Assembly (NCBI RefSeq): GCF_000346505.1 | Contig: NZ_ANOH01000306.1 | Coordinates: 1 to 63,317 of the forward strand | From: Aporhodopirellula sallentina SM41 | GTDB taxonomy: Bacteria > Planctomycetota > Planctomycetia > Pirellulales > Pirellulaceae | DNA length: 63,317 nucleotides | Reading direction: 5' to 3' | Shown: one piece after another, positions 1 through 63,317 of the stretch | Numbering within the stretch: the first letter of the stretch is position 1 | Layout: every line of letters starts with the position of its first letter | Notes under the pieces: generated by a model | The model's database searches: none | What the model saw: only the letters and a program-made list of their open reading frames with translations | What the model was told of the DNA's origin: nothing | Position numbers and translations under genes: made by a program

Positions 1-233
1 CTTAGCGGTCGTCCACTAATAGCGGCAAGCCATCGACCCGTTTTGTTTTTCGTGGTCGGTGGTGCCTCACGATCGCTAATACCGCTAACGATACGATCAT
101 CGCTAAGAGTGAATACCCAGCGTATAGCCTTACCGTTAGACGTTTCTATACTGTCGTCGAACGCCGAAAAGGTGGCTTCATAGTTTCCGGGTGATACGCC
201 GTCGCCACCGGATTCTTGAATTACATATTGCAT
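1..233 (-). CDS. Hypothetical protein of the integrated element, cut by the window edge
   Basis: An open frame starts with ATG at 233 and runs off the left edge of the window, giving 77 visible residues. The protein begins MQYVIQESGGDG and contains NYEATFSAFDD, then IRWVFTLSDDRIVSGISD and later KTGRWLAAISGR. A GGAG ribosome-binding site lies about 9 bases before the ATG. The pattern (a short beta-rich protein with a modest W/F core and a K-G-RWL motif) resembles small phage or plasmid proteins of unknown function that often sit near replication genes; that comparison is from memory and weak. It lies 33 bases downstream of the HTH gene on the same strand, so the two are probably co-transcribed. 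The C-terminus is outside the window, so length and family cannot be judged. Confidence 0.6.
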   Translation of the reverse strand, partial: MQYVIQESGGDGVSPGNYEATFSAFDDSIETSNGKAIRWVFTLSDDRIVSGISDREAPPTTKNKTGRWLAAISGRPL

Positions 234-266
234 AATAAAATGCTCCATAGAAAAAAAGTAAAAAAG

Positions 267-455
267 TTAAAGTGCTGCGTCATCGTCACCGCTGACGACA
301 CCGCTAATACCGGGTAGTGAATCAACATAGGATTTCGGTATCCGGTATTGTTTGCCTATCGACACGCTAGGCATTTCACCACGCTCGATCATTCTTACGA
401 TCGTGGTCGGATGCACGCATAGTAGCGTTGCTACTTCTTTGGTCGTGTAAAACAT
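267..455 (-). CDS. Excisionase-like helix-turn-helix DNA-binding protein
   Basis: A 62-residue protein with a MerR-like winged HTH of the excisionase/HTH_17 type. The N-terminus reads MFYTTKEVATLL, followed by the recognition-helix segment TTIVRMIERGEMPSVSIGK and the wing YRIPKSYVDSL. This is the classic layout of Xis-like and plasmid helix-turn-helix proteins, and the length fits the family. A strong GGAGG ribosome-binding site lies 7 bases before the ATG. Its position near a tyrosine recombinase and a tRNA suggests it is the recombination directionality factor of the element, or a small transcriptional regulator; the sequence cannot separate these. The DNA-binding call is firm, the excisionase role is inference. 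Confidence 0.8.
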   Translation of the reverse strand: MFYTTKEVATLLCVHPTTIVRMIERGEMPSVSIGKQYRIPKSYVDSLPGISGVVSGDDDAAL

Positions 456-623
456 TTCTTAACCTCCGTTAATGAAAGGATTCGAAAAACGTACACCTTA
501 TATAGAGTCGATAAAATAGTTTCTTAAGACAAAATCCGAAAAAACGAAAAAAGTTTTCTCAAGCTTGAAAAGTCTTAAGGATCGACAAAAAACTACTAAC
601 GCATTGTTAGTAGAATCGTGAAC

Positions 624-783
624 GGTGGTGGCAGGTGGCAGGATCGTACCCTTACACTCTTGCCACTCTTGCCACTTGCCACTTGCCACCGGGCAAGGAA
701 AGGTACCCTTTTGCCACTTTTGCCACCTGCCACCTGCCACCTGCCACCTGCCACCTGCCACCTGCCACCTGCCACCGGGCAAA
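624..783. repeat. Heptanucleotide short tandem repeats (TGCCACC / GGTGGCA)
   Basis: Eight perfect tandem copies of TGCCACC run from 721 to 776. They are flanked by spaced or variant copies (CTTGCCA, TTGCCAC) at about 658-690 and 709-720, and by copies in the opposite orientation (GGTGGCA) at about 627-643. Both orientations occur, so the transcript or single strand could fold into a long hairpin. The unit is stop-free in all frames on both strands. It resembles the STRR-type heptamer repeats known from cyanobacteria in kind, not in sequence. The same unit recurs inside the recombinase gene at 1688-1768. Confidence 0.9.
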
Positions 784-938
784 ATAACTTTTTCGATTTT
801 TGTAGTGAACAAACGTTACTATCGACCGGCAACCTATCGTACTGATTTTTTTAGCGTTTTTTTTCCTGTTTTGGGAAAAGCATTGGCGTTATAAGAATCA
901 ACGAATACGAAACCGTTACACCTTTATGCATATAACGG

Positions 939-1060
939 GATCGAGACTTATAACAAAACGATAACGTTATGCGTGTAACTGACCGAGACTCATAAGAAAC
1001 GATAACGTCATGAGTATGATGGACCGAGACTTATAATAAAAACGATAACGTTATGCGTAA
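939..1060. repeat. Three direct repeats of about 41 bp (iteron-like)
   Basis: Three imperfect copies start at 939, 981 and 1022. Each carries GA(T/C)CGAGACT(T/C)ATAA, then a short A-rich spacer, then ACGATAACGT(T/C)ATG. The second half contains the palindrome ATAACGTTAT in copies 1 and 3. The spacing of about 41-42 bases is roughly four helical turns, so a protein binding each copy would sit on one face of the DNA. Candidates are arm-type sites for the recombinase, binding sites for the HTH protein, or replication iterons; the sequence does not decide. Confidence 0.75.
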
Positions 1061-1215
1061 TGTTGTTAGTGTGTATTATGGCCTGGAATCAATAGCCTTA
1101 CGACATATGAAAAACTTTTTCGTTTTTTCTCGTTTTTTCGCTGAACGAATCCGCTACTCACTACGATAGTAGTGATACGGGTAATTCTATTACGATTCAG
1201 CAATCGTAATCGGCA

Positions 1216-1252
1216 AACAAAAAACGCCAACGATTGCCGAACCGTTGGCGTT
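1216..1252 (-). terminator. Rho-independent terminator of the recombinase gene
   Basis: Inverted repeat AACGCCAACG (1223-1232) and CGTTGGCGTT (1243-1252) with a 10-base loop. Read on the minus strand it is followed directly by a T-run. It lies about 30 bases after the recombinase stop codon. A near copy of the same stem is at 2726-2752. Confidence 0.8.
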
Positions 1253-1280
1253 AAACGAATTGCTTAAGCCATAACTATCG

Positions 1281-2585
1281 CTAACCGATTGGCGGTAGTT
1301 TATTTATTGCATCACGCAAGTCGTCATCGTCTAACTTCGTGTACGTGTTCATCGTTAGCGTAATCGTTGAGTGTCTTGCTAACCGTTGGGCGGTAGCGGG
1401 ATGAACACCGGAACGGGCTAACGACGTAATAAACGAAGTACGCAAAGCGTGAAAGTCGATCGTCTCACCGTCATCGTTTGCGATAACGAGACCGGCTCGT
1501 TTTGCGTCACGTTTAAAAAACGTTGATGCGATACCCTCCGACGCCCACGATCCAGGCCATACGTGATCGGTCATAGCTATAGATTCCAGGTAACTAACTA
1601 ACCTACCAACGATAAAGGACGGTAGCGGTAGCGTGACGGTCCTTTTGCCCTTTGCCTCCTTTGCCTTGATCGTGACCGATGCTAGCCCGGTGGCAGGTGG
1701 CAAGTGGCAAGGTGGCAAAGTGGCAGAATCGTCATCGTGATCGGTCTTGCCACTTGCCACTTGCCACGGCACGTCAAACGAAAACGCCGATCGTTTTAAC
1801 GATGCTAGTTCCGATGCACGCAGACCCGTCGACGCTGCGACGACGTACAGCAACGCCCTATCCGATCCACGTAGACGCCAACGCTTACCGCCATACGTCT
1901 TGGCCGTTAACGTCGATTCGTACAGTCTCGTTAGTTCGTCCGTCGTCATCGCTCTGCGAATCTTTCGACGATCAACGTCGGCGTTGAAAAGAGAAACGCT
2001 CTTCAAAGGATCGGTGGTGAGTATGCCTGTTATCCAGAGCCAACGGCTAAACGCTTTTACCGCTCGTAGGTAGTGGTTACAGGTTTCGAGCCCCGGCTTC
2101 GTTTTTCGTCTACGTCCCCCATCGTATTTGCCCTTCGTTCGATAAGCGTTGATCGCTTTGACGATAGCGGTAGCGTTGATCGTTTTCGGTGTCGTGGCGT
2201 TGCTATCACGCAATATATCCGTTGCACGTTTAATCGTTTTCGTAACGTGTGAATCGGATCGACCACGACCACGCAATACCGCTTCATAGTCGGCAAGGTA
2301 AGACGATATCGGTTCGTCGGCTTTCCGATCCGTTGGCGTGATGCCTAGTGCTCGATCCTTATCCGCTTCGGATTGCAGGCGGACCAGCAACGCCAACGAG
2401 GACGTTTCGTCCTCGGTTAACGGTTGCTGTTTCCTCGTCCCGTCTGAGCGTGTCAACGTCCCGTAGAATCGCTTCGATTCGTCGACACGCTTAACCGCAT
2501 CGGGATCGTCTTTCGTCGTTCTCTTACCTGTCTTGGCGTTCACGTATTTCGTGGACTTTTTACGCCAAACTGTTTTCTTCGTCAT
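1281..2585 (-). CDS. Tyrosine recombinase/integrase carrying an in-frame heptamer-repeat insert
   Basis: A 434-residue site-specific recombinase that would integrate and excise the element. The catalytic set is visible: Arg256 in TGLRASEL, His379 and Arg382 in HALR, His405 in RHSTITLT, and the Tyr415 nucleophile in MNTYTKL. A lysine in the AKGKRT segment is the likely beta-hairpin Lys. A core-binding domain precedes it (about residues 90-195). A short AAGGGA ribosome-binding site precedes the ATG. Residues 274-300 are an insert translated from heptamer repeats (begins WQVASGK, ends LPPATG) lying between SFDVP and the ASVTIKAK strand, in the region of the beta-hairpin where family members normally have only a short turn. 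The gene reads away from the 3' end of tRNA-Leu about 225 bases away, the usual arrangement for tRNA-targeted elements. Whether the enzyme is still active with the insert is unknown. Confidence 0.93.
   Translation of the reverse strand: MTKKTVWRKKSTKYVNAKTGKRTTKDDPDAVKRVDESKRFYGTLTRSDGTRKQQPLTEDETSSLALLVRLQSEADKDRALGITPTDRKADEPISSYLADYEAVLRGRGRSDSHVTKTIKRATDILRDSNATTPKTINATAIVKAINAYRTKGKYDGGRRRKTKPGLETCNHYLRAVKAFSRWLWITGILTTDPLKSVSLFNADVDRRKIRRAMTTDELTRLYESTLTAKTYGGKRWRLRGSDRALLYVVAASTGLRASELASLKRSAFSFDVPWQVASGKTDHDDDSATLPPCHLPPATGLASVTIKAKEAKGKRTVTLPLPSFIVGRLVSYLESIAMTDHVWPGSWASEGIASTFFKRDAKRAGLVIANDDGETIDFHALRTSFITSLARSGVHPATAQRLARHSTITLTMNTYTKLDDDDLRDAINKLPPIG
1688..1768. repeat. Heptamer-repeat inverted element inside the recombinase gene
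   Basis: GTGGCAAGTGGCAAG on the left and CTTGCCACTTGCCAC on the right form an inverted repeat around a central segment of about 35 bases. The units match the heptamers at 624-783. The segment is about 81 bases (27 codons), so the reading frame of the recombinase is kept. This looks like a copy of a spreading repeat placed into a coding sequence. Confidence 0.85.
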
Positions 2586-2720
2586 CGTGATCGTTCCCTT
2601 AGTTGGGGGTTACGTTCACGGTGCGGTTGGCAGTCTTCGTGTCGTCAAAACGATACGCTTGGCCGCACGGTGGCCGCACAGAAAACGGTGCGGCCAACGG
2701 AAAACGACCACGACGACACG

Positions 2721-2752
2721 AAAAAACGCCAACGGCTACGAACCGTTGGCGT
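2721..2752 (-). terminator. Rho-independent terminator downstream of tRNA-Leu
   Basis: Perfect 10-bp inverted repeat ACGCCAACGG (2726-2735) / CCGTTGGCGT (2743-2752), loop of 7, followed on the minus strand by six T. It lies about 57 bases past the tRNA 3' end and before the recombinase gene. It is nearly the same stem as the terminator at 1216-1252, so the recombinase unit is bracketed by two related terminators. If the tRNA 3' end is the element boundary, this terminator belongs to the element. Confidence 0.7.
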
Positions 2753-2808
2753 CAGCGTAAATCGTTAAAAACGTCGTGTTTTACGGGGTAAAACGTGACG
2801 ATCACAGA

Positions 2809-2894
2809 TACCCAGGGCGGGACTCGAACCCGCAAGGCCGTATCCGGCCGGGGGATTTTAAATCCCCTGTGTCTGCCAATTCCACCACCTGGGC
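2809..2894 (-). tRNA. tRNA-Leu (anticodon UAA)
   Basis: An 86-base class II tRNA with acceptor 5' arm GCCCAGG pairing with CCTGGGT, discriminator A and no encoded CCA. The anticodon stem GGGGA/TCCCC encloses the 7-base loop TTTAAAA, giving anticodon TAA (decodes UUA/UUG). The long variable arm folds as GGCCG-GATA-CGGCC, and the T arm is GCGGG-TTCGAGT-CCCGC. Position 1-72 is a G-U pair instead of the usual G-C. The 3' end faces the recombinase gene, so this tRNA is the probable integration target of the element on its left. Confidence 0.95.
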
Positions 2895-3317
2895 TGATGC
2901 CGTAAAAGACGGCGTTTTTTGAATTTTCGAGCCAAAATTGATGAGCCGAAAACGTTGATGGTGACAGATTCGGCACCATCCTGACACGGAAGCTGTCTTC
3001 CAGATCGGTAGAATAACCTGTCAGAATGACTCGAAACAGTGGACGAGGTTCAGCTCGCGAACACATCTCGGGCTGGTATCGACAAGACCGCTATGAGAAG
3101 CACTCGGCATCTCTCTCGCAGCCGATTTGACCAAACCGGTGTCTGACGATCGTGATGTCGAGGCGGTAGGGTTAGTCACTCGTGTCGCTTTGAGTCGGTG
3201 GACCGGGCAAGGTGCTTGGTAGTATTCAAATTTGGTCCGATGTTGCGTCTCCGCGTGGATAAAACGGTTGCATGTCGCCATTGGTAACAATACACCGGTT
3301 TCCCTCATCGAACCGTC
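2895..3317. other. Intergenic region upstream of tRNA-Leu; no gene seen
   Basis: About 420 bases with no supported gene; short frames on both strands have no family resemblance. A short stem, ATGCCGT (2897-2903) with ACGGCGT (2909-2915) followed by a T-run to 2920, could be a weak plus-strand terminator or part of the tRNA 5' leader. The tRNA promoter should lie here, but I cannot point to convincing -35/-10 boxes. Confidence 0.4.
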
Positions 3318-4916
3318 CTACCGAACGGTGGTTCGACTCTTCAGGTCATACTTCCCGCCGGCGTCGATCACGACGGGTGTTGGTTTATTGGCAGTCTGGG
3401 TGCCGGACGAGTCATAGAACCATGCCGATCCGCGGCCGAGAACTTCGGCTTGATGTCCCGTGACGACGATCGCGGTGGCCTCATCGATGCCGATGCCCAA
3501 CATCTGAGGGTGTTTCGATAGCAGGCGGGGCAGCGTTCTGTTTCGACCCCGCTCAGCAAAATGAACATCGACGATGACACCACGCAGAAACGAAAGTCCG
3601 GTGTCGTTTCCAGGGTACCACAGGGTTTGATTGGTACGTGGGTCCCCTCGGACGAGAAAGTCACCTTGGATTTGTGCGCCCGCAGATGTGCCCGCGATCA
3701 CACCTCCTCGCTCAAGCACGTCAAGCATTAGCCGGTGCGCGGTCGTATGCTGATACGCGTCCATGAACCGATAGGTCCGCCCACCACCGAAGAAAATTCC
3801 GTCGGCTTTCTTAAGTGGTTCGAGGAAAGCGGTGTCGGAGTTGGCCTTCTCGCGCAGTCCTTCTTCGGCATAAAGCACGGTAACATTCTGACACCCACGG
3901 TCGCGCAGTTTTTTCGCGCTGAACGAGTCGGGTGATTGAGGAATGCAGACGAAGTTGCCGCTCGGCCCTCCCGCCGATTCGATGAAGCGAGTCCACATGT
4001 CGTCGGTACTGCCACCGCCCCCAATAAGAATCAGTGTTCCTTTCTCGACCTCCACCGGTGACGTCGTCTCCGGTGGAAAAACAGAGCGTTCGCGTGATTG
4101 TGCGGAGCGTGTCCAGGAGATGAGATCGGTTGTGAACGGGAGTTGCACGATTCGGGCACCAAACGTTTCGACGCGTTCGGGCCAACCGTTCGCCGCCGGC
4201 ACTCGCGCGACAATGTCATCTTCACCCACAACAGCGACGCGGCGTCCCTGGTGCACCACCATCGCACCGGCGGGCGGAATTTCCCAGTGAACGAGGCCAG
4301 CGACCGGAGCGTTCACTGACTCTTCGCCTGCGGTCTCGTCATCGGCAGCGTTTCTATTCTTTTCAATCTGGTCCGGATTGCCACCTGTCTGCACGACGCC
4401 GCATGGCAACAATCCGAAACCCGAACGAGATTCCCCCGCATCAAACACGAGGACTCCGAGAGATTCCGCGCCACGTCCATGCCCACCCACGGCCACGCCC
4501 ATTTGAGCTAACTCTCGAAGTCGCTCATCAAAACGGGTGCCGATCGCGAAAGAGGTCACGTCGTCCGCGAACCATATTCCCGTCGCTCCGTCCAAGACGG
4601 CCAGCGTCGATGCTGAGTTTGCCTCCGATTCGGATTCCAACCGCAACACGGTGACCTGACCCATCGTCTTTTCCCAAGCATGTCCATCGATGGTGCGATC
4701 GCCACTGATCACAATCACCAGTTTCCCGTCTTGCTCGTTTGCCAACCACGCGAAAGTGCGTCGCGAGACGGTGGAAAGTTCAGTCCGTCCGGTCAACATC
4801 AAGGGACCGGCGAGTGGTGCAACCGGATCGCTCACACCGGGAAGAGGCGTGTTTTGGCTAGCTGCAGCCTGCACCCAAAAAAGGCTCGCGAAAAGCGATA
4901 AGAGAAATGGTTTCAT
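3318..4916 (-). CDS. Secreted cyanophycinase-like S51 peptidase with a duplicated N-terminal half
   Basis: A 532-residue protein. The C-terminal half (about residues 290-505) is a peptidase S51/cyanophycinase domain: GTLILIGGGGS, then FFGGGRTYR (about 376-383), the nucleophile elbow IAGTSAGAQ with Ser411, and VDVHFAERGR with a likely catalytic His. Cyanophycinases cut the Asp-Arg storage polymer cyanophycin into beta-Asp-Arg. I chose the start at 4916, not the longer frame from 5006, because MKPFLLSLFASLFWVQAAAS is a clean signal peptide; export suggests it acts outside the cytoplasm. The N-terminal half repeats the fold weakly (GIWFADDVTSF, then GVAVGGHGRGAESLG) without the Ser. The gene downstream of iaaA-like 5349-6248 fits a degradation pair. 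Substrate is inferred; a general S51 exopeptidase is the alternative. Confidence 0.82.
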   Translation of the reverse strand: MKPFLLSLFASLFWVQAAASQNTPLPGVSDPVAPLAGPLMLTGRTELSTVSRRTFAWLANEQDGKLVIVISGDRTIDGHAWEKTMGQVTVLRLESESEANSASTLAVLDGATGIWFADDVTSFAIGTRFDERLRELAQMGVAVGGHGRGAESLGVLVFDAGESRSGFGLLPCGVVQTGGNPDQIEKNRNAADDETAGEESVNAPVAGLVHWEIPPAGAMVVHQGRRVAVVGEDDIVARVPAANGWPERVETFGARIVQLPFTTDLISWTRSAQSRERSVFPPETTSPVEVEKGTLILIGGGGSTDDMWTRFIESAGGPSGNFVCIPQSPDSFSAKKLRDRGCQNVTVLYAEEGLREKANSDTAFLEPLKKADGIFFGGGRTYRFMDAYQHTTAHRLMLDVLERGGVIAGTSAGAQIQGDFLVRGDPRTNQTLWYPGNDTGLSFLRGVIVDVHFAERGRNRTLPRLLSKHPQMLGIGIDEATAIVVTGHQAEVLGRGSAWFYDSSGTQTANKPTPVVIDAGGKYDLKSRTTVR

Positions 4917-5348
4917 GAGTAGCCGGGTTGGTTTGGAGTTAGAGCGGGCAGAGAGAGATGCGAAAGAACCATTCGAAGAACGAGATAAAGAGCGAAAGTT
5001 ATGCAACTTTCACTCATGCAATGACCTGTGGAAGTAGACTCTTTCGCGCGGTATCGAGAATGAGTTATCCGGTAAGGACTGGCATCGGAGGCCTGAACGA
5101 TGGTGAATCCAGCGACAGTGAAAGCACACGTTATCGTTTGATGAAAATGAGTTCCTATAACGGAAACAGCATGTTGGGACAGAGTGGTCATTGGCAGATG
5201 CAACGGGGCAATCTCGACGTGATCGACTGAGTCTGTGACCGAGAGACCAGGCGATTTCCATCCAACGTTGGAGTTTGACGGAATGGCGTGCGTCGCTTCG
5301 CCGGGCTATTGGAATCAACATGAGACGCAGGACCATTGCGAGGACAGG
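4917..5348. other. Intergenic region; no gene seen
   Basis: About 430 bases between the isoaspartyl peptidase stop and the start of the cyanophycinase-like gene. Frames here (for example 5010-5336) show no family resemblance. The gap makes a separate promoter for the cyanophycinase-like gene likely, but no clear promoter motif is visible. Confidence 0.4.
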
Positions 5349-6248
5349 TCAAAACACCAACGCTGTTCCCTCATCGCCGTCGCTGGTGGCCCAACCACGA
5401 CGCATGATGCGAGTTGTGGCATGCATGATGATTTCGCCATCGCAGCCGATTCCGATCATGCCTCCTGATTCAGCGGGCAGCACCTCATCCATCACGGCCT
5501 CGATCGCTTGCTGAGCGGATAGGGAGAGGTACTTGACCATCCAAGCTGCCTGCGCGGCGGCCGAATGTCGTAGGAACCGTTCGCCAAAACCGGTCGCGCT
5601 GACCGCCAGCACGTTGTTTTCAGCATAGGTGCCTGCGCCAACGATCGGTGAATCTCCAACACGTCCGGGCAGAGCTCGGGTAACACCACCGGTCGATGTT
5701 CCGGCCGCCAGGTTGCCACGGTTATCCATCGCGACAGCGCCGACGGTACCCAAGCTAACTCGATGACTTCGTTCGGGTTGATGATGGTCGATAAAATACT
5801 CCGGTGAAACGGATTGGCACCCGATATTGAGCGCAAATTGATCTGCCCCCGGCCCCGCAAGGAGACGGTGTCGGCCGTCTCGCAAAACGCATCTGGCCGC
5901 ATGAATGGGGTTGGCAATCCGCGTCACTGCAGCGACTGCCCCTGAATCGCCGGTTGCCCCGTCCATCAAGCATGCGTCTAATTCGAACGATCCTCCCTGA
6001 CGCATCACCGATCCGCGCCCCGCATTGAACGCCGGATTGTCTTCCAATGCAGAGACCGCTGCCTGCACCGCGTCCAAGGCAGCACCACCGGCACGCAAGA
6101 TGGAGCGTCCCGCATCGAGCGACGTCTGCAGTCCCGATCGACATGCTCGGTTGTTATTTTCCACCAGGCTTTCCTCGATCATCGCACCACCATGGACTAC
6201 CAGGGTCCACTTCGAGCGATGCGATGTCGAATCCATGGAGCGGATCAC
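5349..6248 (-). CDS. Isoaspartyl peptidase / plant-type L-asparaginase (Ntn hydrolase)
   Basis: A 299-residue precursor of the type 2 asparaginase family. It autocleaves before a Thr that becomes the N-terminal nucleophile; here that is Thr168 in SLGTVGAVA. Supporting motifs are VVHGGA near the start, NPAFNAGRGSV (about 71-81), ELDACLMDG and NLAAGTSTGG (about 179-188). The enzymes hydrolyse beta-aspartyl peptides and asparagine; beta-Asp-Arg from cyanophycin is one known substrate class, which fits the cyanophycinase-like gene 430 bases downstream. The GTG at 6248 overlaps the stop of the upstream lipoprotein gene; an ATG at 6236, just after that stop, is an equally possible start. No signal peptide is seen, so it is probably cytoplasmic, in contrast to the exported S51 protein. 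Length is normal for the family. Confidence 0.9.
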   Translation of the reverse strand: MIRSMDSTSHRSKWTLVVHGGAMIEESLVENNNRACRSGLQTSLDAGRSILRAGGAALDAVQAAVSALEDNPAFNAGRGSVMRQGGSFELDACLMDGATGDSGAVAAVTRIANPIHAARCVLRDGRHRLLAGPGADQFALNIGCQSVSPEYFIDHHQPERSHRVSLGTVGAVAMDNRGNLAAGTSTGGVTRALPGRVGDSPIVGAGTYAENNVLAVSATGFGERFLRHSAAAQAAWMVKYLSLSAQQAIEAVMDEVLPAESGGMIGIGCDGEIIMHATTRIMRRGWATSDGDEGTALVF

Positions 6249-6394
6249 CGGTTGGCTCGCATCTCTTCGGCATATTCGTCCGCGTAGATTTGTTGCTGTT
6301 CGGGGGTAGCCTCAATCACGACGGGCTCGGAACTGCAGCCCAAGACACCACACGAGATAACGATCACCGTCGAAAGCAGAAGGATAGTTTTCAT
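6245..6394 (-). CDS. Small lipoprotein
   Basis: A 49-residue protein starting at ATG 6394 (the frame extends upstream to 6442, but the signal peptide begins here). MKTILLLSTVIVISCGVLGC is a lipoprotein signal with lipobox VLGC and Cys20. The mature part is about 30 residues, acidic and probably helical (PEQQQIYADEYAEEM). Tiny lipoproteins of this kind are common in planctomycetes; function is unknown. The stop overlaps the possible GTG start of the isoaspartyl peptidase gene, so the two are likely translated together. Confidence 0.7.
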   Translation of the reverse strand: MKTILLLSTVIVISCGVLGCSSEPVVIEATPEQQQIYADEYAEEMRANR

Positions 6395-6538
6395 GACAAA
6401 AGTCGATTGTTGAGAGAAAGAAACGTAGGACGTTGGAAACAAAGAAACGCGAACGCGACGCCCGTGACTCGAGGGAAGTCGCCAATGACGCCGCGTTTGG
6501 AAATCATCACGACAGCATGATGCGAGACGACGAGCTAT

Positions 6539-7783
6539 CTAGAAATCGGAATCGATCACCTCTCGGCTTGCTCGCGTACCCAACGCTCCCCAAAGACCAT
6601 AAGGGCTTTTGGAACCAGGAGCGCGAGGTCCGGTTTGCCCCAGGCCGATGCCACCCATGCTGCGGTTGCCGGCTTCAATCGAGTCGGTGATGAATCGCAC
6701 CGCACCATCGCTCAACAGCACGTGAACGCCGCCTGGGTGCTGGCTGCTCGGCGGCAAGACTCCCGAATCGCTAGAGTTGCTCTTCAGGCAGGTCACACTG
6801 TTGGGTGGCAAAATCGTGTTCATCGTCGTGTTGAGATAGTTGCGATCTGACCAGGAAAACCCACGTAGGAAACTGCTGCTCGCGATGCGTGCCGGTTCCG
6901 TTCCTCCGTCAGTCCCATCGGACCAGAAACCAGGGCGTGTTGGGCTGGTGAACTGCTCACAGTACGCCGGGTTTTCAAACAGGATGTCCGAATCCTCACC
7001 ATCGGGAGTTGCCCAATTCAACGGTTGGGTTCGCACATCGCGATCACCTAGTCCAGTGGCAAATTCGCCCATCGCGATCGTGTTGGACAAACCATCGAGA
7101 ACGTCGCGAAAACGCGTTATCGTTCTCGGCATGAACACACCTCGCGCGGACGCTCGCAGGTGATTGACGTGTCCCGTATCGAGTTGTAATTCATCGTTGT
7201 ATGGTCCCCACAGGAACGACCAGTGCGTGGTGTCGCCCATACACACGCCGTAATTTGTTCGGGCCATCGCCGGCAATCCCACCCCCGGGTCACTCGGGCA
7301 TCGGAACGAAGGCAATTCGGTCACCCACGGTTTGTAGTTGAATTGGCGAAAGGGAGTCGGTCCCATTTGAGGCCAAGGCACAGCCCGCAATGAACCATCG
7401 GCGTTTGTCCCGAGAGGGTTGGATATCTGTTCCCACAGTGCCTGTTGTTCGATGTATGGAAGCAGGCCGACCAACGCACTCAAGTTTCGTTGCGACGACA
7501 CCTCCGATTGGGCCCACGATCCACCTTCGACGTCCTGTCCGATATCCGAGAAGCCTGCGCCCTGCTCGGGGAATTGTTTGAATGCACTGTGGTAGTTATG
7601 GATTGCTAACCCCAACTGTTTGAAATTGTTGCTGCAACTCATACGGCGGGCCGCTTCTCGAGCGGATTGGACCGCGGGCAAAAGTAGACCGACGAGGACA
7701 CCGATGATCGCGATCACCACCAACAATTCGACCAGGGTGAAACCCCAGGTCTTCTTTTTCTTCGTTTTGAAATGCGTTTGCAT
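6539..7783 (-). CDS. DUF1559 prepilin-like protein (planctomycete H-X9-DG family)
   Basis: A 414-residue protein of the DUF1559 (SBP_bac_10) family, expanded in planctomycetes. The N-terminus has a basic leader followed by the type IV prepilin/pseudopilin motif GFTLVELLVVIAIIGVL, so the predicted cut is after the Gly with N-methylation of Phe. Next comes the family segment LLLPAVQSAREAARRMSC with NLKQ-type continuation NFKQLGLAIHNYH. Near the C-terminus is HPGGVHVLLSDGAVRFI, the family's H-X9-DG signature. Role is not known; a surface or periplasmic pseudopilin-like function is inferred. The KTKKKKT stretch before the hydrophobic segment is a normal positive leader. It is a single gene here, with about 145 bases to the downstream lipoprotein gene. 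Confidence 0.93.
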   Translation of the reverse strand: MQTHFKTKKKKTWGFTLVELLVVIAIIGVLVGLLLPAVQSAREAARRMSCSNNFKQLGLAIHNYHSAFKQFPEQGAGFSDIGQDVEGGSWAQSEVSSQRNLSALVGLLPYIEQQALWEQISNPLGTNADGSLRAVPWPQMGPTPFRQFNYKPWVTELPSFRCPSDPGVGLPAMARTNYGVCMGDTTHWSFLWGPYNDELQLDTGHVNHLRASARGVFMPRTITRFRDVLDGLSNTIAMGEFATGLGDRDVRTQPLNWATPDGEDSDILFENPAYCEQFTSPTRPGFWSDGTDGGTEPARIASSSFLRGFSWSDRNYLNTTMNTILPPNSVTCLKSNSSDSGVLPPSSQHPGGVHVLLSDGAVRFITDSIEAGNRSMGGIGLGQTGPRAPGSKSPYGLWGALGTRASREVIDSDF

Positions 7784-7859
7784 CGTGACGAACCTTTTCT
7801 ATTTGAGAAAAACTAAAACCTTTGAAACTTCAATCCGCCTCGAACGTTTTCACTGAACC

Positions 7860-8684
7860 TCAGTGTTTTGATTGGTACTGCTGCATATGTGCGCGCAATT
7901 CTGGCATGCCCTCGACGTTTTCGAAGAAACGAATCTTCTCTGCAACGAGCGAATCGTTCGAAGGAAGCTCGGGGACCAGCATGTAAGTCGTGAAGCATTC
8001 CACGACTTCTTCGTCGCCTCCGACACGTTCGGCGTAAGAGGTCACGAAGTTGCCTCGCAGTTTGGGTGAGCCATCTTCGGCGTAGTCATCTGGAGCTTCA
8101 CGCCGCCGCGGTTGCGGTCTGGTATCGCCGTCGAAGACTTGCGAAAACTGTTCAATCGAGTCCGTACGCAGACACAGGTAGTGCCCCATTTCATGCACGA
8201 GAGTCCAGTCGAGCGTTTTCCGGCGTGGGGTGATGCACCGTGCCGGGTCGTGCCGATTCTTTTCCTTTAGCAGCAGGTACTTGGCGATCGACAGCCGATA
8301 CCCCTCGCGGTTGACATCGTTGGATCCGTCGCCGCTAAAGAACCCGGCCCAACGTTTACCGTCGAGCACGTTGAACTGCACCAATTCGTTGCGGTACTCC
8401 AGCGGAAACAGCGTTTCGATTCTTTGCCAACCGTAAAGCCCGAGCGAGGCCGCCTGTTCATCTCGGACAATCTTCGCAACGAAATCATCCCCCTCGACTT
8501 CAAAGACCGCCAAAAACTTTTCGTCCGCCACATCGAGGCATGCCTTGTTGGGGATGGCTGACAACGATTGCAGTTCAGGTTCGCGTGCCGGACAGTCATG
8601 CGACAACAAACACAAACTACCCGACAAACCAATCAACAATAGACAAAGTCGTTCCGGGATCTTGGTGAGATGAAATCGAAACAT
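7860..8684 (-). CDS. Secreted putative zinc metallopeptidase (HEMGH)
   Basis: A 274-residue protein. The start at 8684 gives an N-terminus with a hydrophobic export signal (LCLLLIGLSGSLCLL); the open frame runs further upstream to 8840, but the added residues are basic and unlike a signal peptide. The zinc-binding motif HEMGH is at residues 164-168 in DWTLVHEMGHYL. About 60 residues later SYAERVGGDEEVVECF offers a glutamate as third ligand, a pattern like gluzincin-type predicted peptidases with a (E/D)-x-x-E-x-F segment after HExxH. I do not recognise the exact family. The C-terminus overlaps a short CACTGA/TCAGTG stem. Substrate unknown. Upstream VOC gene is 152 bases away on the same strand. 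Confidence 0.75.
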   Translation of the reverse strand: MFRFHLTKIPERLCLLLIGLSGSLCLLSHDCPAREPELQSLSAIPNKACLDVADEKFLAVFEVEGDDFVAKIVRDEQAASLGLYGWQRIETLFPLEYRNELVQFNVLDGKRWAGFFSGDGSNDVNREGYRLSIAKYLLLKEKNRHDPARCITPRRKTLDWTLVHEMGHYLCLRTDSIEQFSQVFDGDTRPQPRRREAPDDYAEDGSPKLRGNFVTSYAERVGGDEEVVECFTTYMLVPELPSNDSLVAEKIRFFENVEGMPELRAHMQQYQSKH

Positions 8685-8836
8685 TTGAGAAGGTTCCTTG
8701 GAAGCGAAAGCAAAGACGAGAGACGACGTCAGGGTTGTGGCCTCCGTCCGCGTGCGAAAACGCAGTGCGGACAGGTGACGAACATGCCGCGAACGCCGGA
8801 GGTAACAGCGGCCCGTGTCGACCGCGTGATAACAAT

Positions 8837-9271
8837 TCATTTGGCAAACAGTTGACCGTCAATGTCTGCAAACGATTTAAACTCAAGCGCGTTTCCGCTC
8901 GGATCGAGAAGGAACAACGTGGCTTGTTCGCCTGGCATCCCCGCAAAGCGAATGGTTGGCTCGATTACGAATTCAATCTCTGCCTTTTTGAGCTGATCGG
9001 CCAACTGATGCCACTGTTCCATTTCCAACACGACACCAAAGTGTGGGATCGGAACTTGTTTTCCATCGACGGTTCCCGATGCTGCCGGGGCATTTGTTCT
9101 CGGCGATCGCGAAACGTGGACGACGAGTTGATGGCCAAAAAAGTCATAGTCGACCCAGTGATCCGTGCTGCGGCCTTCGTCACATTGAAGAACACCACCG
9201 TAAAACGCACGCGAGGATTCTAGGTCGTCGACCGGGATGGCGAGATGGAAAGGGGACAATGCCGATTTCAA
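8837..9271 (-). CDS. VOC (glyoxalase/bleomycin-resistance) family protein
   Basis: A 144-residue single-module VOC protein. The beta-alpha-beta-beta-beta motif begins FHLAIPVDDLESSRAFYGGVL with His9 as first metal ligand. The second half has PHFGVVLEM and ends LLDPSGNALEFKSF, where Glu is the usual last ligand. Such proteins are small metal-dependent lyases, isomerases or dioxygenases; the sequence does not tell which. The start codon is TTG at 9269-9271: a strong AGGAG lies 6-7 bases before it and no ATG exists near the conserved N-terminus. Confidence 0.88.
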   Translation of the reverse strand: MKSALSPFHLAIPVDDLESSRAFYGGVLQCDEGRSTDHWVDYDFFGHQLVVHVSRSPRTNAPAASGTVDGKQVPIPHFGVVLEMEQWHQLADQLKKAEIEFVIEPTIRFAGMPGEQATLFLLDPSGNALEFKSFADIDGQLFAK

Positions 9272-9411
9272 AGTAGACTCCTAATGGAGATAGCGGGATT
9301 GAATGAGTGTTTCTCAAGAATCGTTCGGTAAAATGCCTGCCAAGATGTTGCGATCGAATGTCGTTGTTTATTTGCGATCCGTATGGGGGAACGACACGAT
9401 GCGACACCACG

Positions 9412-11406
9412 TCATTCATTGGGTGGTTTATCTTCCAGGTGTTTTTCTAGCGTGACGACGGTCATGTTCTGGATCGTGGCACGATAAAAGCAGCACCAAT
9501 TCATTACCGAGCGAATGGGTTGGTAGTAGCCGAGGTAGGGCACTTCTCGATCACCACCGTGTGAGTCGATATTCGCTTGGATTTGCTGCACCAAATTGTC
9601 GATCACTAACTCAGCATCGGTGTGACGGCCTGACCGCCCGAGCGTCATCGCGAGCGTCGTCTGAATGTCCCACCCGACGGTTTCAAAATCACCTTGGTAC
9701 CATCGGTCAGACTCGCCGTCGGTCAGTGGGTACGAACCGTCGTTCCCTGCGTTCGGAAAGTCCAGTCGTGACTGCATCGCGGGATCGAGCGGTTGCAGAA
9801 ATCCGAGCAGGAAGTCTGCTTTCGTATCCGTTACACCGCTGGTCACCAGGGGCAGGATCTCGGTCGCCCACTGTCGACGTCGACTGAGATATTCACGGGC
9901 GGAAGAAACGTTCGTTTCGGATTCGTAGACTTCGTGGAGACGGCGTTTGGCTCTTCGTTCGTGTTTGCTGCCGACGGGCATTTCTTTCCATCGATCCCAC
10001 AACTGGGCGACCGAAAGCCGGTCGCGTCCGTCGACGACGATCTCGTGAGGAAGCATCTCGATCTGAGTGACCCGCGAGGTCGTTCGATCGGTTACTGAAA
10101 AGTATGACGCCACCAAAATGGAGACCGCGAGCACGATGCTCGTGAACACAAGACGTGGTATCGCAACCTGCGTCCGATCGATCAACCGACTATCGAGCGG
10201 TCCTATCGCATCGAGCTGACAGGGCAAGGCAACCGAAGTGGGTTGTTGAATATGAGCCAAACATCCTTGCAGTAATTCCGCGACTTCCTCGGCCGATTCG
10301 AATCGTTCGGTCGGTGTCTTTTCCATCAACTTCGACACGATTTTGTCGAGCCACGGAGGGGCGTCGGGATTGATTTCTCGTATCGGTCGGGGCGATTGAT
10401 CCGTGATCAACCGCAACAACCCGTAGATGGTCTCCGCTCGAAAGGGAGCCTCTCCCGTCGCCATCGAATAGATCACTGAGCCGAGGCTAAACAAATCCGA
10501 ACGCGCGGTAACCGTTTCGCTGCGTGCCTGCTCAGGAGACATGAACTGGGGAGTTCCGGTTAGGATTCCTGTCTTCGTCAAGCTCGGGTCGTCCAACGCC
10601 ACCGCAACGCCAAAATCCATTAGCTGAGCCCGGTCGGTTTCTCCATCGAGAAAGATATTGGCCGGTTTCACATCGCGATGAACGATCCCCTGAGCGTGCG
10701 CCGCGGCGAGCCCCTTCGCCGCTTGCATCGAGATGCGCAAAACCTCGCGGAGTCCGAGGGCGCCGTGATCGTTCAGTCGTGTCTGCAACGATTCACCGCG
10801 CAACAGCGGCATGACGAAGTAGGGCACTGAATTCCATTGGTCAACGCCATGGATCGCCATCACATGATCATCGACCACCGCGGCGATCGCCTTCGCTTCG
10901 CGAGCGAACCTGGCGCGGCTCGCCGCCGACACTGCCAAATGCGGCAACAACATTTTGATCGCTACGAAGCGATGCAGTGATCGGTCGAAACCTTTGAACA
11001 CACCGCCCATGCCACCGTAGCCAAGGATACCCGCAATTTCATAATGCCCGATGCGTCCTAACATGTCGGGGTAGTCAGTCGGCGCTAGCAATCGAGTCAA
11101 TTCGAAATGAATTCGATCGCTCTCCTGAGTGCTGGATGCCCGTGCGGCAGTTGCCTCACGGGCCCAACTGTCCACGTCTCGATTTGCCGACGGGGACTCG
11201 GACGCGAGCGGTGCAATCTCGTCACGGAGGTAACGCCCCGCGTTTCGCCACCACCTGTCAGATCCGAACGCGGACTCGACTGCACGGCAACACGATTGAC
11301 ACTCGTTCAAATGGGATTCAATTTCGGCGGTCTCTTGGGCTGAAAGACTGCCGTCGAGCAAGGCGGCGATCGTTTGCTGGTCGAGGCATTTGACAAATGA
11401 ATTCAT
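9412..11406 (-). CDS. Membrane Ser/Thr protein kinase with N-terminal zinc-finger anti-sigma-like domain
   Basis: A 664-residue Hanks-type kinase. Residues 1-45 form a zf-HC2-like anti-sigma module with His32-x3-Cys36-x2-Cys39 (HLNECQSC). The kinase domain spans about 122-385: glycine loop GYGGMG (about 129), catalytic Lys151 in VAIKM, HRDVKPAN (about 243), DFG (about 264) and GTPQFMSPEQA. One membrane helix follows (about 417-438, FTSIVLAVSILVASYF). The remaining 225 residues, probably outside the cytoplasm, look helical and may be a sensor. ATG at 11406 overlaps the sigma factor stop as ATGA, so the two are translationally coupled. Such pairs are recognised ECF/STK groups in planctomycetes: the kinase and its zinc finger likely control the sigma factor. 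All catalytic residues are present. Confidence 0.93.
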   Translation of the reverse strand: MNSFVKCLDQQTIAALLDGSLSAQETAEIESHLNECQSCCRAVESAFGSDRWWRNAGRYLRDEIAPLASESPSANRDVDSWAREATAARASSTQESDRIHFELTRLLAPTDYPDMLGRIGHYEIAGILGYGGMGGVFKGFDRSLHRFVAIKMLLPHLAVSAASRARFAREAKAIAAVVDDHVMAIHGVDQWNSVPYFVMPLLRGESLQTRLNDHGALGLREVLRISMQAAKGLAAAHAQGIVHRDVKPANIFLDGETDRAQLMDFGVAVALDDPSLTKTGILTGTPQFMSPEQARSETVTARSDLFSLGSVIYSMATGEAPFRAETIYGLLRLITDQSPRPIREINPDAPPWLDKIVSKLMEKTPTERFESAEEVAELLQGCLAHIQQPTSVALPCQLDAIGPLDSRLIDRTQVAIPRLVFTSIVLAVSILVASYFSVTDRTTSRVTQIEMLPHEIVVDGRDRLSVAQLWDRWKEMPVGSKHERRAKRRLHEVYESETNVSSAREYLSRRRQWATEILPLVTSGVTDTKADFLLGFLQPLDPAMQSRLDFPNAGNDGSYPLTDGESDRWYQGDFETVGWDIQTTLAMTLGRSGRHTDAELVIDNLVQQIQANIDSHGGDREVPYLGYYQPIRSVMNWCCFYRATIQNMTVVTLEKHLEDKPPNE

Positions 11407-12011
11407 TGGGAGTCTCCCCATAAATCCGATACTTCGAGAGCCTTTTCCTTCAGACGCTGCATCACACGAAACCTCGCCATGTAGACCGCACCGATGCTAC
11501 GGTCATGCCGCTTCGCGACTTCCGCCGCGGGTATCGAATCGATCGCGGTTTCGGCAAACATGGTCCACGTGAGTTCGGAGAATTCATCACGGATTTGCCG
11601 TGTAGCCCATCGCATCGCCTCCGCGTGAGTCTCGCGGTTGACTTCCATCTCAACAGCCGAGGCGTTTCCTGGAATCGAGTCAAGGATTTCGCCCACACAC
11701 GTCAAGCCGGACCCCGCATCGGGCTTCGCTCGCGACAGGACGTTGATGATTTGGTTCTTCGTAATTCGAATTAGCCACGCACGAAACGGCGGCTTGCGAG
11801 GATCAGGAACCCAACAATCGATCGCTTTGGAAATAGAAACGAAAACCTGTTGCGTGAGATCTTCAGCATCTGCATGTTGAATCCCTCGCTCGCGAGCCAT
11901 GCGGTACACGGCCGGGCGATAGATGTCCATGAAGGTCGACCAAGAATCGCTATCGGATCGGTTTTTAACCCGGGCGATCAAGTTGTCGTTCGTTTCAGGC
12001 CAGTCTTGCAT
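11403..12011 (-). CDS. ECF RNA polymerase sigma factor
   Basis: A 202-residue sigma-70 family ECF factor. Region 2 is at about residues 28-95 (DIYRPAVYRMARERGI, DAEDLTQQVFVSI, FRAWLIRITKNQIIN) and region 4 at about 140-192 (IDSIPAAEVAKRHDRS, AVYMARFRVMQRLKEK). It would direct RNA polymerase to a dedicated regulon. A strong AGGAG lies about 7 bases before the ATG. Its stop overlaps the start of the kinase gene, which carries an anti-sigma-like zinc finger. Length is normal for planctomycete ECF factors. No self-regulated promoter could be identified upstream. Confidence 0.93.
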   Translation of the reverse strand: MQDWPETNDNLIARVKNRSDSDSWSTFMDIYRPAVYRMARERGIQHADAEDLTQQVFVSISKAIDCWVPDPRKPPFRAWLIRITKNQIINVLSRAKPDAGSGLTCVGEILDSIPGNASAVEMEVNRETHAEAMRWATRQIRDEFSELTWTMFAETAIDSIPAAEVAKRHDRSIGAVYMARFRVMQRLKEKALEVSDLWGDSQ

Positions 12012-12275
12012 TGAAATCTCCTACAGGAATCACACCGAGCATCAATTAATCTTTCATCCGATCGAGACGAGTTTTTGCAGGGCACGCTACATCCCATTCC
12101 GTAAGGGAAAGGGCTCCCCCGAGACGATCGCCTAGATGAAAATCGGGCACCCTTGTGCGGCAGAAAAAAAGATTAAAAATTCATCCGCTAATCGTTGGCA
12201 TCGATGCATGCCATGAGACCGATCGATGACGAGCTTACCGATTCGTTAGCGTAGACTCGGTTTTGCGCAGTCACG

Positions 12276-12291
12276 ACGTTCGCGCGAACGT
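12276..12291. promoter_or_regulatory. 16-bp perfect palindrome, possible operator
   Basis: ACGTTCGCGCGAACGT is identical to its reverse complement. It sits in the non-coding gap about 265 bases upstream of the sigma factor start. Perfect palindromes of this size in a divergent intergenic gap are candidate binding sites for dimeric regulators; there is no further evidence. Confidence 0.35.
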
Positions 12292-12789
12292 GGGCGCAGG
12301 CGAAACAGTTCGTCGCGGTTCATACTCTCGCCTTTGCGAACGACGTCCCATGAGCCGAGAGTTTGCGCGAAATGTTTCTGCAAGTGACGTTGTTTAAGGG
12401 TTGCTACGTTCGTCGCAACGAGGTCCGCCGTACAGTGACGTTAGCTACAACCAAACGGGAACGGTTCTCGATTGCTCTATCTTGCCAATCGGCATGGCAT
12501 CAATAGTCGGGCGTTGTTGGCCCTTGGCGAGATCGACTATTGTTCGGCTATCACCCAGTGCATCTCGCCCGCAATCGGTTCCCCGCTCGCCACCCCCGCG
12601 ATAGGCAACCACGCACTGAGATAGTCTGCGCCCGCATGCCACCGCGCCGTATTCGGAGCGTTCGAAACCTGATGTGCCGGTCTCGTCAAACTTCGGTGGC
12701 CTGAATTCAGGCGAATTTCAGCTACATGGAGCAGACACGTCGCTCTCAAGATGCACCAGCATTCTGGCGCCCCTGGTTTCGAGCAGGCG

Positions 12790-12845
12790 GTAGTGGATTT
12801 AGTTAAAGATCCTGCTGCACGAGGATCGTTAGCAAGATCCACTAC
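12790..12845. repeat. Dispersed hairpin repeat, copy A (GTAGTGGA ends)
   Basis: Imperfect inverted repeat of 56 bases. The left arm starts GTAGTGGATTTAGTTAAAG and the right arm ends CTAGCAAG-type sequence then ATCCACTAC. Arms match over most of about 22 bases. Ends and organisation match copies B (58922) and C (63218). Confidence 0.75.
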
Positions 12846-13121
12846 CCGAAAATGGAGCTGACATAAACTGCTAGAAGAACGTTCTGTTTAGTGAACACGA
12901 TGCCACTTACCTGGTCGATGAGGTAATTTCGGAGTAGCCCGAGTGACCAGAGCCCATACCACCCTGATTCGGGTTCTGCCGGTTGTGCGTCTAAGGCCGC
13001 TTTTTTCCGAATCGATTGCCCCGTCTTCGGGCAACTTTTGTCTCGCGCTATCCGATTGACCTACATAAGTTCTATCAGGACTAGGGGCTTCTCATGGACT
13101 ATTCAGGGCACGCGTTGTCAT

Positions 13122-14147
13122 ATGTCAACCAAAACCACGAAACGATCCTCACCGTTTGAGATCGCCCGAGAGGCACTCGGACACGTGGGCAAGTTCCAAA
13201 CGCCTCCGACCCCTAGCGTCTACGAAGTTTGGTATCGATATGTCGAGGGCGTCGACGACATCATCGCGAATTTGTCCCACGCAGTGGAAGACGTCAACGC
13301 TGTCAGCGTGGACATGCTCGAGCAACTGCACAAGCAGTACTGCGTCCATATCGAAGACACGAACACCGATTTAAGCGACAACCTCGCCTCCGAGATGACT
13401 TCGCTGCAGTCGATTCTCGAGTCTCAAATGGACGCGGGAAAACAATTCGGAAGTGAACTCGACGAAGCCTGCAATTCGCTGCAGGACGCACCCGCCACTC
13501 CTGAGAATGTCGCCGAGTGCGCCCAGCGATTGCTGTCGAGCAACAACACGATGCAGGATCAGATTCGACAACTGCAAACCCAACTGCAGGCGTCGCAGTC
13601 CAAGGTGCAAGCGTTGCAGGAGGAACTCAACGAATCCCGTACGGCGGTGATGACGGATCCTCTGACGAACCTAGGAAACCGCCGCCACTTTGATGTCAAC
13701 GTGCGTCAGTCGTTGATGCTCGCTCGCACCGAAAATCAACATTCGTATCTGCTGCTCGTTGATCTGGATCATTTCAAATCCATCAACGACACATTCGGTC
13801 ACGATTGTGGCGACAAGGTCATCATGTACGTCGCGTCGCAACTAACTCACCTTTGTCCGAACGCTCCTATCTCAAGGCTCGGTGGAGATGAGTTTGCGAT
13901 CATTCTGCGAACCGATGACTACTCGGAGGCCACCGACGTCGCCGCCGAGATCCGCCAGTATTTCGCATCGACGCCATTGAAACTCAGTGGGAGCAACGAA
14001 GACCTCGGCAAGATCGAAGTTTCCATCGGTGGCTCACGTTTGCGAAACAACGATGACCATGAAACCTGGTTCGTGCGTGCAGACAAACTGCTCTACGAAG
14101 CCAAAAACGCCGGCCGCAACAGCGTGATGCTCGAGCATGCACGCTGA
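13122..14147 (+). CDS. Diguanylate cyclase (GGDEF), cytoplasmic
   Basis: A 341-residue protein that should make cyclic di-GMP from two GTP. The C-terminal GGDEF domain covers about residues 172-335: DPLTNLGNRR (about 179), VDLDHFKSIND (about 213), and an intact active-site loop RLGGDEF (GGDEF at 254-258). The RxxD inhibitory site normally found five residues before GGDEF is absent (LCPN at that place), so product inhibition through this site is not expected. The N-terminal 170 residues are helical, ending in a coiled coil rich in Gln (about 140-175), with no transmembrane segment and no known sensor domain. The frame extends upstream to 13038, but the helical domain starts after ATG 13122, which I prefer. 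It is the only plus-strand gene and converges on the giant gene with 20 bases between stops. Confidence 0.92.
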   Translation: MSTKTTKRSSPFEIAREALGHVGKFQTPPTPSVYEVWYRYVEGVDDIIANLSHAVEDVNAVSVDMLEQLHKQYCVHIEDTNTDLSDNLASEMTSLQSILESQMDAGKQFGSELDEACNSLQDAPATPENVAECAQRLLSSNNTMQDQIRQLQTQLQASQSKVQALQEELNESRTAVMTDPLTNLGNRRHFDVNVRQSLMLARTENQHSYLLLVDLDHFKSINDTFGHDCGDKVIMYVASQLTHLCPNAPISRLGGDEFAIILRTDDYSEATDVAAEIRQYFASTPLKLSGSNEDLGKIEVSIGGSRLRNNDDHETWFVRADKLLYEAKNAGRNSVMLEHAR

Positions 14148-14167
14148 GTGTTGCGGTCCACGTTTTT

Positions 14168-17100
14168 CTAGAGCAACTTCGCCATAGCGGCGTCGATGGC
14201 GTTCGGGTCAGACGCGTTCTCATCTTTCCCGTCCGCATCAGACTGCGACGAAGCCAATTGATCCAAAACATCGGTATCAACTGAACCGTTCGCCGTCGTA
14301 TCGACCCATTTCTCGTCCGCATCGAAGGTCTCGAACACAAGCTCATCAGCGGAGCGAGAGTCATCGACCGACGTGCCGCTATCGAGAGGCGCGATCGGCT
14401 CGCCGGCACCAACGGTCCCCGCATTGATCGGTGCCAACGATGAGGAACTCGATGTCGAACCGGTTACGACCGATTGTGGCAACGGCTCGCTGACGCTTCC
14501 CGAGGTATCACGACGGTTCAGCTCGTTGATAACTTGCAGAGCGTCGATCTCGGAGATGATTCGGTTACCCGACACGTCGAAGTAACCCGCACCAAACGAC
14601 ACGCCATCCCACTGATAGGTGTCCGGCGGAATCGGATCATCGGTTTCCACGGTCAAGTTCGCCGCCGTCGGGATATCGCCTGTTCCACCGAATCCGGTTG
14701 CACTCGCGTATCGGTTGAGGTGGTTGATCACCAACAACGCGTCGAGCGCGGAGACTTCACCGTCGTCGTTGACGTCGTACTGAAGGTCCGGGTTCTGCAG
14801 ACGGCTGGCCACAACTTGCAGGTTGACCGTCGCCAAACCGCTGCGTCGACCATTGGAATCGGCAACCGAATATTGGAACGAGTCCCGTCCACTGAATCCG
14901 GTCGCAGGCGTGTACCGAACTGTACCGTCGGAAAGCGGCGTTACCGTTCCCGCCGATGGGCCGGACTCGATTACGATGCTGGTCGGATCGATCGTATCCG
15001 TGGTGTCTGGGTTGTCGTCAACCTCATCCGGATCGGCATCGTTGTTGAGGATGTTGATAATCAGCGACTCACCGACGTAGGCGAGAGTGTTATCGTCTCG
15101 GACAACCGGTGCCGCATTCGGACTGATGGTAACGCGACCACCTTCGCTCAATGCTCCCTGATCATCGCGAACGCTGTACTCGAACTCATCAAATCCAGGG
15201 AAGTCCGTGAACGGGTTGTAAACGATCGTTCCGTCTGGATTGATGCTGACTTCACCGAAGGCAGGCTGGCTGGTGATTTCGATCGAACCTGGAAGGATGA
15301 CTCCGTCGATATCCTCGTCGTTGGAGAGGACATCGATGGTGGTTGGTCCCGACGTGTTGAGCGTCGGCGTATCCGGGTTCAGTATCGGAGCGTCGTTGAC
15401 TCCGGAAACGTTCACCGTCACCAGCACACTGTTGCTAGCTCGGTTCGGCGTCACGCTTCGTCCCGCACGGTCAGTGACCGCGTAGCTGAACGAGTCGGCG
15501 AGCACAGGAGCCGGAGTGTTGTCATCCGGAGCACCGCGCAAGGATTGCAACTCGCGAGCAGCCGTATCGATGGTCACTTCACCTGTATCAGGATCGACGA
15601 TTCGGCCGGTCGGATTGTAAGTAACCGTCTGTGCCTCGGGGTCAAACGTTACCAGTGCACCGCGAAGGCTTCGCTGCACCAACGGCATGTCCAATCGCAA
15701 CTCATCGGGATCGGCGTCACCGAGATCGATGTCGACATCGTTAGCGAGCAACTCGGATGCAGGAATGACAAGGATGTCGTCTTCCGTAGTCGGTGCCAGA
15801 AGATCACCGACGGGCGACGGGAAGTCATTCACCGGCGTGATCACAACCTGCAGCGTCACCGCCGAGCTCTCCGCACCTTCGGAGTCGAACGCAACGACTT
15901 GCAATTGAGCAACACCGTTGGCATTCGCCGCTGGAGTGAAGGTGAGGATTCCGGTCGATGAGATTGCTGGTTGGCCATCGGTTGTGAACAACGCTGCATC
16001 CGTATTCGAAACCGGAGTCACGCGGAAGTTCACGACCTGTGACGACTCATCGGACGGCCCAGGCGACACGCTCGTCGCCCACGTCGCGGTGTAAGGCCCA
16101 CGGTCTTCGTTGACCGTCACCGTTCCGCCGGAGACGAACGAAGGCGAGTCGTTGACCGGATTGACATTGATCGTGAACGTCCGGATGTCGGAGGCAAACA
16201 CATCACCGTTGCCTTGGTTGTCCGGACCTTCATCGAACAACTGTACCGTGAACGTTGCTGAACCATTGGCGTTTGGTGCCAAGGTGTAGTTCAGCGATGC
16301 GGTACCGTTGTCATTGACCGTCGCGGTCGGTTCGACCGTGAACAGATCATTGTCTCCGCTGTCGAACAGGATTTCGAAGTAGAGCGGTTGGCCAGGCGTG
16401 GTATCGTTGCCGATTTCGTCGTCCGCACCGGGAGGTCCGGCTTGCACGTTGGTTGCCCAGTTGTCGATCGAGACAACACCGCGGCCGCTGCCGTCGTTGA
16501 AGTCTTCGTCGCTGGTGACATCTCCCGCACCACTGAACTGCGGAGCGTCGTTCACCGGCAGTACTTCAAACGTCACTGTACCCGATGCGGTCTGAGGTTC
16601 GCTCTGAACCAAACCGTTGGTACCCACCGGCACCGTGACACCATCGTCAGTGACGGTGTAGATGAAGTTATCCGGACCGACGTAGTTCTCACGCGGCGTG
16701 TAGCGGAAGAACGGGCTGCCCACCGAAGGCGTGATCAGCACGAGCGTTCCACCCTGCGCCGTCGTTACCGGGATCGGCTGCGTCAGTTGCAACGACTGAT
16801 TGCCACCCGGAGTGATGTCTTCGGCCTCGTTGGCCGGACCGACTTCGAATACGTCGAGCAATCCGGGGTTGGTTCCGTCGCCGTTTAGCAACACGTCAAA
16901 CGAACCACCTTCGGAGACATCGAAATTCAGCGGGTTTGTTTCCGGCGTGTTGAACTCATCGGCGATCACCGGGCGGTCGTTGACCGGTTGAACATCGATC
17001 GTCAACGTGACCGGGATCGACGACTGCAGGTCACCACGCGAGCTGTTGTCACCACCATCGTCGTTGAGCACGATCGCAAATTCGAACGTGCCGTAAACGT

Positions 17101-20100
17101 CTGCTGCTGGTTTGTAACGCAGTTGTCCCTGTTCGTTGATCGTCGGGAAGACTTCGAAGAACTGCTCGAAATCGGCGTCATCAAACGTAAGACTCGTTTC
17201 GGTGAAATTCAAGTTCTGCCCGGTACGTGAACTGATCTCGTCGAACGCACTTTGAGCAGGCCCGGCGGAGATACCAAACGCAAACCCGTTGATGATTTGC
17301 AGCGGTCCGTCTTCGGCGACTTCGTAGTGCAAGTCGAGGGTTGAAAACTCAGGACGGTCGTTTACCGGATTGAGACTCAGTTCGACTCGCGAGGTCGCGG
17401 TACGTCGGTTCTGCACCAGAGAATTGGTATCGAGCGAGTAAGTTTCGCCGTCACCAGGGTTGTCATCACGAACGGTGTACTCGAACGAATCAACCGCACC
17501 GTTGGCGTTGTTGAAATCTGTCGGCGGGTCATACAGCAACCCAATCAACAGTGGGTTTCCGTTGCCATCGACTTCGGTCGTCGAGAAGCGAGGCGTCAAC
17601 GTTCCGCCGAGCGATGTGCTCGTCGGGAAGTTGAGCAACTCGAGTTGCTGAGGACCACCGGTTGGGACTTCCGCGGTACCGATATCGCTTTCGTTCGCCG
17701 GACCGATGTCGTAAATATCCAACAATCCGATACGGGTGTACGCCCCGATGTTGACATCGCCTTCCACGTCGGTAGGCAACATACGATCGCGATCGATCGG
17801 GATGAAATAGCTGCCCGTTTGAACTTGGTCGGTTTGACCGTCGATAGGCTGCGTGTTGTCTTCTCGCAGCGTGTAACGAATCGTCGCTTGATCTTGGAAT
17901 CCATCCCCGTCGGTATCAAAACCGCTGTCAACCGAATAGCCTTCGTCGCTGTAGCGACCGTCGATGGCATCGATACAAGTCAACGCAGCCAGTTCGGCCT
18001 CGGAGAGGTAATTCGGATCATTCGGATCGTCCGACACGTTGTTGACAACGCACTGAGTCGTTCCCGCGATACTCGGGTCGATTCGCGGCGCGTCGTTGAC
18101 AGGTCGAACGTTGATCGTGACAAGTTGCGGCGTCGACAGAACGCTCGGGTTGTCGACTTCAAACGCGACAATCTCGTAGACCAACTGCCCGAACTGGTCC
18201 GGTGCCGGGAATACGGTCAGCGAACCTTCCGTGTCACCGGGGGTGTAGTTGATAACAGGAGCACTGTCCATGATCGACGCGTCACCGGATACCAAACGCG
18301 GTGCAAGGAAATCCACCAACTGCGTTTGAACTTCGTCGAATGCACCGGCCGGTCCGGCAAAGATCTGCGAAACGAAATCATCGATTGTTGTCGACGTATT
18401 GTCGTCACGTTCGAGGACATCGATCGATATCTGGCTATCGAACGTTGGTGCATCGTTGTCGGCTCCGACGGTGATCGTCAGAGTTCCGGACTCGGTCGAC
18501 ACCATCGGATTGAGGTGAGTGACGCTCGCCGGGCTCGTCACGGTGGTCAATCCGTCGTCGATGATCTTGTAGGTCAACAACTCACGTGCCGAGAACGGCA
18601 GTTGCTCGTTGTAATCCAACGGCGGCGTGTAGTGGATGTTGTCGAAGTATCGCAGGGTTTGTCCGTTGACGACTTCTTCGGCGATCGTGAAGCGGAAGAT
18701 ACCTCCCGCATCACTCACCAAGCACGCTTCATTCGGACCGCACGGATCGAGGGTACCGATCGATGCCGGGTTGGCCGAAACCAGCGACGGGTTGGTTTGC
18801 AGGTTCAATGTGCCACCGGCGACACCGACTTCGATGATTCTCAGTCCCGGAGTCTGCTCGGCTTCGTTGAACGGAGCCTGCAGTCGTGGATCAAAATCAC
18901 CAGGCGCGGCTGGCAATTCACCTGCGACTGCCTGATCGAGTACCTGCAGGGAAACACGTGCCCGATCGGCAGGCAAACCGAAGGCTCCGATTTCGGCGGT
19001 CGCCCCGAAGCCGATCGATCGCAACTGTTCTTGCAACGCGATCGCGACTTCCGCTGCGGTACTGGTCGACGTGAATGCCACCGCGACGTCCGAACCGACG
19101 GAAGGAACACCGGATACATTGAACTCGACAATCGTCTCGTCGCCACCAGCGTCACTCACACGGATACGTTGCCCATCCTGAAGTTCGCCACCGTCGGGAA
19201 CGATGATGTTCGTCCCGTCCACGGCGACTGCGGAAACGGCACGATCAATTGAGATCGTCTGTGCGTCACTGAATCGCACTCCGCCGGAAACCACTTTGGC
19301 TCCCACGCCGAGGCCCTGCAGTGCCGTGGCCAAATCAGCGAGCACTGGGTCGAGCGTGCCAACCGGGCTGTAAGCGATCGCGACCGTGCTCCCGGTCGAT
19401 GCCACGCCCGTGACATTGAACTCGACAACAAAGTCTTGCCCGTCGTCGTTTGTAATCGTAACGGTCTCGCCATCGATGATTTGCGACAAGGCTGGCAACA
19501 ACAGGTCCGTACCGTCGAACTCGATCGCCGACGCCGGGTCGTTGATATTGACTGACACGACATCGTTGACCGTGACATCCCACTGCACAAACGTCAAAGC
19601 GGTTGCCGAGACGTCCGAGGCGTTCGGATCTGCCGCGTCGTTGAGGGCGTCGGCCAATCGTGCCGATAGATCAGGAACGGTATCGCCCGCCGAGTACGAA
19701 ACGAAGACGTACGATGGGTCGCTCGCGGTTCCGGTTCCGAACTCGACAGTCGTTGTGCCACCGGAGGCGTTTTCGATGACCAGCAGTTCTCCGTTTTGCA
19801 ACATCGATCCGGCCGGCAGAATCACATCGCTTCCGACAACTTGGATCGCGGAGGTTCCGTTCGCTGCGGCGATCGAAGTCGCACCGTTCACACGAACTCG
19901 GAACTCGGTTTGCGACGTTGATGCGGCAGCCGCCCCGACGCCTTCAGCCAACATCGCTGCGGCGAGTGACTCGGCCACTTGCTGCGACGAATCGGCAGCA
20001 GTGTAGGAAACCGGATTCACTCCCGACGCCACACTGCCGGTAGTCGTGAATTCGAAGACGTGCTGTTCGCCTACGGTGTCCATCACAACGACTTGCTCGC

Positions 20101-23100
20101 CATCACTCAGTTCACTACCGGACGGAATCGTGATGACCTGCGACGGTGCGTCCACGGTCAACATTGTCGGTGTACTGATCTGATCAACAATGTTGGCATC
20201 GTTGAATTGGACCTGAGCCCCAACGGCGGTTCCGCCGAAGCCGACCGCACGCAGTGCTTGCTCGAGACGTGTTGCGATGTCGGAGGCCAAATCACCATCG
20301 GCGAAGCGAACGGCGCGATCGATACCCTGTGAAGCCACTCCCGACGTATTGAACTCGATCGCAGCACGTTGCCCGTTATCCGCCGTCAGGATCAGGACTT
20401 CGCCGTTGATCAGGTCTTCAGCGTCGGGGACCGTGACGGCAAAGCTTGACACCTGAATCTGCGACGCAGCCGAAGTTCCTGCACCGAGCAAATCAGCAGC
20501 GGTAATCGTCAGCGACGTGTCCTCGCTCGTTCGACGTAGGCGATCGTAAGCGACAGGAGCGTCGTTCACAGGAGCAACGAAGATCGTCGAGGTCACCATC
20601 GAGGTTCGACCGTTGACGGTTCGAGTCCCGCGGGAGCCCGAATCGAAGACGTCCGCAACATCGGTTCCCTCATCAATGCCGCTATCCATCACGGTATAGA
20701 CGAACGTGATTTCCCCGTAGACGTCCGCCGCCGGAGTGAACGTGATCATCCCGGTCTGAGGATCGAGCGAGATTGATCCGCGACTGAGCGTATCTGGCGA
20801 CGCGTTATCCATCGCCACATCGATCACTCTCAGATTGCCATCGTTGGCGATCAAAGGATCAATTTCATCAATGGCACTCGCCGGTCCGGTTACATCGTTG
20901 TCCAGCAAGTAAGACGTTGGGAACACCAGAACGGAATCTTCCGTCGGAGTCGGACGGGTTGCCGGATTCGTGAAGAAGTTCAGGTAGCGAGTGTTCACAG
21001 CTCCTGTTTCGTCCGTCAATCCGACGTAATCGGTTGCCAGTTCCGGAGCATCGTTACGAGGAGTCACTCGAATCGTTGCCGTAGCAGTCGCTTCGGTCGC
21101 GGTGACCGGTTTTCGCAAGAACTGATCACGTTGCCCGCCGCTAATGAAGTACGGTGCGGCACTCAGATCATCCGAACCGAGGTTCAACGCGTTGAGGTTA
21201 TTATCCAGTTCTGTCGGCAGGACCGAGATTCCATCGTCCATCAAGGTGAACGTGAACTCTTCGAGCAACAACTGACCGAGTGCTCCCACGTCACTGTTGA
21301 AGTCTTCCGCCGGCGTGTAGAGAACACGAGTGATCCACTGCGGATTCGTATCGCTGTTGAACTCGGCGACCAATGTTCCACCGTGAACGGTCGTGATCGT
21401 ATCGACCGCTCCGCCGGCGGTGATCGTTCCGTTTACGGTCGCGATTGAGCGAATCAGGATGCTTTGGTTCGACTCGTCTTGTGGTGCACCCGTTTGGTTT
21501 GGATCGAAGTCTGGAACCGCCGAAGCGATCAGATCCGATGCGTCGATCGTCAGGGTCGGGTCCGGCCCGTTCGTTGTTGGCTCGAACGTGACAAACGTCT
21601 GATCGCTAGCTCCTGGATCGTCGTTGTCCGGCAGCACGTTGATCGTGACGGTTTCATACTCCACGTCATCGGTATCCACTCCGCCGGCATTCTGTTGTGT
21701 CGACAGGCGATAGCGGAATGTATCGACGCCGTAGAAGTCTTTCGCCGGAGTGTAGGTGAACGAACCGGTCAGATCGTCGCCCGCGGCGAGATCGACAACA
21801 AACAGTCCACCCTCGGGAGTCCGATAGACAAGCTGCGTTTCAGGGTACGCCGCACCGTTATCGTCGACCAAGATCCGCGGGAGGTCGACAAAGTAGCGGA
21901 CCGGCAGAATCTGCGAACCAAGGTTATCGTTGGTCAACAGAGTCTTGCTGTTAATGTCCAACGGTGGGTTCGCCGCAGACAGCGAGGCATCGATTCGCAG
22001 TGGAGTGTCCTCCAACGCGATGAATTGGTCACCGAGTCCCGATGGCAACGGAACTTCGACACGACGCACGCTGACAAGGTAATCCTCGACTTCGCCGCCG
22101 ATCGCGACACCGGTTGGGCTCGTGTTGCCCGAGTTGCTCAGACGGACACGCATCCACGTATCGATGTCGGCCACGTCGCTCGGGGTCATGATCGTCAACG
22201 TATTGAGTCCGTCGACAACCGGTTGATTGAACAAGACCTGCTCGGAAGTTCCGGCATCGAAAACGCCATTGCCGTTGAAGTCCACCCAAGCGTCGATCAG
22301 GCCGCCTCCGGTGACAAACACCTCGACATTCGTTCCAACCGGATCCGCCGGATTCAGGAAGCCAAAGACGCGGTCGGACTGCGACGCATCAAATGTCATT
22401 CCGTTGTCTTCGTAACTGCCGAAGAAGTACGCAGGAGGGTTCGAACCACCTTGATTGAACGTAATCACCGAAACACCGTCTTCGTCGTCGATGGCGGTCA
22501 GTGTGACCGTCGAAGCGTCGTTGGCGTCGATCTCACTGAGGATGCTGCCACCGAATTCCGACAGGCTCGATTGAACCACGTTCAACAACGCTTCGGCGAC
22601 CTCTTCGGTCGTGAAGGTTGGCTGAATCAGAACCGGGACACTCCCCGGACGCGGGTTCGACGCCGGATCAACAAACTCATAGGTTAGCGATCGATCCGCG
22701 GTACGAAGAACCAACAGTTGCCCCGGAACCGGCACGGCGGTGAACGTCACCGACAAAGAATTCGGGTTGGAATCATCGACGGTAAACCCGCCCGCAGTGA
22801 GCGCGGACTGCGTTTGAATGACAAACTCACGAGCCCGTGCTCCTCCGACGGAGACGGAATCCAATTCGATCTCATCGGATGCCGTCGCACTGATTGCCGC
22901 GTCGAGGTCAGTCTCAACGTTGGTGATGTGCGTTTGAATCGCCGCGAACAAGGACGCTGTCACGTCGTCGACGTCATCGCCCGAAGCGATCTCGACAGCA
23001 ACGCCAGGTCCATTGGCGGTCGCCCCTGCGTTGACGAACTCGAATTCGTAATCAGTCGATCCGATGAACGCACCCGGGTTCGCCGGATCCGGTGTCAACA

Positions 23101-26100
23101 CGGTGATTGTCACCACGTCGCCGATTCGCGGCATCGCGGTCACGGTGATTCGAGCGAACGTCGGCGTGATGACGTCGCCTGCCACCGAAGTCGCGCCGAC
23201 CGTCAGCACGTTGTCGTCGGAAACACCGATTCCGGAGCCGACCGGTTGACCGTCTGATTCGGTGTCGACGTATCGGCCCAATCGGCTCGACGAACCTCCG
23301 CTGACCGCATGGCGTGCACCATTGCCAGGGACGTAGTTCGCGTCGGAAGTATCCAATCCAGGCGTCGGCGATTGCAACAGCGTGCCATACTCGGCCGGTG
23401 CGTCGCCAAAGTCGAACCGTACATCCGGCATGATGATCGTGAAGCGAGTTTCGTTGTTCGGGCGAGTCGGATTGACAGGATTGCCTGCCAAATCGGAGAT
23501 CGCAAGAATCGTCTCGGCCGAGGTTTCAACGGCACCCACGCCGCCCCGCGTCACCACTTCCTGGGTGCCCGAGAGCAACAACACACCGCCGCCCGGCGAG
23601 AATACGTCCACTCCGATACCGGCTTCCGTGATCGCTTGCTGCACCTTCGTCGCAACCGACACGGCCGGGAACGAATCACTCGGCGTGAATTGAACCGGAA
23701 TCGCTCCGCCGCTAACACCACCAACCAGCAGTGCTTCACCGACGACTGCCGGACCAGGGACAATGTCGACCGTCGTGAAATCACTCCCTTGACCGGACGC
23801 GATTTCACCGAGCGTGATCACGTCGCCACTGCGTTGCACGTTCAATTCGTTTTCGAACGTGAGTGCAACTGCGGCTTCGAGTGCTTGAGCAATTTCGGTC
23901 GAATCGGCTGTCGGATCCACCACGACCGTGATGTTGGCTGACGTCAACTGAGGGTCGATCGTGAACAGGAACGTTTCGGTCTTGCTGCCAACACTGATCG
24001 TCACAGTGGTGCCGTCGATCGTCGATCCCGATTGGGTACCGGGGACGGTCACGTTCAACGAACTCGTAACGCCCGGTGTGCCCGTCAAAGACAACTCGGA
24101 ATCGAGCAAGTCGACAACGTCGCCTTCGAGACCACCAACCGATACCAATCCATTTCCGATTGAGATCGCACCGCTCAGGTCAATGTTCGACCCACGCAAC
24201 GCTGTCGCGATGGCATCCGCGATTTGATCTGGCGTGTCTGTGCGACTGAATTCGACGCGGCGACGGGTTGCGGTTTGATCGGCAGGATCAAACGAATCGT
24301 TTGAATCAAACTCAAACGTGATCGTCGTGTCGCCGCGGGTATAAGTGAACTCACCTCCGTCGACAACCGAATCGACCGTTCCGGTTTTGATCAGCCCGGA
24401 CGAAACATTTGCCATGTTGATCACATGTCCGGGCAACGGGGTGCTCGACTGGACCGCAGGCAAGGTTCCAAGCTGAATCGAATCGCTACCAACCGCAACC
24501 GGAGCCAAGCCGAGTAGAGTCGCGTAGTTAATTGCGTTCGGAGGACTATCGGCGAACTGCGACGGATCGAGAACACGCAGGATCGCGTCACGGACTTCCG
24601 TGACCGTTCCCGTTGCCGACAATGGAATCGCCACATTGGCACTGGCGACCGATCCAGTGGTGTTGATTTCAAACGTGTACGTCGTCAAACCGTTTCGCGA
24701 CGTGATCGAGAACGTGTCGGTGTCTTGGAAACCGTCCTTCGTGTCGGTCACGACGAACGTGTCGTTTTGCGGAACAGCGAGAGTGTACCCGCTATCAAAT
24801 TCGAGGACGGTTTCACGTCCCGTGTCATCGGTAACGACGACTTGATCGCCATCCGCGATGGAACCACCCGATTGCAGTTCGATCACACGACGTGCTTGGT
24901 TATTAAGCGTGATCTCATAAACGGCGTCTTGATTCCAAACACCGGACAGCGGCGTCAAGCGAATCGTGCGGCTGTTTTCACTGTAGCCAAACGTGAAATC
25001 ACGTCCCGGCAGCAGTTGCTCGCCGTTCTCGGTCATCAGGACCGTGTCGCCGTTGATCGTGTCGGCATCCAAACCGGTCCCCGCTTCGTCGATCAGCTGA
25101 ATCTCGAAATACTCAACGAACTGATCCGAGTTCACCAATCGAACAAACGATTGTTGCGGGTCGGTGTCGCCGGTCGTGTTCGGATCGGTTGGCGATCCGG
25201 CGGCCACTTCGTCCGGTGCATCAAATGGATTGTTGAGCACCGCGTTTGGACGTCGGAAGTCGGCACGGTCCACCGCACCACGGTCGATAAACGGATTCAA
25301 ACCAACACCGCCGGAAGGCGATCCTGCGATCCCGTCGACACGCGGTTGGCCGTAGATATCGAAACTCGGTGCCAAGATTGGCGACGACGCAATTCCGATC
25401 GGCGTCTTCACCGTGTCCACAAAGTCACTGCGATCGCTGAGCGAGTTAAGCGAATTGTCGATCAGCAAACTGCCTTCGGCCGGCAGATAGATCGACCGGG
25501 CTTCATCTTGGAAGACCGGATCGCCATCTGGAATTACGATCGATGTCGAACTCAACGGGAGAGTACTATCGACACCGTTGCGGGAGAAGACATTGCGTGC
25601 CGTCACCGTGCCACTGGCTTCCACCGTATCGACCTCGATGCCGGTGTCGGTGTCGACGATCACGTTGTTCATCAACGTCGGCGCGGCGCGGCCGCTCACT
25701 TCGATACCGATTCCCGCGGTGACAACCGTGTTGTTGACCACTCGGCTGAACAAATTCGGAGTACCGTACTCGCCGTTGTCATACGTACCGCCACCGATCT
25801 GAATTCCGACATTCCCCGACCGTTCAACGACGTTGTTGAAGATCACCGCACCTGGAATCAGGCTGCTCGGGTTCGCGTTTCGGGTCAGTCGAGCGCTACC
25901 TGGACGTGTCGAGTTGTCCTCGGCAATGCTCTGGGTGTAGCCACGGAATTGTGTTTGTTCGGCGTAGAAGGCTTGACCGGCTTCACCAATCACCGACGAG
26001 ATACCGACATCCGCTGAATCGCGAATGAAATTACCTTCAATGATCAATTGTCCTTGGTCGGAGACACGATTCTCATCAGTCTTTCCAAAGTGATAATCGA

Positions 26101-29100
26101 CCAGCAACACGTCGCGATCGGGAACGCCCGGATCTCCGGTCGGACGGACCGACATGAGGTACTCACCCGACTGAGCGTCCTCTGTCGAGAATGGTCCAGC
26201 GTCTCCCGCATAAGGTGCCGTGCTACTGATGATGATGTCATAGTAGCCGGACTTGACTGGGGTGAATTGCAGATTCGCACCCGCCTGCGTTTCACCGAAT
26301 CCAAACGTCGGTGCGGTGAAGTCCGATATGGCCGGACTGCCATCGGCCTGCTGTGCAAACGCAAAGTTGAGTTCAGAGAACGTGAACCGAGTGCCTTGTT
26401 CGACGATCGCCACAAACGGCAACTGCAAACCTTGCCCCACTCGGAACAAACCGGTGGTATCGACATCAATATCGATGCCCTTGCCGGCCTCGAGATAAAC
26501 GCGAACGGTATCAATATCGATTGTTGGTTCGGACCCAAGAATCGCCCCGTCATCGGCACCGGTGCTTGGCGGCACGCCAATATCGACTGCATCACCAATC
26601 TTTCCTGTCACAAACAGGGTATCGCCATTGACGTACCCTGGTACCGCTGCCTGGGCGAGTTCATCACTGTAGACGACATAGTCTACGGTCCCTGCGTCGT
26701 GATCGATCAATGAAACGCGACGACTCGTGTAGTTGCCGGCGAAGGTTTCCTCAGCAACCATGTCCAGCGTCATCGTGCGTCCGGATCCAGGATTGACGAA
26801 GATATCCGCAGAAACCAGTCGACGATTTCCATTGGCATCAAATCGGTATTCGTTTCCGAACAGTTCGACCCGACTCGACGAAGAAATACCACTATCGCGA
26901 CCATCTCCTGTTGCCGCGGTGATCGCAATCGAGTCCTGTGCCTGTTCGGAGTTGATGGCATCACGAATCTTCGCGGCAATTTGTTCGGCGGTGTCAGCCG
27001 GATCAAAGACAATCGGAACGTTTCCAGATCCGGTGGCAACTCCGGGCTGATAGCGACTATCAAACTCGAACGTCAGGCGGTCCGAGCCATCATCAAGCAC
27101 GAACGTATCACCGTCGATGAGGTCGACTCCAGCCGGTGCGACAATCGTCACAGCACCGTCGACCAAACGATCGTTCGTGTCGAAGGATCGACCAGCTGAA
27201 AATGTTTCATTGAGCAACAAATTGACCGGATCGTAGTCCTGAGGGACACCGTATTCATCAGCCGTCCGGATCTCCAGGGTATATCCCCCTACGAGGATTT
27301 CGTCAGGATTCTCAGGCTGGACGCTGTCAGGACGTGAATCCGGAGTGTAGGCAGGATCAAGAACGAAGTTGGAATTCCCTGCTGCGCTAAGGTAGTTGTC
27401 GTAGACGACTTCCTCGCCACGCTCGGCAAAGCCGACGATGATATCATCAATGTATACGCCAGAAACTTGGTTGTTTGATGCCGCTATCGTCGAGATATTC
27501 CCCGAACCGAAACCGGTCGGCAATCCGACACCAAACTCATCGCCAGGCATGCTCGTGTTATCTAACGTTTGATTAAGTCCAAACGTGCCTGGATCGGTAA
27601 CGGTTACATTAAAGAGCCGAATACGATCGCCACCGTAGATTTTAAAATTGTCCTCGGAAGCAACCAAAGACGCGTCGCCGTTGAACGAACTTGAGAACAG
27701 CTCAATTCGCCCGAGGCTCTCGGCGAGAGCCTGACGCAATCGCTCGGTGACCTCCGTGGTGTCCATCATCGCGTCCACGATGACCGGCACAGCCCGCGTG
27801 TCGTATGTGTTGACCGTTGTCGAGACGGTAGCTTCAAAGCTAACAATGCTCGAGGCCGATTCGAGTCGAATCGAAGATGCTTCCAAGACCAGGATTTCGC
27901 GTCCTGATGTTCCATGCTGTCGTGCTAGATAGGAAGCATCGATTGTCTGCAAGAACGCGTCGGCAACTTCCTGTGGGGTAAAGCCTGCTTGGTAATTGAT
28001 CGCGAATGGTGAAGTGTCTGCCGCATCGGTCGTGAAGTAATACGACTCACCAAAGCCGGTCGGGGCATCTTTCCGGAAGATGGTTAATGTCTCGCCATCA
28101 GTGATCTCGGATCCAGCCGGGAAGGTGACCGGGATCGCATACGTATTCGCTTCGTCAGCCGCGACAAACGTTACTGCGGGACTTTCAATGACGAAGGCGT
28201 TGGCAGCCGGACTATCCACACCGATTCCCGCTGGATTGGGTGCAGCCAGCAGAACCGCCTGTGACCCCGGACTGCGGTCGAGCAACTTGTCAACGATCTG
28301 CTGCGATACTTCTTCTGCCGTATCGGTTTCGTCGAAGAAGATTTGAATTCCGCCCGTATCGGCGACATTGCTACCGCGACGCACGAATGTCAATTCAACT
28401 CCCGGGCCGCCCCATCCGGATAGGAACACCGATTCGCCTGTCTTGAGATCGGCCGGTTCGGGAATCAAGAGCATAAACTGCGGGGTTCCGGTTTGGTCGA
28501 CCGCGAGCCGCGTTGCACTCGGCGTCACATTGACGCCAACGTTTCGATCATTGAAGACCAAATCGCCTTCGGAATTGATCGACGCTGCCCCCACTGGCAA
28601 CAGACTGAGAATCGTGGCCGCAACGTCCGCTTTCGTCTCGCCTGAGTCGAAGACGATTTCATCCGTTGCGCCGAGTGTGGCTTCCGTGCTACGAACAAAG
28701 GTCAGTGTGAACAGTGTCCCATCCAGATCGATGCTTAGCTCTTCACCCGTTGACGCTTGGTCACCCGAAGGAACCACGAGGCGAGTCAATGCGTCGTTAA
28801 CCAAAACCGGATTTGCCTGACCGATCTGGATCGATTCGTCGACTTGCACGTCAGTTGCCGCGAGGAACGAAACTCGTCCCAACCCGTTGGTACGCGGCTG
28901 CAACTCGCCGGGCATCGCTGCGGCGACTGCGGTCGCAACTTGGTCCCGAGTCATTCCCGGTTGATAACTGATCAGCACTTCCGGTCCGGTGGTGACGCCA
29001 TCCCCGAGGAACGCGATTTGGTCAGTGGCACCAGGAACCGCAACCGCCAAACCATCCAATGCGACCAGAAGCTCGGCCACAATATCGGCGGCCGCGTCGG

Positions 29101-32100
29101 TGCTTTCGTAGACGACTACACCGGGTTCAGAAAACAACGTTCCCGCGGAATTCTGTTCCAAGAACACAACCGAAGTGCCGCCCAATACCCCTTGATCAAA
29201 GAATAAGCTTTGGAAGGTGCTGATCGAAGCACCATCGGTCGCGGTGTAAACGATCGCATCAACCGGAGGAGCACCGATCGCGTCATTGAGCGGCGACGGA
29301 TCAACATCGGTCGCGATCGCCGTGGCGTCGAAGAACGCAATCGAGTTGCCTTCCACTACGGCATCAACATCGAGACTTAGGGCGTCACGGATAGCGAGTG
29401 CCAGATCCGCAGCACTGCTTTCAAACGCGTCACCACTGAATGCGACGGTTCCAGATATACCTGGACCACCGAAGCCGGCGAAACCGCCTGTGAATCCAAA
29501 ATCGACAAACTCAATTGTCGACGAACCGGTGGATGTTGTGACCGTGAGCGTCTGCCCGTCGACAATTTGCGAACCACTTGGGACCGTCATCCCGAGAAGC
29601 GAAACCGTACCGGTCGTTACCGGCGAACCACTGCTGATCGATGATGGAGCGGTCGAGTTTTGGAACCGAGCAACGACTTGGTTGCTACCCAGTGCTGCGG
29701 CCTCGGCAGCATTGGTAATCATGAACGCATCGCCGTCGTTCAGTTCACTTCCAGATGGGAAAACAACATCACGGCCAACGATGTTCTCGAGAATCACACT
29801 ATTGAAGTCATCACCCAGAATCACGGTCTGATCGCGATCAACGAGATCCTGCCCTGCCACGCCAACTAATTCGACGCTACCAAAGTGGGCCTGCATCGCA
29901 CCGGCGGTTGAGAAGTCAAACCGAATCCGGACGTTGCTGCTACCAGCAAGAGGTGACAAATCGGCGCGCACCTGACGCCATTGGTTCTCACCGTTGTCGT
30001 CGAACACCGTTTGAACCGGGATGCCGGTCTCGCTGTGATAATCGTACTCGTCGCTATTTGGCAACGAACGATACTCATCGTTGGTTGCCAACAGCCTCCA
30101 AACCCCATCGTCACCAGCACCGAACACTCGGAAACTGTCCCGCTGTGCTCGGTTTGGCGTGTAGTCGTCGTTGTCTTCGACCTCAAGGTGATAGCTGAAG
30201 TAGAGTGCCGGCTTGTCTTCCGAGGAATACTCCCGCAAATCGAACGGATCGGAAATGACACTTCCGTGACTACCACCCGGCGCGAGTTCGCCGAGAGGAT
30301 CTCCATCGGCACGCGAGAGAGTGTTAGTATCTTTCGAATTACCATTATCGATTTCAAACCCGAAGTAGAGGCTGCCACCACCGTTCGAATCTACCCGCGA
30401 TTGATCGTAATCGGTTTCTTGTCCGTGTCCGCCATCATCTCGACGATCAGTCGTTGAGTGCCACGGGTTCACTTCCAAATTGCTGAACGCGAGCCCAATT
30501 GGTGTTCGTCCCACCGACGCGCCCGTAATGTGACTAAGCTGAACCGCATAGCGACCTTCGTAGAACACCCTTGCCGGTTCGGTGGAGAACGTGCCGTCAT
30601 CGGCTTGCTCGAGCGTGAATGCATAGATCCAACCGTCATTAGTCGTCGCAAACAGCGTCTCACGGTAAGCTTGGTCTTCCACCGCCTGCGGCCCGAAGGT
30701 GACACTCGTAAAAATCGGCGTTGTTACGAAGTGATCCGGATGAGGCGTCACCGTTCCGTAGTAATCGGTCGGAATCACACGCTGATAACCCGCTGCCGTG
30801 CTGGTTAGGGGAGCATCCACGTTGTCGAATGGACTGAAAACATGAATTCCTCCCGCGTTAGTCGTCGCGACCAACGTGTTGAAGCTGTCGGGGAACGCGG
30901 CGATTCCCGAGATGTTTCCTCCGTCCGCACCTCGTGAGGCGTCAAACAATCCAGTGTCAACGATCCCAAATTCGACTTCATCGGAGGCGGGACCATAGAC
31001 GGTGTCATAAGGCGTCCCGTCCGCGAAGTCCCGATCGTTATCGTCGTTTGTACTTCCGCGGGATGTGATCTCACCGTCAATCGTAGCCGCTGAGTAAACA
31101 ATGTTATTTCGCAGCAATTGCGGAACCTCGCCCCCGCGACCGCCGTTATCACGGTTACCCACTACCCAGAACCGTTCGTTGTCGTTCACAGGGTTGTTGT
31201 TCAGCGTGGTGTTCCCATTGGATCGCGGAAACGCCAACGCCGTCACTAACAACTGAGCGTTCGGATCGGCCTCGACCGCACCGCCCGCTTCGTTGTTTCG
31301 CGAGAACGAAATCCCGTCGTCACCGTCATTGGTCGAGGCACCGTTGACGGGCGAGATATTGAGGTAGTTACCGGTGTTGCCATTGCTAGGTTGGTTGTTC
31401 GGAGGCAAGTTGTAGGTATACAACTCGCCGTCATCGCGAATCGCCATATTTGCAGTCGCCGGACCGAACTGGCCGATCAAACGTTCCATAGTCCCGGTGA
31501 ACGGGTTGAAGCTCGCCAGGGAGGTGGCATTGTTGCCCGAAATGCCTCCTTGATAGGAAACAAACAGTCGAATGTCGTCGAGGGTGTACGGAACGGGCGA
31601 CGCCTCACTGAACGCGGGTTCGAGAATCGGTCGCTCAGCAGTATCGTCAATAAACCGACTAACCAGTTCGACAGCTCCTTCGAAGGAATCTCGCGAGTAT
31701 GGTCGAATCGAATTGAGCGGACGCAGACGAACATTTGGGTCCGTAGCGTTCTGCTCAAAGAACTGATCCAATACCTCCGGCACGACCGCTTCACTGCTGA
31801 CGGCAACGTAGTAGGTGCCTTCGGGCAATTCGACAGGGCCGATGTAAGCGTCCGATGTACCGGCCGAGCCACCACTGAGGTTCGGCATGTCGATACCTTG
31901 TAACGGCCGCCCCTGATCGTCGGCCACGTTGCTATCGCGACTGACCAGAATCAATCGTCCCTGCGAATCGTAAACCGACAGGATCGTGTTCACCCGGGCT
32001 AATTCATCGGCATAGTCGATGTCGAACGTTGTGGTGACAAAACGATTCTCGCTATCGAACGTATCCGGCTCAATCTGCTGAGCGAACAAATCGACTTGAT

Positions 32101-35100
32101 AAACGTCGACATCCTCGAGTCGTTGATCGAGCAACGATGTGTACAACTGCGGATTGGACAACGAACTGTTCAGGTTGCCGATCTCGCCGGTCACGACCAA
32201 CGATCCGCGATCGGATGTCAGTAGGTTACCGAGCGGTTGGGCGGTATCGATCGATCCGTCCAAACGCGAGTCGACCGCTTCGCGAGTTTGCTCATCGCCG
32301 CTGTTGCGATCACCCGGTGTCGGATCGATGTAGATAACTTCTTCGCCGGCGGTTCCCGTCAGCGGGCTATGGAGTGCCGAACCGGCAACGTCGATCGCGG
32401 TGGTCGCATAACGAATATCAGCACCACGAATCGTCGAACCAGCCACCTCGTCGACGGCGTTCAAACGCAAGCCCAGTTCGTATTGGCCTTGAGTTTCCGA
32501 ATCAGCACTGCGAACTCGCACGTAGTACGTCGAGTCTTTTCCGATGTCGCCTGGCAAGACGACCCGCATACCTGCGTCGAGCACGTTGGGCGATTCCACA
32601 TTGCCGCTCGACAGACCGGTCGGCAACGACCGCACGTCATCGATGGACACGCCCTGCGAAAGAGCTTCGTTGACGAAAAGGGATTCATTCCCGATCGCTT
32701 CGGCGAGAGAGTTATCGCTGCGTGCGATGACCTCACCACCAACGGTGACCAATTCAATGACCGTATCGAGCCCGGTCGTGGTCTCATCGACGTCAAAGTA
32801 GACCGCCGTGCCACCCTTGGCCGAGAAGCGGTAGGTATCGATATCCTGATCTGCGGCCAGCGTTCCACGAACCGTGATTCCTAAACGCAGGTTTTCGTCG
32901 CCGGCGTATTCACTCTCAGCCAAAGCGCCGATGATCTGTGCGTTCTCAGGGGCGAGGTTCGTCGCGATCGCTCCCGCCTCGCTACGCTCACTCTCGTAAA
33001 CGTAGGCGACGTTACGGTCGTTGGCGTACGACTGCAATTGCAGACCGATCCAATCCCCGGCAGCGGCGGTTGAAATCTCATTGCCATTGGCATCAACGGG
33101 CAAACCGGTGTTGCTCGTATCGCGTTGCGAAAGCCCATCGGGAGTGAAACCGGCACCGACGGAACTGTCATTCAAACTCGTCATGACAACTGGGAAACCA
33201 GGTGCGCCCAACACCTGCAGCGTACCGCCGATTCGATCATCGATATCGAGCGGACGTCCGCCACCGACGAGCGTGCCGTTCGGTCCGAACTTCACAACCA
33301 ACGATTGATCCGCTTCGCTCCGCAGTCGCAGCGCCCCGTAGTAGTGATGCGTCAGCGAGAAGATGGGCCCTTCCACCACGTGAACAATATCGGTGTCATC
33401 CCACACGCTATCGGTGGTAACGATCTCGCTGCGAACCCGCATCCCGTTGATCGCGTTGTTACTGAGTTGGTTATCAGCCAACAACGGTCCTTGGTTGTCG
33501 AGTCGTGTGACATAGCGATCAACGCCTCCGGTTGAGCGACCGGCATCGGTAACACCCTGGAATTCGAGCGCATCCGGGTTGATGCTGACCGCAGCACCTT
33601 CCCCGTCGGCGATCACGTTTCCGATCAATACCGGCTGGGCACCACGGATGAAAATTGTCGACGAATCGTTGAAACCACGACCGACTCGCGTATCGAACGG
33701 ATCCGTATTTTCCGACGTGCCGTCTGCGTTGTTGGCGAAGACGGAATTCACCACTCGCACGTCTGCCTGCAAGATCTCCAACGCGTTGAAGTTAGCCAGC
33801 CCGCCTTCAATCGGTGCTTCACCACCGCCGTATCGAACGTCGACGTGATCGAAGCTACCCGTCGCTCCCTGACGCAGCATGATACCGCCCCAGTCACCGG
33901 CGGCCCCTTCGCTCGCTCCGTCATTGTTCGTATCGAATGTTCCACCGACGCCATACTCATCGTCGTTACGCGAGGTGAACACGATCGGCTTGGAATCGGT
34001 GCCTTCGGCGTAGAAGTCCGCTCCAAAGTCAACTTCGATGCGAGCGTTGTCGAGTTTGACGATCACGTTCGGATCGATCGTCAATCGCGCGTCGTAACGC
34101 GGCAGCAATTTCGCACCGCCGTCAGCTTGATCGCCCAACAGGCGTCCCAGGAAACTACCGTCACCAAATTGATTTCGACCGTCGTCGAACAGTTCTGTTT
34201 CACCCAAACGCAGTTCAGCAATCAGCGTGTATTCGCCGGACGCAGGATCTAATCGATACACGTTGGTTCCGATGAACTCCTCCGGGGCAACCGGAAGATT
34301 CTCCAGCAGGATTGCCCCGTCCTGCCCCGCAACGACCATCGACGTTGGCGCGCTGGCACGTGTTTCGCCACCGTAACGGTCTTCGAACGTGATGCGATAG
34401 TCGTACACACGATCCCGCTCGAGTTCGCCGGATCCGTCAAAGCTAGTTAGCGTAACCCCACCCGCATCCGGTGCCGCGATGATGTTCGGTGCTCCAGCTT
34501 TGGTTTGCCCCGTGTCTACCAACGTCCGACTAGAACGATCGAGTCGTTCGACCAACTCATAGGTAACGACGCCACCGACCACCGTACCACGGTACAGATT
34601 TCGTCCGGCAAATTCAGCCGGTGCGGTCGGAAGATTCTGCAACGTAATCGACCCGTCCGCGCTCAGGGTACGACGACCGGTCGGCAAACTGACCAACGAC
34701 TCGTCTCCTTCGATCGTTACAAACGTCAGCACGTATTCGTACTCACCCGCGGCGAGATCCCCATTCGTCGTCGAAGTGAACGTCACGTTACGAACGTCCG
34801 GTCGATCTTCCAACAACAACGGTCCGCCGGGCGATCCCGCGATCGTCAATACTTCGCTGATCGCGTGCACGATATCGGTATCGTCGAACCGACCGCTCAC
34901 GGTCAGTTCTTCGCGTTCGCCTGCAGCAGGCGTGTCGACTCTCACGAACAACCCATTGATGGTGTTTTCGGTGAGGTTATTGCCAACAATCTCAGGACCG
35001 ACACGGTCATAGTCGCTCGTAAACGGCGCAGCGACCTGGTAGCGAGGCGAATGGAAATTGTCTTCGCGGAAACTGTTCGGGTCGGCACTGATCGCGGCAC

Positions 35101-38100
35101 TCGCGCTGAACGAAATCTCGTTGTAGATCAGCGTCGGTCGACTTTCATCGAGTTGGATTGCCGACACCGGGGTCTCCCGGACGCCTGTTCGACCACCGCC
35201 GTACCGAATGTCTGCGTGCGAGACATAGTCGAGGAAGATCCCGTCGTCTTCCCAGTTGCCGCGACCTTCGGAGTTATCGATATCGTTGCGGAATTCGATC
35301 CCTGCCCAATGTCCGGCCGATGGGTTCGTTTGCAGCGAATTGGTATCGAAACCGACACTCTCATCGTCATAACTCGTGAAGATGACAGAGGATCCCGGCG
35401 TACCGAGCACCTGCAACGCCGCCAACGATCGGTCTTCATCAACCGATTCACTACCGACCACGATCTTGGAATCGCGGAACTTCAAGAGTGCCCCGGCATC
35501 GATCATCACCGTGACGTTCTTGGGAATCTCAAAGGTCTGTCCGTCGGCGAGAATTGCGTTGCTGCTACCGCCACGTCCAAACTCGTAGGCCCGGTTATCG
35601 GACTGGGCAAGCTGCGCTTCATCGATTGTCGGCGTGGCCGGATCGTCCACCGCGGTGACCAACCCGTCGTCGCCCGCCGAAGGCAACAAACGCACGAGGT
35701 CACCAGGCTGAGCCGCATCGAGGGCACGCGAAACAGTACGGTACGGCGCGTCCAAACTTCCATCGCCCGCGTCGTTCCCGTCGGCGTCTTTCACCACAAA
35801 GATCGTTCGAGGTGTCGTTGCGGCGGCATCATCCGGAGCGACTTTGAACCAGAAATTGAAATCCCCACCGGCTTCGCCGTCCGCGTCACCGTCGAGTCGA
35901 GTTCCGTTGGCATCCACCAACGCGTTGGAACTGGCGACTCCGATTGAAGAATCAAACGTAACTCGCAGTTCATAGTTGCCTTCACTGCGACCGTCGTTCG
36001 CCGTGCCGGCTTGCTCACCGTCGTAAGATTCATTTCCGGTGCTGCTGACGCCGATAACGTAGTCACCTGCCGACAGATCAACCTCTAAGTACGAGTCATC
36101 GCCGAATGAGTCATCGTTGCGAGCGACCAACTCAAAATTGGATGTCCCCCCGACACCTTGCGTGACCCGGAACAATTGAATGGTCGTGTCGAGCAGGCTC
36201 GTGTCAGAAAGTCGCTGTGCAAACGTCTCGAGCGAAAGACGACCGAGGATCGCATCATCAGCAACGTTCTCACCGACAGGAGCATCGACAGAGAACGAGT
36301 AGAAATCGACATCGCTACTTTCGGGACGATGCAGCGCCTGACCGATCGTGATGTCACTCTGGCTGAGGAAGTCAGGTTCACTCGGCAACAGCGGGAAGCC
36401 GGACGCGTCGGTGCGGATGTCACCATCGGATCCGTCGCTGAAATTCCCATCGTTGCTGTAGATCTCGCTATTGGGTTCGTCCGGGCTGCTGCCGCCGGCC
36501 GCGACACCATCGGGCAGTTCAAAGAGGTTGCCGATCCCCAACAGGTTGCCGACTCCGCGGAGGGCTTCGACAAACCAACTCGGTCGGGCGTCGGGCGACA
36601 AACCGTAACCGTCGTACCAACCTTCATCGGCTTCCAAGACGAGAACGCCCCGCGACGGATCACGTTCGTTGACACGGTACAAACTATACGGAGTCCCTTC
36701 ACCGGCACCGGTATCGGCCGTTTGCTGAATCGCTCGCAAGTCACCGGTAACAATCTGCAGTCCGGAATCTTCCGTCTCGACGAACTTCACACCGAGGTGC
36801 TGTTCATAGAGATCGAAAATCTCTCGGGCACGTTCCTTTTGCGCCGACGTGATTGCTGTGTCGAGCGGTCGACCTTGTGCGTCGTTTCCGTAGAGAGTGG
36901 CAAAGTTATAGGGAAAGACGTTGATACCGGTGGTGGTATCAATGCGACCGACCATGCTGTCGTCGCGACGATACTCTCGCGAGCCCGGGGCTTCATACGC
37001 ACCCGGCCACGGTGGAACGTAGCTCCCCGAGTTTTGGATCGAACCGCCCTGCACCAAAACACTTTGGATACCGCCGGCAGGATCGAAACGAATCTCTTCC
37101 GTCTTCACCGTCTGGACCGGTCCAGCCACTGTCTCATCGATGACCACAACGTCGCTGCTGTCGAACGAATCATTGGACGGTACCGTCGTCGGGTTACCAC
37201 TCTCGTCGAGTGCCTCGGTTCCTTCCCCTGGTACTTGCAACACCGTCGGCGCGTCGGGCAACGCATCGCCACTGCCGACGCGCAAGCGGAACGTCCCCAC
37301 GCCGTCCGCGTTGCCGGTTAAAACAGACAGGTCATCGGAGAACCGAAGAATCGCCAATGCCTGCGTCGGATCATAAATCACCGTCTCGGGCTGCAGACGC
37401 AGATCGTCCGTGTTGTCGACCGTTTCCTCGGTCAGGAACAACTGATAGAACTCCGGCCGAACGACCGGCAGGGTCGACGTGGTTTGACCGGACTCCGGCG
37501 TCGCGCTGTTGGTGATCGTTCCCGCGCTCGGGTTGGAGAGCGGGTCGTTGTTGAAGTAAACGTGAACTTCGTTGCGCGCTTGGTCCCGATTTCCGGCGAC
37601 GCCCGAAACCGGTTGTGGAACGACGGCAACAACACGCGGACCAACTTCGACTTCGAAATCGATGTTCAACGACGGAGTCGCCGAATCGACTTGGTCGGCC
37701 GGCAAGATCGCGTTTCCGTCGGTGTCACGAAGCGCGGTGATGTTCGTGTTGATCGAACCGCCGTTGGCGAACACGTCGTTGTTATTGACGTCATCGTAAC
37801 CTGCGATCTGGATTCGGTACCGATCGTCCGGCAACGCCTCGACGAACCGTGAAACGACGACGCGGTCACCGACTTCATCATCGGCAAACCCTTGGAACCC
37901 CGGCTGAATCAGAAACTCGTTCCCGTCATCAAAAGTTCCATCCCCACCGGAACCAATGATGCGAATCCCACCGAGCGTTGATTCATCGAGCCGGGACGTG
38001 CCGTCAAATCGGAACGTCAACTCACGCGGTGCCGAGTCGAGTCGGTTTTCGGTACTCGTCCCATCGAGCCGGATCTGCGAATCCGCTCCCGCCTCGACAC

Positions 38101-38281
38101 TGACCAATCGCGGGCCACTGAGAATCTCAGCAGCGAGCAACTCGCGACGTTCGAGCGTTTGATGATGCAGCCGACGTGACGTGTCAGTCGATTTACGACG
38201 CGGAGCGACCTGGCTTCGCCGAGCGTTTCGACGGGAAGAAGTACGAGACACTCGCGAAAGGGGGTTTCGTCGATGGGTCAT
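14168..38281 (-). CDS. Giant surface-type protein 1 (8037 residues): LEPR-like signature, degenerate metzincin, FEF modules, GEVED, cadherin-like repeats, dockerins
   Basis: Start at ATG 38281 (frame open to 38353). Approximate residues: basic Arg-rich N-terminus, then LERRELLAAE (44-53), the planctomycete LEPRxLLA-like signature. A metzincin-like region follows (about 440-656) with RGVGNLLGIGN where an HExxHxxGxxH site is expected. Then PPC-like (655-795), beta-helix-like (830-1160, 1390-1745, 4078-4244), Fn3-like pairs (1160-1370), a beta-propeller-like block (2230-2610) and a jelly-roll-like domain (2630-2805) that resumes near 3606. GEVED domain at 4950-5410 (ends GGEVEDYLV). Cadherin/tandem-95-like repeats with VNDAP linkers at 5425-7818. 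Two dockerin-like EF-hand repeats (DVNDDGEVSALDALLVINHL; DVSGNRIISEIDALQVINEL) at 7834-7925, then an acidic Ser-rich tail. At least 15 FEF modules are interspersed. Likely an exported adhesin or matrix protein; function not demonstrated. Very few cysteines. Confidence 0.93.
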   Translation of the reverse strand: MTHRRNPLSRVSRTSSRRNARRSQVAPRRKSTDTSRRLHHQTLERRELLAAEILSGPRLVSVEAGADSQIRLDGTSTENRLDSAPRELTFRFDGTSRLDESTLGGIRIIGSGGDGTFDDGNEFLIQPGFQGFADDEVGDRVVVSRFVEALPDDRYRIQIAGYDDVNNNDVFANGGSINTNITALRDTDGNAILPADQVDSATPSLNIDFEVEVGPRVVAVVPQPVSGVAGNRDQARNEVHVYFNNDPLSNPSAGTITNSATPESGQTTSTLPVVRPEFYQLFLTEETVDNTDDLRLQPETVIYDPTQALAILRFSDDLSVLTGNADGVGTFRLRVGSGDALPDAPTVLQVPGEGTEALDESGNPTTVPSNDSFDSSDVVVIDETVAGPVQTVKTEEIRFDPAGGIQSVLVQGGSIQNSGSYVPPWPGAYEAPGSREYRRDDSMVGRIDTTTGINVFPYNFATLYGNDAQGRPLDTAITSAQKERAREIFDLYEQHLGVKFVETEDSGLQIVTGDLRAIQQTADTGAGEGTPYSLYRVNERDPSRGVLVLEADEGWYDGYGLSPDARPSWFVEALRGVGNLLGIGNLFELPDGVAAGGSSPDEPNSEIYSNDGNFSDGSDGDIRTDASGFPLLPSEPDFLSQSDITIGQALHRPESSDVDFYSFSVDAPVGENVADDAILGRLSLETFAQRLSDTSLLDTTIQLFRVTQGVGGTSNFELVARNDDSFGDDSYLEVDLSAGDYVIGVSSTGNESYDGEQAGTANDGRSEGNYELRVTFDSSIGVASSNALVDANGTRLDGDADGEAGGDFNFWFKVAPDDAAATTPRTIFVVKDADGNDAGDGSLDAPYRTVSRALDAAQPGDLVRLLPSAGDDGLVTAVDDPATPTIDEAQLAQSDNRAYEFGRGGSSNAILADGQTFEIPKNVTVMIDAGALLKFRDSKIVVGSESVDEDRSLAALQVLGTPGSSVIFTSYDDESVGFDTNSLQTNPSAGHWAGIEFRNDIDNSEGRGNWEDDGIFLDYVSHADIRYGGGRTGVRETPVSAIQLDESRPTLIYNEISFSASAAISADPNSFREDNFHSPRYQVAAPFTSDYDRVGPEIVGNNLTENTINGLFVRVDTPAAGEREELTVSGRFDDTDIVHAISEVLTIAGSPGGPLLLEDRPDVRNVTFTSTTNGDLAAGEYEYVLTFVTIEGDESLVSLPTGRRTLSADGSITLQNLPTAPAEFAGRNLYRGTVVGGVVTYELVERLDRSSRTLVDTGQTKAGAPNIIAAPDAGGVTLTSFDGSGELERDRVYDYRITFEDRYGGETRASAPTSMVVAGQDGAILLENLPVAPEEFIGTNVYRLDPASGEYTLIAELRLGETELFDDGRNQFGDGSFLGRLLGDQADGGAKLLPRYDARLTIDPNVIVKLDNARIEVDFGADFYAEGTDSKPIVFTSRNDDEYGVGGTFDTNNDGASEGAAGDWGGIMLRQGATGSFDHVDVRYGGGEAPIEGGLANFNALEILQADVRVVNSVFANNADGTSENTDPFDTRVGRGFNDSSTIFIRGAQPVLIGNVIADGEGAAVSINPDALEFQGVTDAGRSTGGVDRYVTRLDNQGPLLADNQLSNNAINGMRVRSEIVTTDSVWDDTDIVHVVEGPIFSLTHHYYGALRLRSEADQSLVVKFGPNGTLVGGGRPLDIDDRIGGTLQVLGAPGFPVVMTSLNDSSVGAGFTPDGLSQRDTSNTGLPVDANGNEISTAAAGDWIGLQLQSYANDRNVAYVYESERSEAGAIATNLAPENAQIIGALAESEYAGDENLRLGITVRGTLAADQDIDTYRFSAKGGTAVYFDVDETTTGLDTVIELVTVGGEVIARSDNSLAEAIGNESLFVNEALSQGVSIDDVRSLPTGLSSGNVESPNVLDAGMRVVLPGDIGKDSTYYVRVRSADSETQGQYELGLRLNAVDEVAGSTIRGADIRYATTAIDVAGSALHSPLTGTAGEEVIYIDPTPGDRNSGDEQTREAVDSRLDGSIDTAQPLGNLLTSDRGSLVVTGEIGNLNSSLSNPQLYTSLLDQRLEDVDVYQVDLFAQQIEPDTFDSENRFVTTTFDIDYADELARVNTILSVYDSQGRLILVSRDSNVADDQGRPLQGIDMPNLSGGSAGTSDAYIGPVELPEGTYYVAVSSEAVVPEVLDQFFEQNATDPNVRLRPLNSIRPYSRDSFEGAVELVSRFIDDTAERPILEPAFSEASPVPYTLDDIRLFVSYQGGISGNNATSLASFNPFTGTMERLIGQFGPATANMAIRDDGELYTYNLPPNNQPSNGNTGNYLNISPVNGASTNDGDDGISFSRNNEAGGAVEADPNAQLLVTALAFPRSNGNTTLNNNPVNDNERFWVVGNRDNGGRGGEVPQLLRNNIVYSAATIDGEITSRGSTNDDNDRDFADGTPYDTVYGPASDEVEFGIVDTGLFDASRGADGGNISGIAAFPDSFNTLVATTNAGGIHVFSPFDNVDAPLTSTAAGYQRVIPTDYYGTVTPHPDHFVTTPIFTSVTFGPQAVEDQAYRETLFATTNDGWIYAFTLEQADDGTFSTEPARVFYEGRYAVQLSHITGASVGRTPIGLAFSNLEVNPWHSTTDRRDDGGHGQETDYDQSRVDSNGGGSLYFGFEIDNGNSKDTNTLSRADGDPLGELAPGGSHGSVISDPFDLREYSSEDKPALYFSYHLEVEDNDDYTPNRAQRDSFRVFGAGDDGVWRLLATNDEYRSLPNSDEYDYHSETGIPVQTVFDDNGENQWRQVRADLSPLAGSSNVRIRFDFSTAGAMQAHFGSVELVGVAGQDLVDRDQTVILGDDFNSVILENIVGRDVVFPSGSELNDGDAFMITNAAEAAALGSNQVVARFQNSTAPSSISSGSPVTTGTVSLLGMTVPSGSQIVDGQTLTVTTSTGSSTIEFVDFGFTGGFAGFGGPGISGTVAFSGDAFESSAADLALAIRDALSLDVDAVVEGNSIAFFDATAIATDVDPSPLNDAIGAPPVDAIVYTATDGASISTFQSLFFDQGVLGGTSVVFLEQNSAGTLFSEPGVVVYESTDAAADIVAELLVALDGLAVAVPGATDQIAFLGDGVTTGPEVLISYQPGMTRDQVATAVAAAMPGELQPRTNGLGRVSFLAATDVQVDESIQIGQANPVLVNDALTRLVVPSGDQASTGEELSIDLDGTLFTLTFVRSTEATLGATDEIVFDSGETKADVAATILSLLPVGAASINSEGDLVFNDRNVGVNVTPSATRLAVDQTGTPQFMLLIPEPADLKTGESVFLSGWGGPGVELTFVRRGSNVADTGGIQIFFDETDTAEEVSQQIVDKLLDRSPGSQAVLLAAPNPAGIGVDSPAANAFVIESPAVTFVAADEANTYAIPVTFPAGSEITDGETLTIFRKDAPTGFGESYYFTTDAADTSPFAINYQAGFTPQEVADAFLQTIDASYLARQHGTSGREILVLEASSIRLESASSIVSFEATVSTTVNTYDTRAVPVIVDAMMDTTEVTERLRQALAESLGRIELFSSSFNGDASLVASEDNFKIYGGDRIRLFNVTVTDPGTFGLNQTLDNTSMPGDEFGVGLPTGFGSGNISTIAASNNQVSGVYIDDIIVGFAERGEEVVYDNYLSAAGNSNFVLDPAYTPDSRPDSVQPENPDEILVGGYTLEIRTADEYGVPQDYDPVNLLLNETFSAGRSFDTNDRLVDGAVTIVAPAGVDLIDGDTFVLDDGSDRLTFEFDSRYQPGVATGSGNVPIVFDPADTAEQIAAKIRDAINSEQAQDSIAITAATGDGRDSGISSSSRVELFGNEYRFDANGNRRLVSADIFVNPGSGRTMTLDMVAEETFAGNYTSRRVSLIDHDAGTVDYVVYSDELAQAAVPGYVNGDTLFVTGKIGDAVDIGVPPSTGADDGAILGSEPTIDIDTVRVYLEAGKGIDIDVDTTGLFRVGQGLQLPFVAIVEQGTRFTFSELNFAFAQQADGSPAISDFTAPTFGFGETQAGANLQFTPVKSGYYDIIISSTAPYAGDAGPFSTEDAQSGEYLMSVRPTGDPGVPDRDVLLVDYHFGKTDENRVSDQGQLIIEGNFIRDSADVGISSVIGEAGQAFYAEQTQFRGYTQSIAEDNSTRPGSARLTRNANPSSLIPGAVIFNNVVERSGNVGIQIGGGTYDNGEYGTPNLFSRVVNNTVVTAGIGIEVSGRAAPTLMNNVIVDTDTGIEVDTVEASGTVTARNVFSRNGVDSTLPLSSTSIVIPDGDPVFQDEARSIYLPAEGSLLIDNSLNSLSDRSDFVDTVKTPIGIASSPILAPSFDIYGQPRVDGIAGSPSGGVGLNPFIDRGAVDRADFRRPNAVLNNPFDAPDEVAAGSPTDPNTTGDTDPQQSFVRLVNSDQFVEYFEIQLIDEAGTGLDADTINGDTVLMTENGEQLLPGRDFTFGYSENSRTIRLTPLSGVWNQDAVYEITLNNQARRVIELQSGGSIADGDQVVVTDDTGRETVLEFDSGYTLAVPQNDTFVVTDTKDGFQDTDTFSITSRNGLTTYTFEINTTGSVASANVAIPLSATGTVTEVRDAILRVLDPSQFADSPPNAINYATLLGLAPVAVGSDSIQLGTLPAVQSSTPLPGHVINMANVSSGLIKTGTVDSVVDGGEFTYTRGDTTITFEFDSNDSFDPADQTATRRRVEFSRTDTPDQIADAIATALRGSNIDLSGAISIGNGLVSVGGLEGDVVDLLDSELSLTGTPGVTSSLNVTVPGTQSGSTIDGTTVTISVGSKTETFLFTIDPQLTSANITVVVDPTADSTEIAQALEAAVALTFENELNVQRSGDVITLGEIASGQGSDFTTVDIVPGPAVVGEALLVGGVSGGAIPVQFTPSDSFPAVSVATKVQQAITEAGIGVDVFSPGGGVLLLSGTQEVVTRGGVGAVETSAETILAISDLAGNPVNPTRPNNETRFTIIMPDVRFDFGDAPAEYGTLLQSPTPGLDTSDANYVPGNGARHAVSGGSSSRLGRYVDTESDGQPVGSGIGVSDDNVLTVGATSVAGDVITPTFARITVTAMPRIGDVVTITVLTPDPANPGAFIGSTDYEFEFVNAGATANGPGVAVEIASGDDVDDVTASLFAAIQTHITNVETDLDAAISATASDEIELDSVSVGGARAREFVIQTQSALTAGGFTVDDSNPNSLSVTFTAVPVPGQLLVLRTADRSLTYEFVDPASNPRPGSVPVLIQPTFTTEEVAEALLNVVQSSLSEFGGSILSEIDANDASTVTLTAIDDEDGVSVITFNQGGSNPPAYFFGSYEDNGMTFDASQSDRVFGFLNPADPVGTNVEVFVTGGGLIDAWVDFNGNGVFDAGTSEQVLFNQPVVDGLNTLTIMTPSDVADIDTWMRVRLSNSGNTSPTGVAIGGEVEDYLVSVRRVEVPLPSGLGDQFIALEDTPLRIDASLSAANPPLDINSKTLLTNDNLGSQILPVRYFVDLPRILVDDNGAAYPETQLVYRTPEGGLFVVDLAAGDDLTGSFTYTPAKDFYGVDTFRYRLSTQQNAGGVDTDDVEYETVTINVLPDNDDPGASDQTFVTFEPTTNGPDPTLTIDASDLIASAVPDFDPNQTGAPQDESNQSILIRSIATVNGTITAGGAVDTITTVHGGTLVAEFNSDTNPQWITRVLYTPAEDFNSDVGALGQLLLEEFTFTLMDDGISVLPTELDNNLNALNLGSDDLSAAPYFISGGQRDQFLRKPVTATEATATATIRVTPRNDAPELATDYVGLTDETGAVNTRYLNFFTNPATRPTPTEDSVLVFPTSYLLDNDVTGPASAIDEIDPLIANDGNLRVIDVAMDNASPDTLSRGSISLDPQTGMITFTPAADVYGEITFVYTVMDSGIDEGTDVADVFDSGSRGTRTVNGRTSMVTSTIFVAPVNDAPVAYDRLRRTSEDTSLTITAADLLGAGTSAASQIQVSSFAVTVPDAEDLINGEVLILTADNGQRAAIEFNTSGVASQGIDRAVRFADGDLASDIATRLEQALRAVGFGGTAVGAQVQFNDANIVDQISTPTMLTVDAPSQVITIPSGSELSDGEQVVVMDTVGEQHVFEFTTTGSVASGVNPVSYTAADSSQQVAESLAAAMLAEGVGAAAASTSQTEFRVRVNGATSIAAANGTSAIQVVGSDVILPAGSMLQNGELLVIENASGGTTTVEFGTGTASDPSYVFVSYSAGDTVPDLSARLADALNDAADPNASDVSATALTFVQWDVTVNDVVSVNINDPASAIEFDGTDLLLPALSQIIDGETVTITNDDGQDFVVEFNVTGVASTGSTVAIAYSPVGTLDPVLADLATALQGLGVGAKVVSGGVRFSDAQTISIDRAVSAVAVDGTNIIVPDGGELQDGQRIRVSDAGGDETIVEFNVSGVPSVGSDVAVAFTSTSTAAEVAIALQEQLRSIGFGATAEIGAFGLPADRARVSLQVLDQAVAGELPAAPGDFDPRLQAPFNEAEQTPGLRIIEVGVAGGTLNLQTNPSLVSANPASIGTLDPCGPNEACLVSDAGGIFRFTIAEEVVNGQTLRYFDNIHYTPPLDYNEQLPFSARELLTYKIIDDGLTTVTSPASVTHLNPMVSTESGTLTITVGADNDAPTFDSQISIDVLERDDNTSTTIDDFVSQIFAGPAGAFDEVQTQLVDFLAPRLVSGDASIMDSAPVINYTPGDTEGSLTVFPAPDQFGQLVYEIVAFEVDNPSVLSTPQLVTINVRPVNDAPRIDPSIAGTTQCVVNNVSDDPNDPNYLSEAELAALTCIDAIDGRYSDEGYSVDSGFDTDGDGFQDQATIRYTLREDNTQPIDGQTDQVQTGSYFIPIDRDRMLPTDVEGDVNIGAYTRIGLLDIYDIGPANESDIGTAEVPTGGPQQLELLNFPTSTSLGGTLTPRFSTTEVDGNGNPLLIGLLYDPPTDFNNANGAVDSFEYTVRDDNPGDGETYSLDTNSLVQNRRTATSRVELSLNPVNDRPEFSTLDLHYEVAEDGPLQIINGFAFGISAGPAQSAFDEISSRTGQNLNFTETSLTFDDADFEQFFEVFPTINEQGQLRYKPAADVYGTFEFAIVLNDDGGDNSSRGDLQSSIPVTLTIDVQPVNDRPVIADEFNTPETNPLNFDVSEGGSFDVLLNGDGTNPGLLDVFEVGPANEAEDITPGGNQSLQLTQPIPVTTAQGGTLVLITPSVGSPFFRYTPRENYVGPDNFIYTVTDDGVTVPVGTNGLVQSEPQTASGTVTFEVLPVNDAPQFSGAGDVTSDEDFNDGSGRGVVSIDNWATNVQAGPPGADDEIGNDTTPGQPLYFEILFDSGDNDLFTVEPTATVNDNGTASLNYTLAPNANGSATFTVQLFDEGPDNQGNGDVFASDIRTFTINVNPVNDSPSFVSGGTVTVNEDRGPYTATWATSVSPGPSDESSQVVNFRVTPVSNTDAALFTTDGQPAISSTGILTFTPAANANGVAQLQVVAFDSEGAESSAVTLQVVITPVNDFPSPVGDLLAPTTEDDILVIPASELLANDVDIDLGDADPDELRLDMPLVQRSLRGALVTFDPEAQTVTYNPTGRIVDPDTGEVTIDTAARELQSLRGAPDDNTPAPVLADSFSYAVTDRAGRSVTPNRASNSVLVTVNVSGVNDAPILNPDTPTLNTSGPTTIDVLSNDEDIDGVILPGSIEITSQPAFGEVSINPDGTIVYNPFTDFPGFDEFEYSVRDDQGALSEGGRVTISPNAAPVVRDDNTLAYVGESLIINILNNDADPDEVDDNPDTTDTIDPTSIVIESGPSAGTVTPLSDGTVRYTPATGFSGRDSFQYSVADSNGRRSGLATVNLQVVASRLQNPDLQYDVNDDGEVSALDALLVINHLNRYASATGFGGTGDIPTAANLTVETDDPIPPDTYQWDGVSFGAGYFDVSGNRIISEIDALQVINELNRRDTSGSVSEPLPQSVVTGSTSSSSSLAPINAGTVGAGEPIAPLDSGTSVDDSRSADELVFETFDADEKWVDTTANGSVDTDVLDQLASSQSDADGKDENASDPNAIDAAMAKLL

Positions 38282-38335
38282 GATGTGACCGAAGCCTTGG
38301 AAGAAATAAATCGGTGGGGGAATAGCTGACAGACT

Positions 38336-38367
38336 CGGACGGCAGTAAATCACTTCACTGCCGTCCG
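38336..38367. terminator. Stem-loop between the two giant genes
   Basis: Perfect 11-bp inverted repeat CGGACGGCAGT (38336-38346) / ACTGCCGTCCG (38357-38367), loop of 10. It begins 19 bases after the stop of the upstream giant gene and about 55 bases before the start of the next. No T-run follows on the minus strand, so it may be an RNA processing or stability hairpin, or a partial (leaky) terminator, not a classical rho-independent one. Confidence 0.55.
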
Positions 38368-38385
38368 CGGTGGGAATAACTCAGT

Positions 38386-41300
38386 TTAGTCCGTCTCGAA
38401 ACTGTCGGAAAACAGATCCAATAAGGCGGAATCAGTCGCCTGCCCGCTCGTTTCCGAGTCGGAGGTTGTCGACGATCCTAGATCAGAAGCCAGGGTATCG
38501 GCAACTTGCGCCGCCTTGGCCTCGCCTCCGGACTGGAGATCCATGCCCAAAGTCAACACTTGGTCGAGCGAGGTCGAAGGTTCTTGCTCGGTCGAGGAAG
38601 AATCCAACTCCGAGGATCGAAGGACGGCGTTTGCCGAACCAAGATTCGCGGTGGATCCACTCGCAAACGTCTGGGTCGACGCCAGCGAACTTTCAACGCC
38701 ACCCGTTGTGGCCGCCGAGACGGACACCGTGGTTGGTGCGATCGGTTCGCTCGAGCCGTTGTTGCCATTGGCATCGCGATCGTTGAGTTCGTTGATCACC
38801 TGCAACACGTCGACGGTGCTGATGAAACCATCACCGTTGACGTCGTAGTAGTCCGGCGGCGAGGTGGTCAGTTCGGACACACTGAACGCTGTCGTGTTGC
38901 TGCCGCGAGCATTGATCAGGTTCAAAATTCGCAACGCGTCGACCGCGGTAACGAATCCGTCCGCACTGACGTCATACCGTTCAACCGGGTTTTGATAACT
39001 GGATTGGTTGAACGTCACGTTGACAGTGATCGGAGCACTCAAGCGACCGGTATCGTCAATCAAACGGTACGTGAACGTGTCGGTCTGACCAGCGGCCGGT
39101 TGGCTGCCATCGACCGTTCCCGCGGTGAACGAGAACGCACCGTCATCACGACCGAGCAGATCGACCGTACCGGTTCCGCCCACAGGCTGAGTCAACGAGC
39201 CTGGTGCGATTCGGATCGATGAACCTGGATCTGGATCGAAGTCGTTTTGCAACAGTCCGAGCGACGGGTCGGTGATTCGCAACGTTCCGCCAACCGGCAC
39301 TGGGTAAGCATCGGGGCTAGCATCACCGCTCGGTGTGACGTTGCCACGAGGGGCGTCGGCGGTTGCCAAGACGACAAAGTCAAACGAGTGCGAATTGACG
39401 AACGTTCCATCGGTGGCTTCGATTTCAATCTGCACGCTGCCTGATTGATCAGGCTTCGGTGTGATTTGAAGGGTGTCACCCACGAATTCAATGGACTCAA
39501 CCAGCGGGTTCGCAGCGATCTGCTCGTCCGTCGGATTGTTGATCGAACCGATTCGGCGAACACGGTAGGTCAACACGTCCCCGTCCGGATCGAAGAACAA
39601 CCCTTGTCCGTCCACGGTATCGCGTTGCAGATCCGCAGTCGCTACACCGTCTTCAAGAATCTCGAGCGGTTGCAGGCTACCTGCCACGATCGGCGAATCG
39701 GGTTTACCCAGTACCGTCACGGTGATCTCTTGAGTAACCGCCGGACTGAGCGAGTCAGATGCTCTGACCGTCAGTGTCGTGGTTCCAAACGCGAACGGGA
39801 TGAAGTTCAACGTCAACTGATCTCCGTCGGTCGTCGCGGTAAACAGATCCGTATCGGCAACGGTCGGTTGTGGGAACGAAAGGACGTCTCCGTCGGCATC
39901 AGTGAACCACGATGTCAAATCGAACGTGACGCTCTCATCAGCGGCCCGACGCTCTTCGAACTCGAGGGTCGATTGGCCTTGCTGGCCACGAACGCCGAAG
40001 AACTCAGGCTGGTTGTTGACGCCACCGACGTTGATGAATGCCGTTGCCGTCGACTCGGCACCGAGCGAATCCACGACCACGTAGGTGAACCGGTCGATAC
40101 CGCTGAAGTTCACGCGAGGCGTGTATTCGAGGTAATCCCCGACCAACGCGATCCGTCCGCCGCCGCCTTCGGTCCGTCGTGATTGCACGATCTGACCGTT
40201 TTCGATCGACGTGAACTGATCCGCCTTCAAACTCCGTGTTTGATTTTGCGGAGCCTGCGTTTCGTCGTCTGGACCGGCGGTGTCGTTATCGAGGATACCG
40301 GCCACGGTTTGACCATCGATCACTTCCGGACCTTCGATCGGAATCCGCAAGACCGGATCACTGTCCGATGTTCGTTCGGTCGTTTGGTAGGTTTCGTCGT
40401 TAACGCGTGGGTTGTCATTGATCGCGTTGACCACGATCTCGACACGACCTTCCACGTCCGCCGATTGGCTGACGATGGTGCCCTGCAGGTCGCTCTTCAA
40501 GCGGTCGGCAACGGTGTAGGTGAACGTGTCGGCCACCTGACCGTTGTAATCCTGCGGCGGTGTGTAGAGGATCGTTTGACCGTTCGAACTGATCGTCAAC
40601 GATCCACCTTGAGTCGTTCGGAACGCTGTTGTCGCGGTACCGGCGGACAAGAAGAACAGATCCTGTTCGACCGGTTCCGTGCCTGGACCGGCACTGTAGA
40701 ACGGATCGATCAGTTCACTCGCGGTGAAGACAACCGGCCCGAGGCTGGTTTGATCAGCCTGACTGACCACGTTGTCTTCGTTGATCGTTCGGGTCGAGAT
40801 CACGTCGTCGGCGACCACACCATCGATCAACGTTGGTTCGTCGTTAACCGGCGTCACCGTGATCGTTGCCATAATCGGTGTCGGGCTGACCAATTGATTC
40901 TCAACGGCCCCCGGCACGACGTCGGTTACCAAAGCACTGAAGGTGACAACGCCGGAGTAATCGTCGTCGGCATCAAACGTAAACGTTCCGTTTCGTTGGA
41001 TCTCGAGAGTTCCCGCGAACTGGCCCGATTCGTCGAACAACTGACGCGTGCCGATGTCGTCCGCATAGATCTGAACACCACCAGGCGTCGCCGTGGTGAC
41101 TCCCACGAGCAACCCGTTGTTGTTGGTGAACGCATCGGTTCCGATGTCATCGGTCGCTTGCAGGAATTCACCTTCTCGAACGGTGTACTGCGGGTTCGGG
41201 GTGCTGATGACCGGCGGTTGCCCACCGACCAAACGGACTTTGTAGTCTTCCACCTCGCCGCTCAACGCCAACCCAACCGGCGAACCGGTGCCGTTGGTCG

Positions 41301-44300
41301 ACACGCGGAATCGTGCGTAGGTGTCGGCCGATTGACCGGCGAGCAGTTTCGCGGTCGTGTCCGGGATCGAAACGGCGAACGTTCGCGTCGTCGTGCCTTC
41401 TCCGAACAGAGCCGGATTGCTGGTTCCGTCGAACGGAAGGTCTGGCGAAATGATCAGTTCACCCGGATCGTTCCAATCGCCGTCGGCGTTGAAGTCGATC
41501 CATCCCTCGAGCACACCACTGCCGGTGACCGTGACGGTGACCTGAGTCGAGATACTCTCGTTGAAGAGACCTTCTGGGTTCGCTTCGCTCTCGAAGGTTA
41601 CCCCGTCCTCATCATTTCCAGAGATCACAAAGGTGACCAAACCGGAGGTCGGGTCGGTCTCGATGCTGGTACTCGCCGGGTTCAGCGGGCTCGCATCAAT
41701 TGCGTCTTGAATGCCGGCGGCAATCGCCTCCGGTGTCAACAACGATGAGTCCGCCGACGTCAGGACTCGATCCCCTTCATAACCTGGGACCCAAACGACG
41801 TAGTTGTCTTCATCGAAGATGCCATCGGTATCGAACTCAAACGTCGCAACGTCGAGGCCGGTGTCGACCGTGAACGTCTCGCCGTCGAAGAGAGTCAGGT
41901 CGAACAAGCCCGATGGGTCGATATCTACCTTCACCGCACCATCTTCGAGACGCGGTACAAAGACGCTGCCGCCACCGGTAAACGAGATCGTCAGATCGTC
42001 GCCATCGGCGGTCCGAACGGACAAGGCGTCGATCTCTGCATCAACACTCGATCCCAGAACGGGACCGGCACCGATGATGTGACGGGCACCGTTGTCGAGC
42101 AAACGAGTCGGATAGCGGCCCGGCACGGATCCAACAGGGTCCGGTGCGTCACCGAAGTCCAACGCGATGTCGGCGAGGTTGATCGTGAACTGCGTCGTAC
42201 GGTCGTCGCGATTCGGTTGCAACGGATTGCCGACGACATCTTTAATCGCGGGCAGGAAGTAGTTGCTGACAGGTCCGGTGATGATCGACGCGTTCTCAAC
42301 AAACAAGGTGTTGCCGCCGCGATCTTCCGCCACCAAAGTCGTCGTCGGCAACTCGCCGACAACGTTGACGCTGTTGAGCTGACGGAGCAAGACTTGTTTG
42401 ACAGCCTCGGCACCGAACAGCGGTGAAATCGCAACCGGGATCGCCCCACCGGGGACTCCCGTCACGTTCAACGTCGGTGCAGCCGAAATATCGACTTGGG
42501 TTCCAGGCAGATCGTTCAGGATCACGCCACCGGTCGGAATACCGTTCTCGTCCAATTCGGCGATCGGATAAACCGTTCCGTCTTCACCGGAGGTGAATCG
42601 CAATCCGGCACTGTTGTTTCGAATCGCCGCAGCAAGGCTCTCGGCGATGTCACCCGGTGTGCTCGTCGGCTGGAACGACACCTGTACATTGCCTGGCTGA
42701 ACCCCGCCGCCATTGTCGACCGAATCGAATTCGTAGGAAACCGAAACGTCACCTTGGCGGATTCGCAGAACTTCACCGTCGCTGACGATACCACGGACGA
42801 TGTCAATCGCCGGCGTACCGCTGACACCCGGCAGACCCGCGTTGCTGACGCGATCTGGCGATGTCCGGCCGAGAGAAATTTGACTGCTGTTCTGAATCGT
42901 TGCCGTCAGGCCAATCGTCGAGGCGTTGATCACCGCAGCGAACTTGGTTGCCAGAACATCTGGGTCATCCGCAGTGCTGTAGTTCACAATGTTGGCACCC
43001 TCTACGCGGTCCGCAAACGGGACGAAGCCGCCGATTGCGAACTGGAACACAACATCGTTGCCGTCGTCATCGGCGATCAAGAACACGCTACCGTTGGTGA
43101 TGCTGTTCCCGCCGAGAACCGGCATGGTCAACAGCAGAGGCCCGAAGACCTCAACCGTCGTGCTGCCGCTGACGCCCGGTTCACCACGCACTTCGAGCGA
43201 GCTTCCGAGCGTGACGGTCAACGCCAATGGGTTGTCCGCGTTCACGTTCACGGCAACCTGGCCCGGTGCAACCGTTTCGCTGCCCGGCAACAAACCGTCG
43301 ATCAACGTGATCGGGTTGCCCGCATTGTCGACCGGATTGAGCGCCGCTTCCACCTTCTCGGCGAGCTGCGTCGCGGTATCCGTCAACGAATACACGATCG
43401 CTCGGTTGCCCGGTGTCACGCCATCGCCGTTCGGATCGTCCTCGGTGCTCAGATCGAATTCGAACGTCACGCGTTCCTCGAACGTTGCCGTTTCGGTCAA
43501 ACCGATGCCGTTGAAGTCCGAAAGGATGCGAGCAGTCTTGCCCGCCGGAACGGTGAGATAAATGTATTCGTCTTGAGCAACCGGACTGACATCGATGCCA
43601 CGGTCTTCGATCGCCTGAGCGATGCGTCGAGCCAACTCATCGAGCGACACGAAGTATTCACGCAGCAGTCCGTTTTCATCTTCGATCGTTTCGGTCACAT
43701 CGATCGGGTAATTGCCCGGAGTGACTTCCGCCGGGTCGGCGTCGCTGACATCAAACTCGAAGTCATACAACTCCGGCAGGAGTTCGCCTTCACGCAGTTC
43801 CAGGGTGAAGACCGTTCCATCGATCGGCGTGTTGATCGTGCCAACCTCGAACCCGGCTGGGAACGCGTTGTTGATTTCGATCGCGGTCGATGGTGGCTCG
43901 GGAGCCTTGCTGACGCGAATCGTATCGCCGTCGAGCAGTGGTCGGGCCAAACCGATGACACGTAATTGACCGGCCGATGTCGTGACCAAACCGGTCGCCG
44001 GAAGGTCGAGATAGACCAGCTCACCGTCGACGGTCGGCGTCAAACCGAGACCCGCTTCCGTCACGGTTTCGCGAATCAGTTCCGCAATCTCTTCGCCGGT
44101 CAGATCACCCAATGTTGTATCGAGGAAGATCTGCGTCGCGTCGCTGTTTTGGACCTGAGCATCGAACGTGAACTCGAACGTCTGCTCAACGTTACCGTTG
44201 CTGATCGTGAACGAGTCGCCGTCCTCGATTCCGTTGACGCCGGTACCGATGGTCGGCACTTCGAAGGCCAACGTTCGAGCGTCTTGGCCGAGACCGCCAC

Positions 44301-47300
44301 CCGATGTGTCAACGATGTAACCAGCCGGTGCACCGAGGATCACTCGGGTACCGTCGATCACCACGTCGAAGTCGAACGCGGCGGCACGTGTTTCCGGTAG
44401 TTCGCCGGTTTCGCCGGCTTTGCGACGTTCCTGCGTGATTGCAGTTTCGATGCTCTCCGCGATCAGGCTCAGGTACGCCTCCCGTTCTTGCTGAGCGGTC
44501 GGCATGTTTCGAGCAGGCAGGCTGTCCAGTTGCAACGAAACACCGAGGGCAGGCGACGGTGCCGCACCGCTGGCGAACGAGTCTGGCTTGCTGTTGATCG
44601 TGATCGCCGGTCCGCCCGTGTTCCGCGTGATGTTCACCGTGCTGAGATCGTCATCGGGAACGTCAACGAACACTTCGAGTCCGTTGTTGGCGAACGTCTG
44701 CGTCATCACCTCAGCGAGCCCGAAGACAGAACCTTCGATCGGATCGGCCGGATTGAACGTGACCGGAATTGCCCCGCCCGTGGCCGAGTCGCCTTCGGCA
44801 ACGTATTGGAATACGAAGCTGTCCGTACCGACGGTGACATTCACTTCGTCGCCAACGAGCGATTCGGTCGGCAGCGAAATCCGGCGTGAGCCTGGCAACA
44901 ACACCCCGTCGTTATCGAATTCGAATACGACCGGATCGTTGGTGCCGTCGGAGATTAGGAAGATGTCGCCGTCACCCAGACCGCCCGCTTCGGTGCCGAT
45001 GCTCGGAACCACGAGAGTGGGAGTTTCAGGCAAGAACAACTGATAACCGGAATCGAATTCGAACACGACCGTTCCACCATCGGAATCAGTGATTCGAATT
45101 TGGTCGCCGTCGGTCACTTCGCTCGGATCGGGAGCGATCAAGACGGTCCGGTCACGATTGTTCAACGCGATCCGGTACGAACGATCATCTCGCCAAACTC
45201 CCGCGAGAGGAATCAACGTGATCGTGTTGCTTGTCTCGTCATAACTGAACGTGTAGTCGACGCCTTCTTCGAGCAACACATCGTTCTCGAAGACGGTCAG
45301 GTTGGCACCCTCACGGCGAAGACCTGGGATCTCCGCAACCATCAACGTGCTATCGTCCACACCGATGCCGGTGAACGGGTTCGATCCGTCTCCGGTATCG
45401 ACCAGTTGAATCCGGAATTCACCGAGGACACCAACTCCACGTTGAATAAACGAGGTCGTTGTATCGCTGTCCAACCCGGCGGCATCGTTGTCACGTGGGT
45501 TCAACGCAACAGCAACCGGACCGATGAAGTCCGCGAGTTCGGAACTACCGCGATCCTTGAAGATTGTCTGCCCTGATCCGCCCGACGAAGCAAAGTTCGG
45601 GTTGTCCGCACGCAGCACGCCGTTGACGTCTCGGTCCGGAGTCAGAACGTTGCTGATCGGCAAACCAACCGCAGCCTTGACCGACGAGAACGAACTGCGT
45701 TCATTCAGACTGCTCGTCGCACTGTCAATGATTCGAGAGCCGTCCGCCGGCAAGAAGTTGTCTCCTTCGGCATCCACCAACAAGACATCAGTCGGTTCGA
45801 TGAAGAAGTTGAAATCGTCCGACTGAACCGTGACGTTCGTCGCACCGATCACTTCGTCGGTCGAGATCGATGTGTCCACCACGTCAAACGGAGCGGTCGG
45901 GTCGATCGGCCATGTGATGTCGAATCGAATCTCGCTGTTACGCGTTTCGTCGTGCTGGAACACGTTTCCGTTGACGATCACTTCCTGCGGTTTGATGAAG
46001 TCGTTACCGGCAACCGCGACACGCTTACCAAACCCGAAGAAGTTGGTTTCATCAACCAGGATGCTTTGATGCAGGTTCGACAGCACGTTGTTGAGCAACG
46101 TCGGTGATGCACCGCCGGTAACCCAAATGCCGCTCTCAGCGATCAACTGGTCTGCGTTCTCTGCAAACTCCACGCGGTTATTGTTCTCGGAACTCGGACG
46201 ATAATCGTTCGTGCTCAGTTTCAATCCCGCGTTCATCGCCTCGGGACTCAGTTCGATCTCGGCGATGTTTTCAAACAGCACATACAACTCAGTCGATGCA
46301 AAACCGTCCGAGAGGGTGTTCGCAGGGGTGAGGGTGCTCGAGTTGTTTTCGACGCGGTCGTGACCGAATCCCAATGGGAAGTCGGTGTCGTTGAACAACG
46401 GATCCGATTGAATCGGGAACAATGTTCGCGTCTGTCCGGCACGACGACTCGGGTCGGAGAGGTTCACGATACCGAGGTTATCACCGCTCTGGCCGCCCAA
46501 GGCGGTCGCCCGTCCGCGAGCGATCGGCCCACTTCGGCCGTCCGGTCCGTTGCCATTTTCATAGTTCGGAAGCGCTGGAATATCCGCACCCGAGATCGGG
46601 TCTTGCAAACCAGTCACCGCACTGGCGATCGCATCCATGATTTCAGGAACACGATAGTTGGCGATCAGCGGAACGGCGTAGTTTCCATTCGCCAAAACAA
46701 TGACGTTTGCTTGGGTTGTGAACTCAAACGTCAACTGGTTTCCGACCGTCGTGGGAACGCCACCGCTGATCGGGAAGTTCGGCCAGTTACCGGCAAAATC
46801 AGGAATCTGCGTAACCGTGAAGGTTGTCCCCACGAGGTCGCTCGCCACCGTGCCGTCACGACGGCTTTGACCTTCGTTCCCGTCGTCGATGCTCATCACG
46901 AACTGACGCGGCGTGTAAACCTCAATTCCGATTTCGTACTCACCTGTTTCCGTACCACCGACGCGACCGGAGAGACTGTTCGGATCGTAGGATGAGTTCC
47001 CGACCGAACTGACCGCGATGTAATACGTCCCAGTCTCCAAGGTCGTGAAATCGACAAACGGGTCACGACCGTTCAATTCATCCGTAACCGAGCCTGCCCG
47101 ACCGGTTCCGGTAAAGACAGTCGAACGTGGATCGAGGTAATCAGGAGCGGCACCGTTGTCCGCCACCTTGGTTTCGTTGGGTGCACCGAGATTGAGCACT
47201 TGTGCCTGACCAAACTCATCGAAGATCCGCACAATCGTGTCCGGTCCGCCCTCAATCGTGTCGATGTCCACAATCAAGCGATCACCAACGATCAGTTCGA

Positions 47301-50300
47301 CCTTGTAGAGGTCAACGTCGTCTTCGTTGGCGACTCCCGCGAGAGCGGCAGGGAACGTTTGGGCAGGGAAGTTCAGGCTCAGGAACAACTGATCGGCTGC
47401 GTCGATCTGCTGCCCACCGTTGAGGTTGACCAACAACTGCGTATCGGTGAAGGAAACATCCACTCCGACGGTCGACGCATCGCTGATATCGACACTTTCG
47501 AGATTGCTGAAGTCACCCTCGAAAACGTAACCGTTGAACGTCCCTTCGGCGACCACACCCGTTCCGGTGTAATTCACCGAAATCGCTGCATTGGTGATAT
47601 CAATATTGGCGTTCACCGTGGTCGTCGGCGCACCGTCGGTGGGGAAGTTCGCAATGTTATTGAACTCGTTACCAACTCCCACCACGGCGGTCCGGGCATC
47701 GGTCACGTTCGAACTATCGAATACCGTTCGGAAAGTGATCGTTTGGTCGGTCAACCCTTGAGGGATGTCGTACCCGATCGCCGCGTTCTGAATGTACGGT
47801 CCGCCATGAGCACGGCCGACGTGTGTTACGGTCGCGTCACTGAGAACGTCGTTGTTGTCGAGTTTCGCATCGTCGGGGAACAACGACTCCGTACCGTCCG
47901 AACCATAGACCGTGTTGTTGATAACACGAGCGAACGGCTGAGCGGCTTCGGCAACCGGCGCAGGACCAACGGTGGCGTCCGTGATGCCGCCGCCACTACC
48001 TTGCGACGTGTAGGCGGTGGTGAAGTAAATATTGCTGACACCTTGCAGGTAAACCGCCGCGTTCGGGAACGACTCGGCATTGTCTGCAAACTGTTCTGCG
48101 TCTCCGTCCCGAATCGACATGGATGGGCCGAGGTACGCGGTCACCAATTCCGCCATATCGTTGGTGACCAAGATACTACCTTGGATCGCTTGCTGGATCG
48201 CCAACATCAACTCAAACGAGGTGTACGGGTAAACCGTTCCAGGTGAATTATTGTACGCGGACGCACTGAGTTGGTGACGATAATAGATCGGCACGTGCCC
48301 ATCGATGTAACCGTTACCACCGGCTGTTCCGCTTCCGCCTGCGGTCACGGCCGCTCCACCGATATCTTCGAACTCGAAGACCACACGGGTGCCACCGGCA
48401 TCGATCGCCATCGCATAACCGTCGTTCACATTGAGGGTTTGCGAATCAATGATAAACGGTTGTGTTTCCCCTTCGACTTTGATACCAGACAACCGGGCCT
48501 GATCGATCGTGTTGTTTCGAATCACAACACCCGACATCAAACCGCCGTCGACGGAGTTGTTGAGCGTCGGCAAATTCCGAGCAACGCCTGCGGCCGGATT
48601 GCCAACCGGTGGCAATTGCAGGAATGGATGCTCCGCATCGGTATTCTGTGCGATACCGAACAACTCGTTGAAGTGATCCGGGTCGCTAGGATCGGTACGG
48701 AAGTACTCAACATCGGTACCACGGTCACCCGCTTCGGAATAGATACCGATCGCGTGCACATCACTGATCACATTGTTCTCAATGATGACCTGACCTTGGG
48801 TCCGAGTGACATTCACATCACCCACGCCGTCGTGCAGAACAGCTGGCATCAAAATCCGGCGATCGCCATCCTCGGTGATCTCGACATCGAGAACGTCGGT
48901 CACCGCAGGACCGTCCGTGTACGACGCCAATTCCGTGAACGAACCGTCAACCACACCGAACAGATTCAATTGGTTGCCGGTCATCGTCTCGTCATCGAGC
49001 CCATCGGCCGAAGCCGCCTCGACATCGAGTCGGTTCGTGGTGTTGATCGCGGTACGGATTCGCATCGCGAGTTCCGCAGGCGTGTCCGCCGCACTGAACG
49101 TCAATCGTTGATTGGTGAACTTCGACGAACCGTCGTTATCAAACTCGAACACCTGGGTCGTCTTACCGTCGCTCAGTTCAAAGATGTCGCCATCCTGAAT
49201 TTGCGATCCTGCCGGAACGACCAACGTGACTTCTTGAGCGTGACGGTCGTTGGTATCGAACGAGCGGGTGAGATCTTGCGAGTTCCCCGTCGGAGTTGCA
49301 AACGAAGTCGCTCGCCGCATTTCCAATTGGTACTCACCGGTCGGTCCGTCGGATTCACCGGCAAAGGTTGTTTCACCCGGTGTCGCGTTGAACACCGTTT
49401 CGCCACGCTCGGCGAAACCGACAATGAAATCGTCGAGGTACAAACCTTCGGCTGCCCCATCGATGACACCATTGCTCTCGTATTCGAATTCAAACTGAAT
49501 GTTCGTGTGTCCGGCGAAGTCGCTCAGCGAGATCACTTTTTGACGCCACTGCGAATCATTGATGAAATCGGGATTCGGATCCGCCGTCGGATCGAGCGTT
49601 AGATCGGGCTGTGACTGATCGAACGAAATCCCGGCAGGGTTTTCGGTACTGGTCACCTTCAACGTCAGCGAATCGACCGGATCACCCAAGCCATCCTCGG
49701 GGCTGTCCCAGAAGTAGTTGAAGTAGAACCGCGGCAAGTCTTCCGGTGCGTAGCCAACCAAATCGAAGGTATCGCTGAGCAATTGCCCGCGCGTCTCATC
49801 GTTGCGATCGAAGTGGATGCTTTGGTTGGCACCGTTACCGACCTCTTGGTCCGATGCCGAGACGTGCATGACGTACCGCCCCGCAGCGGCCTCGCCGGTT
49901 CGTGGGAACGTCAACGTGCCATTAGGTGCGGTAACGATCTGTGTATCCGCTTCCAAGATGCCGATGTAGTACGTTCCCTGATCGAGGATTCCGTCGAAGA
50001 ACGGGTCATCACTCAGATCGAAGAATGTGTCACCGGCACTGCCCGTCTGGCCTTCGGTGGTAAACGATGTGAAGACACGACCGGGTGGCGTCAGCAACAC
50101 ACGCGATGCGTCCAAAATCACCAAGTCAACATCGACGCTGCCGAGCGAGTTGTCTCCGAAGATGCTTTCGAACGGGTTTTCACCTTCGTCAACATCGATG
50201 ATGACACGGGTATTGTTCTCCGTAACGACCAACTCATAGAAGTCAGCCGAATCGCCGTTCATCGTTGCTTCGATGGAAACGTGAGGAATCGTCTGCGCGG

Positions 50301-53300
50301 TGTAGTCGTCGGTGCCGCCGATCTGCGAATTGCTCGAAATCGACCACTCGAGCGAGTTCAAACTCAACGCACCCGCGGGTGAGTCCGCACCCTCGCCGAT
50401 CATCTGCACGCGGCTGTACGGCGACTCAACGTTGGTATCGTTGACCGACGCGTCGAGTTCGCCGCGGATTTCGCTGTAGAACGTTTGATTCCGTCCTAGG
50501 TTCGTGCGGTCGAAGTTATCGTTCGAACCGTGACCGATATCGTTCGCACGATCGTTGGTGACCGTGAAGCCGCCACCGATGATCTCCGCGTCGCTGAACA
50601 GTTCGTCTTCACGAGGCCCACCAAAGACACTGTCGCCCGAAACTCCGACGTCCACTCGGTCTTCGTAGATTCGTTGGATGGAGTTAATCGGCTCGCGTCG
50701 AACCGCCACGTCGCTGAGTTCTTCCGGCAACCTCTCGCCTGCGGTAATCGCGACGTAGTAAGCCCCCTCAGGCAACGACACGGGGCCGATCAACGGATCG
50801 CTGGTCGAGATCGAACCACGATCGAGTCGCTCGGCTAGGTCACCGTTCTCGCCAAACGGGCTCGATTGATCTTCGGCCACGTTGCTGCCCGTACTGAACA
50901 GCACCAACTGCGGTTCGGCCGGACCAAACTCTCCGTCGGCATCATAGAAGACGCTGATGTTCGTATCAGGGCGTGTCAGCCCCGATGCGTAGTCGACATC
51001 GAAGATCGTCGACATGTAATTCGTATTGAGCCCCTCGGTGCTGACCAACGCGTCCAAGTCAACTTGATAGAAGTCGACATCGAGACTGTCACTAATCGAA
51101 CCGGCGACACTGATGACCGGTCGTTTGCCTTCGAACAGGTTGCCCACGTTCTGCGGTTGCTGCGATGGTGCCCGCGTGTCATCGGCCAACGCGACGGACT
51201 CGAGCACGTCATTGGACGACGCGATTCCGAACGGCGAATCCGCACCGGAAACCGATTCGTTCTCACCGGCTTCACCCATCAAAGGCGATTCGCCAGGCAG
51301 GCCGCGAACGTGCACGCCATGGTTTGCCCAGTGGATGTCGGTGTAGCGAACCACGCTGCCGGGATACTCTTGCTCTTCCTGCAAACGAACCTGGATTTGG
51401 TAGCTGCCGTAGCTCGATCCCGCACTCGGATCGCTCGGATTGCTCGACGCACTGCGAACGCGGAAGTAATACGTGCTACGGCTTTCGCTGCCTGTCGAGT
51501 CACCAGGCAGGACGACACGGAATCCCGCATCGCGTGAGTTGATGCTGCCAACGTCGAGGTAGTCACCGAACACGTTCGTTTCGGTGTAGGCGTCCGCTTT
51601 CGATTGCAGCGGACCAACCAAACCTTCCATTGACGGATCGATCGCGATCACATCGCCGTCAACCGAGTTGTCGCTGCGAGCCAGAAGCACGCCTTCGGAG
51701 TTGAGCAACTCGATCACCGTGTCGAGACCAAAGGTCGTGTCGTCGATGTCGAACCAAACTTCCGATCCGGCACTTCCGTTGAAACTGTACGTGTCCACGT
51801 CAGTTGGCTCGGACAGATAACCGCTGACCTCGAAACCGATTCGACGTGTGTCGTCACCAAGGTTCAAATCGCCTGCGAGTTCGCCCAAGAACTGAGCCTG
51901 ATTGACACTCCCGTTACGACCAGGAGCGACATCGGTGCTGAGTTCTTCTTCCAAGATGAAGTCGACGTTGCGATCATTGCTGTACTGATCCAACAGAACG
52001 CTTCGCCAGTCGTTCGTCTCTGGACGCGACCCGAAGGAATCGCCGTTGGTGTCGGTGAACTGCGATCCATCGATCGCCAAACCGGCACCCACGGTGTCGT
52101 CTTTGAAACTGGTCAACACGACCGGGGCCCCTGGCAGACCGACGATGTGCACCGTCCCGCCGAGGCGTTGTTCGCTGTCACTGGTCTCGCCCGTCGCGGT
52201 GAAACCGGTCCCCAGTGTGGCACTGTTTGGTGTGCCCGCACCGCTGAGTTTGACCACCAAGGATTCGTTCGCTCGGCTCTCCAGTCGCAAACCGCCGGAG
52301 CTTTGAATGTTGCCAACCGTCACGCTCTCATCGAGAACGTGAACGATGTCGGTATCGTCCCAAATCGATTCGACCAACAACTCGCCGCCGCGAATCACCA
52401 ATCCGCTGATTTGCTTGTCTTCATCGTCGTCGGCTGGCACGACTTCGAATCGGTTCAATCGGACGAGCGGACCGTGGTTGTCGTCAAACTCCGAGAACGT
52501 ATCAACGCTGCCGGTTTGGCGACCGGTATCTCGCAAGAGATCCGCCACCATCGAATCGACGTCGATGTCAATCGCCGAACCGCGGTTGTCTTTGAACTCG
52601 TTAGCAACGATGACCGGTTGGCTGCCACGAACGAAGATCACCGAAGGATCCACCGCGAGGCGTCCACCACGGCCGGGTCGTCCGGATCCGTCTTGGCCAT
52701 CGTCGTTGAATTCGAAACGTGTGTTCGTCACACGACCGTCGGCCTGTTGCAGTTCGAGTGGTGCAAAACCACGGCTCTCGCCACCGGAGACCAAACTGAT
52801 ACCGCCGGCATAAGAAACGACGGCGTGATCCAAACTCACGTAGGCATTGGCCCCGGCATAAATCCCGGACCAATCGCCACGGTCGGCTTCTTCGTTTCCG
52901 GTAATGGTGCCGGCATCGTTGTTCGTATCAAACGTCCCGCCGGCTCCATAACGATCATCGAGCGAACTGGTAAAGACGACCGGCTGAGACGCGGTGCCTT
53001 CGGAGAGCAATTGCGTGCCGTGGCCGAGTTCGATACGTGCACCCTGGAGCTTGAGCACCATGCCCGGATCGACAACCAACGACGCATCGAGCCGGCCGCG
53101 GCGACCAACGCGGTCGACGTCCAATTGATTTTCGAACGAAGCTCCGTTGTCGGTATACGCTGAACTCAAACCGTCGAGCGTTGCCACCAACTGATAACCG
53201 CCACTGATGACGTTTCCGGCAGCATCAAAATCGGCACGATACAAACGTCGCGAAACGTAATCGGTTCCCGAAGGGATACGCGGCAGACCTGCGAGTTGAA

Positions 53301-56300
53301 CACTCGAATCCTCGAGCGTTTCGCCGGCGGCAGCATCCAAACGCAACGCCCCGGTGAGTTCGGTGGCCGCCGATTCAAATCCGTTGGCGTCCACGAACGT
53401 CATCAGGTACTCAACCGCATCGGTGTTGGCCGTCAGAGAGCCTCCCGACAGCACCTGTGCGGATGCCTGAGCGAGGGAAGGACGAATCCCGTCTTCCACC
53501 GATCCACCGGGACTGCCGGCGATGACCAAGTTTTCTGCGACGAAGTGAACGATGCTGGTGTCATCGAACCGCGCCGCCGACGTCAGTTGAGTCGGCGCCG
53601 AGTTCGGCGTGACGATCGTTCGAATAAACAGCCCATTGAGACTGTTCTCCGACAACAGGTTGTTGTGAATGTCTGGCCCGACTCGGTTGTAGTCCGGCGT
53701 GAACTCGCCCGCCTGCTGGAACGCGGGAGTCCCAAACGTTGTTTCTTCGAAACTGTTCGGCGCCGCGCTCATGGCGGCATCCGCGCTGAGCGTGATTTCG
53801 TTGAAGGTGATGTTCGGACGCAGGTTGATCATCGAAATCGGATTCACCACCTGCTGCACCGAATCGACCAAGATATCGCTGCCGCCGCCGTAGCGGATCT
53901 CAGCGTGGTTGACGGTCTGCAGGAAGATACCTTGATCTTCCAAATCGGCCCGGCCCTGAGCTTGGTCAATGTCACGGCGGAAGACGATACCGCCCCAATC
54001 ACCGGCTCGCGGCGCAGGCGATGTGCCCGCTCCCGCGGCGTCCGCTTCACGATCGCGGGTGCTCGTGAAAATGACGCTACCGTCGTCATATCCGGTATCC
54101 GAACTGTTGACCTCTCCAACGAGCGGATCGGCCGCGTTGAAGTCAACCAACCGTGGCGTGCCGAGCACCTGCAACGCACCACCACTGCGGTCGATTTGCG
54201 TGCTGCTGCTGCCGACGCTGATTCGCGAAGATCGCAGTTTGAAGATCGCCCCGGCGTCGATCATGGTCGTTACCCCAGCGGGGATTTCCATGTCACGACC
54301 GTCTTCGAGAGTTTGGCCGCCGACCTCGCTCAATCCAAATTCGTAGGCAAAGTTATCATCCTCGGTCACGATGTCCTGGTCCGCACCGCCGTTGCCGACA
54401 ATCCGAACAATGTCGCCCGGCAACGCGGCATCAAACGCATTGACCACGGCCGGATTGTTGACGTTGTTAAACGGCAGTCCGAGGCTACCGTCCGCGTTGG
54501 TCGCGGCGAGCTTATCGACGAAGATCATTCGCCCAAACGTTTCCACACCACGGAAACCGTTGCTGAAGTCGAGCGAACGCTCACCTTCGAGAGTCAAACT
54601 CTCGCCCGTGACAAACGCCTGCACGCCGGTCGCGTCTTGTCGACCGTTGATCGCCGTCGCCAACAACTCAGCGAGGTTTTCTGGAGGCGAATCATTGCCT
54701 GTCGTATCGCTGTACTGGATCAGAACATTACCCGGCCGAGCACTGCCACCGCTGAACGGTTGGAATTCATAGGTTCGTACCGAACCGTTCGCTCCCGTGA
54801 TCGTGACCGTTTGCCCCGGTGTGATCGACGCACCGCTGAGCGTGAACTGCATCGTTCGCAATTCAGGACGCGTTTGGAACCAGAAGTTATTGACCCCACG
54901 CGGGACGCCATCGCCGTCACCATCGATCGGAGTCCCCGGTACGCCAGGACGGGTCGAATCCTGATCGCGAAGCACGTCCACTTCATCGACCTGAGGCTCG
55001 AACTTGATCCGCAGTTCGTAGTCGCCCTGCGTCAAACCACCAAACCCGCTGTCCTTGATCATCGGGTCATAGGTGTCGTTCCCGCTCGCGGCAACACCGA
55101 TGTAGTAAACCCCTTCGCCGAGCGAAGCGGTCATGAATGAATCTTCGCTGAAGTAGTCGTCGTTACGACTCAACTGCTCGAGCCCACCGCCCGACAGAAC
55201 GATCGGCGACGTTTGCAGATCGAGACCACTGATGTCCGTCGTTGGCGAACCCTTTTCGAGCGTCAAGTTGAACAGGCTGCTCGCAAACGGATCGTTCTCG
55301 ATCGCGTCGATGACTTCTTGCAACTCAACGCTGTCGACGAACGCACCACGCCGAGGCAAATCAATCAGGATCGCGTTGTTAACAAACCCGCCCGCACCGT
55401 CATCCACGCGGAGCACGCGTACTTCGTCTTCACCGGCACCACGATCGCTCTCGACGAAGTCAATTCGAGCACCGTTGCCGGTCGTACCGACCTGCGCCGC
55501 GTCCACACGCAGCTGCACCGTCGGACCGACTTTCAAATCGGACGTCGCACTGGCGCGAACTTCTTGGAACAACGTCAACGTTGTATCGAGCGCGCTGGAA
55601 TCGGACAGCCGTTCGGCAAACGTTTCAACGCTCAGTTGACCGATGCGATCGGCATCGTCGAGGTCGACCACAAACCGATACAGGTCAACATCGACACTGT
55701 CAGGACGGTGGACATACTGCCCGTGCAACACGTCGACATTCGACGGGAAAACCGGCTCCCAATCTGGCAACGAGAAGTCATCGAGGTTGTCAGGCAGATA
55801 AACCAAACTGCCCTCGGTCGTTGGCACGTCGGCGGGCAACGTGATCGGATCGATCAGGTCATTGAGGAACCCGCGGAATTCCGGGAACTCTTCATCAAAA
55901 CGCTGGTAATCGGGCGAATCCGGGTCCGTCGTTGGAGCGGTAATTTCAGGTCCGAGAACACCGTCACTCGGCCGACGCAGCAACGCCTCATCATTGAACG
56001 CATTGAGCGCCATCAATACCTGAGGCGCTTGATCGGGAGCGGCCAGCAATCCCAACAACAGCCCGACACCGGCGGCTGCCTTCCGGGTGAAATCTTCACC
56101 GTAGTCGAATCCGAAGTTTGCTTGGTTACTGAACACGATCGACGCGTTCGAAGACGCCGCAGTCGAGTTGTCATTGATCGCCGGATCGACTCGCACCGAC
56201 GCTTGCAACTGTGGCACGGCGGTGAAACGCTGGTCCTCGGGCAAGGATCCGTCCGTCAACACATCGCTGGTTTCACCCAACGCGAACGTGATCCCCTGAT

Positions 56301-57951
56301 CCGCCGTCTCGGTGAACTGAACACCAATTTTGTTGCTCCACAACTGCAACACTTCGCGAATCCGCAGCTTCTGCGTCGGCGTGATCTGGTTCAGCGAAGA
56401 CGACGTGCCGTCTTGGAAGTAAACGCCTTGGAAGTTGTAAGGGATCTCAGTAATCCCCGATTGCAAGTCGGCGCCAAACGCATCATTGATGTGTTCGATC
56501 AGCAAACGGTGCCCTGCATCATCGTCTCCACCAGGCAGCTCGATGTTCACCTGCTGCGGCGTGATCGACTCGCGAATCACCAGACTCGTCAACGTATCGG
56601 AATCGAACGTTCCGATGTCCAATGATGTGCCCAACGTGTCACCGAGCCCGACCAACACGACCGGATCACTGCCGATCAATCGTTGTGGCAGTGGCAACGC
56701 CAACGACGCACTGTCGACCGAAATCGAAATCAAATCGCGGATCACCGGATCGGCAGCAATCGCAGCAACCAGGTCACTGACCACAGGTACCGTGCCGCCG
56801 AAGTTGAATTCGATCACGCCGTCGGCATCTTGTGCCACCGACAAACCGGCACTTCCGGTGTCGACGAATCGGACTTGTTGCCCCGATGCACCTTCACCCA
56901 CTTGTCGCGAAACAAATTCAAACGACGCGTCATTATCCAACGAAACCGTCGCGGTCGGTGCCGTGACAAACTCCGACGGAGGAACGATCAGATCCACCTT
57001 CGAATCGACCGCGGTGCCGATACGCAGGCGGAACGTTCCACCACTGGCCGGGACACCGGGAAGATTGTTGATGTCGGTTTCGAAGATCAGCCGCGCGGTG
57101 TGAGTTTCCTCGCTGTAGATCACCTCGTCCGGCAGATAGAACTCGTCGTCCGTCGTTCGGACCGAATCCTGGGTGAGCAACAATTGATAGAAACGTGGAT
57201 TCTCCGCCGAACGTTCGGTCGGGTTCCCAGCCGCGTCGTCTTCAACGAACAACGGGTCTTCATTGAAGTAGACAACAATCTCATCACGATTCTGAGTCAG
57301 CGATCCGTCCGCGTTTCGGATGACCGGTTGCGGCACAACCGCTTCGATCAACGCACCGAGATCGAGGCGGAAATCAACCGTCTCGACACGCTCACCAACG
57401 ACCGACGGCTGAATCAACTCGCCTTGAATGTTCCGCAGCCCCACGATCGGCTGTGGGCTCGCGGTCGGGTCGTCGTACCCGTAGATATTGATCCGGTAGT
57501 TGTCGTCCGGCAGGGAATCCGCGAAACGAACCACGACTTCGTTTTCGTTTGGATCACCCAACGTGACGAGGCCGGGATCAATTCGAACGTCATCCGACGT
57601 TCCGAATACACCATCGCGACCACTGCGGACCAACTGAATTGCATCGAGCGTGTTGGCATCGATCTGCTGATCTTCGTCGAACCGGAAGGTCAACACGCGA
57701 GGAGCCACTTGGCGCACCGAACCGTTATCAATCAGCTCGCCCTCGTTGGGCTGGATGCCGATCAATTCGGGGCCGGCAAGCAACTGCCTCGCCTCGAGCG
57801 TTTCGAGCAAATGCCGACGACGCTGTTGACGCGTCGAACGCGATCGTCGGTCCTCTCGATTGGAGCGGCGGCTGCGCGCGGGGGAGTCGGACGACGCTGG
57901 ACGGGTCGTGGAATTGGGGGAGGACGACGAGTTTCGCTGACGCGAGGTCAT
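38386..57951 (-). CDS. Giant surface-type protein 2 (6521 residues), paralogue of the downstream giant
   Basis: Start ATG 57951 with AGAAGG about 9 bases before it. Approximate residues: Arg/Ser-rich N-terminus, LEARQLLAGPE (52-62; LEPRxLLA-like), a metzincin-like region (about 500-660) with AGVGLLLGLL at the zinc-site position, PPC-like segments (about 725-1010), beta-helix-like blocks (about 1150-1430 and 1607-1884), Fn3-like (1490-1595). A jelly-roll-like domain ends in LYLDDFIVGFAERGE without interruption, unlike paralogue 1. A dense array of FEF modules spans about 4280-5250, then GEVED (5254-5574, LSGEVEDYKV), cadherin-like repeats (5580-6315) and two dockerin-like repeats (VSADGFVTAVDALRILNLIN; DVNGDGFISTVDVLQVINEL) at about 6323-6393, followed by a Ser/Thr-rich tail. 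It lies 104 bases upstream of giant 1 on the same strand, consistent with tandem duplication and divergence. Extracellular role inferred. Confidence 0.93.
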   Translation of the reverse strand: MTSRQRNSSSSPNSTTRPASSDSPARSRRSNREDRRSRSTRQQRRRHLLETLEARQLLAGPELIGIQPNEGELIDNGSVRQVAPRVLTFRFDEDQQIDANTLDAIQLVRSGRDGVFGTSDDVRIDPGLVTLGDPNENEVVVRFADSLPDDNYRINIYGYDDPTASPQPIVGLRNIQGELIQPSVVGERVETVDFRLDLGALIEAVVPQPVIRNADGSLTQNRDEIVVYFNEDPLFVEDDAAGNPTERSAENPRFYQLLLTQDSVRTTDDEFYLPDEVIYSEETHTARLIFETDINNLPGVPASGGTFRLRIGTAVDSKVDLIVPPSEFVTAPTATVSLDNDASFEFVSRQVGEGASGQQVRFVDTGSAGLSVAQDADGVIEFNFGGTVPVVSDLVAAIAADPVIRDLISISVDSASLALPLPQRLIGSDPVVLVGLGDTLGTSLDIGTFDSDTLTSLVIRESITPQQVNIELPGGDDDAGHRLLIEHINDAFGADLQSGITEIPYNFQGVYFQDGTSSSLNQITPTQKLRIREVLQLWSNKIGVQFTETADQGITFALGETSDVLTDGSLPEDQRFTAVPQLQASVRVDPAINDNSTAASSNASIVFSNQANFGFDYGEDFTRKAAAGVGLLLGLLAAPDQAPQVLMALNAFNDEALLRRPSDGVLGPEITAPTTDPDSPDYQRFDEEFPEFRGFLNDLIDPITLPADVPTTEGSLVYLPDNLDDFSLPDWEPVFPSNVDVLHGQYVHRPDSVDVDLYRFVVDLDDADRIGQLSVETFAERLSDSSALDTTLTLFQEVRASATSDLKVGPTVQLRVDAAQVGTTGNGARIDFVESDRGAGEDEVRVLRVDDGAGGFVNNAILIDLPRRGAFVDSVELQEVIDAIENDPFASSLFNLTLEKGSPTTDISGLDLQTSPIVLSGGGLEQLSRNDDYFSEDSFMTASLGEGVYYIGVAASGNDTYDPMIKDSGFGGLTQGDYELRIKFEPQVDEVDVLRDQDSTRPGVPGTPIDGDGDGVPRGVNNFWFQTRPELRTMQFTLSGASITPGQTVTITGANGSVRTYEFQPFSGGSARPGNVLIQYSDTTGNDSPPENLAELLATAINGRQDATGVQAFVTGESLTLEGERSLDFSNGFRGVETFGRMIFVDKLAATNADGSLGLPFNNVNNPAVVNAFDAALPGDIVRIVGNGGADQDIVTEDDNFAYEFGLSEVGGQTLEDGRDMEIPAGVTTMIDAGAIFKLRSSRISVGSSSTQIDRSGGALQVLGTPRLVDFNAADPLVGEVNSSDTGYDDGSVIFTSTRDREADAAGAGTSPAPRAGDWGGIVFRRDIDQAQGRADLEDQGIFLQTVNHAEIRYGGGSDILVDSVQQVVNPISMINLRPNITFNEITLSADAAMSAAPNSFEETTFGTPAFQQAGEFTPDYNRVGPDIHNNLLSENSLNGLFIRTIVTPNSAPTQLTSAARFDDTSIVHFVAENLVIAGSPGGSVEDGIRPSLAQASAQVLSGGSLTANTDAVEYLMTFVDANGFESAATELTGALRLDAAAGETLEDSSVQLAGLPRIPSGTDYVSRRLYRADFDAAGNVISGGYQLVATLDGLSSAYTDNGASFENQLDVDRVGRRGRLDASLVVDPGMVLKLQGARIELGHGTQLLSEGTASQPVVFTSSLDDRYGAGGTFDTNNDAGTITGNEEADRGDWSGIYAGANAYVSLDHAVVSYAGGISLVSGGESRGFAPLELQQADGRVTNTRFEFNDDGQDGSGRPGRGGRLAVDPSVIFVRGSQPVIVANEFKDNRGSAIDIDVDSMVADLLRDTGRQTGSVDTFSEFDDNHGPLVRLNRFEVVPADDDEDKQISGLVIRGGELLVESIWDDTDIVHVLDESVTVGNIQSSGGLRLESRANESLVVKLSGAGTPNSATLGTGFTATGETSDSEQRLGGTVHIVGLPGAPVVLTSFKDDTVGAGLAIDGSQFTDTNGDSFGSRPETNDWRSVLLDQYSNDRNVDFILEEELSTDVAPGRNGSVNQAQFLGELAGDLNLGDDTRRIGFEVSGYLSEPTDVDTYSFNGSAGSEVWFDIDDTTFGLDTVIELLNSEGVLLARSDNSVDGDVIAIDPSMEGLVGPLQSKADAYTETNVFGDYLDVGSINSRDAGFRVVLPGDSTGSESRSTYYFRVRSASSNPSDPSAGSSYGSYQIQVRLQEEQEYPGSVVRYTDIHWANHGVHVRGLPGESPLMGEAGENESVSGADSPFGIASSNDVLESVALADDTRAPSQQPQNVGNLFEGKRPVISVAGSISDSLDVDFYQVDLDALVSTEGLNTNYMSTIFDVDYASGLTRPDTNISVFYDADGEFGPAEPQLVLFSTGSNVAEDQSSPFGENGDLAERLDRGSISTSDPLIGPVSLPEGAYYVAITAGERLPEELSDVAVRREPINSIQRIYEDRVDVGVSGDSVFGGPREDELFSDAEIIGGGFTVTNDRANDIGHGSNDNFDRTNLGRNQTFYSEIRGELDASVNDTNVESPYSRVQMIGEGADSPAGALSLNSLEWSISSNSQIGGTDDYTAQTIPHVSIEATMNGDSADFYELVVTENNTRVIIDVDEGENPFESIFGDNSLGSVDVDLVILDASRVLLTPPGRVFTSFTTEGQTGSAGDTFFDLSDDPFFDGILDQGTYYIGILEADTQIVTAPNGTLTFPRTGEAAAGRYVMHVSASDQEVGNGANQSIHFDRNDETRGQLLSDTFDLVGYAPEDLPRFYFNYFWDSPEDGLGDPVDSLTLKVTSTENPAGISFDQSQPDLTLDPTADPNPDFINDSQWRQKVISLSDFAGHTNIQFEFEYESNGVIDGAAEGLYLDDFIVGFAERGETVFNATPGETTFAGESDGPTGEYQLEMRRATSFATPTGNSQDLTRSFDTNDRHAQEVTLVVPAGSQIQDGDIFELSDGKTTQVFEFDNDGSSKFTNQRLTFSAADTPAELAMRIRTAINTTNRLDVEAASADGLDDETMTGNQLNLFGVVDGSFTELASYTDGPAVTDVLDVEITEDGDRRILMPAVLHDGVGDVNVTRTQGQVIIENNVISDVHAIGIYSEAGDRGTDVEYFRTDPSDPDHFNELFGIAQNTDAEHPFLQLPPVGNPAAGVARNLPTLNNSVDGGLMSGVVIRNNTIDQARLSGIKVEGETQPFIIDSQTLNVNDGYAMAIDAGGTRVVFEFEDIGGAAVTAGGSGTAGGNGYIDGHVPIYYRHQLSASAYNNSPGTVYPYTSFELMLAIQQAIQGSILVTNDMAELVTAYLGPSMSIRDGDAEQFADNAESFPNAAVYLQGVSNIYFTTAYTSQGSGGGITDATVGPAPVAEAAQPFARVINNTVYGSDGTESLFPDDAKLDNNDVLSDATVTHVGRAHGGPYIQNAAIGYDIPQGLTDQTITFRTVFDSSNVTDARTAVVGVGNEFNNIANFPTDGAPTTTVNANIDITNAAISVNYTGTGVVAEGTFNGYVFEGDFSNLESVDISDASTVGVDVSFTDTQLLVNLNGGQQIDAADQLFLSLNFPAQTFPAALAGVANEDDVDLYKVELIVGDRLIVDIDTIEGGPDTIVRIFDEFGQAQVLNLGAPNETKVADNGAAPDYLDPRSTVFTGTGRAGSVTDELNGRDPFVDFTTLETGTYYIAVSSVGNSSYDPNSLSGRVGGTETGEYEIGIEVYTPRQFVMSIDDGNEGQSRRDGTVASDLVGTTFTVTQIPDFAGNWPNFPISGGVPTTVGNQLTFEFTTQANVIVLANGNYAVPLIANYRVPEIMDAIASAVTGLQDPISGADIPALPNYENGNGPDGRSGPIARGRATALGGQSGDNLGIVNLSDPSRRAGQTRTLFPIQSDPLFNDTDFPLGFGHDRVENNSSTLTPANTLSDGFASTELYVLFENIAEIELSPEAMNAGLKLSTNDYRPSSENNNRVEFAENADQLIAESGIWVTGGASPTLLNNVLSNLHQSILVDETNFFGFGKRVAVAGNDFIKPQEVIVNGNVFQHDETRNSEIRFDITWPIDPTAPFDVVDTSISTDEVIGATNVTVQSDDFNFFIEPTDVLLVDAEGDNFLPADGSRIIDSATSSLNERSSFSSVKAAVGLPISNVLTPDRDVNGVLRADNPNFASSGGSGQTIFKDRGSSELADFIGPVAVALNPRDNDAAGLDSDTTTSFIQRGVGVLGEFRIQLVDTGDGSNPFTGIGVDDSTLMVAEIPGLRREGANLTVFENDVLLEEGVDYTFSYDETSNTITLIPLAGVWRDDRSYRIALNNRDRTVLIAPDPSEVTDGDQIRITDSDGGTVVFEFDSGYQLFLPETPTLVVPSIGTEAGGLGDGDIFLISDGTNDPVVFEFDNDGVLLPGSRRISLPTESLVGDEVNVTVGTDSFVFQYVAEGDSATGGAIPVTFNPADPIEGSVFGLAEVMTQTFANNGLEVFVDVPDDDLSTVNITRNTGGPAITINSKPDSFASGAAPSPALGVSLQLDSLPARNMPTAQQEREAYLSLIAESIETAITQERRKAGETGELPETRAAAFDFDVVIDGTRVILGAPAGYIVDTSGGGLGQDARTLAFEVPTIGTGVNGIEDGDSFTISNGNVEQTFEFTFDAQVQNSDATQIFLDTTLGDLTGEEIAELIRETVTEAGLGLTPTVDGELVYLDLPATGLVTTSAGQLRVIGLARPLLDGDTIRVSKAPEPPSTAIEINNAFPAGFEVGTINTPIDGTVFTLELREGELLPELYDFEFDVSDADPAEVTPGNYPIDVTETIEDENGLLREYFVSLDELARRIAQAIEDRGIDVSPVAQDEYIYLTVPAGKTARILSDFNGIGLTETATFEERVTFEFDLSTEDDPNGDGVTPGNRAIVYSLTDTATQLAEKVEAALNPVDNAGNPITLIDGLLPGSETVAPGQVAVNVNADNPLALTVTLGSSLEVRGEPGVSGSTTVEVFGPLLLTMPVLGGNSITNGSVFLIADDDGNDVVFQFAIGGFVPFADRVEGANIVNYSTADDPDVLATKFAAVINASTIGLTATIQNSSQISLGRTSPDRVSNAGLPGVSGTPAIDIVRGIVSDGEVLRIRQGDVSVSYEFDSVDNGGGVQPGNVQVSFQPTSTPGDIAESLAAAIRNNSAGLRFTSGEDGTVYPIAELDENGIPTGGVILNDLPGTQVDISAAPTLNVTGVPGGAIPVAISPLFGAEAVKQVLLRQLNSVNVVGELPTTTLVAEDRGGNTLFVENASIITGPVSNYFLPAIKDVVGNPLQPNRDDRTTQFTINLADIALDFGDAPDPVGSVPGRYPTRLLDNGARHIIGAGPVLGSSVDAEIDALSVRTADGDDLTISFTGGGSVFVPRLEDGAVKVDIDPSGLFDLTLFDGETFTVDTGLDVATFEFDTDGIFDEDNYVVWVPGYEGDRVLTSADSSLLTPEAIAAGIQDAIDASPLNPASTSIETDPTSGLVTFVISGNDEDGVTFESEANPEGLFNESISTQVTVTVTGSGVLEGWIDFNADGDWNDPGELIISPDLPFDGTSNPALFGEGTTTRTFAVSIPDTTAKLLAGQSADTYARFRVSTNGTGSPVGLALSGEVEDYKVRLVGGQPPVISTPNPQYTVREGEFLQATDDIGTDAFTNNNGLLVGVTTATPGGVQIYADDIGTRQLFDESGQFAGTLEIQRNGTFTFDADDDYSGVVTFSALVTDVVPGAVENQLVSPTPIMATITVTPVNDEPTLIDGVVADDVISTRTINEDNVVSQADQTSLGPVVFTASELIDPFYSAGPGTEPVEQDLFFLSAGTATTAFRTTQGGSLTISSNGQTILYTPPQDYNGQVADTFTYTVADRLKSDLQGTIVSQSADVEGRVEIVVNAINDNPRVNDETYQTTERTSDSDPVLRIPIEGPEVIDGQTVAGILDNDTAGPDDETQAPQNQTRSLKADQFTSIENGQIVQSRRTEGGGGRIALVGDYLEYTPRVNFSGIDRFTYVVVDSLGAESTATAFINVGGVNNQPEFFGVRGQQGQSTLEFEERRAADESVTFDLTSWFTDADGDVLSFPQPTVADTDLFTATTDGDQLTLNFIPFAFGTTTLTVRASDSLSPAVTQEITVTVLGKPDSPIVAGSLQPLEILEDGVATADLQRDTVDGQGLFFDPDGDVLTYRVRRIGSINNPTDEQIAANPLVESIEFVGDTLQITPKPDQSGSVQIEIEATDGTFVNSHSFDFVVLATADAPRGNVTPSGDASPDAYPVPVGGTLRITDPSLGLLQNDFDPDPGSSIRIAPGSLTQPVGGTGTVDLLGRDDGAFSFTAGTVDGSQPAAGQTDTFTYRLIDDTGRLSAPITVNVTFNQSSYQNPVERYDVSADGFVTAVDALRILNLINARGSNTTAFSVSELTTSPPDYYDVNGDGFISTVDVLQVINELNDRDANGNNGSSEPIAPTTVSVSAATTGGVESSLASTQTFASGSTANLGSANAVLRSSELDSSSTEQEPSTSLDQVLTLGMDLQSGGEAKAAQVADTLASDLGSSTTSDSETSGQATDSALLDLFSDSFETD

Positions 57952-58921
57952 AGACCGAACCTTCTAGGCAGAGCGGACGGCAAGTCAGTCGTTACAGGCG
58001 AAATTGCCCGCAAAAACCGCAGTACCATTGCACTTGATGTGAATCTCGGAGCTTCGTACCGCCTCGGATCGGGTTCACTGTGAGCTACTGTTCAATAGAC
58101 ACACGGCTCTGTCCGACTCAAAGGAAGACGAAGATCAGTCGTGAATGACGAGGGTGAACGCAAACGAACCATCCACTCCGAGCCAGGAAAGGATTCCTAG
58201 CCGTCATAGCAGCCGATGCGATCAGTTCGCCGAGTATAGTTGGGGGCAGCGGTGTCGCAAATTTTTGCTGCACCACCACTTACCGCCACAGATACCGCGG
58301 CGAGCGGATGCGCCAGTCGTAACGATGTTGACGCGTTTGTCCCCTCCAAAGCAGCCACCAAACCCTTGGCCGGCGCCCTTTCCGAGACTGACAAACGCGC
58401 CAGCATGCATAACCGGCACAATTCCGCGCCCATTTGGACGCTCGAAAAATCGGAAAGTTCCCTGGCGCGGTACCGATCCACTCCCCGATACGGTGATTTC
58501 CCCGCAAATTGCCCACCACCCACGCCCCAATCCCCCTCAACACGGGGAACGTCGTCAATCCGATCTGCGCGATCAAGAAGGGGCCACAAATCGATGTTCC
58601 CCCCACGGTGAAGCCATCGATCGAGTACCGTTCAGCCCGCGCCGAACGATCATTTGCCCCCGGGTGAGACTGCTGAAATGACACCTCTTCGGGCCAAAGA
58701 CGCGGCCCGTTTATCGAGCCGAGGCCAAAGCCATGAGTGACGGCTTTCAGTCGCGCAGTCTACAAACACCGTATTCGCAACATCGAATTCACGCTCCCGA
58801 ACGCAGAGGTCGTGCAGTTTTTAAGTGCTGTGCCAGTAACGCCTTGCAGAACCCCGCCCGCGCGGGACGTCGATTTTTTTACTGACGTTCTTCGAGGCGT
58901 CCTTGGCCCAGGACCTGAACC

Positions 58922-58980
58922 GTAGTGGACAAGGCGACGAGTCCTACCCCACGCAAGGGACTCGTTGCCTCGTCCGCTAC
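58922..58980. repeat. Dispersed hairpin repeat, copy B
   Basis: Inverted repeat with arms of 23 bases: GTAGTGGACAAGGCGACGAG and, on the other strand, GTAGCGGACGAGGCAACGAG, each continuing TCC. Three mismatches between arms. The left arm is almost identical to that of copy C at 63218. Confidence 0.85.
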
Positions 58981-59091
58981 CAAATGCAGCCCTTAATCAA
59001 TCGACATCCCCAGCGGGAGGGAATAGAAAGCGAGCGTACAGCGAGAATTCCGGGGAGGGCACCGCGCGCCATTTCCCATCCTCGCGCCCCG

Positions 59092-59155
59092 GTTACCCCA
59101 TCGAACGGCTACCGCATGGAACGGCTACCCCATCGAACGGTTACCCCATGCAAAC
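59092..59155. repeat. 16-bp tandem repeat, about four units
   Basis: Units start at 59092, 59108, 59124 and 59140 with consensus G(T/C)TACCCCATCGAACG; the last is degenerate at its 3' end. It sits just after the stop of the vWA gene (minus strand) in non-coding DNA. Confidence 0.8.
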
Positions 59156-59214
59156 CGCCCCCAACACCGATCCGCTGATGCAGTCCGCGGACAAGCTCTT
59201 TGCCAACCCGCCCG

Positions 59215-60474
59215 CTACTTAGCCACCTCGAAGCCTGATGCTTGCAATTGTTGGCCGATCGCATCCGAAAACGCATCACCCAGGGTGACCGAATCACGCG
59301 ACATCGGCATCTCCTTCATCCGCTGAGCCACAAACTCGGCTCGCTCTTTGCTGACTTCGGCGAGCTTCGCTTTGATTCTCGCCCGTTCCTTCAACATGTC
59401 CTCGATACGTTCCACACGCTCTTCCGCAGACAATCCTTTCAACTCGGCAGGCAATTCCTCTTCGTCGAGCCGCTCGAGAATACTCGGGTCTTCTTCATAA
59501 GTATCCACCAAGTCGCGGCCCACGTTGCGATACAACGCACTCGACTTGATCGCCGCACGGCTGCTCAATCCACGTCCCGCGTTTGAGTCCTGCACCTTCT
59601 GATTGTTGGCATACTTCAGTCGATCCACTTTGGATCCGTACCACAAATAGGTTTTGTTCAACTTCGCATTCAGCTCGATGATGATTTTGTCGTGCGGTGA
59701 CTTCAAACGCACCACCTTTTCATCTTGGTTGATATTCAAGAACTTCCCTTCGGCGAGCTTGGCACCTTCCTGCCATTTCCCACGAACCCCTTGGTTGTAG
59801 TTCCCGCAGTGAATCGTATTGACCACCACGCCATCTCCGATCGCTCGTTTGCAGGCCTCGCGAAAGTCGACCGGGCCTTGGTCGAAAGGCTCATTCCCAG
59901 CGATGAAGATCGCTTTGTAGGCGTTCGGCTCGTGACTCCAGTCGAGCCGTTTGATTGCTTCGGTGATCACCGACCCACAGTATTCATCACCGCCACTCGT
60001 GCGGAGGGCAAACAACGCCTCGGAAACCTTGTCCAGATCGTCTGTCAGCGGCACGACCTGACGCAGATAGTCTTCCGACGCGGGCAACCGCGAATTGCCA
60101 TACTCAAAGATCGAAACCCGCAGCAAAGGCGTCTTCCCGCTCTTCTTCGCCTCCGCAAACTCTTGCACGATGTTCCAAAGCTGACTTCGGGCCTGATTAA
60201 TTAGCCCGTCCATCGAATTGGATGTGTCGAGCAGAATCGACACATCGACCGCCGGACGCTGGCCGGTGAAGGGCGGCTTCGCATCCTTGGATGACTCCAC
60301 CTCGACACGGTCCGTTTTCGTCTCGATGGTGATTTTGACTTCGTCGGCGAGCAACGCCCTGCCCGCTCCCCACATCCCCACGACGGATAGAGAAAGACAG
60401 CCCCATACAAAGAGACAAGCGAACAACCACACCACGCGACCGAAACTGACTCGGTAGGTCTGCAGGATTTTCAT
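59215..60474 (-). CDS. Von Willebrand factor A domain protein, exported or membrane-anchored
   Basis: A 419-residue protein. The start at 60474 is followed by a hydrophobic segment (VVWLFACLFVWGCLSLSVVG) that acts as a signal or membrane anchor. A vWA domain covers about residues 75-275: VDVSILLDTSNSMDGL carries the metal-ion-dependent adhesion motif DxSxS (Asp83-Ser85-Ser87), with further conserved segments TSGGDEYCGSVITEAI and KAIFIAGNEPF. Residues about 285-400 are helical and charged, with a coiled coil (EERVERIEDMLKERARIKAK). Proteins of this build are frequent in planctomycetes and have no agreed function; metal-dependent protein binding is the family role. The frame opens at 60513, but the extra residues precede the signal peptide. 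Neighbouring genes give no clear functional link. Confidence 0.85.
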   Translation of the reverse strand: MKILQTYRVSFGRVVWLFACLFVWGCLSLSVVGMWGAGRALLADEVKITIETKTDRVEVESSKDAKPPFTGQRPAVDVSILLDTSNSMDGLINQARSQLWNIVQEFAEAKKSGKTPLLRVSIFEYGNSRLPASEDYLRQVVPLTDDLDKVSEALFALRTSGGDEYCGSVITEAIKRLDWSHEPNAYKAIFIAGNEPFDQGPVDFREACKRAIGDGVVVNTIHCGNYNQGVRGKWQEGAKLAEGKFLNINQDEKVVRLKSPHDKIIIELNAKLNKTYLWYGSKVDRLKYANNQKVQDSNAGRGLSSRAAIKSSALYRNVGRDLVDTYEEDPSILERLDEEELPAELKGLSAEERVERIEDMLKERARIKAKLAEVSKERAEFVAQRMKEMPMSRDSVTLGDAFSDAIGQQLQASGFEVAK

Positions 60475-60590
60475 GACCGAACTTTGCAAGAAAGAAGAGG
60501 CTTCCCACGACAAAACAACACCGTCGTGACACGCCCCCCATTGTAGCGCTCGCTAGCCATCGATCGTGCTTTTTTTGATCGAATCGTCGA

Positions 60591-61211
60591 TCAGCTTCGG
60601 TTTTTGCGGACGTTTTTATCAATCCACTCCTGCGCCGATCTCGCCCGTTGAGTCGACACCACATTCTGGGCGATCTGTTTCTGTATCGCAGTGATTCGCC
60701 GCGTCACCATGGCGCTCTCGATCGGCTCGTCATCTTTCATCCCCATTTTGTCCATGATGGTGTGAACAAAATCACCCGTTTGCTCGACAACCCAAGGACA
60801 TTCGAGCGAAACGTAATACGTGACCCGACACCGACAACGCAGCCGATCCTCGAACTCCTTCACAACACCTTCATCAACCTCGAGAGACGGATGCCGTTCG
60901 GCAACGATGACATCAACGAACATCGTTTCGTCGACCTGCGATCCGATCGCCGACGGCAGTGACCATCGATCCGCACGCACCGCCTCGGCGGGAACCCGCC
61001 CCTGATACTCTCGGAGCAAATCCTCGATTCGTTCGTGTGTCTCCTCAAAATGCGACACGACGAGAATAGCGACCGCCTCACCGTTACCCAATTCGCGCAG
61101 CCTTTCAGATATCGCGGAAAACTTTGCCTCCTCGGTTTTCCAAATCCGATCGGGATTCGTCTGCACATTCTTCGGTGGCGTCGACCCAAACAATCTTTGA
61201 AAGAAACCCAT
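60591..61211 (-). CDS. Hypothetical protein, 206 residues
   Basis: I do not recognise this family. The protein starts MGFFQRLFGS, a short amphipathic start with no signal peptide, so it is probably cytoplasmic. The middle has an alpha/beta look: EAVAILVVSHFEETHERIEDL and then MFVDVIVAERHPSLEVDE, which could be alternating strands and helices of a Rossmann-like or nucleotide-handling fold. The C-terminal third is helical (ITAIQKQIAQNVVSTQRARS). Codon use and composition match its neighbours, and the gene lies 117 bases upstream of the vWA gene on the same strand, so co-expression is possible. Confidence 0.7.
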   Translation of the reverse strand: MGFFQRLFGSTPPKNVQTNPDRIWKTEEAKFSAISERLRELGNGEAVAILVVSHFEETHERIEDLLREYQGRVPAEAVRADRWSLPSAIGSQVDETMFVDVIVAERHPSLEVDEGVVKEFEDRLRCRCRVTYYVSLECPWVVEQTGDFVHTIMDKMGMKDDEPIESAMVTRRITAIQKQIAQNVVSTQRARSAQEWIDKNVRKNRS

Positions 61212-61408
61212 CGATTCATCCGCTACGTTTGTCTCGTTTGTTTTTCACACCGAACGGAAATCAACGAAACAAAAATCGATCTGCTTCGTTCACACGCCCA
61301 CAACCACATCAAATGTAACAAACAATTGCCTACCCATCCGAATACGAACCATCCGATCTGCGTTCGCCGCGGTTAACACGATCCGGTCGCGGCGAAAGTC
61401 CGCAGACA

Positions 61409-62929
61409 TCAATTCGACGGTAACCGGTGAGTTCGCAGTGCCGATTCGTAGTCACGGACCAACGACTCATAGTCCTCGCGAATTTTCTTGGGTACGTCGA
61501 TCCCCGACTGCGAATCGCGAATCACCGCGATTGCGTTTTGAATCGAACCTGGATCCGATTCGTTCTCAACGAGCAGCAGCTTTGCCGGCGCGCCTGTGTT
61601 TCGTGGCGTCGACAAAACCGCAAACGCACCGCCGCTCAGCCGGAGTTTCCTGAGCACGCCGGACACACCCGCCGGATCAACCACCGACACCAACGAACTC
61701 GGGTACTGACGCAGCGTCTGGGCAACGTCACGGTGAGACGACAACGCAATGAAACGCATCCGTCCGGCAGACGTCGTGTTCAATGCGGGCAACATCCGCC
61801 CCCATTCCGCCATCCACGCGGGTCGATCGGATGAATCCTCCGGCGAGATCGAAGCGATCAGGAACCGTGACTCCAACAACACGCCCGGCTCGCCGACACC
61901 CTTGGCAGTCATCAATTCCTCGATGCGAATCTCTTTGCCGAGCAGAGGTGAAGGCGGCGGTGGCGGAACCGGAACAAAACGGCCGACCCACTTCTCACGA
62001 AAGCGAGGCCGACTTTCGAATTGAGGACTCGTTTCCCCGGTACCAAATCCCTGCACCGGAGCGAGGAACGTCGCTGCCCTGAGTTCGAGAAACAATTCCC
62101 ATCCCTCTCGCTGGTCGCCGATCGATGGCGGCACGGGCAACTCCACCCGCCGGATTAAATTGGTAACAGGATGAATCCAAAAAACAAACCGTTCGCGATC
62201 CGACGTCACCGCGATTCGCTGCAGCTCCACACCGTCAATCTCTCCGGTATCGAGCCACTCAAATCGCGAGTCGTCAGTGAACAGTTTTTTCATCGGCCGA
62301 TCAGCGAGCAACCATTCCAACTGCGGCGGCGGCCCGGCAAGACCAGCCGAAACACGCGAACGCAACACTTCATCGCGGAGCACGTTTTCCAAACGCAGCC
62401 GATCCTCCGGTGACGAATCCCACCGCTGCACTAAAACCTGAGCGTCGAAGTGCGACGTCTCCGGTTCGTTGAACCAAGCGATTAACTCCAGACGCTCACG
62501 CGAACGCCTAACATCCTCGCCCGCCGATACCCGTATCCGGGCCGTGTAAGCATCGACGGCGAGCTGCCGCGGATCCAATCGAACCCGCAGCGGTGCGGTT
62601 TCCTGTTGATTCGCAAACGAGCCGGATCCCGACGTCCGTGGCGAACGAATCACAACCTCGCCATCATCCTCATAAAAGGTGCTGGCCTGGTATGCCCCAA
62701 ACACCTCCCGCAACCGGGTCTGTGCGTCGACGTCATGCGCCGCCTGCCTGGACACCGCCCCCGATTCGGAGGGACGTTCCGACGTCCCACAACCGTTCAT
62801 CCAAACCGCGGCGACGGCCACAACCCACACCAGATCAGCCCGACCGCGTTTCTCAATCGATCGATCGCGTCGCGGCCAAACCGAGGCCATACGAAAGCAC
62901 CATGGAGCCAGCCGCCAATTCAATTTCAC
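61409..62929 (-). CDS. Putative lipoprotein with LolA/DUF2092-like domain
   Basis: A 506-residue protein. The start is either GTG at 62929 or ATG at 62890; neither has a strong ribosome-binding site. The hydrophobic segment LVWVVAVAAVWMNGC ends in a Cys that fits a relaxed lipobox, so it is probably a lipoprotein. Residues about 65-300 resemble the LolA/DUF2092-type fold seen in planctomycete envelope proteins: YQASTFYEDDGEVVI, RLELIAWFNEPETSHFDAQ, and FVFWIHPVTNLIRRVELP. A proline-rich linker (VPVPPPPPSP) separates a C-terminal domain (about 355-490) that may be a thioredoxin-like fold without the CxxC site (WMAEWGRMLPAL, then FIALSSHRDVAQTL and SLVSVVDPAG). Thioredoxin likeness is inferred from the common LolA-plus-TlpA arrangement and is uncertain. 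Confidence 0.7.
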   Translation of the reverse strand: MKLNWRLAPWCFRMASVWPRRDRSIEKRGRADLVWVVAVAAVWMNGCGTSERPSESGAVSRQAAHDVDAQTRLREVFGAYQASTFYEDDGEVVIRSPRTSGSGSFANQQETAPLRVRLDPRQLAVDAYTARIRVSAGEDVRRSRERLELIAWFNEPETSHFDAQVLVQRWDSSPEDRLRLENVLRDEVLRSRVSAGLAGPPPQLEWLLADRPMKKLFTDDSRFEWLDTGEIDGVELQRIAVTSDRERFVFWIHPVTNLIRRVELPVPPSIGDQREGWELFLELRAATFLAPVQGFGTGETSPQFESRPRFREKWVGRFVPVPPPPPSPLLGKEIRIEELMTAKGVGEPGVLLESRFLIASISPEDSSDRPAWMAEWGRMLPALNTTSAGRMRFIALSSHRDVAQTLRQYPSSLVSVVDPAGVSGVLRKLRLSGGAFAVLSTPRNTGAPAKLLLVENESDPGSIQNAIAVIRDSQSGIDVPKKIREDYESLVRDYESALRTHRLPSN

Positions 62930-63317
62930 GAGTCGTTTTCATCCCTGTTAGTAAGAAGCTGCGACATTTTCACTGGCTTGCATAGCAAACGTTTCTCGGC
63001 CGCCGCACGACCACATTTTCGACACACCAACTTTCGACACACCAACGTTGCCCCCACAAGCGAAAAGCCCCAGCATTCTATCCCACCCCCATATCCCCGC
63101 CGTGGATCCTGTGAAAGATCCTCACGAGCCAGAATCGACAAGCTGTTAATAACCCACCGCTTCTTCACGCCAAAGGCGTCCAAAGCCATTAGTACTTCAT
63201 GTCAACTTGATTTTCGGGTAGAGGACGAGGCGACGAGTCCTTGATGCGCTAGTCAAACAAGGGGATTCCTCGCGTCATCCACTACGATTCCACCCGAACG
63301 CCACGCTGCAGTGGAAT
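62930..63317. other. Intergenic region at the right edge; no gene seen
   Basis: No gene is supported; the minus-strand frame 62926-63189 has no family resemblance. A short direct duplication TTTCGACACACCAAC occurs at about 63017-63045, and hairpin repeat copy C lies at 63218-63285. Confidence 0.4.
63218..63285. repeat. Dispersed hairpin repeat, copy C
   Basis: Left arm GTAGAGGACGAGGCGACGAG then TCCTTG; right arm, read on the other strand, GTAGTGGATGACGCGAGGA then ATCCCCTTG. The left arm differs from copy B at only two of the first 23 bases. The loop is longer than in copies A and B. Confidence 0.8.

Follow-up and report, generated by a model that had tools for sequence, protein, structure and literature searches.

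The window analysed here (63,317 nucleotides of Aporhodopirellula sallentina SM41) contains two genes for giant bacterial surface proteins, p1 and p2, of a Rhodopirellula-group planctomycete (Table 1). For p1, the ATG at 38281 is a more likely start than the GTG from which its length in Table 1 is counted. The protein comprises a planctomycete extracellular motif, Cadherin/Big_9 repeats, GEVED, and a C-terminal dockerin. Both genes belong to the giant genes of Planctomycetes, which have been reported for 29 of 29 genomes surveyed (PMC5177795); the available part of that study does not describe an internal module of the kind presented below.

Table 1. Genes, FEF units, and interrupted host domains in the window
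Feature	Positions	Strand	Remark
p1 (giant 1)	14168..38353	-	8061 aa if GTG start
p2 (giant 2)	38386..57951	-	6521 aa; p1 paralogue, architecture resembles p1
p1, five head-to-tail FEF units, cadherin site	18923..20437	-	among best-scoring copies
p1, two FEF units, FGDAP...DDEDGV segment before Pfam GEVED	22460..23068	-	
p1 Ig host, second half (ISDLAGNP...FTI)	23396..23500	-	
p1 Ig site, outermost FEF unit, back half	23501..23722	-	not above controls in seed-only model
p1 Ig site, three complete FEF units nested in outermost unit	23723..24763	-	
p1 Ig site, outermost FEF unit, front half	24764..24892	-	
p1 Ig host, first half (Big_5-like)	24893..25159	-	
p1, FEF unit	26864..27145	-	place common to p2 48952-49224 (by eye)
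p1, site B, about 800 aa, 8 FEF matches	27458..29857	-	paralogous p2 place empty
p2, one FEF unit, same pre-GEVED segment	41578..41898	-	
p2 Ig host, second half (IKDVVGNP...FTI)	42142..42246	-	
p2 Ig site, outermost FEF unit, back half	42247..42459	-	weak, 10 bits in orthologue model
p2 Ig site, five further complete FEF units inside outermost unit	42460..44271	-	
p2 Ig site, second-level FEF unit, back half	44272..44496	-	
p2 Ig site, complete FEF unit inside second-level unit	44497..44862	-	in 5/18 aligned rows
p2 Ig site, second-level FEF unit, front half	44863..45018	-	
p2 Ig site, outermost FEF unit, front half	45025..45150	-	
p2 Ig host, first half	45151..45459	-	
p2, weak FEF-like copy	46573..46758	-	20.7 bits; not above controls in seed-only model
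p2, weak FEF-like copy	48154..48441	-	14.8 bits; not above controls in seed-only model
p2, FEF unit	48952..49224	-	place common to p1 26864-27145 (by eye)
p2, site A, one FEF unit	54532..54861	-	paralogous p1 place empty

The FEF module and its copies

Both proteins carry a repeated module of about 95 residues, FEF, of which the first-pass annotation had counted at least 15 copies in p1 and about 13 in p2 by eye. A hidden Markov model (HMM) built from 11 seed copies and iterated over p1 and p2 recognizes 34 copies, 21 in p1 and 13 in p2. The weakest accepted copy scores 14.8 bits, compared with maxima of 6.7 bits in 100 shuffled proteins and 7.3 bits in the two reversed proteins. The iterated model is partly circular, and the seed-only model was used as a stricter control, in which 29 of the 34 copies exceed the controls. 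Among the 23 non-seed copies, 18 beat the best control (6.2 bits) and five do not (p1 aa 3039, 3503, and 4870; p2 aa 3171 and 3732), the copy at p1 aa 4870 being the back half that closes the p1 Ig site. The region 22490-45100, to which the repeats had been assigned, contains 25 of the 34 copies, including two that its ends cut; nine lie outside, namely five of the best-scoring copies (18923-20437) and four copies of p2 (46573-54837).

In an alignment of 18 copies, identity to the first is 19-36%; the copies are therefore old, not a currently spreading element. The closest pair within one protein is 52% identical over 69 residues; thus, there is no fresh duplication that would show the mechanism at the DNA level. 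Related loci were searched with a tight orthologue alignment as profile. No paper describing the module was found, which is a weak absence since most subscription journals lie outside the literature searched.

Insertion sites and their empty counterparts

The FEF copies are insertions: the host domain continues on both sides of them and exists without the insert in paralogues and relatives, as had been suggested from their position inside other domains. Within the window, p1 and p2 supply each other's empty sites (sites A and B in Table 1). The host at site B is not named by Pfam, and R. rubra has three more units there than the window strain, the cut falling in linkers. Pfam places GEVED at p1 aa 5354-5427, after two FEF copies, and the host of these copies is therefore the segment before GEVED. 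This segment measures 50-54 aa without FEF, 160-180 aa with one unit, and 283-307 aa with two units, and the first p1 unit (22796-23068) is missing in 7 of 13 rows. Just before the five tandem units of the cadherin site, Pfam detects only the front part of Cadherin_4, and one unit of this array is missing in two congeners (G006 and G008).

In Neorhodopirellula pilleata, p1 contains one FEF unit of 115 aa inside a Big_9 domain, which is absent in all 11 other aligned rows. The best match of this insert is a unit of the organism's own p2 (72.9 bits, 43% identity over 111 residues). In the unit tree it groups with the orthologues of p2 unit 5 (support 0.961), as sister to that group and not adjacent to the copy of its own genome. 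Together with the nested unit of p2 (see below), this supports a readable direction of insertion for two events; spread by insertion, as originally proposed, is upheld by these and by the empty sites, with the reservation on age given above.

The best-studied site, which spans aa 4399-4986 in p1, lies in an Ig-like domain resembling Big_5 (PF13205), which is the host and not the module. Among 67 rows, 22 are empty (2-20 aa), one has a single unit (101 aa), and 44 are multi-unit or undecided. The lengths rise in steps of about 109 aa with an intercept of 2 aa (r 0.985; 37 rows entered by hand), and the states form a series from empty through one unit to one unit split by one, two, three, and five or more units. 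Empty sites branch off at the base as well as between nested ones; thus, the direction at this site is mixed, and some of the empty sites are probably losses. That the FEF strands instead belong integrally to larger host domains of unknown type is extremely improbable. The Ig host goes unreported by Pfam in p1 and p2 themselves, as if a different domain were present there, but FEF is absent from the 22 empty rows and from further empty sites elsewhere, and two empty copies resemble Big_5, one with 28.6 bits (L168) over the cut-off of 23.6 and the other just under it with 22.7 bits (L178).

Self-nesting of the module

Self-nesting, which is absent from the first-pass annotation, is the new point of this analysis and its most striking feature. 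Arrays begin with an FEF front half and end with a back half, with no space for the missing parts. At a threshold of 10 bits, which one control match exceeds slightly (10.1 bits), 41 loci have at least two FEF matches. Of these, 33 start with a front half, and none of the 33 leaves space for the remainder; 23 end with a back half, and none of the 23 leaves space for the front; 20 show both. A first count at a lax 4 bits gave 27 chance matches in reversed and 3 in shuffled sequence (102,002 residues). Back halves are the weaker half, with 31 found at 4 bits and 23 at 10 bits.

The second-level unit of p2 (aa 4312-4560) has 248-249 aa and is interrupted in 5 of 18 rows; in the remaining 13, which include six from other genera, it has 105-141 aa and is uninterrupted. 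An uninterrupted orthologue occurs in R. europaea. The carriers of the interrupted form are one clade (support 1.000). Accordingly, this nesting was gained once, and its direction is readable. As possible donors of the nested unit, the best non-orthologous matches are the p1 pre-GEVED units, with E values of about 6e-5 to 1e-4 that are too weak for an assignment. Judged from sequence, the occurrence of FEF copies inside FEF copies represents recursive insertion of the kind known from the HABAS domain (see below).

Plain tandem arrays resized by unequal crossing-over, with half units as poorly conserved array ends, would explain the five head-to-tail units of the cadherin site and their single missing unit in two congeners equally well, and the three-unit difference between the window strain and R. 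rubra fits this explanation, too. As an account of the whole it is nonetheless improbable, as the half units leave no room for missing parts, orthologues of one unit occur both intact and interrupted, and the lone unit of N. pilleata p1 sits in a domain 28 kb away from the unit it most resembles. In addition, crossing-over in register cannot, as an argument, yield the order N-N-C-C.

Arrays that are nested in sequence might also be folded as a domain-swapped chain, in which each front half pairs with the next back half. An opening front half and a closing back half are expected under swapping and nesting alike, and the available part of one study describes swapping for some recursively inserted HABAS domains (PMC11515920). 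Swapping is nevertheless unlikely for FEF, because orthologues of the newly nested p2 unit are uninterrupted in 13 of 18 rows, and its two halves therefore once were one unit. A structure model of the nested p2 region is poor (pLDDT 55.2, pTM 0.48), and within this low-confidence prediction the outer halves are the best-predicted parts, which speaks weakly against swapping. Split FEF units may fold as one domain across the insert.

Fold, mechanism, and meaning

Structure prediction for a single FEF copy gives one compact fold (pLDDT 84.5, pTM 0.77) with the order β-β-β-β-α-β-β, resembling the flagellin and phage-sheath fold. This agrees with the earlier assumption that the module is an independently folding unit. 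It had also not been recognized as a named domain, and indeed no domain library searched gives a clear match to all copies. In Pfam, 5 of 58 copies match Flagellin_IN (PF07196) at E values up to 1 (best 4.4e-4), and the modelled copy touches DUF1344 under the family cut-off (E 3.9e-4). One copy of a congener (G006) reaches 27.6 bits against Flagellin_IN, over the cut-off of 22.7 bits; FEF may therefore belong to a known superfamily as a remote branch. Matches over this cut-off, which may or may not be FEF units, also occur in giants of G022 and G023.

That FEF is simply the known Flagellin_IN family, with nothing new in kind, is rather doubtful. The copies just mentioned and structure matches to flagellar proteins, including a Campylobacter hook-filament-cap chain and a Vibrio flagellin, favor this identity, and a strand-helix-strand core is common to FEF, Flagellin_IN, flagellin, and FliD. 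However, 53 of the 58 copies have no match, and FEF sits in giant secreted proteins and has, compared by eye, additional front strands including the FEF strand. The profile-profile probability is 8.6-17.4%, while one of 20 column-shuffled controls reached 17.5%. Foldseek returned no match below E 0.001; its top match, a flagellar cap-complex chain (E 0.048, TM 0.37), leaves a fold shared with flagellin D2 or FliD tentative. Descent of FEF from Flagellin_IN is thus unproven. Comparison with 9ki1_1 from the phage tail sheath/baseplate group gave a probability of 0.95 (TM 0.54), and five matches in BFVD (phage sheath/baseplate) gave 1.00 (TM 0.55-0.62). At the level of fold, the relatives of FEF are flagellar and phage sheath/baseplate domains; for phage tail sheath and baseplate J-like proteins the context differs. 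Sequence matches to solved structures (25 sequences, E 0.0008-0.85), among them ribosomal L6, a designed protein, and tail sheaths, are not counted here as evidence of homology. PHROGs and NCBIfam gave scattered weak matches only, and tblastn with a segment covering four units of the five-unit tandem array found no match in phage and plasmid records.

Rickettsia palindromic elements are mobile DNA that inserts in frame into genes. A mobile element of this type would account for unit-sized, in-frame gains in new hosts, yet it is very unlikely for FEF. No DNA signature of an insertion mechanism was found by Tandem Repeats Finder, which reported no DNA-level tandem repeat in the p1 or p2 gene, or by an inverted-repeat check of two arrays, which contain only short inverted repeats (16-28 nt) and no regular ones framing the units. 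The two arrays and one donor-recipient pair likewise show no conserved DNA bounded by defined ends or by inverted repeats. The copies are alike in protein pattern and not in DNA, and even the clearest donor-recipient pair (N. pilleata) has a best stretch of only 77% over 57 bases. The FEF codons are a short piece of conserved DNA (95% identity over 20 bases in two p2 copies), which could seed recombination by microhomology. Copying would use ordinary recombination and no dedicated enzyme.

FEF is probably a small domain of secreted proteins that acts as an insertional module in other domains and in itself. Whole units with their linker would land in frame in loops of Big_5 Ig-like domains, Big_9/cadherin-like domains, the segment before GEVED, and one unnamed host, and would also enter two loops of FEF, one following the FEF strand and one preceding the helix. 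Such insertions would be tolerated and repeatable because the inserted unit lets the two halves of its host come together, and losses also respect unit boundaries. The inserted units may protrude from the giant surface protein as side arms and alter its reach and binding surface while the main chain is not lengthened.

The closest parallel is the HABAS domain (barrel-sandwich hybrid) of RNA polymerase, which nests in itself and is recursively inserted in the Si3 region of the beta-prime subunit (PMC11515920). As described in the available parts of two studies, HABAS, like FEF, is a small domain that sits at a fixed place in other domains and in copies of itself, and its copy number varies by lineage (PMC11515920, PMC13114784). 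The two are likened by nesting, not by fold. The host of HABAS is a housekeeping enzyme and its insertions have been dated to the deep past (PMC11515920, in the part available), whereas empty, single, and nested states of FEF survive in one bacterial family, and one FEF nesting occurs in only a single clade of one genus. Tentatively, and with somewhat less than an even chance, FEF may represent a family of bacterial domains that spreads its copies from one giant gene to its neighbour and inside each gene, at a small number of permissive loops, and also nests in itself. Giant surface proteins would then grow as chains branched by side arms and not as linear ones, and FEF would be a further self-nester beside HABAS, with its intermediates preserved in present-day relatives.

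The module bears on how bacterial genes grow to 20-25 kb while their proteins stay foldable. FEF insertion accounts for the failure of domain libraries to detect interrupted hosts in such giants, and unit-sized gains and losses are seen inside one genus. The growth of giant genes can be followed at one site in a series of extant states, with none, one, and one unit split by one, two, three, and five others, and FEF sites are a natural system for studying domain insertion and permissive insertion sites.

The FEF repeat and its predicted fold

The two adjacent giants, p1 and p2, are paralogues of similar layout that have GEVED, cadherin/Big_9 repeats and a C-terminal dockerin in common. The planctomycete extracellular N-terminal motif scored 20.5 bits in p1 and 25.2 bits in p2, each below the cut-off of 25.5, and PPC-like and beta-helix matches in p2 were also below their cut-offs. 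Of 12 congeners, Rhodopirellula rubra is nearest to the species of the window (86% identity for p1, 88% for p2). In genome G001, no p2-like frame of at least 1,500 aa lies beside p1 in the 48 kb examined around it (L065-L067), and its p1 is without long stretches of C-terminal repeats.

Positions of the giants and of other features in the window
Feature	Positions	Strand	Size	Remarks
Phage-type integrase gene	1281-2585			close to the end of the window
Protein kinase with N-terminal zf-HC2	9412-12011			near the giants; adjoins a sigma-70 region 2 protein
p1	14168-38353	reverse	8,061 aa	ATG at 38281 suggested by the start in congeners
p2	38386-57951	reverse	6,521 aa	
FEF-motif codons with a 20-base stretch	44914-45071			two p2 copies share the stretch at 95% identity; includes palindrome TCGAATTCGA
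p2 segment without FEF match	47419-47772		118 aa	p2 aa 3394-3511; in 5 of 12 p2 orthologues, missing from 7 of 12
Non-FEF module (GNGARIDFV type) in p2	55183-55566		~128 aa	splits PPC-like domain; paralogous p1 domain lacks it
Second p2 segment resembling the non-FEF module	56629-56913			GASGQQVRFV..., by eye

The first-pass annotation had noticed many copies of the FEF module in both giants, and an iterated HMM detected 21 in p1 and 13 in p2. The weakest accepted copy scored 14.8 bits, with maxima of 6.7 bits for 100 shuffled and 7.3 bits for two reversed proteins. Since this model was trained partly on the same copies, a seed-only model was also checked, which placed 18 of 23 non-seed copies above its best control (6.2 bits) and five not. 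DNA-level tandem repeats were not found. In an alignment of 18 copies, the first shares 19-36% identity with the others (mean column identity 25%), and the copies are old.

At E 1e-5, FEF was found in 39 of 60 genomes of relatives and in 15 of 294 genomes drawn across the phylum, both sets including the window's own. Some distant members have single units in frames of 955-1,847 aa, and a tblastn search of phage and plasmid records with four of the five tandem p1 units gave no match.

For fold modelling, 58 copies from the window and from loci L097-L101 were used. The AlphaFold2 model of a single copy is compact (pLDDT 84.5, pTM 0.77), with strands 4-8, 18-24, 29-35 and 46-49, a helix 56-69, and strands 74-77, 87-91 and 94-99; the FEF position is within strand 29-35 (VEF in the modelled copy). 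By this prediction FEF is a domain, in agreement with the independently folding unit proposed earlier. The annotation had not recognised it as a named domain, and the libraries gave it no name: Pfam Flagellin_IN touches 5 of the 58 copies, DUF1344 is touched by the modelled copy (E 3.9e-4, 20.6 bits versus a cut-off of 23.1), and NCBIfam and PHROGs gave weak, scattered matches. One copy of genome G006, in the segment before GEVED, is above the Pfam cut-off for Flagellin_IN. Profile-profile comparison with this family gave probabilities of 8.6-17.4%, and one of 20 column-shuffled controls scored 17.5%. Foldseek gave no match below E 0.001; its top rows include flagellar cap-complex, phage Mu and flagellin chains, and phage models matched with probability 1.00 and TM 0.55-0.62. 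We read the predicted fold as one that FEF shares with flagellar domains and with sheath/baseplate domains of phages, a resemblance that does not prove descent.

Insertion into host domains

The claim that FEF interrupts other domains is substantiated by empty counterparts, and sequence comparison indicates that FEF is inserted into its hosts. A unit at p2 aa 1031-1140 has an empty paralogous place in p1, and the paralogous place in p2 to p1 aa 2833-3632 (800 residues, eight FEF matches) is likewise without FEF. At the five-unit site of p1, the Pfam Cadherin_4 match covers positions 2-46 of 71 only and stops where FEF starts.

At the Ig site, FEF arrays split a loop of a Big_5-like host domain. 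The first half of this host, searched against 37 genomes mostly picked for carrying FEF, yielded 64 places in 31 genomes, of which 60 were fetched; the remaining four comprised both places in the window and the two with the weakest matches. Adding p1, p2 and five rows of orthologues, one of them a duplicate, gave a table of 67 rows, the reading frame having been corrected in ten loci. The site is empty in 22 rows, holds a single unit in one, and runs from the front (N-terminal) to the back (C-terminal) half of a split unit in 29. Nine rows have a front half without a called back half, three a back half without a called front half, two neither half called, and one no locatable second host half. 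Of two empty copies scanned, L168 is above the Big_5 cut-off and L178, from the window's own genome, slightly below; the interrupted hosts in p1 and p2 have no Big_5 match. In the window's genome, contig C407 near 58283-65284 and contig C258 hold another FEF-bearing giant (5,651-aa frame) and a paralogue with an empty Ig site. The spacing between the host halves increases by ~109 aa per unit with an intercept of 2 aa (37 rows), in a fit with hand-entered unit counts to which uncalled halves were added; six rows that were long or irregular were omitted, and L144 is possibly over-counted.

A second stepped site, between FGDA and DDEDG directly before the Pfam GEVED domain, was measurable in 18 of 66 rows. 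The spacing is 50-54 aa with no FEF (4 rows), 160-180 aa with one (8 rows), 283-307 aa with two (4 rows) and 469 aa with three (1 row), the exception being L187 with 209 aa and no FEF.

The GNGARIDFV-type module suggests, by splitting a domain of p2, that FEF is perhaps not alone, and p1 and p2 may contain more than one insertional module.

Nesting, movement and loss of units

Half-units at the Ig site were counted with a front half defined by a model end of at most 50 and room as at least 70% of the length needed for the missing part. At 4 bits, 37 of 42 loci with at least two FEF matches open with a front half, none with room for the rest, and 31 close with a back half, one of them (L183) with room for the front. 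Chance matches at 4 bits in the same 102,002 residues numbered 27 reversed and 3 shuffled (best 8.6 and 10.1 bits), so the count was redone at 10 bits. Among 41 loci it gave 33 front halves and 23 back halves, none with room, and both in 20 loci. In-register crossing-over cannot produce this order of front half, full units and back half.

The clearest nesting is p2 aa 4312-4560, where a complete 122-aa unit splits another between the fourth strand and the helix. The split unit is carried by the window species, R. rubra, Aporhodopirellula aestuarii, G006 and G008, and the same unit is uninterrupted in 13 of 18 aligned rows: Neorhodopirellula pilleata, six genomes which we take to be the R. baltica group (G002, G004, G005, G007, G010, G012), and six rows of other genera. 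Because the five carriers form one clade (support 1.000), the insert was gained once. In the Ig host tree, some empty sites are basal and others are scattered between nested sites, which makes losses likely there too. In genes adjoining p2-type genes (p1-like position), the Ig site is empty with a 12-aa remainder (G025), holds one unit (G035), or is nested with one (G022) or three units (G023 and the genus). The ~12 aa kept at L158 (G025; EDALQSDGTTIR), an empty site in a clade of nested ones, may be the leftover of a deleted FEF array.

FEF copies also appear to move between genes. N. pilleata p1 has a 115-aa unit within what is a Big_9 domain above cut-off in the window; it is missing from all 11 other aligned rows, whose flanks are otherwise unbroken (G001, where the region is absent, is excluded). 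Of 561 unit sequences, which include some duplicates, the one that matches it best is the unit at aa 4594 of N. pilleata p2, ~28 kb away (72.9 bits, next 63.5; 43% identity over 111 residues, linker included). In a tree of 89 units, it groups with nine p2 unit-5 orthologues (support 0.961), as sister of that group and not adjacent to N. pilleata's own copy. Losses, too, keep to unit ends. Three R. rubra units are missing in the window strain, the cut falling in linkers; as G001, A. aestuarii and N. pilleata also hold ~300 residues there, it is the window strain that lost them. One of the five tandem units is absent from G006 and G008.

Proposed working and precedents

In the most likely model, FEF would tolerate both insertion and being inserted into, because the two parts of the host could still come together. 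Entire units, along with their linker, would arrive in frame in loops. Two loops of FEF itself serve as acceptors: one follows the FEF strand and is used at the Ig site, the other precedes the helix and is used in the p2 nest. The structure model of the nested region is poor (pLDDT 55.2), and no element ends were seen in the DNA of two arrays and one donor-recipient pair. The 20-base stretch in FEF-motif codons is a possible recombination seed.

Giant genes are known in Planctomycetes according to passages of PMC5177795, and parts of PMC2754498 mention one of R. baltica. Like FEF, the HABAS domain of RNA polymerase Si3 is recursively inserted into itself, with copy number varying by lineage and the place constant (PMC11515920, in part), and an excerpt of PMC13114784 counts six levels. 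A literature search found no account of the FEF module. We infer folding across the inserts and, in a dockerin-bearing secreted protein, a geometry in which inserted units would give side arms, not extra length, with any adhesive role likewise conjectural.
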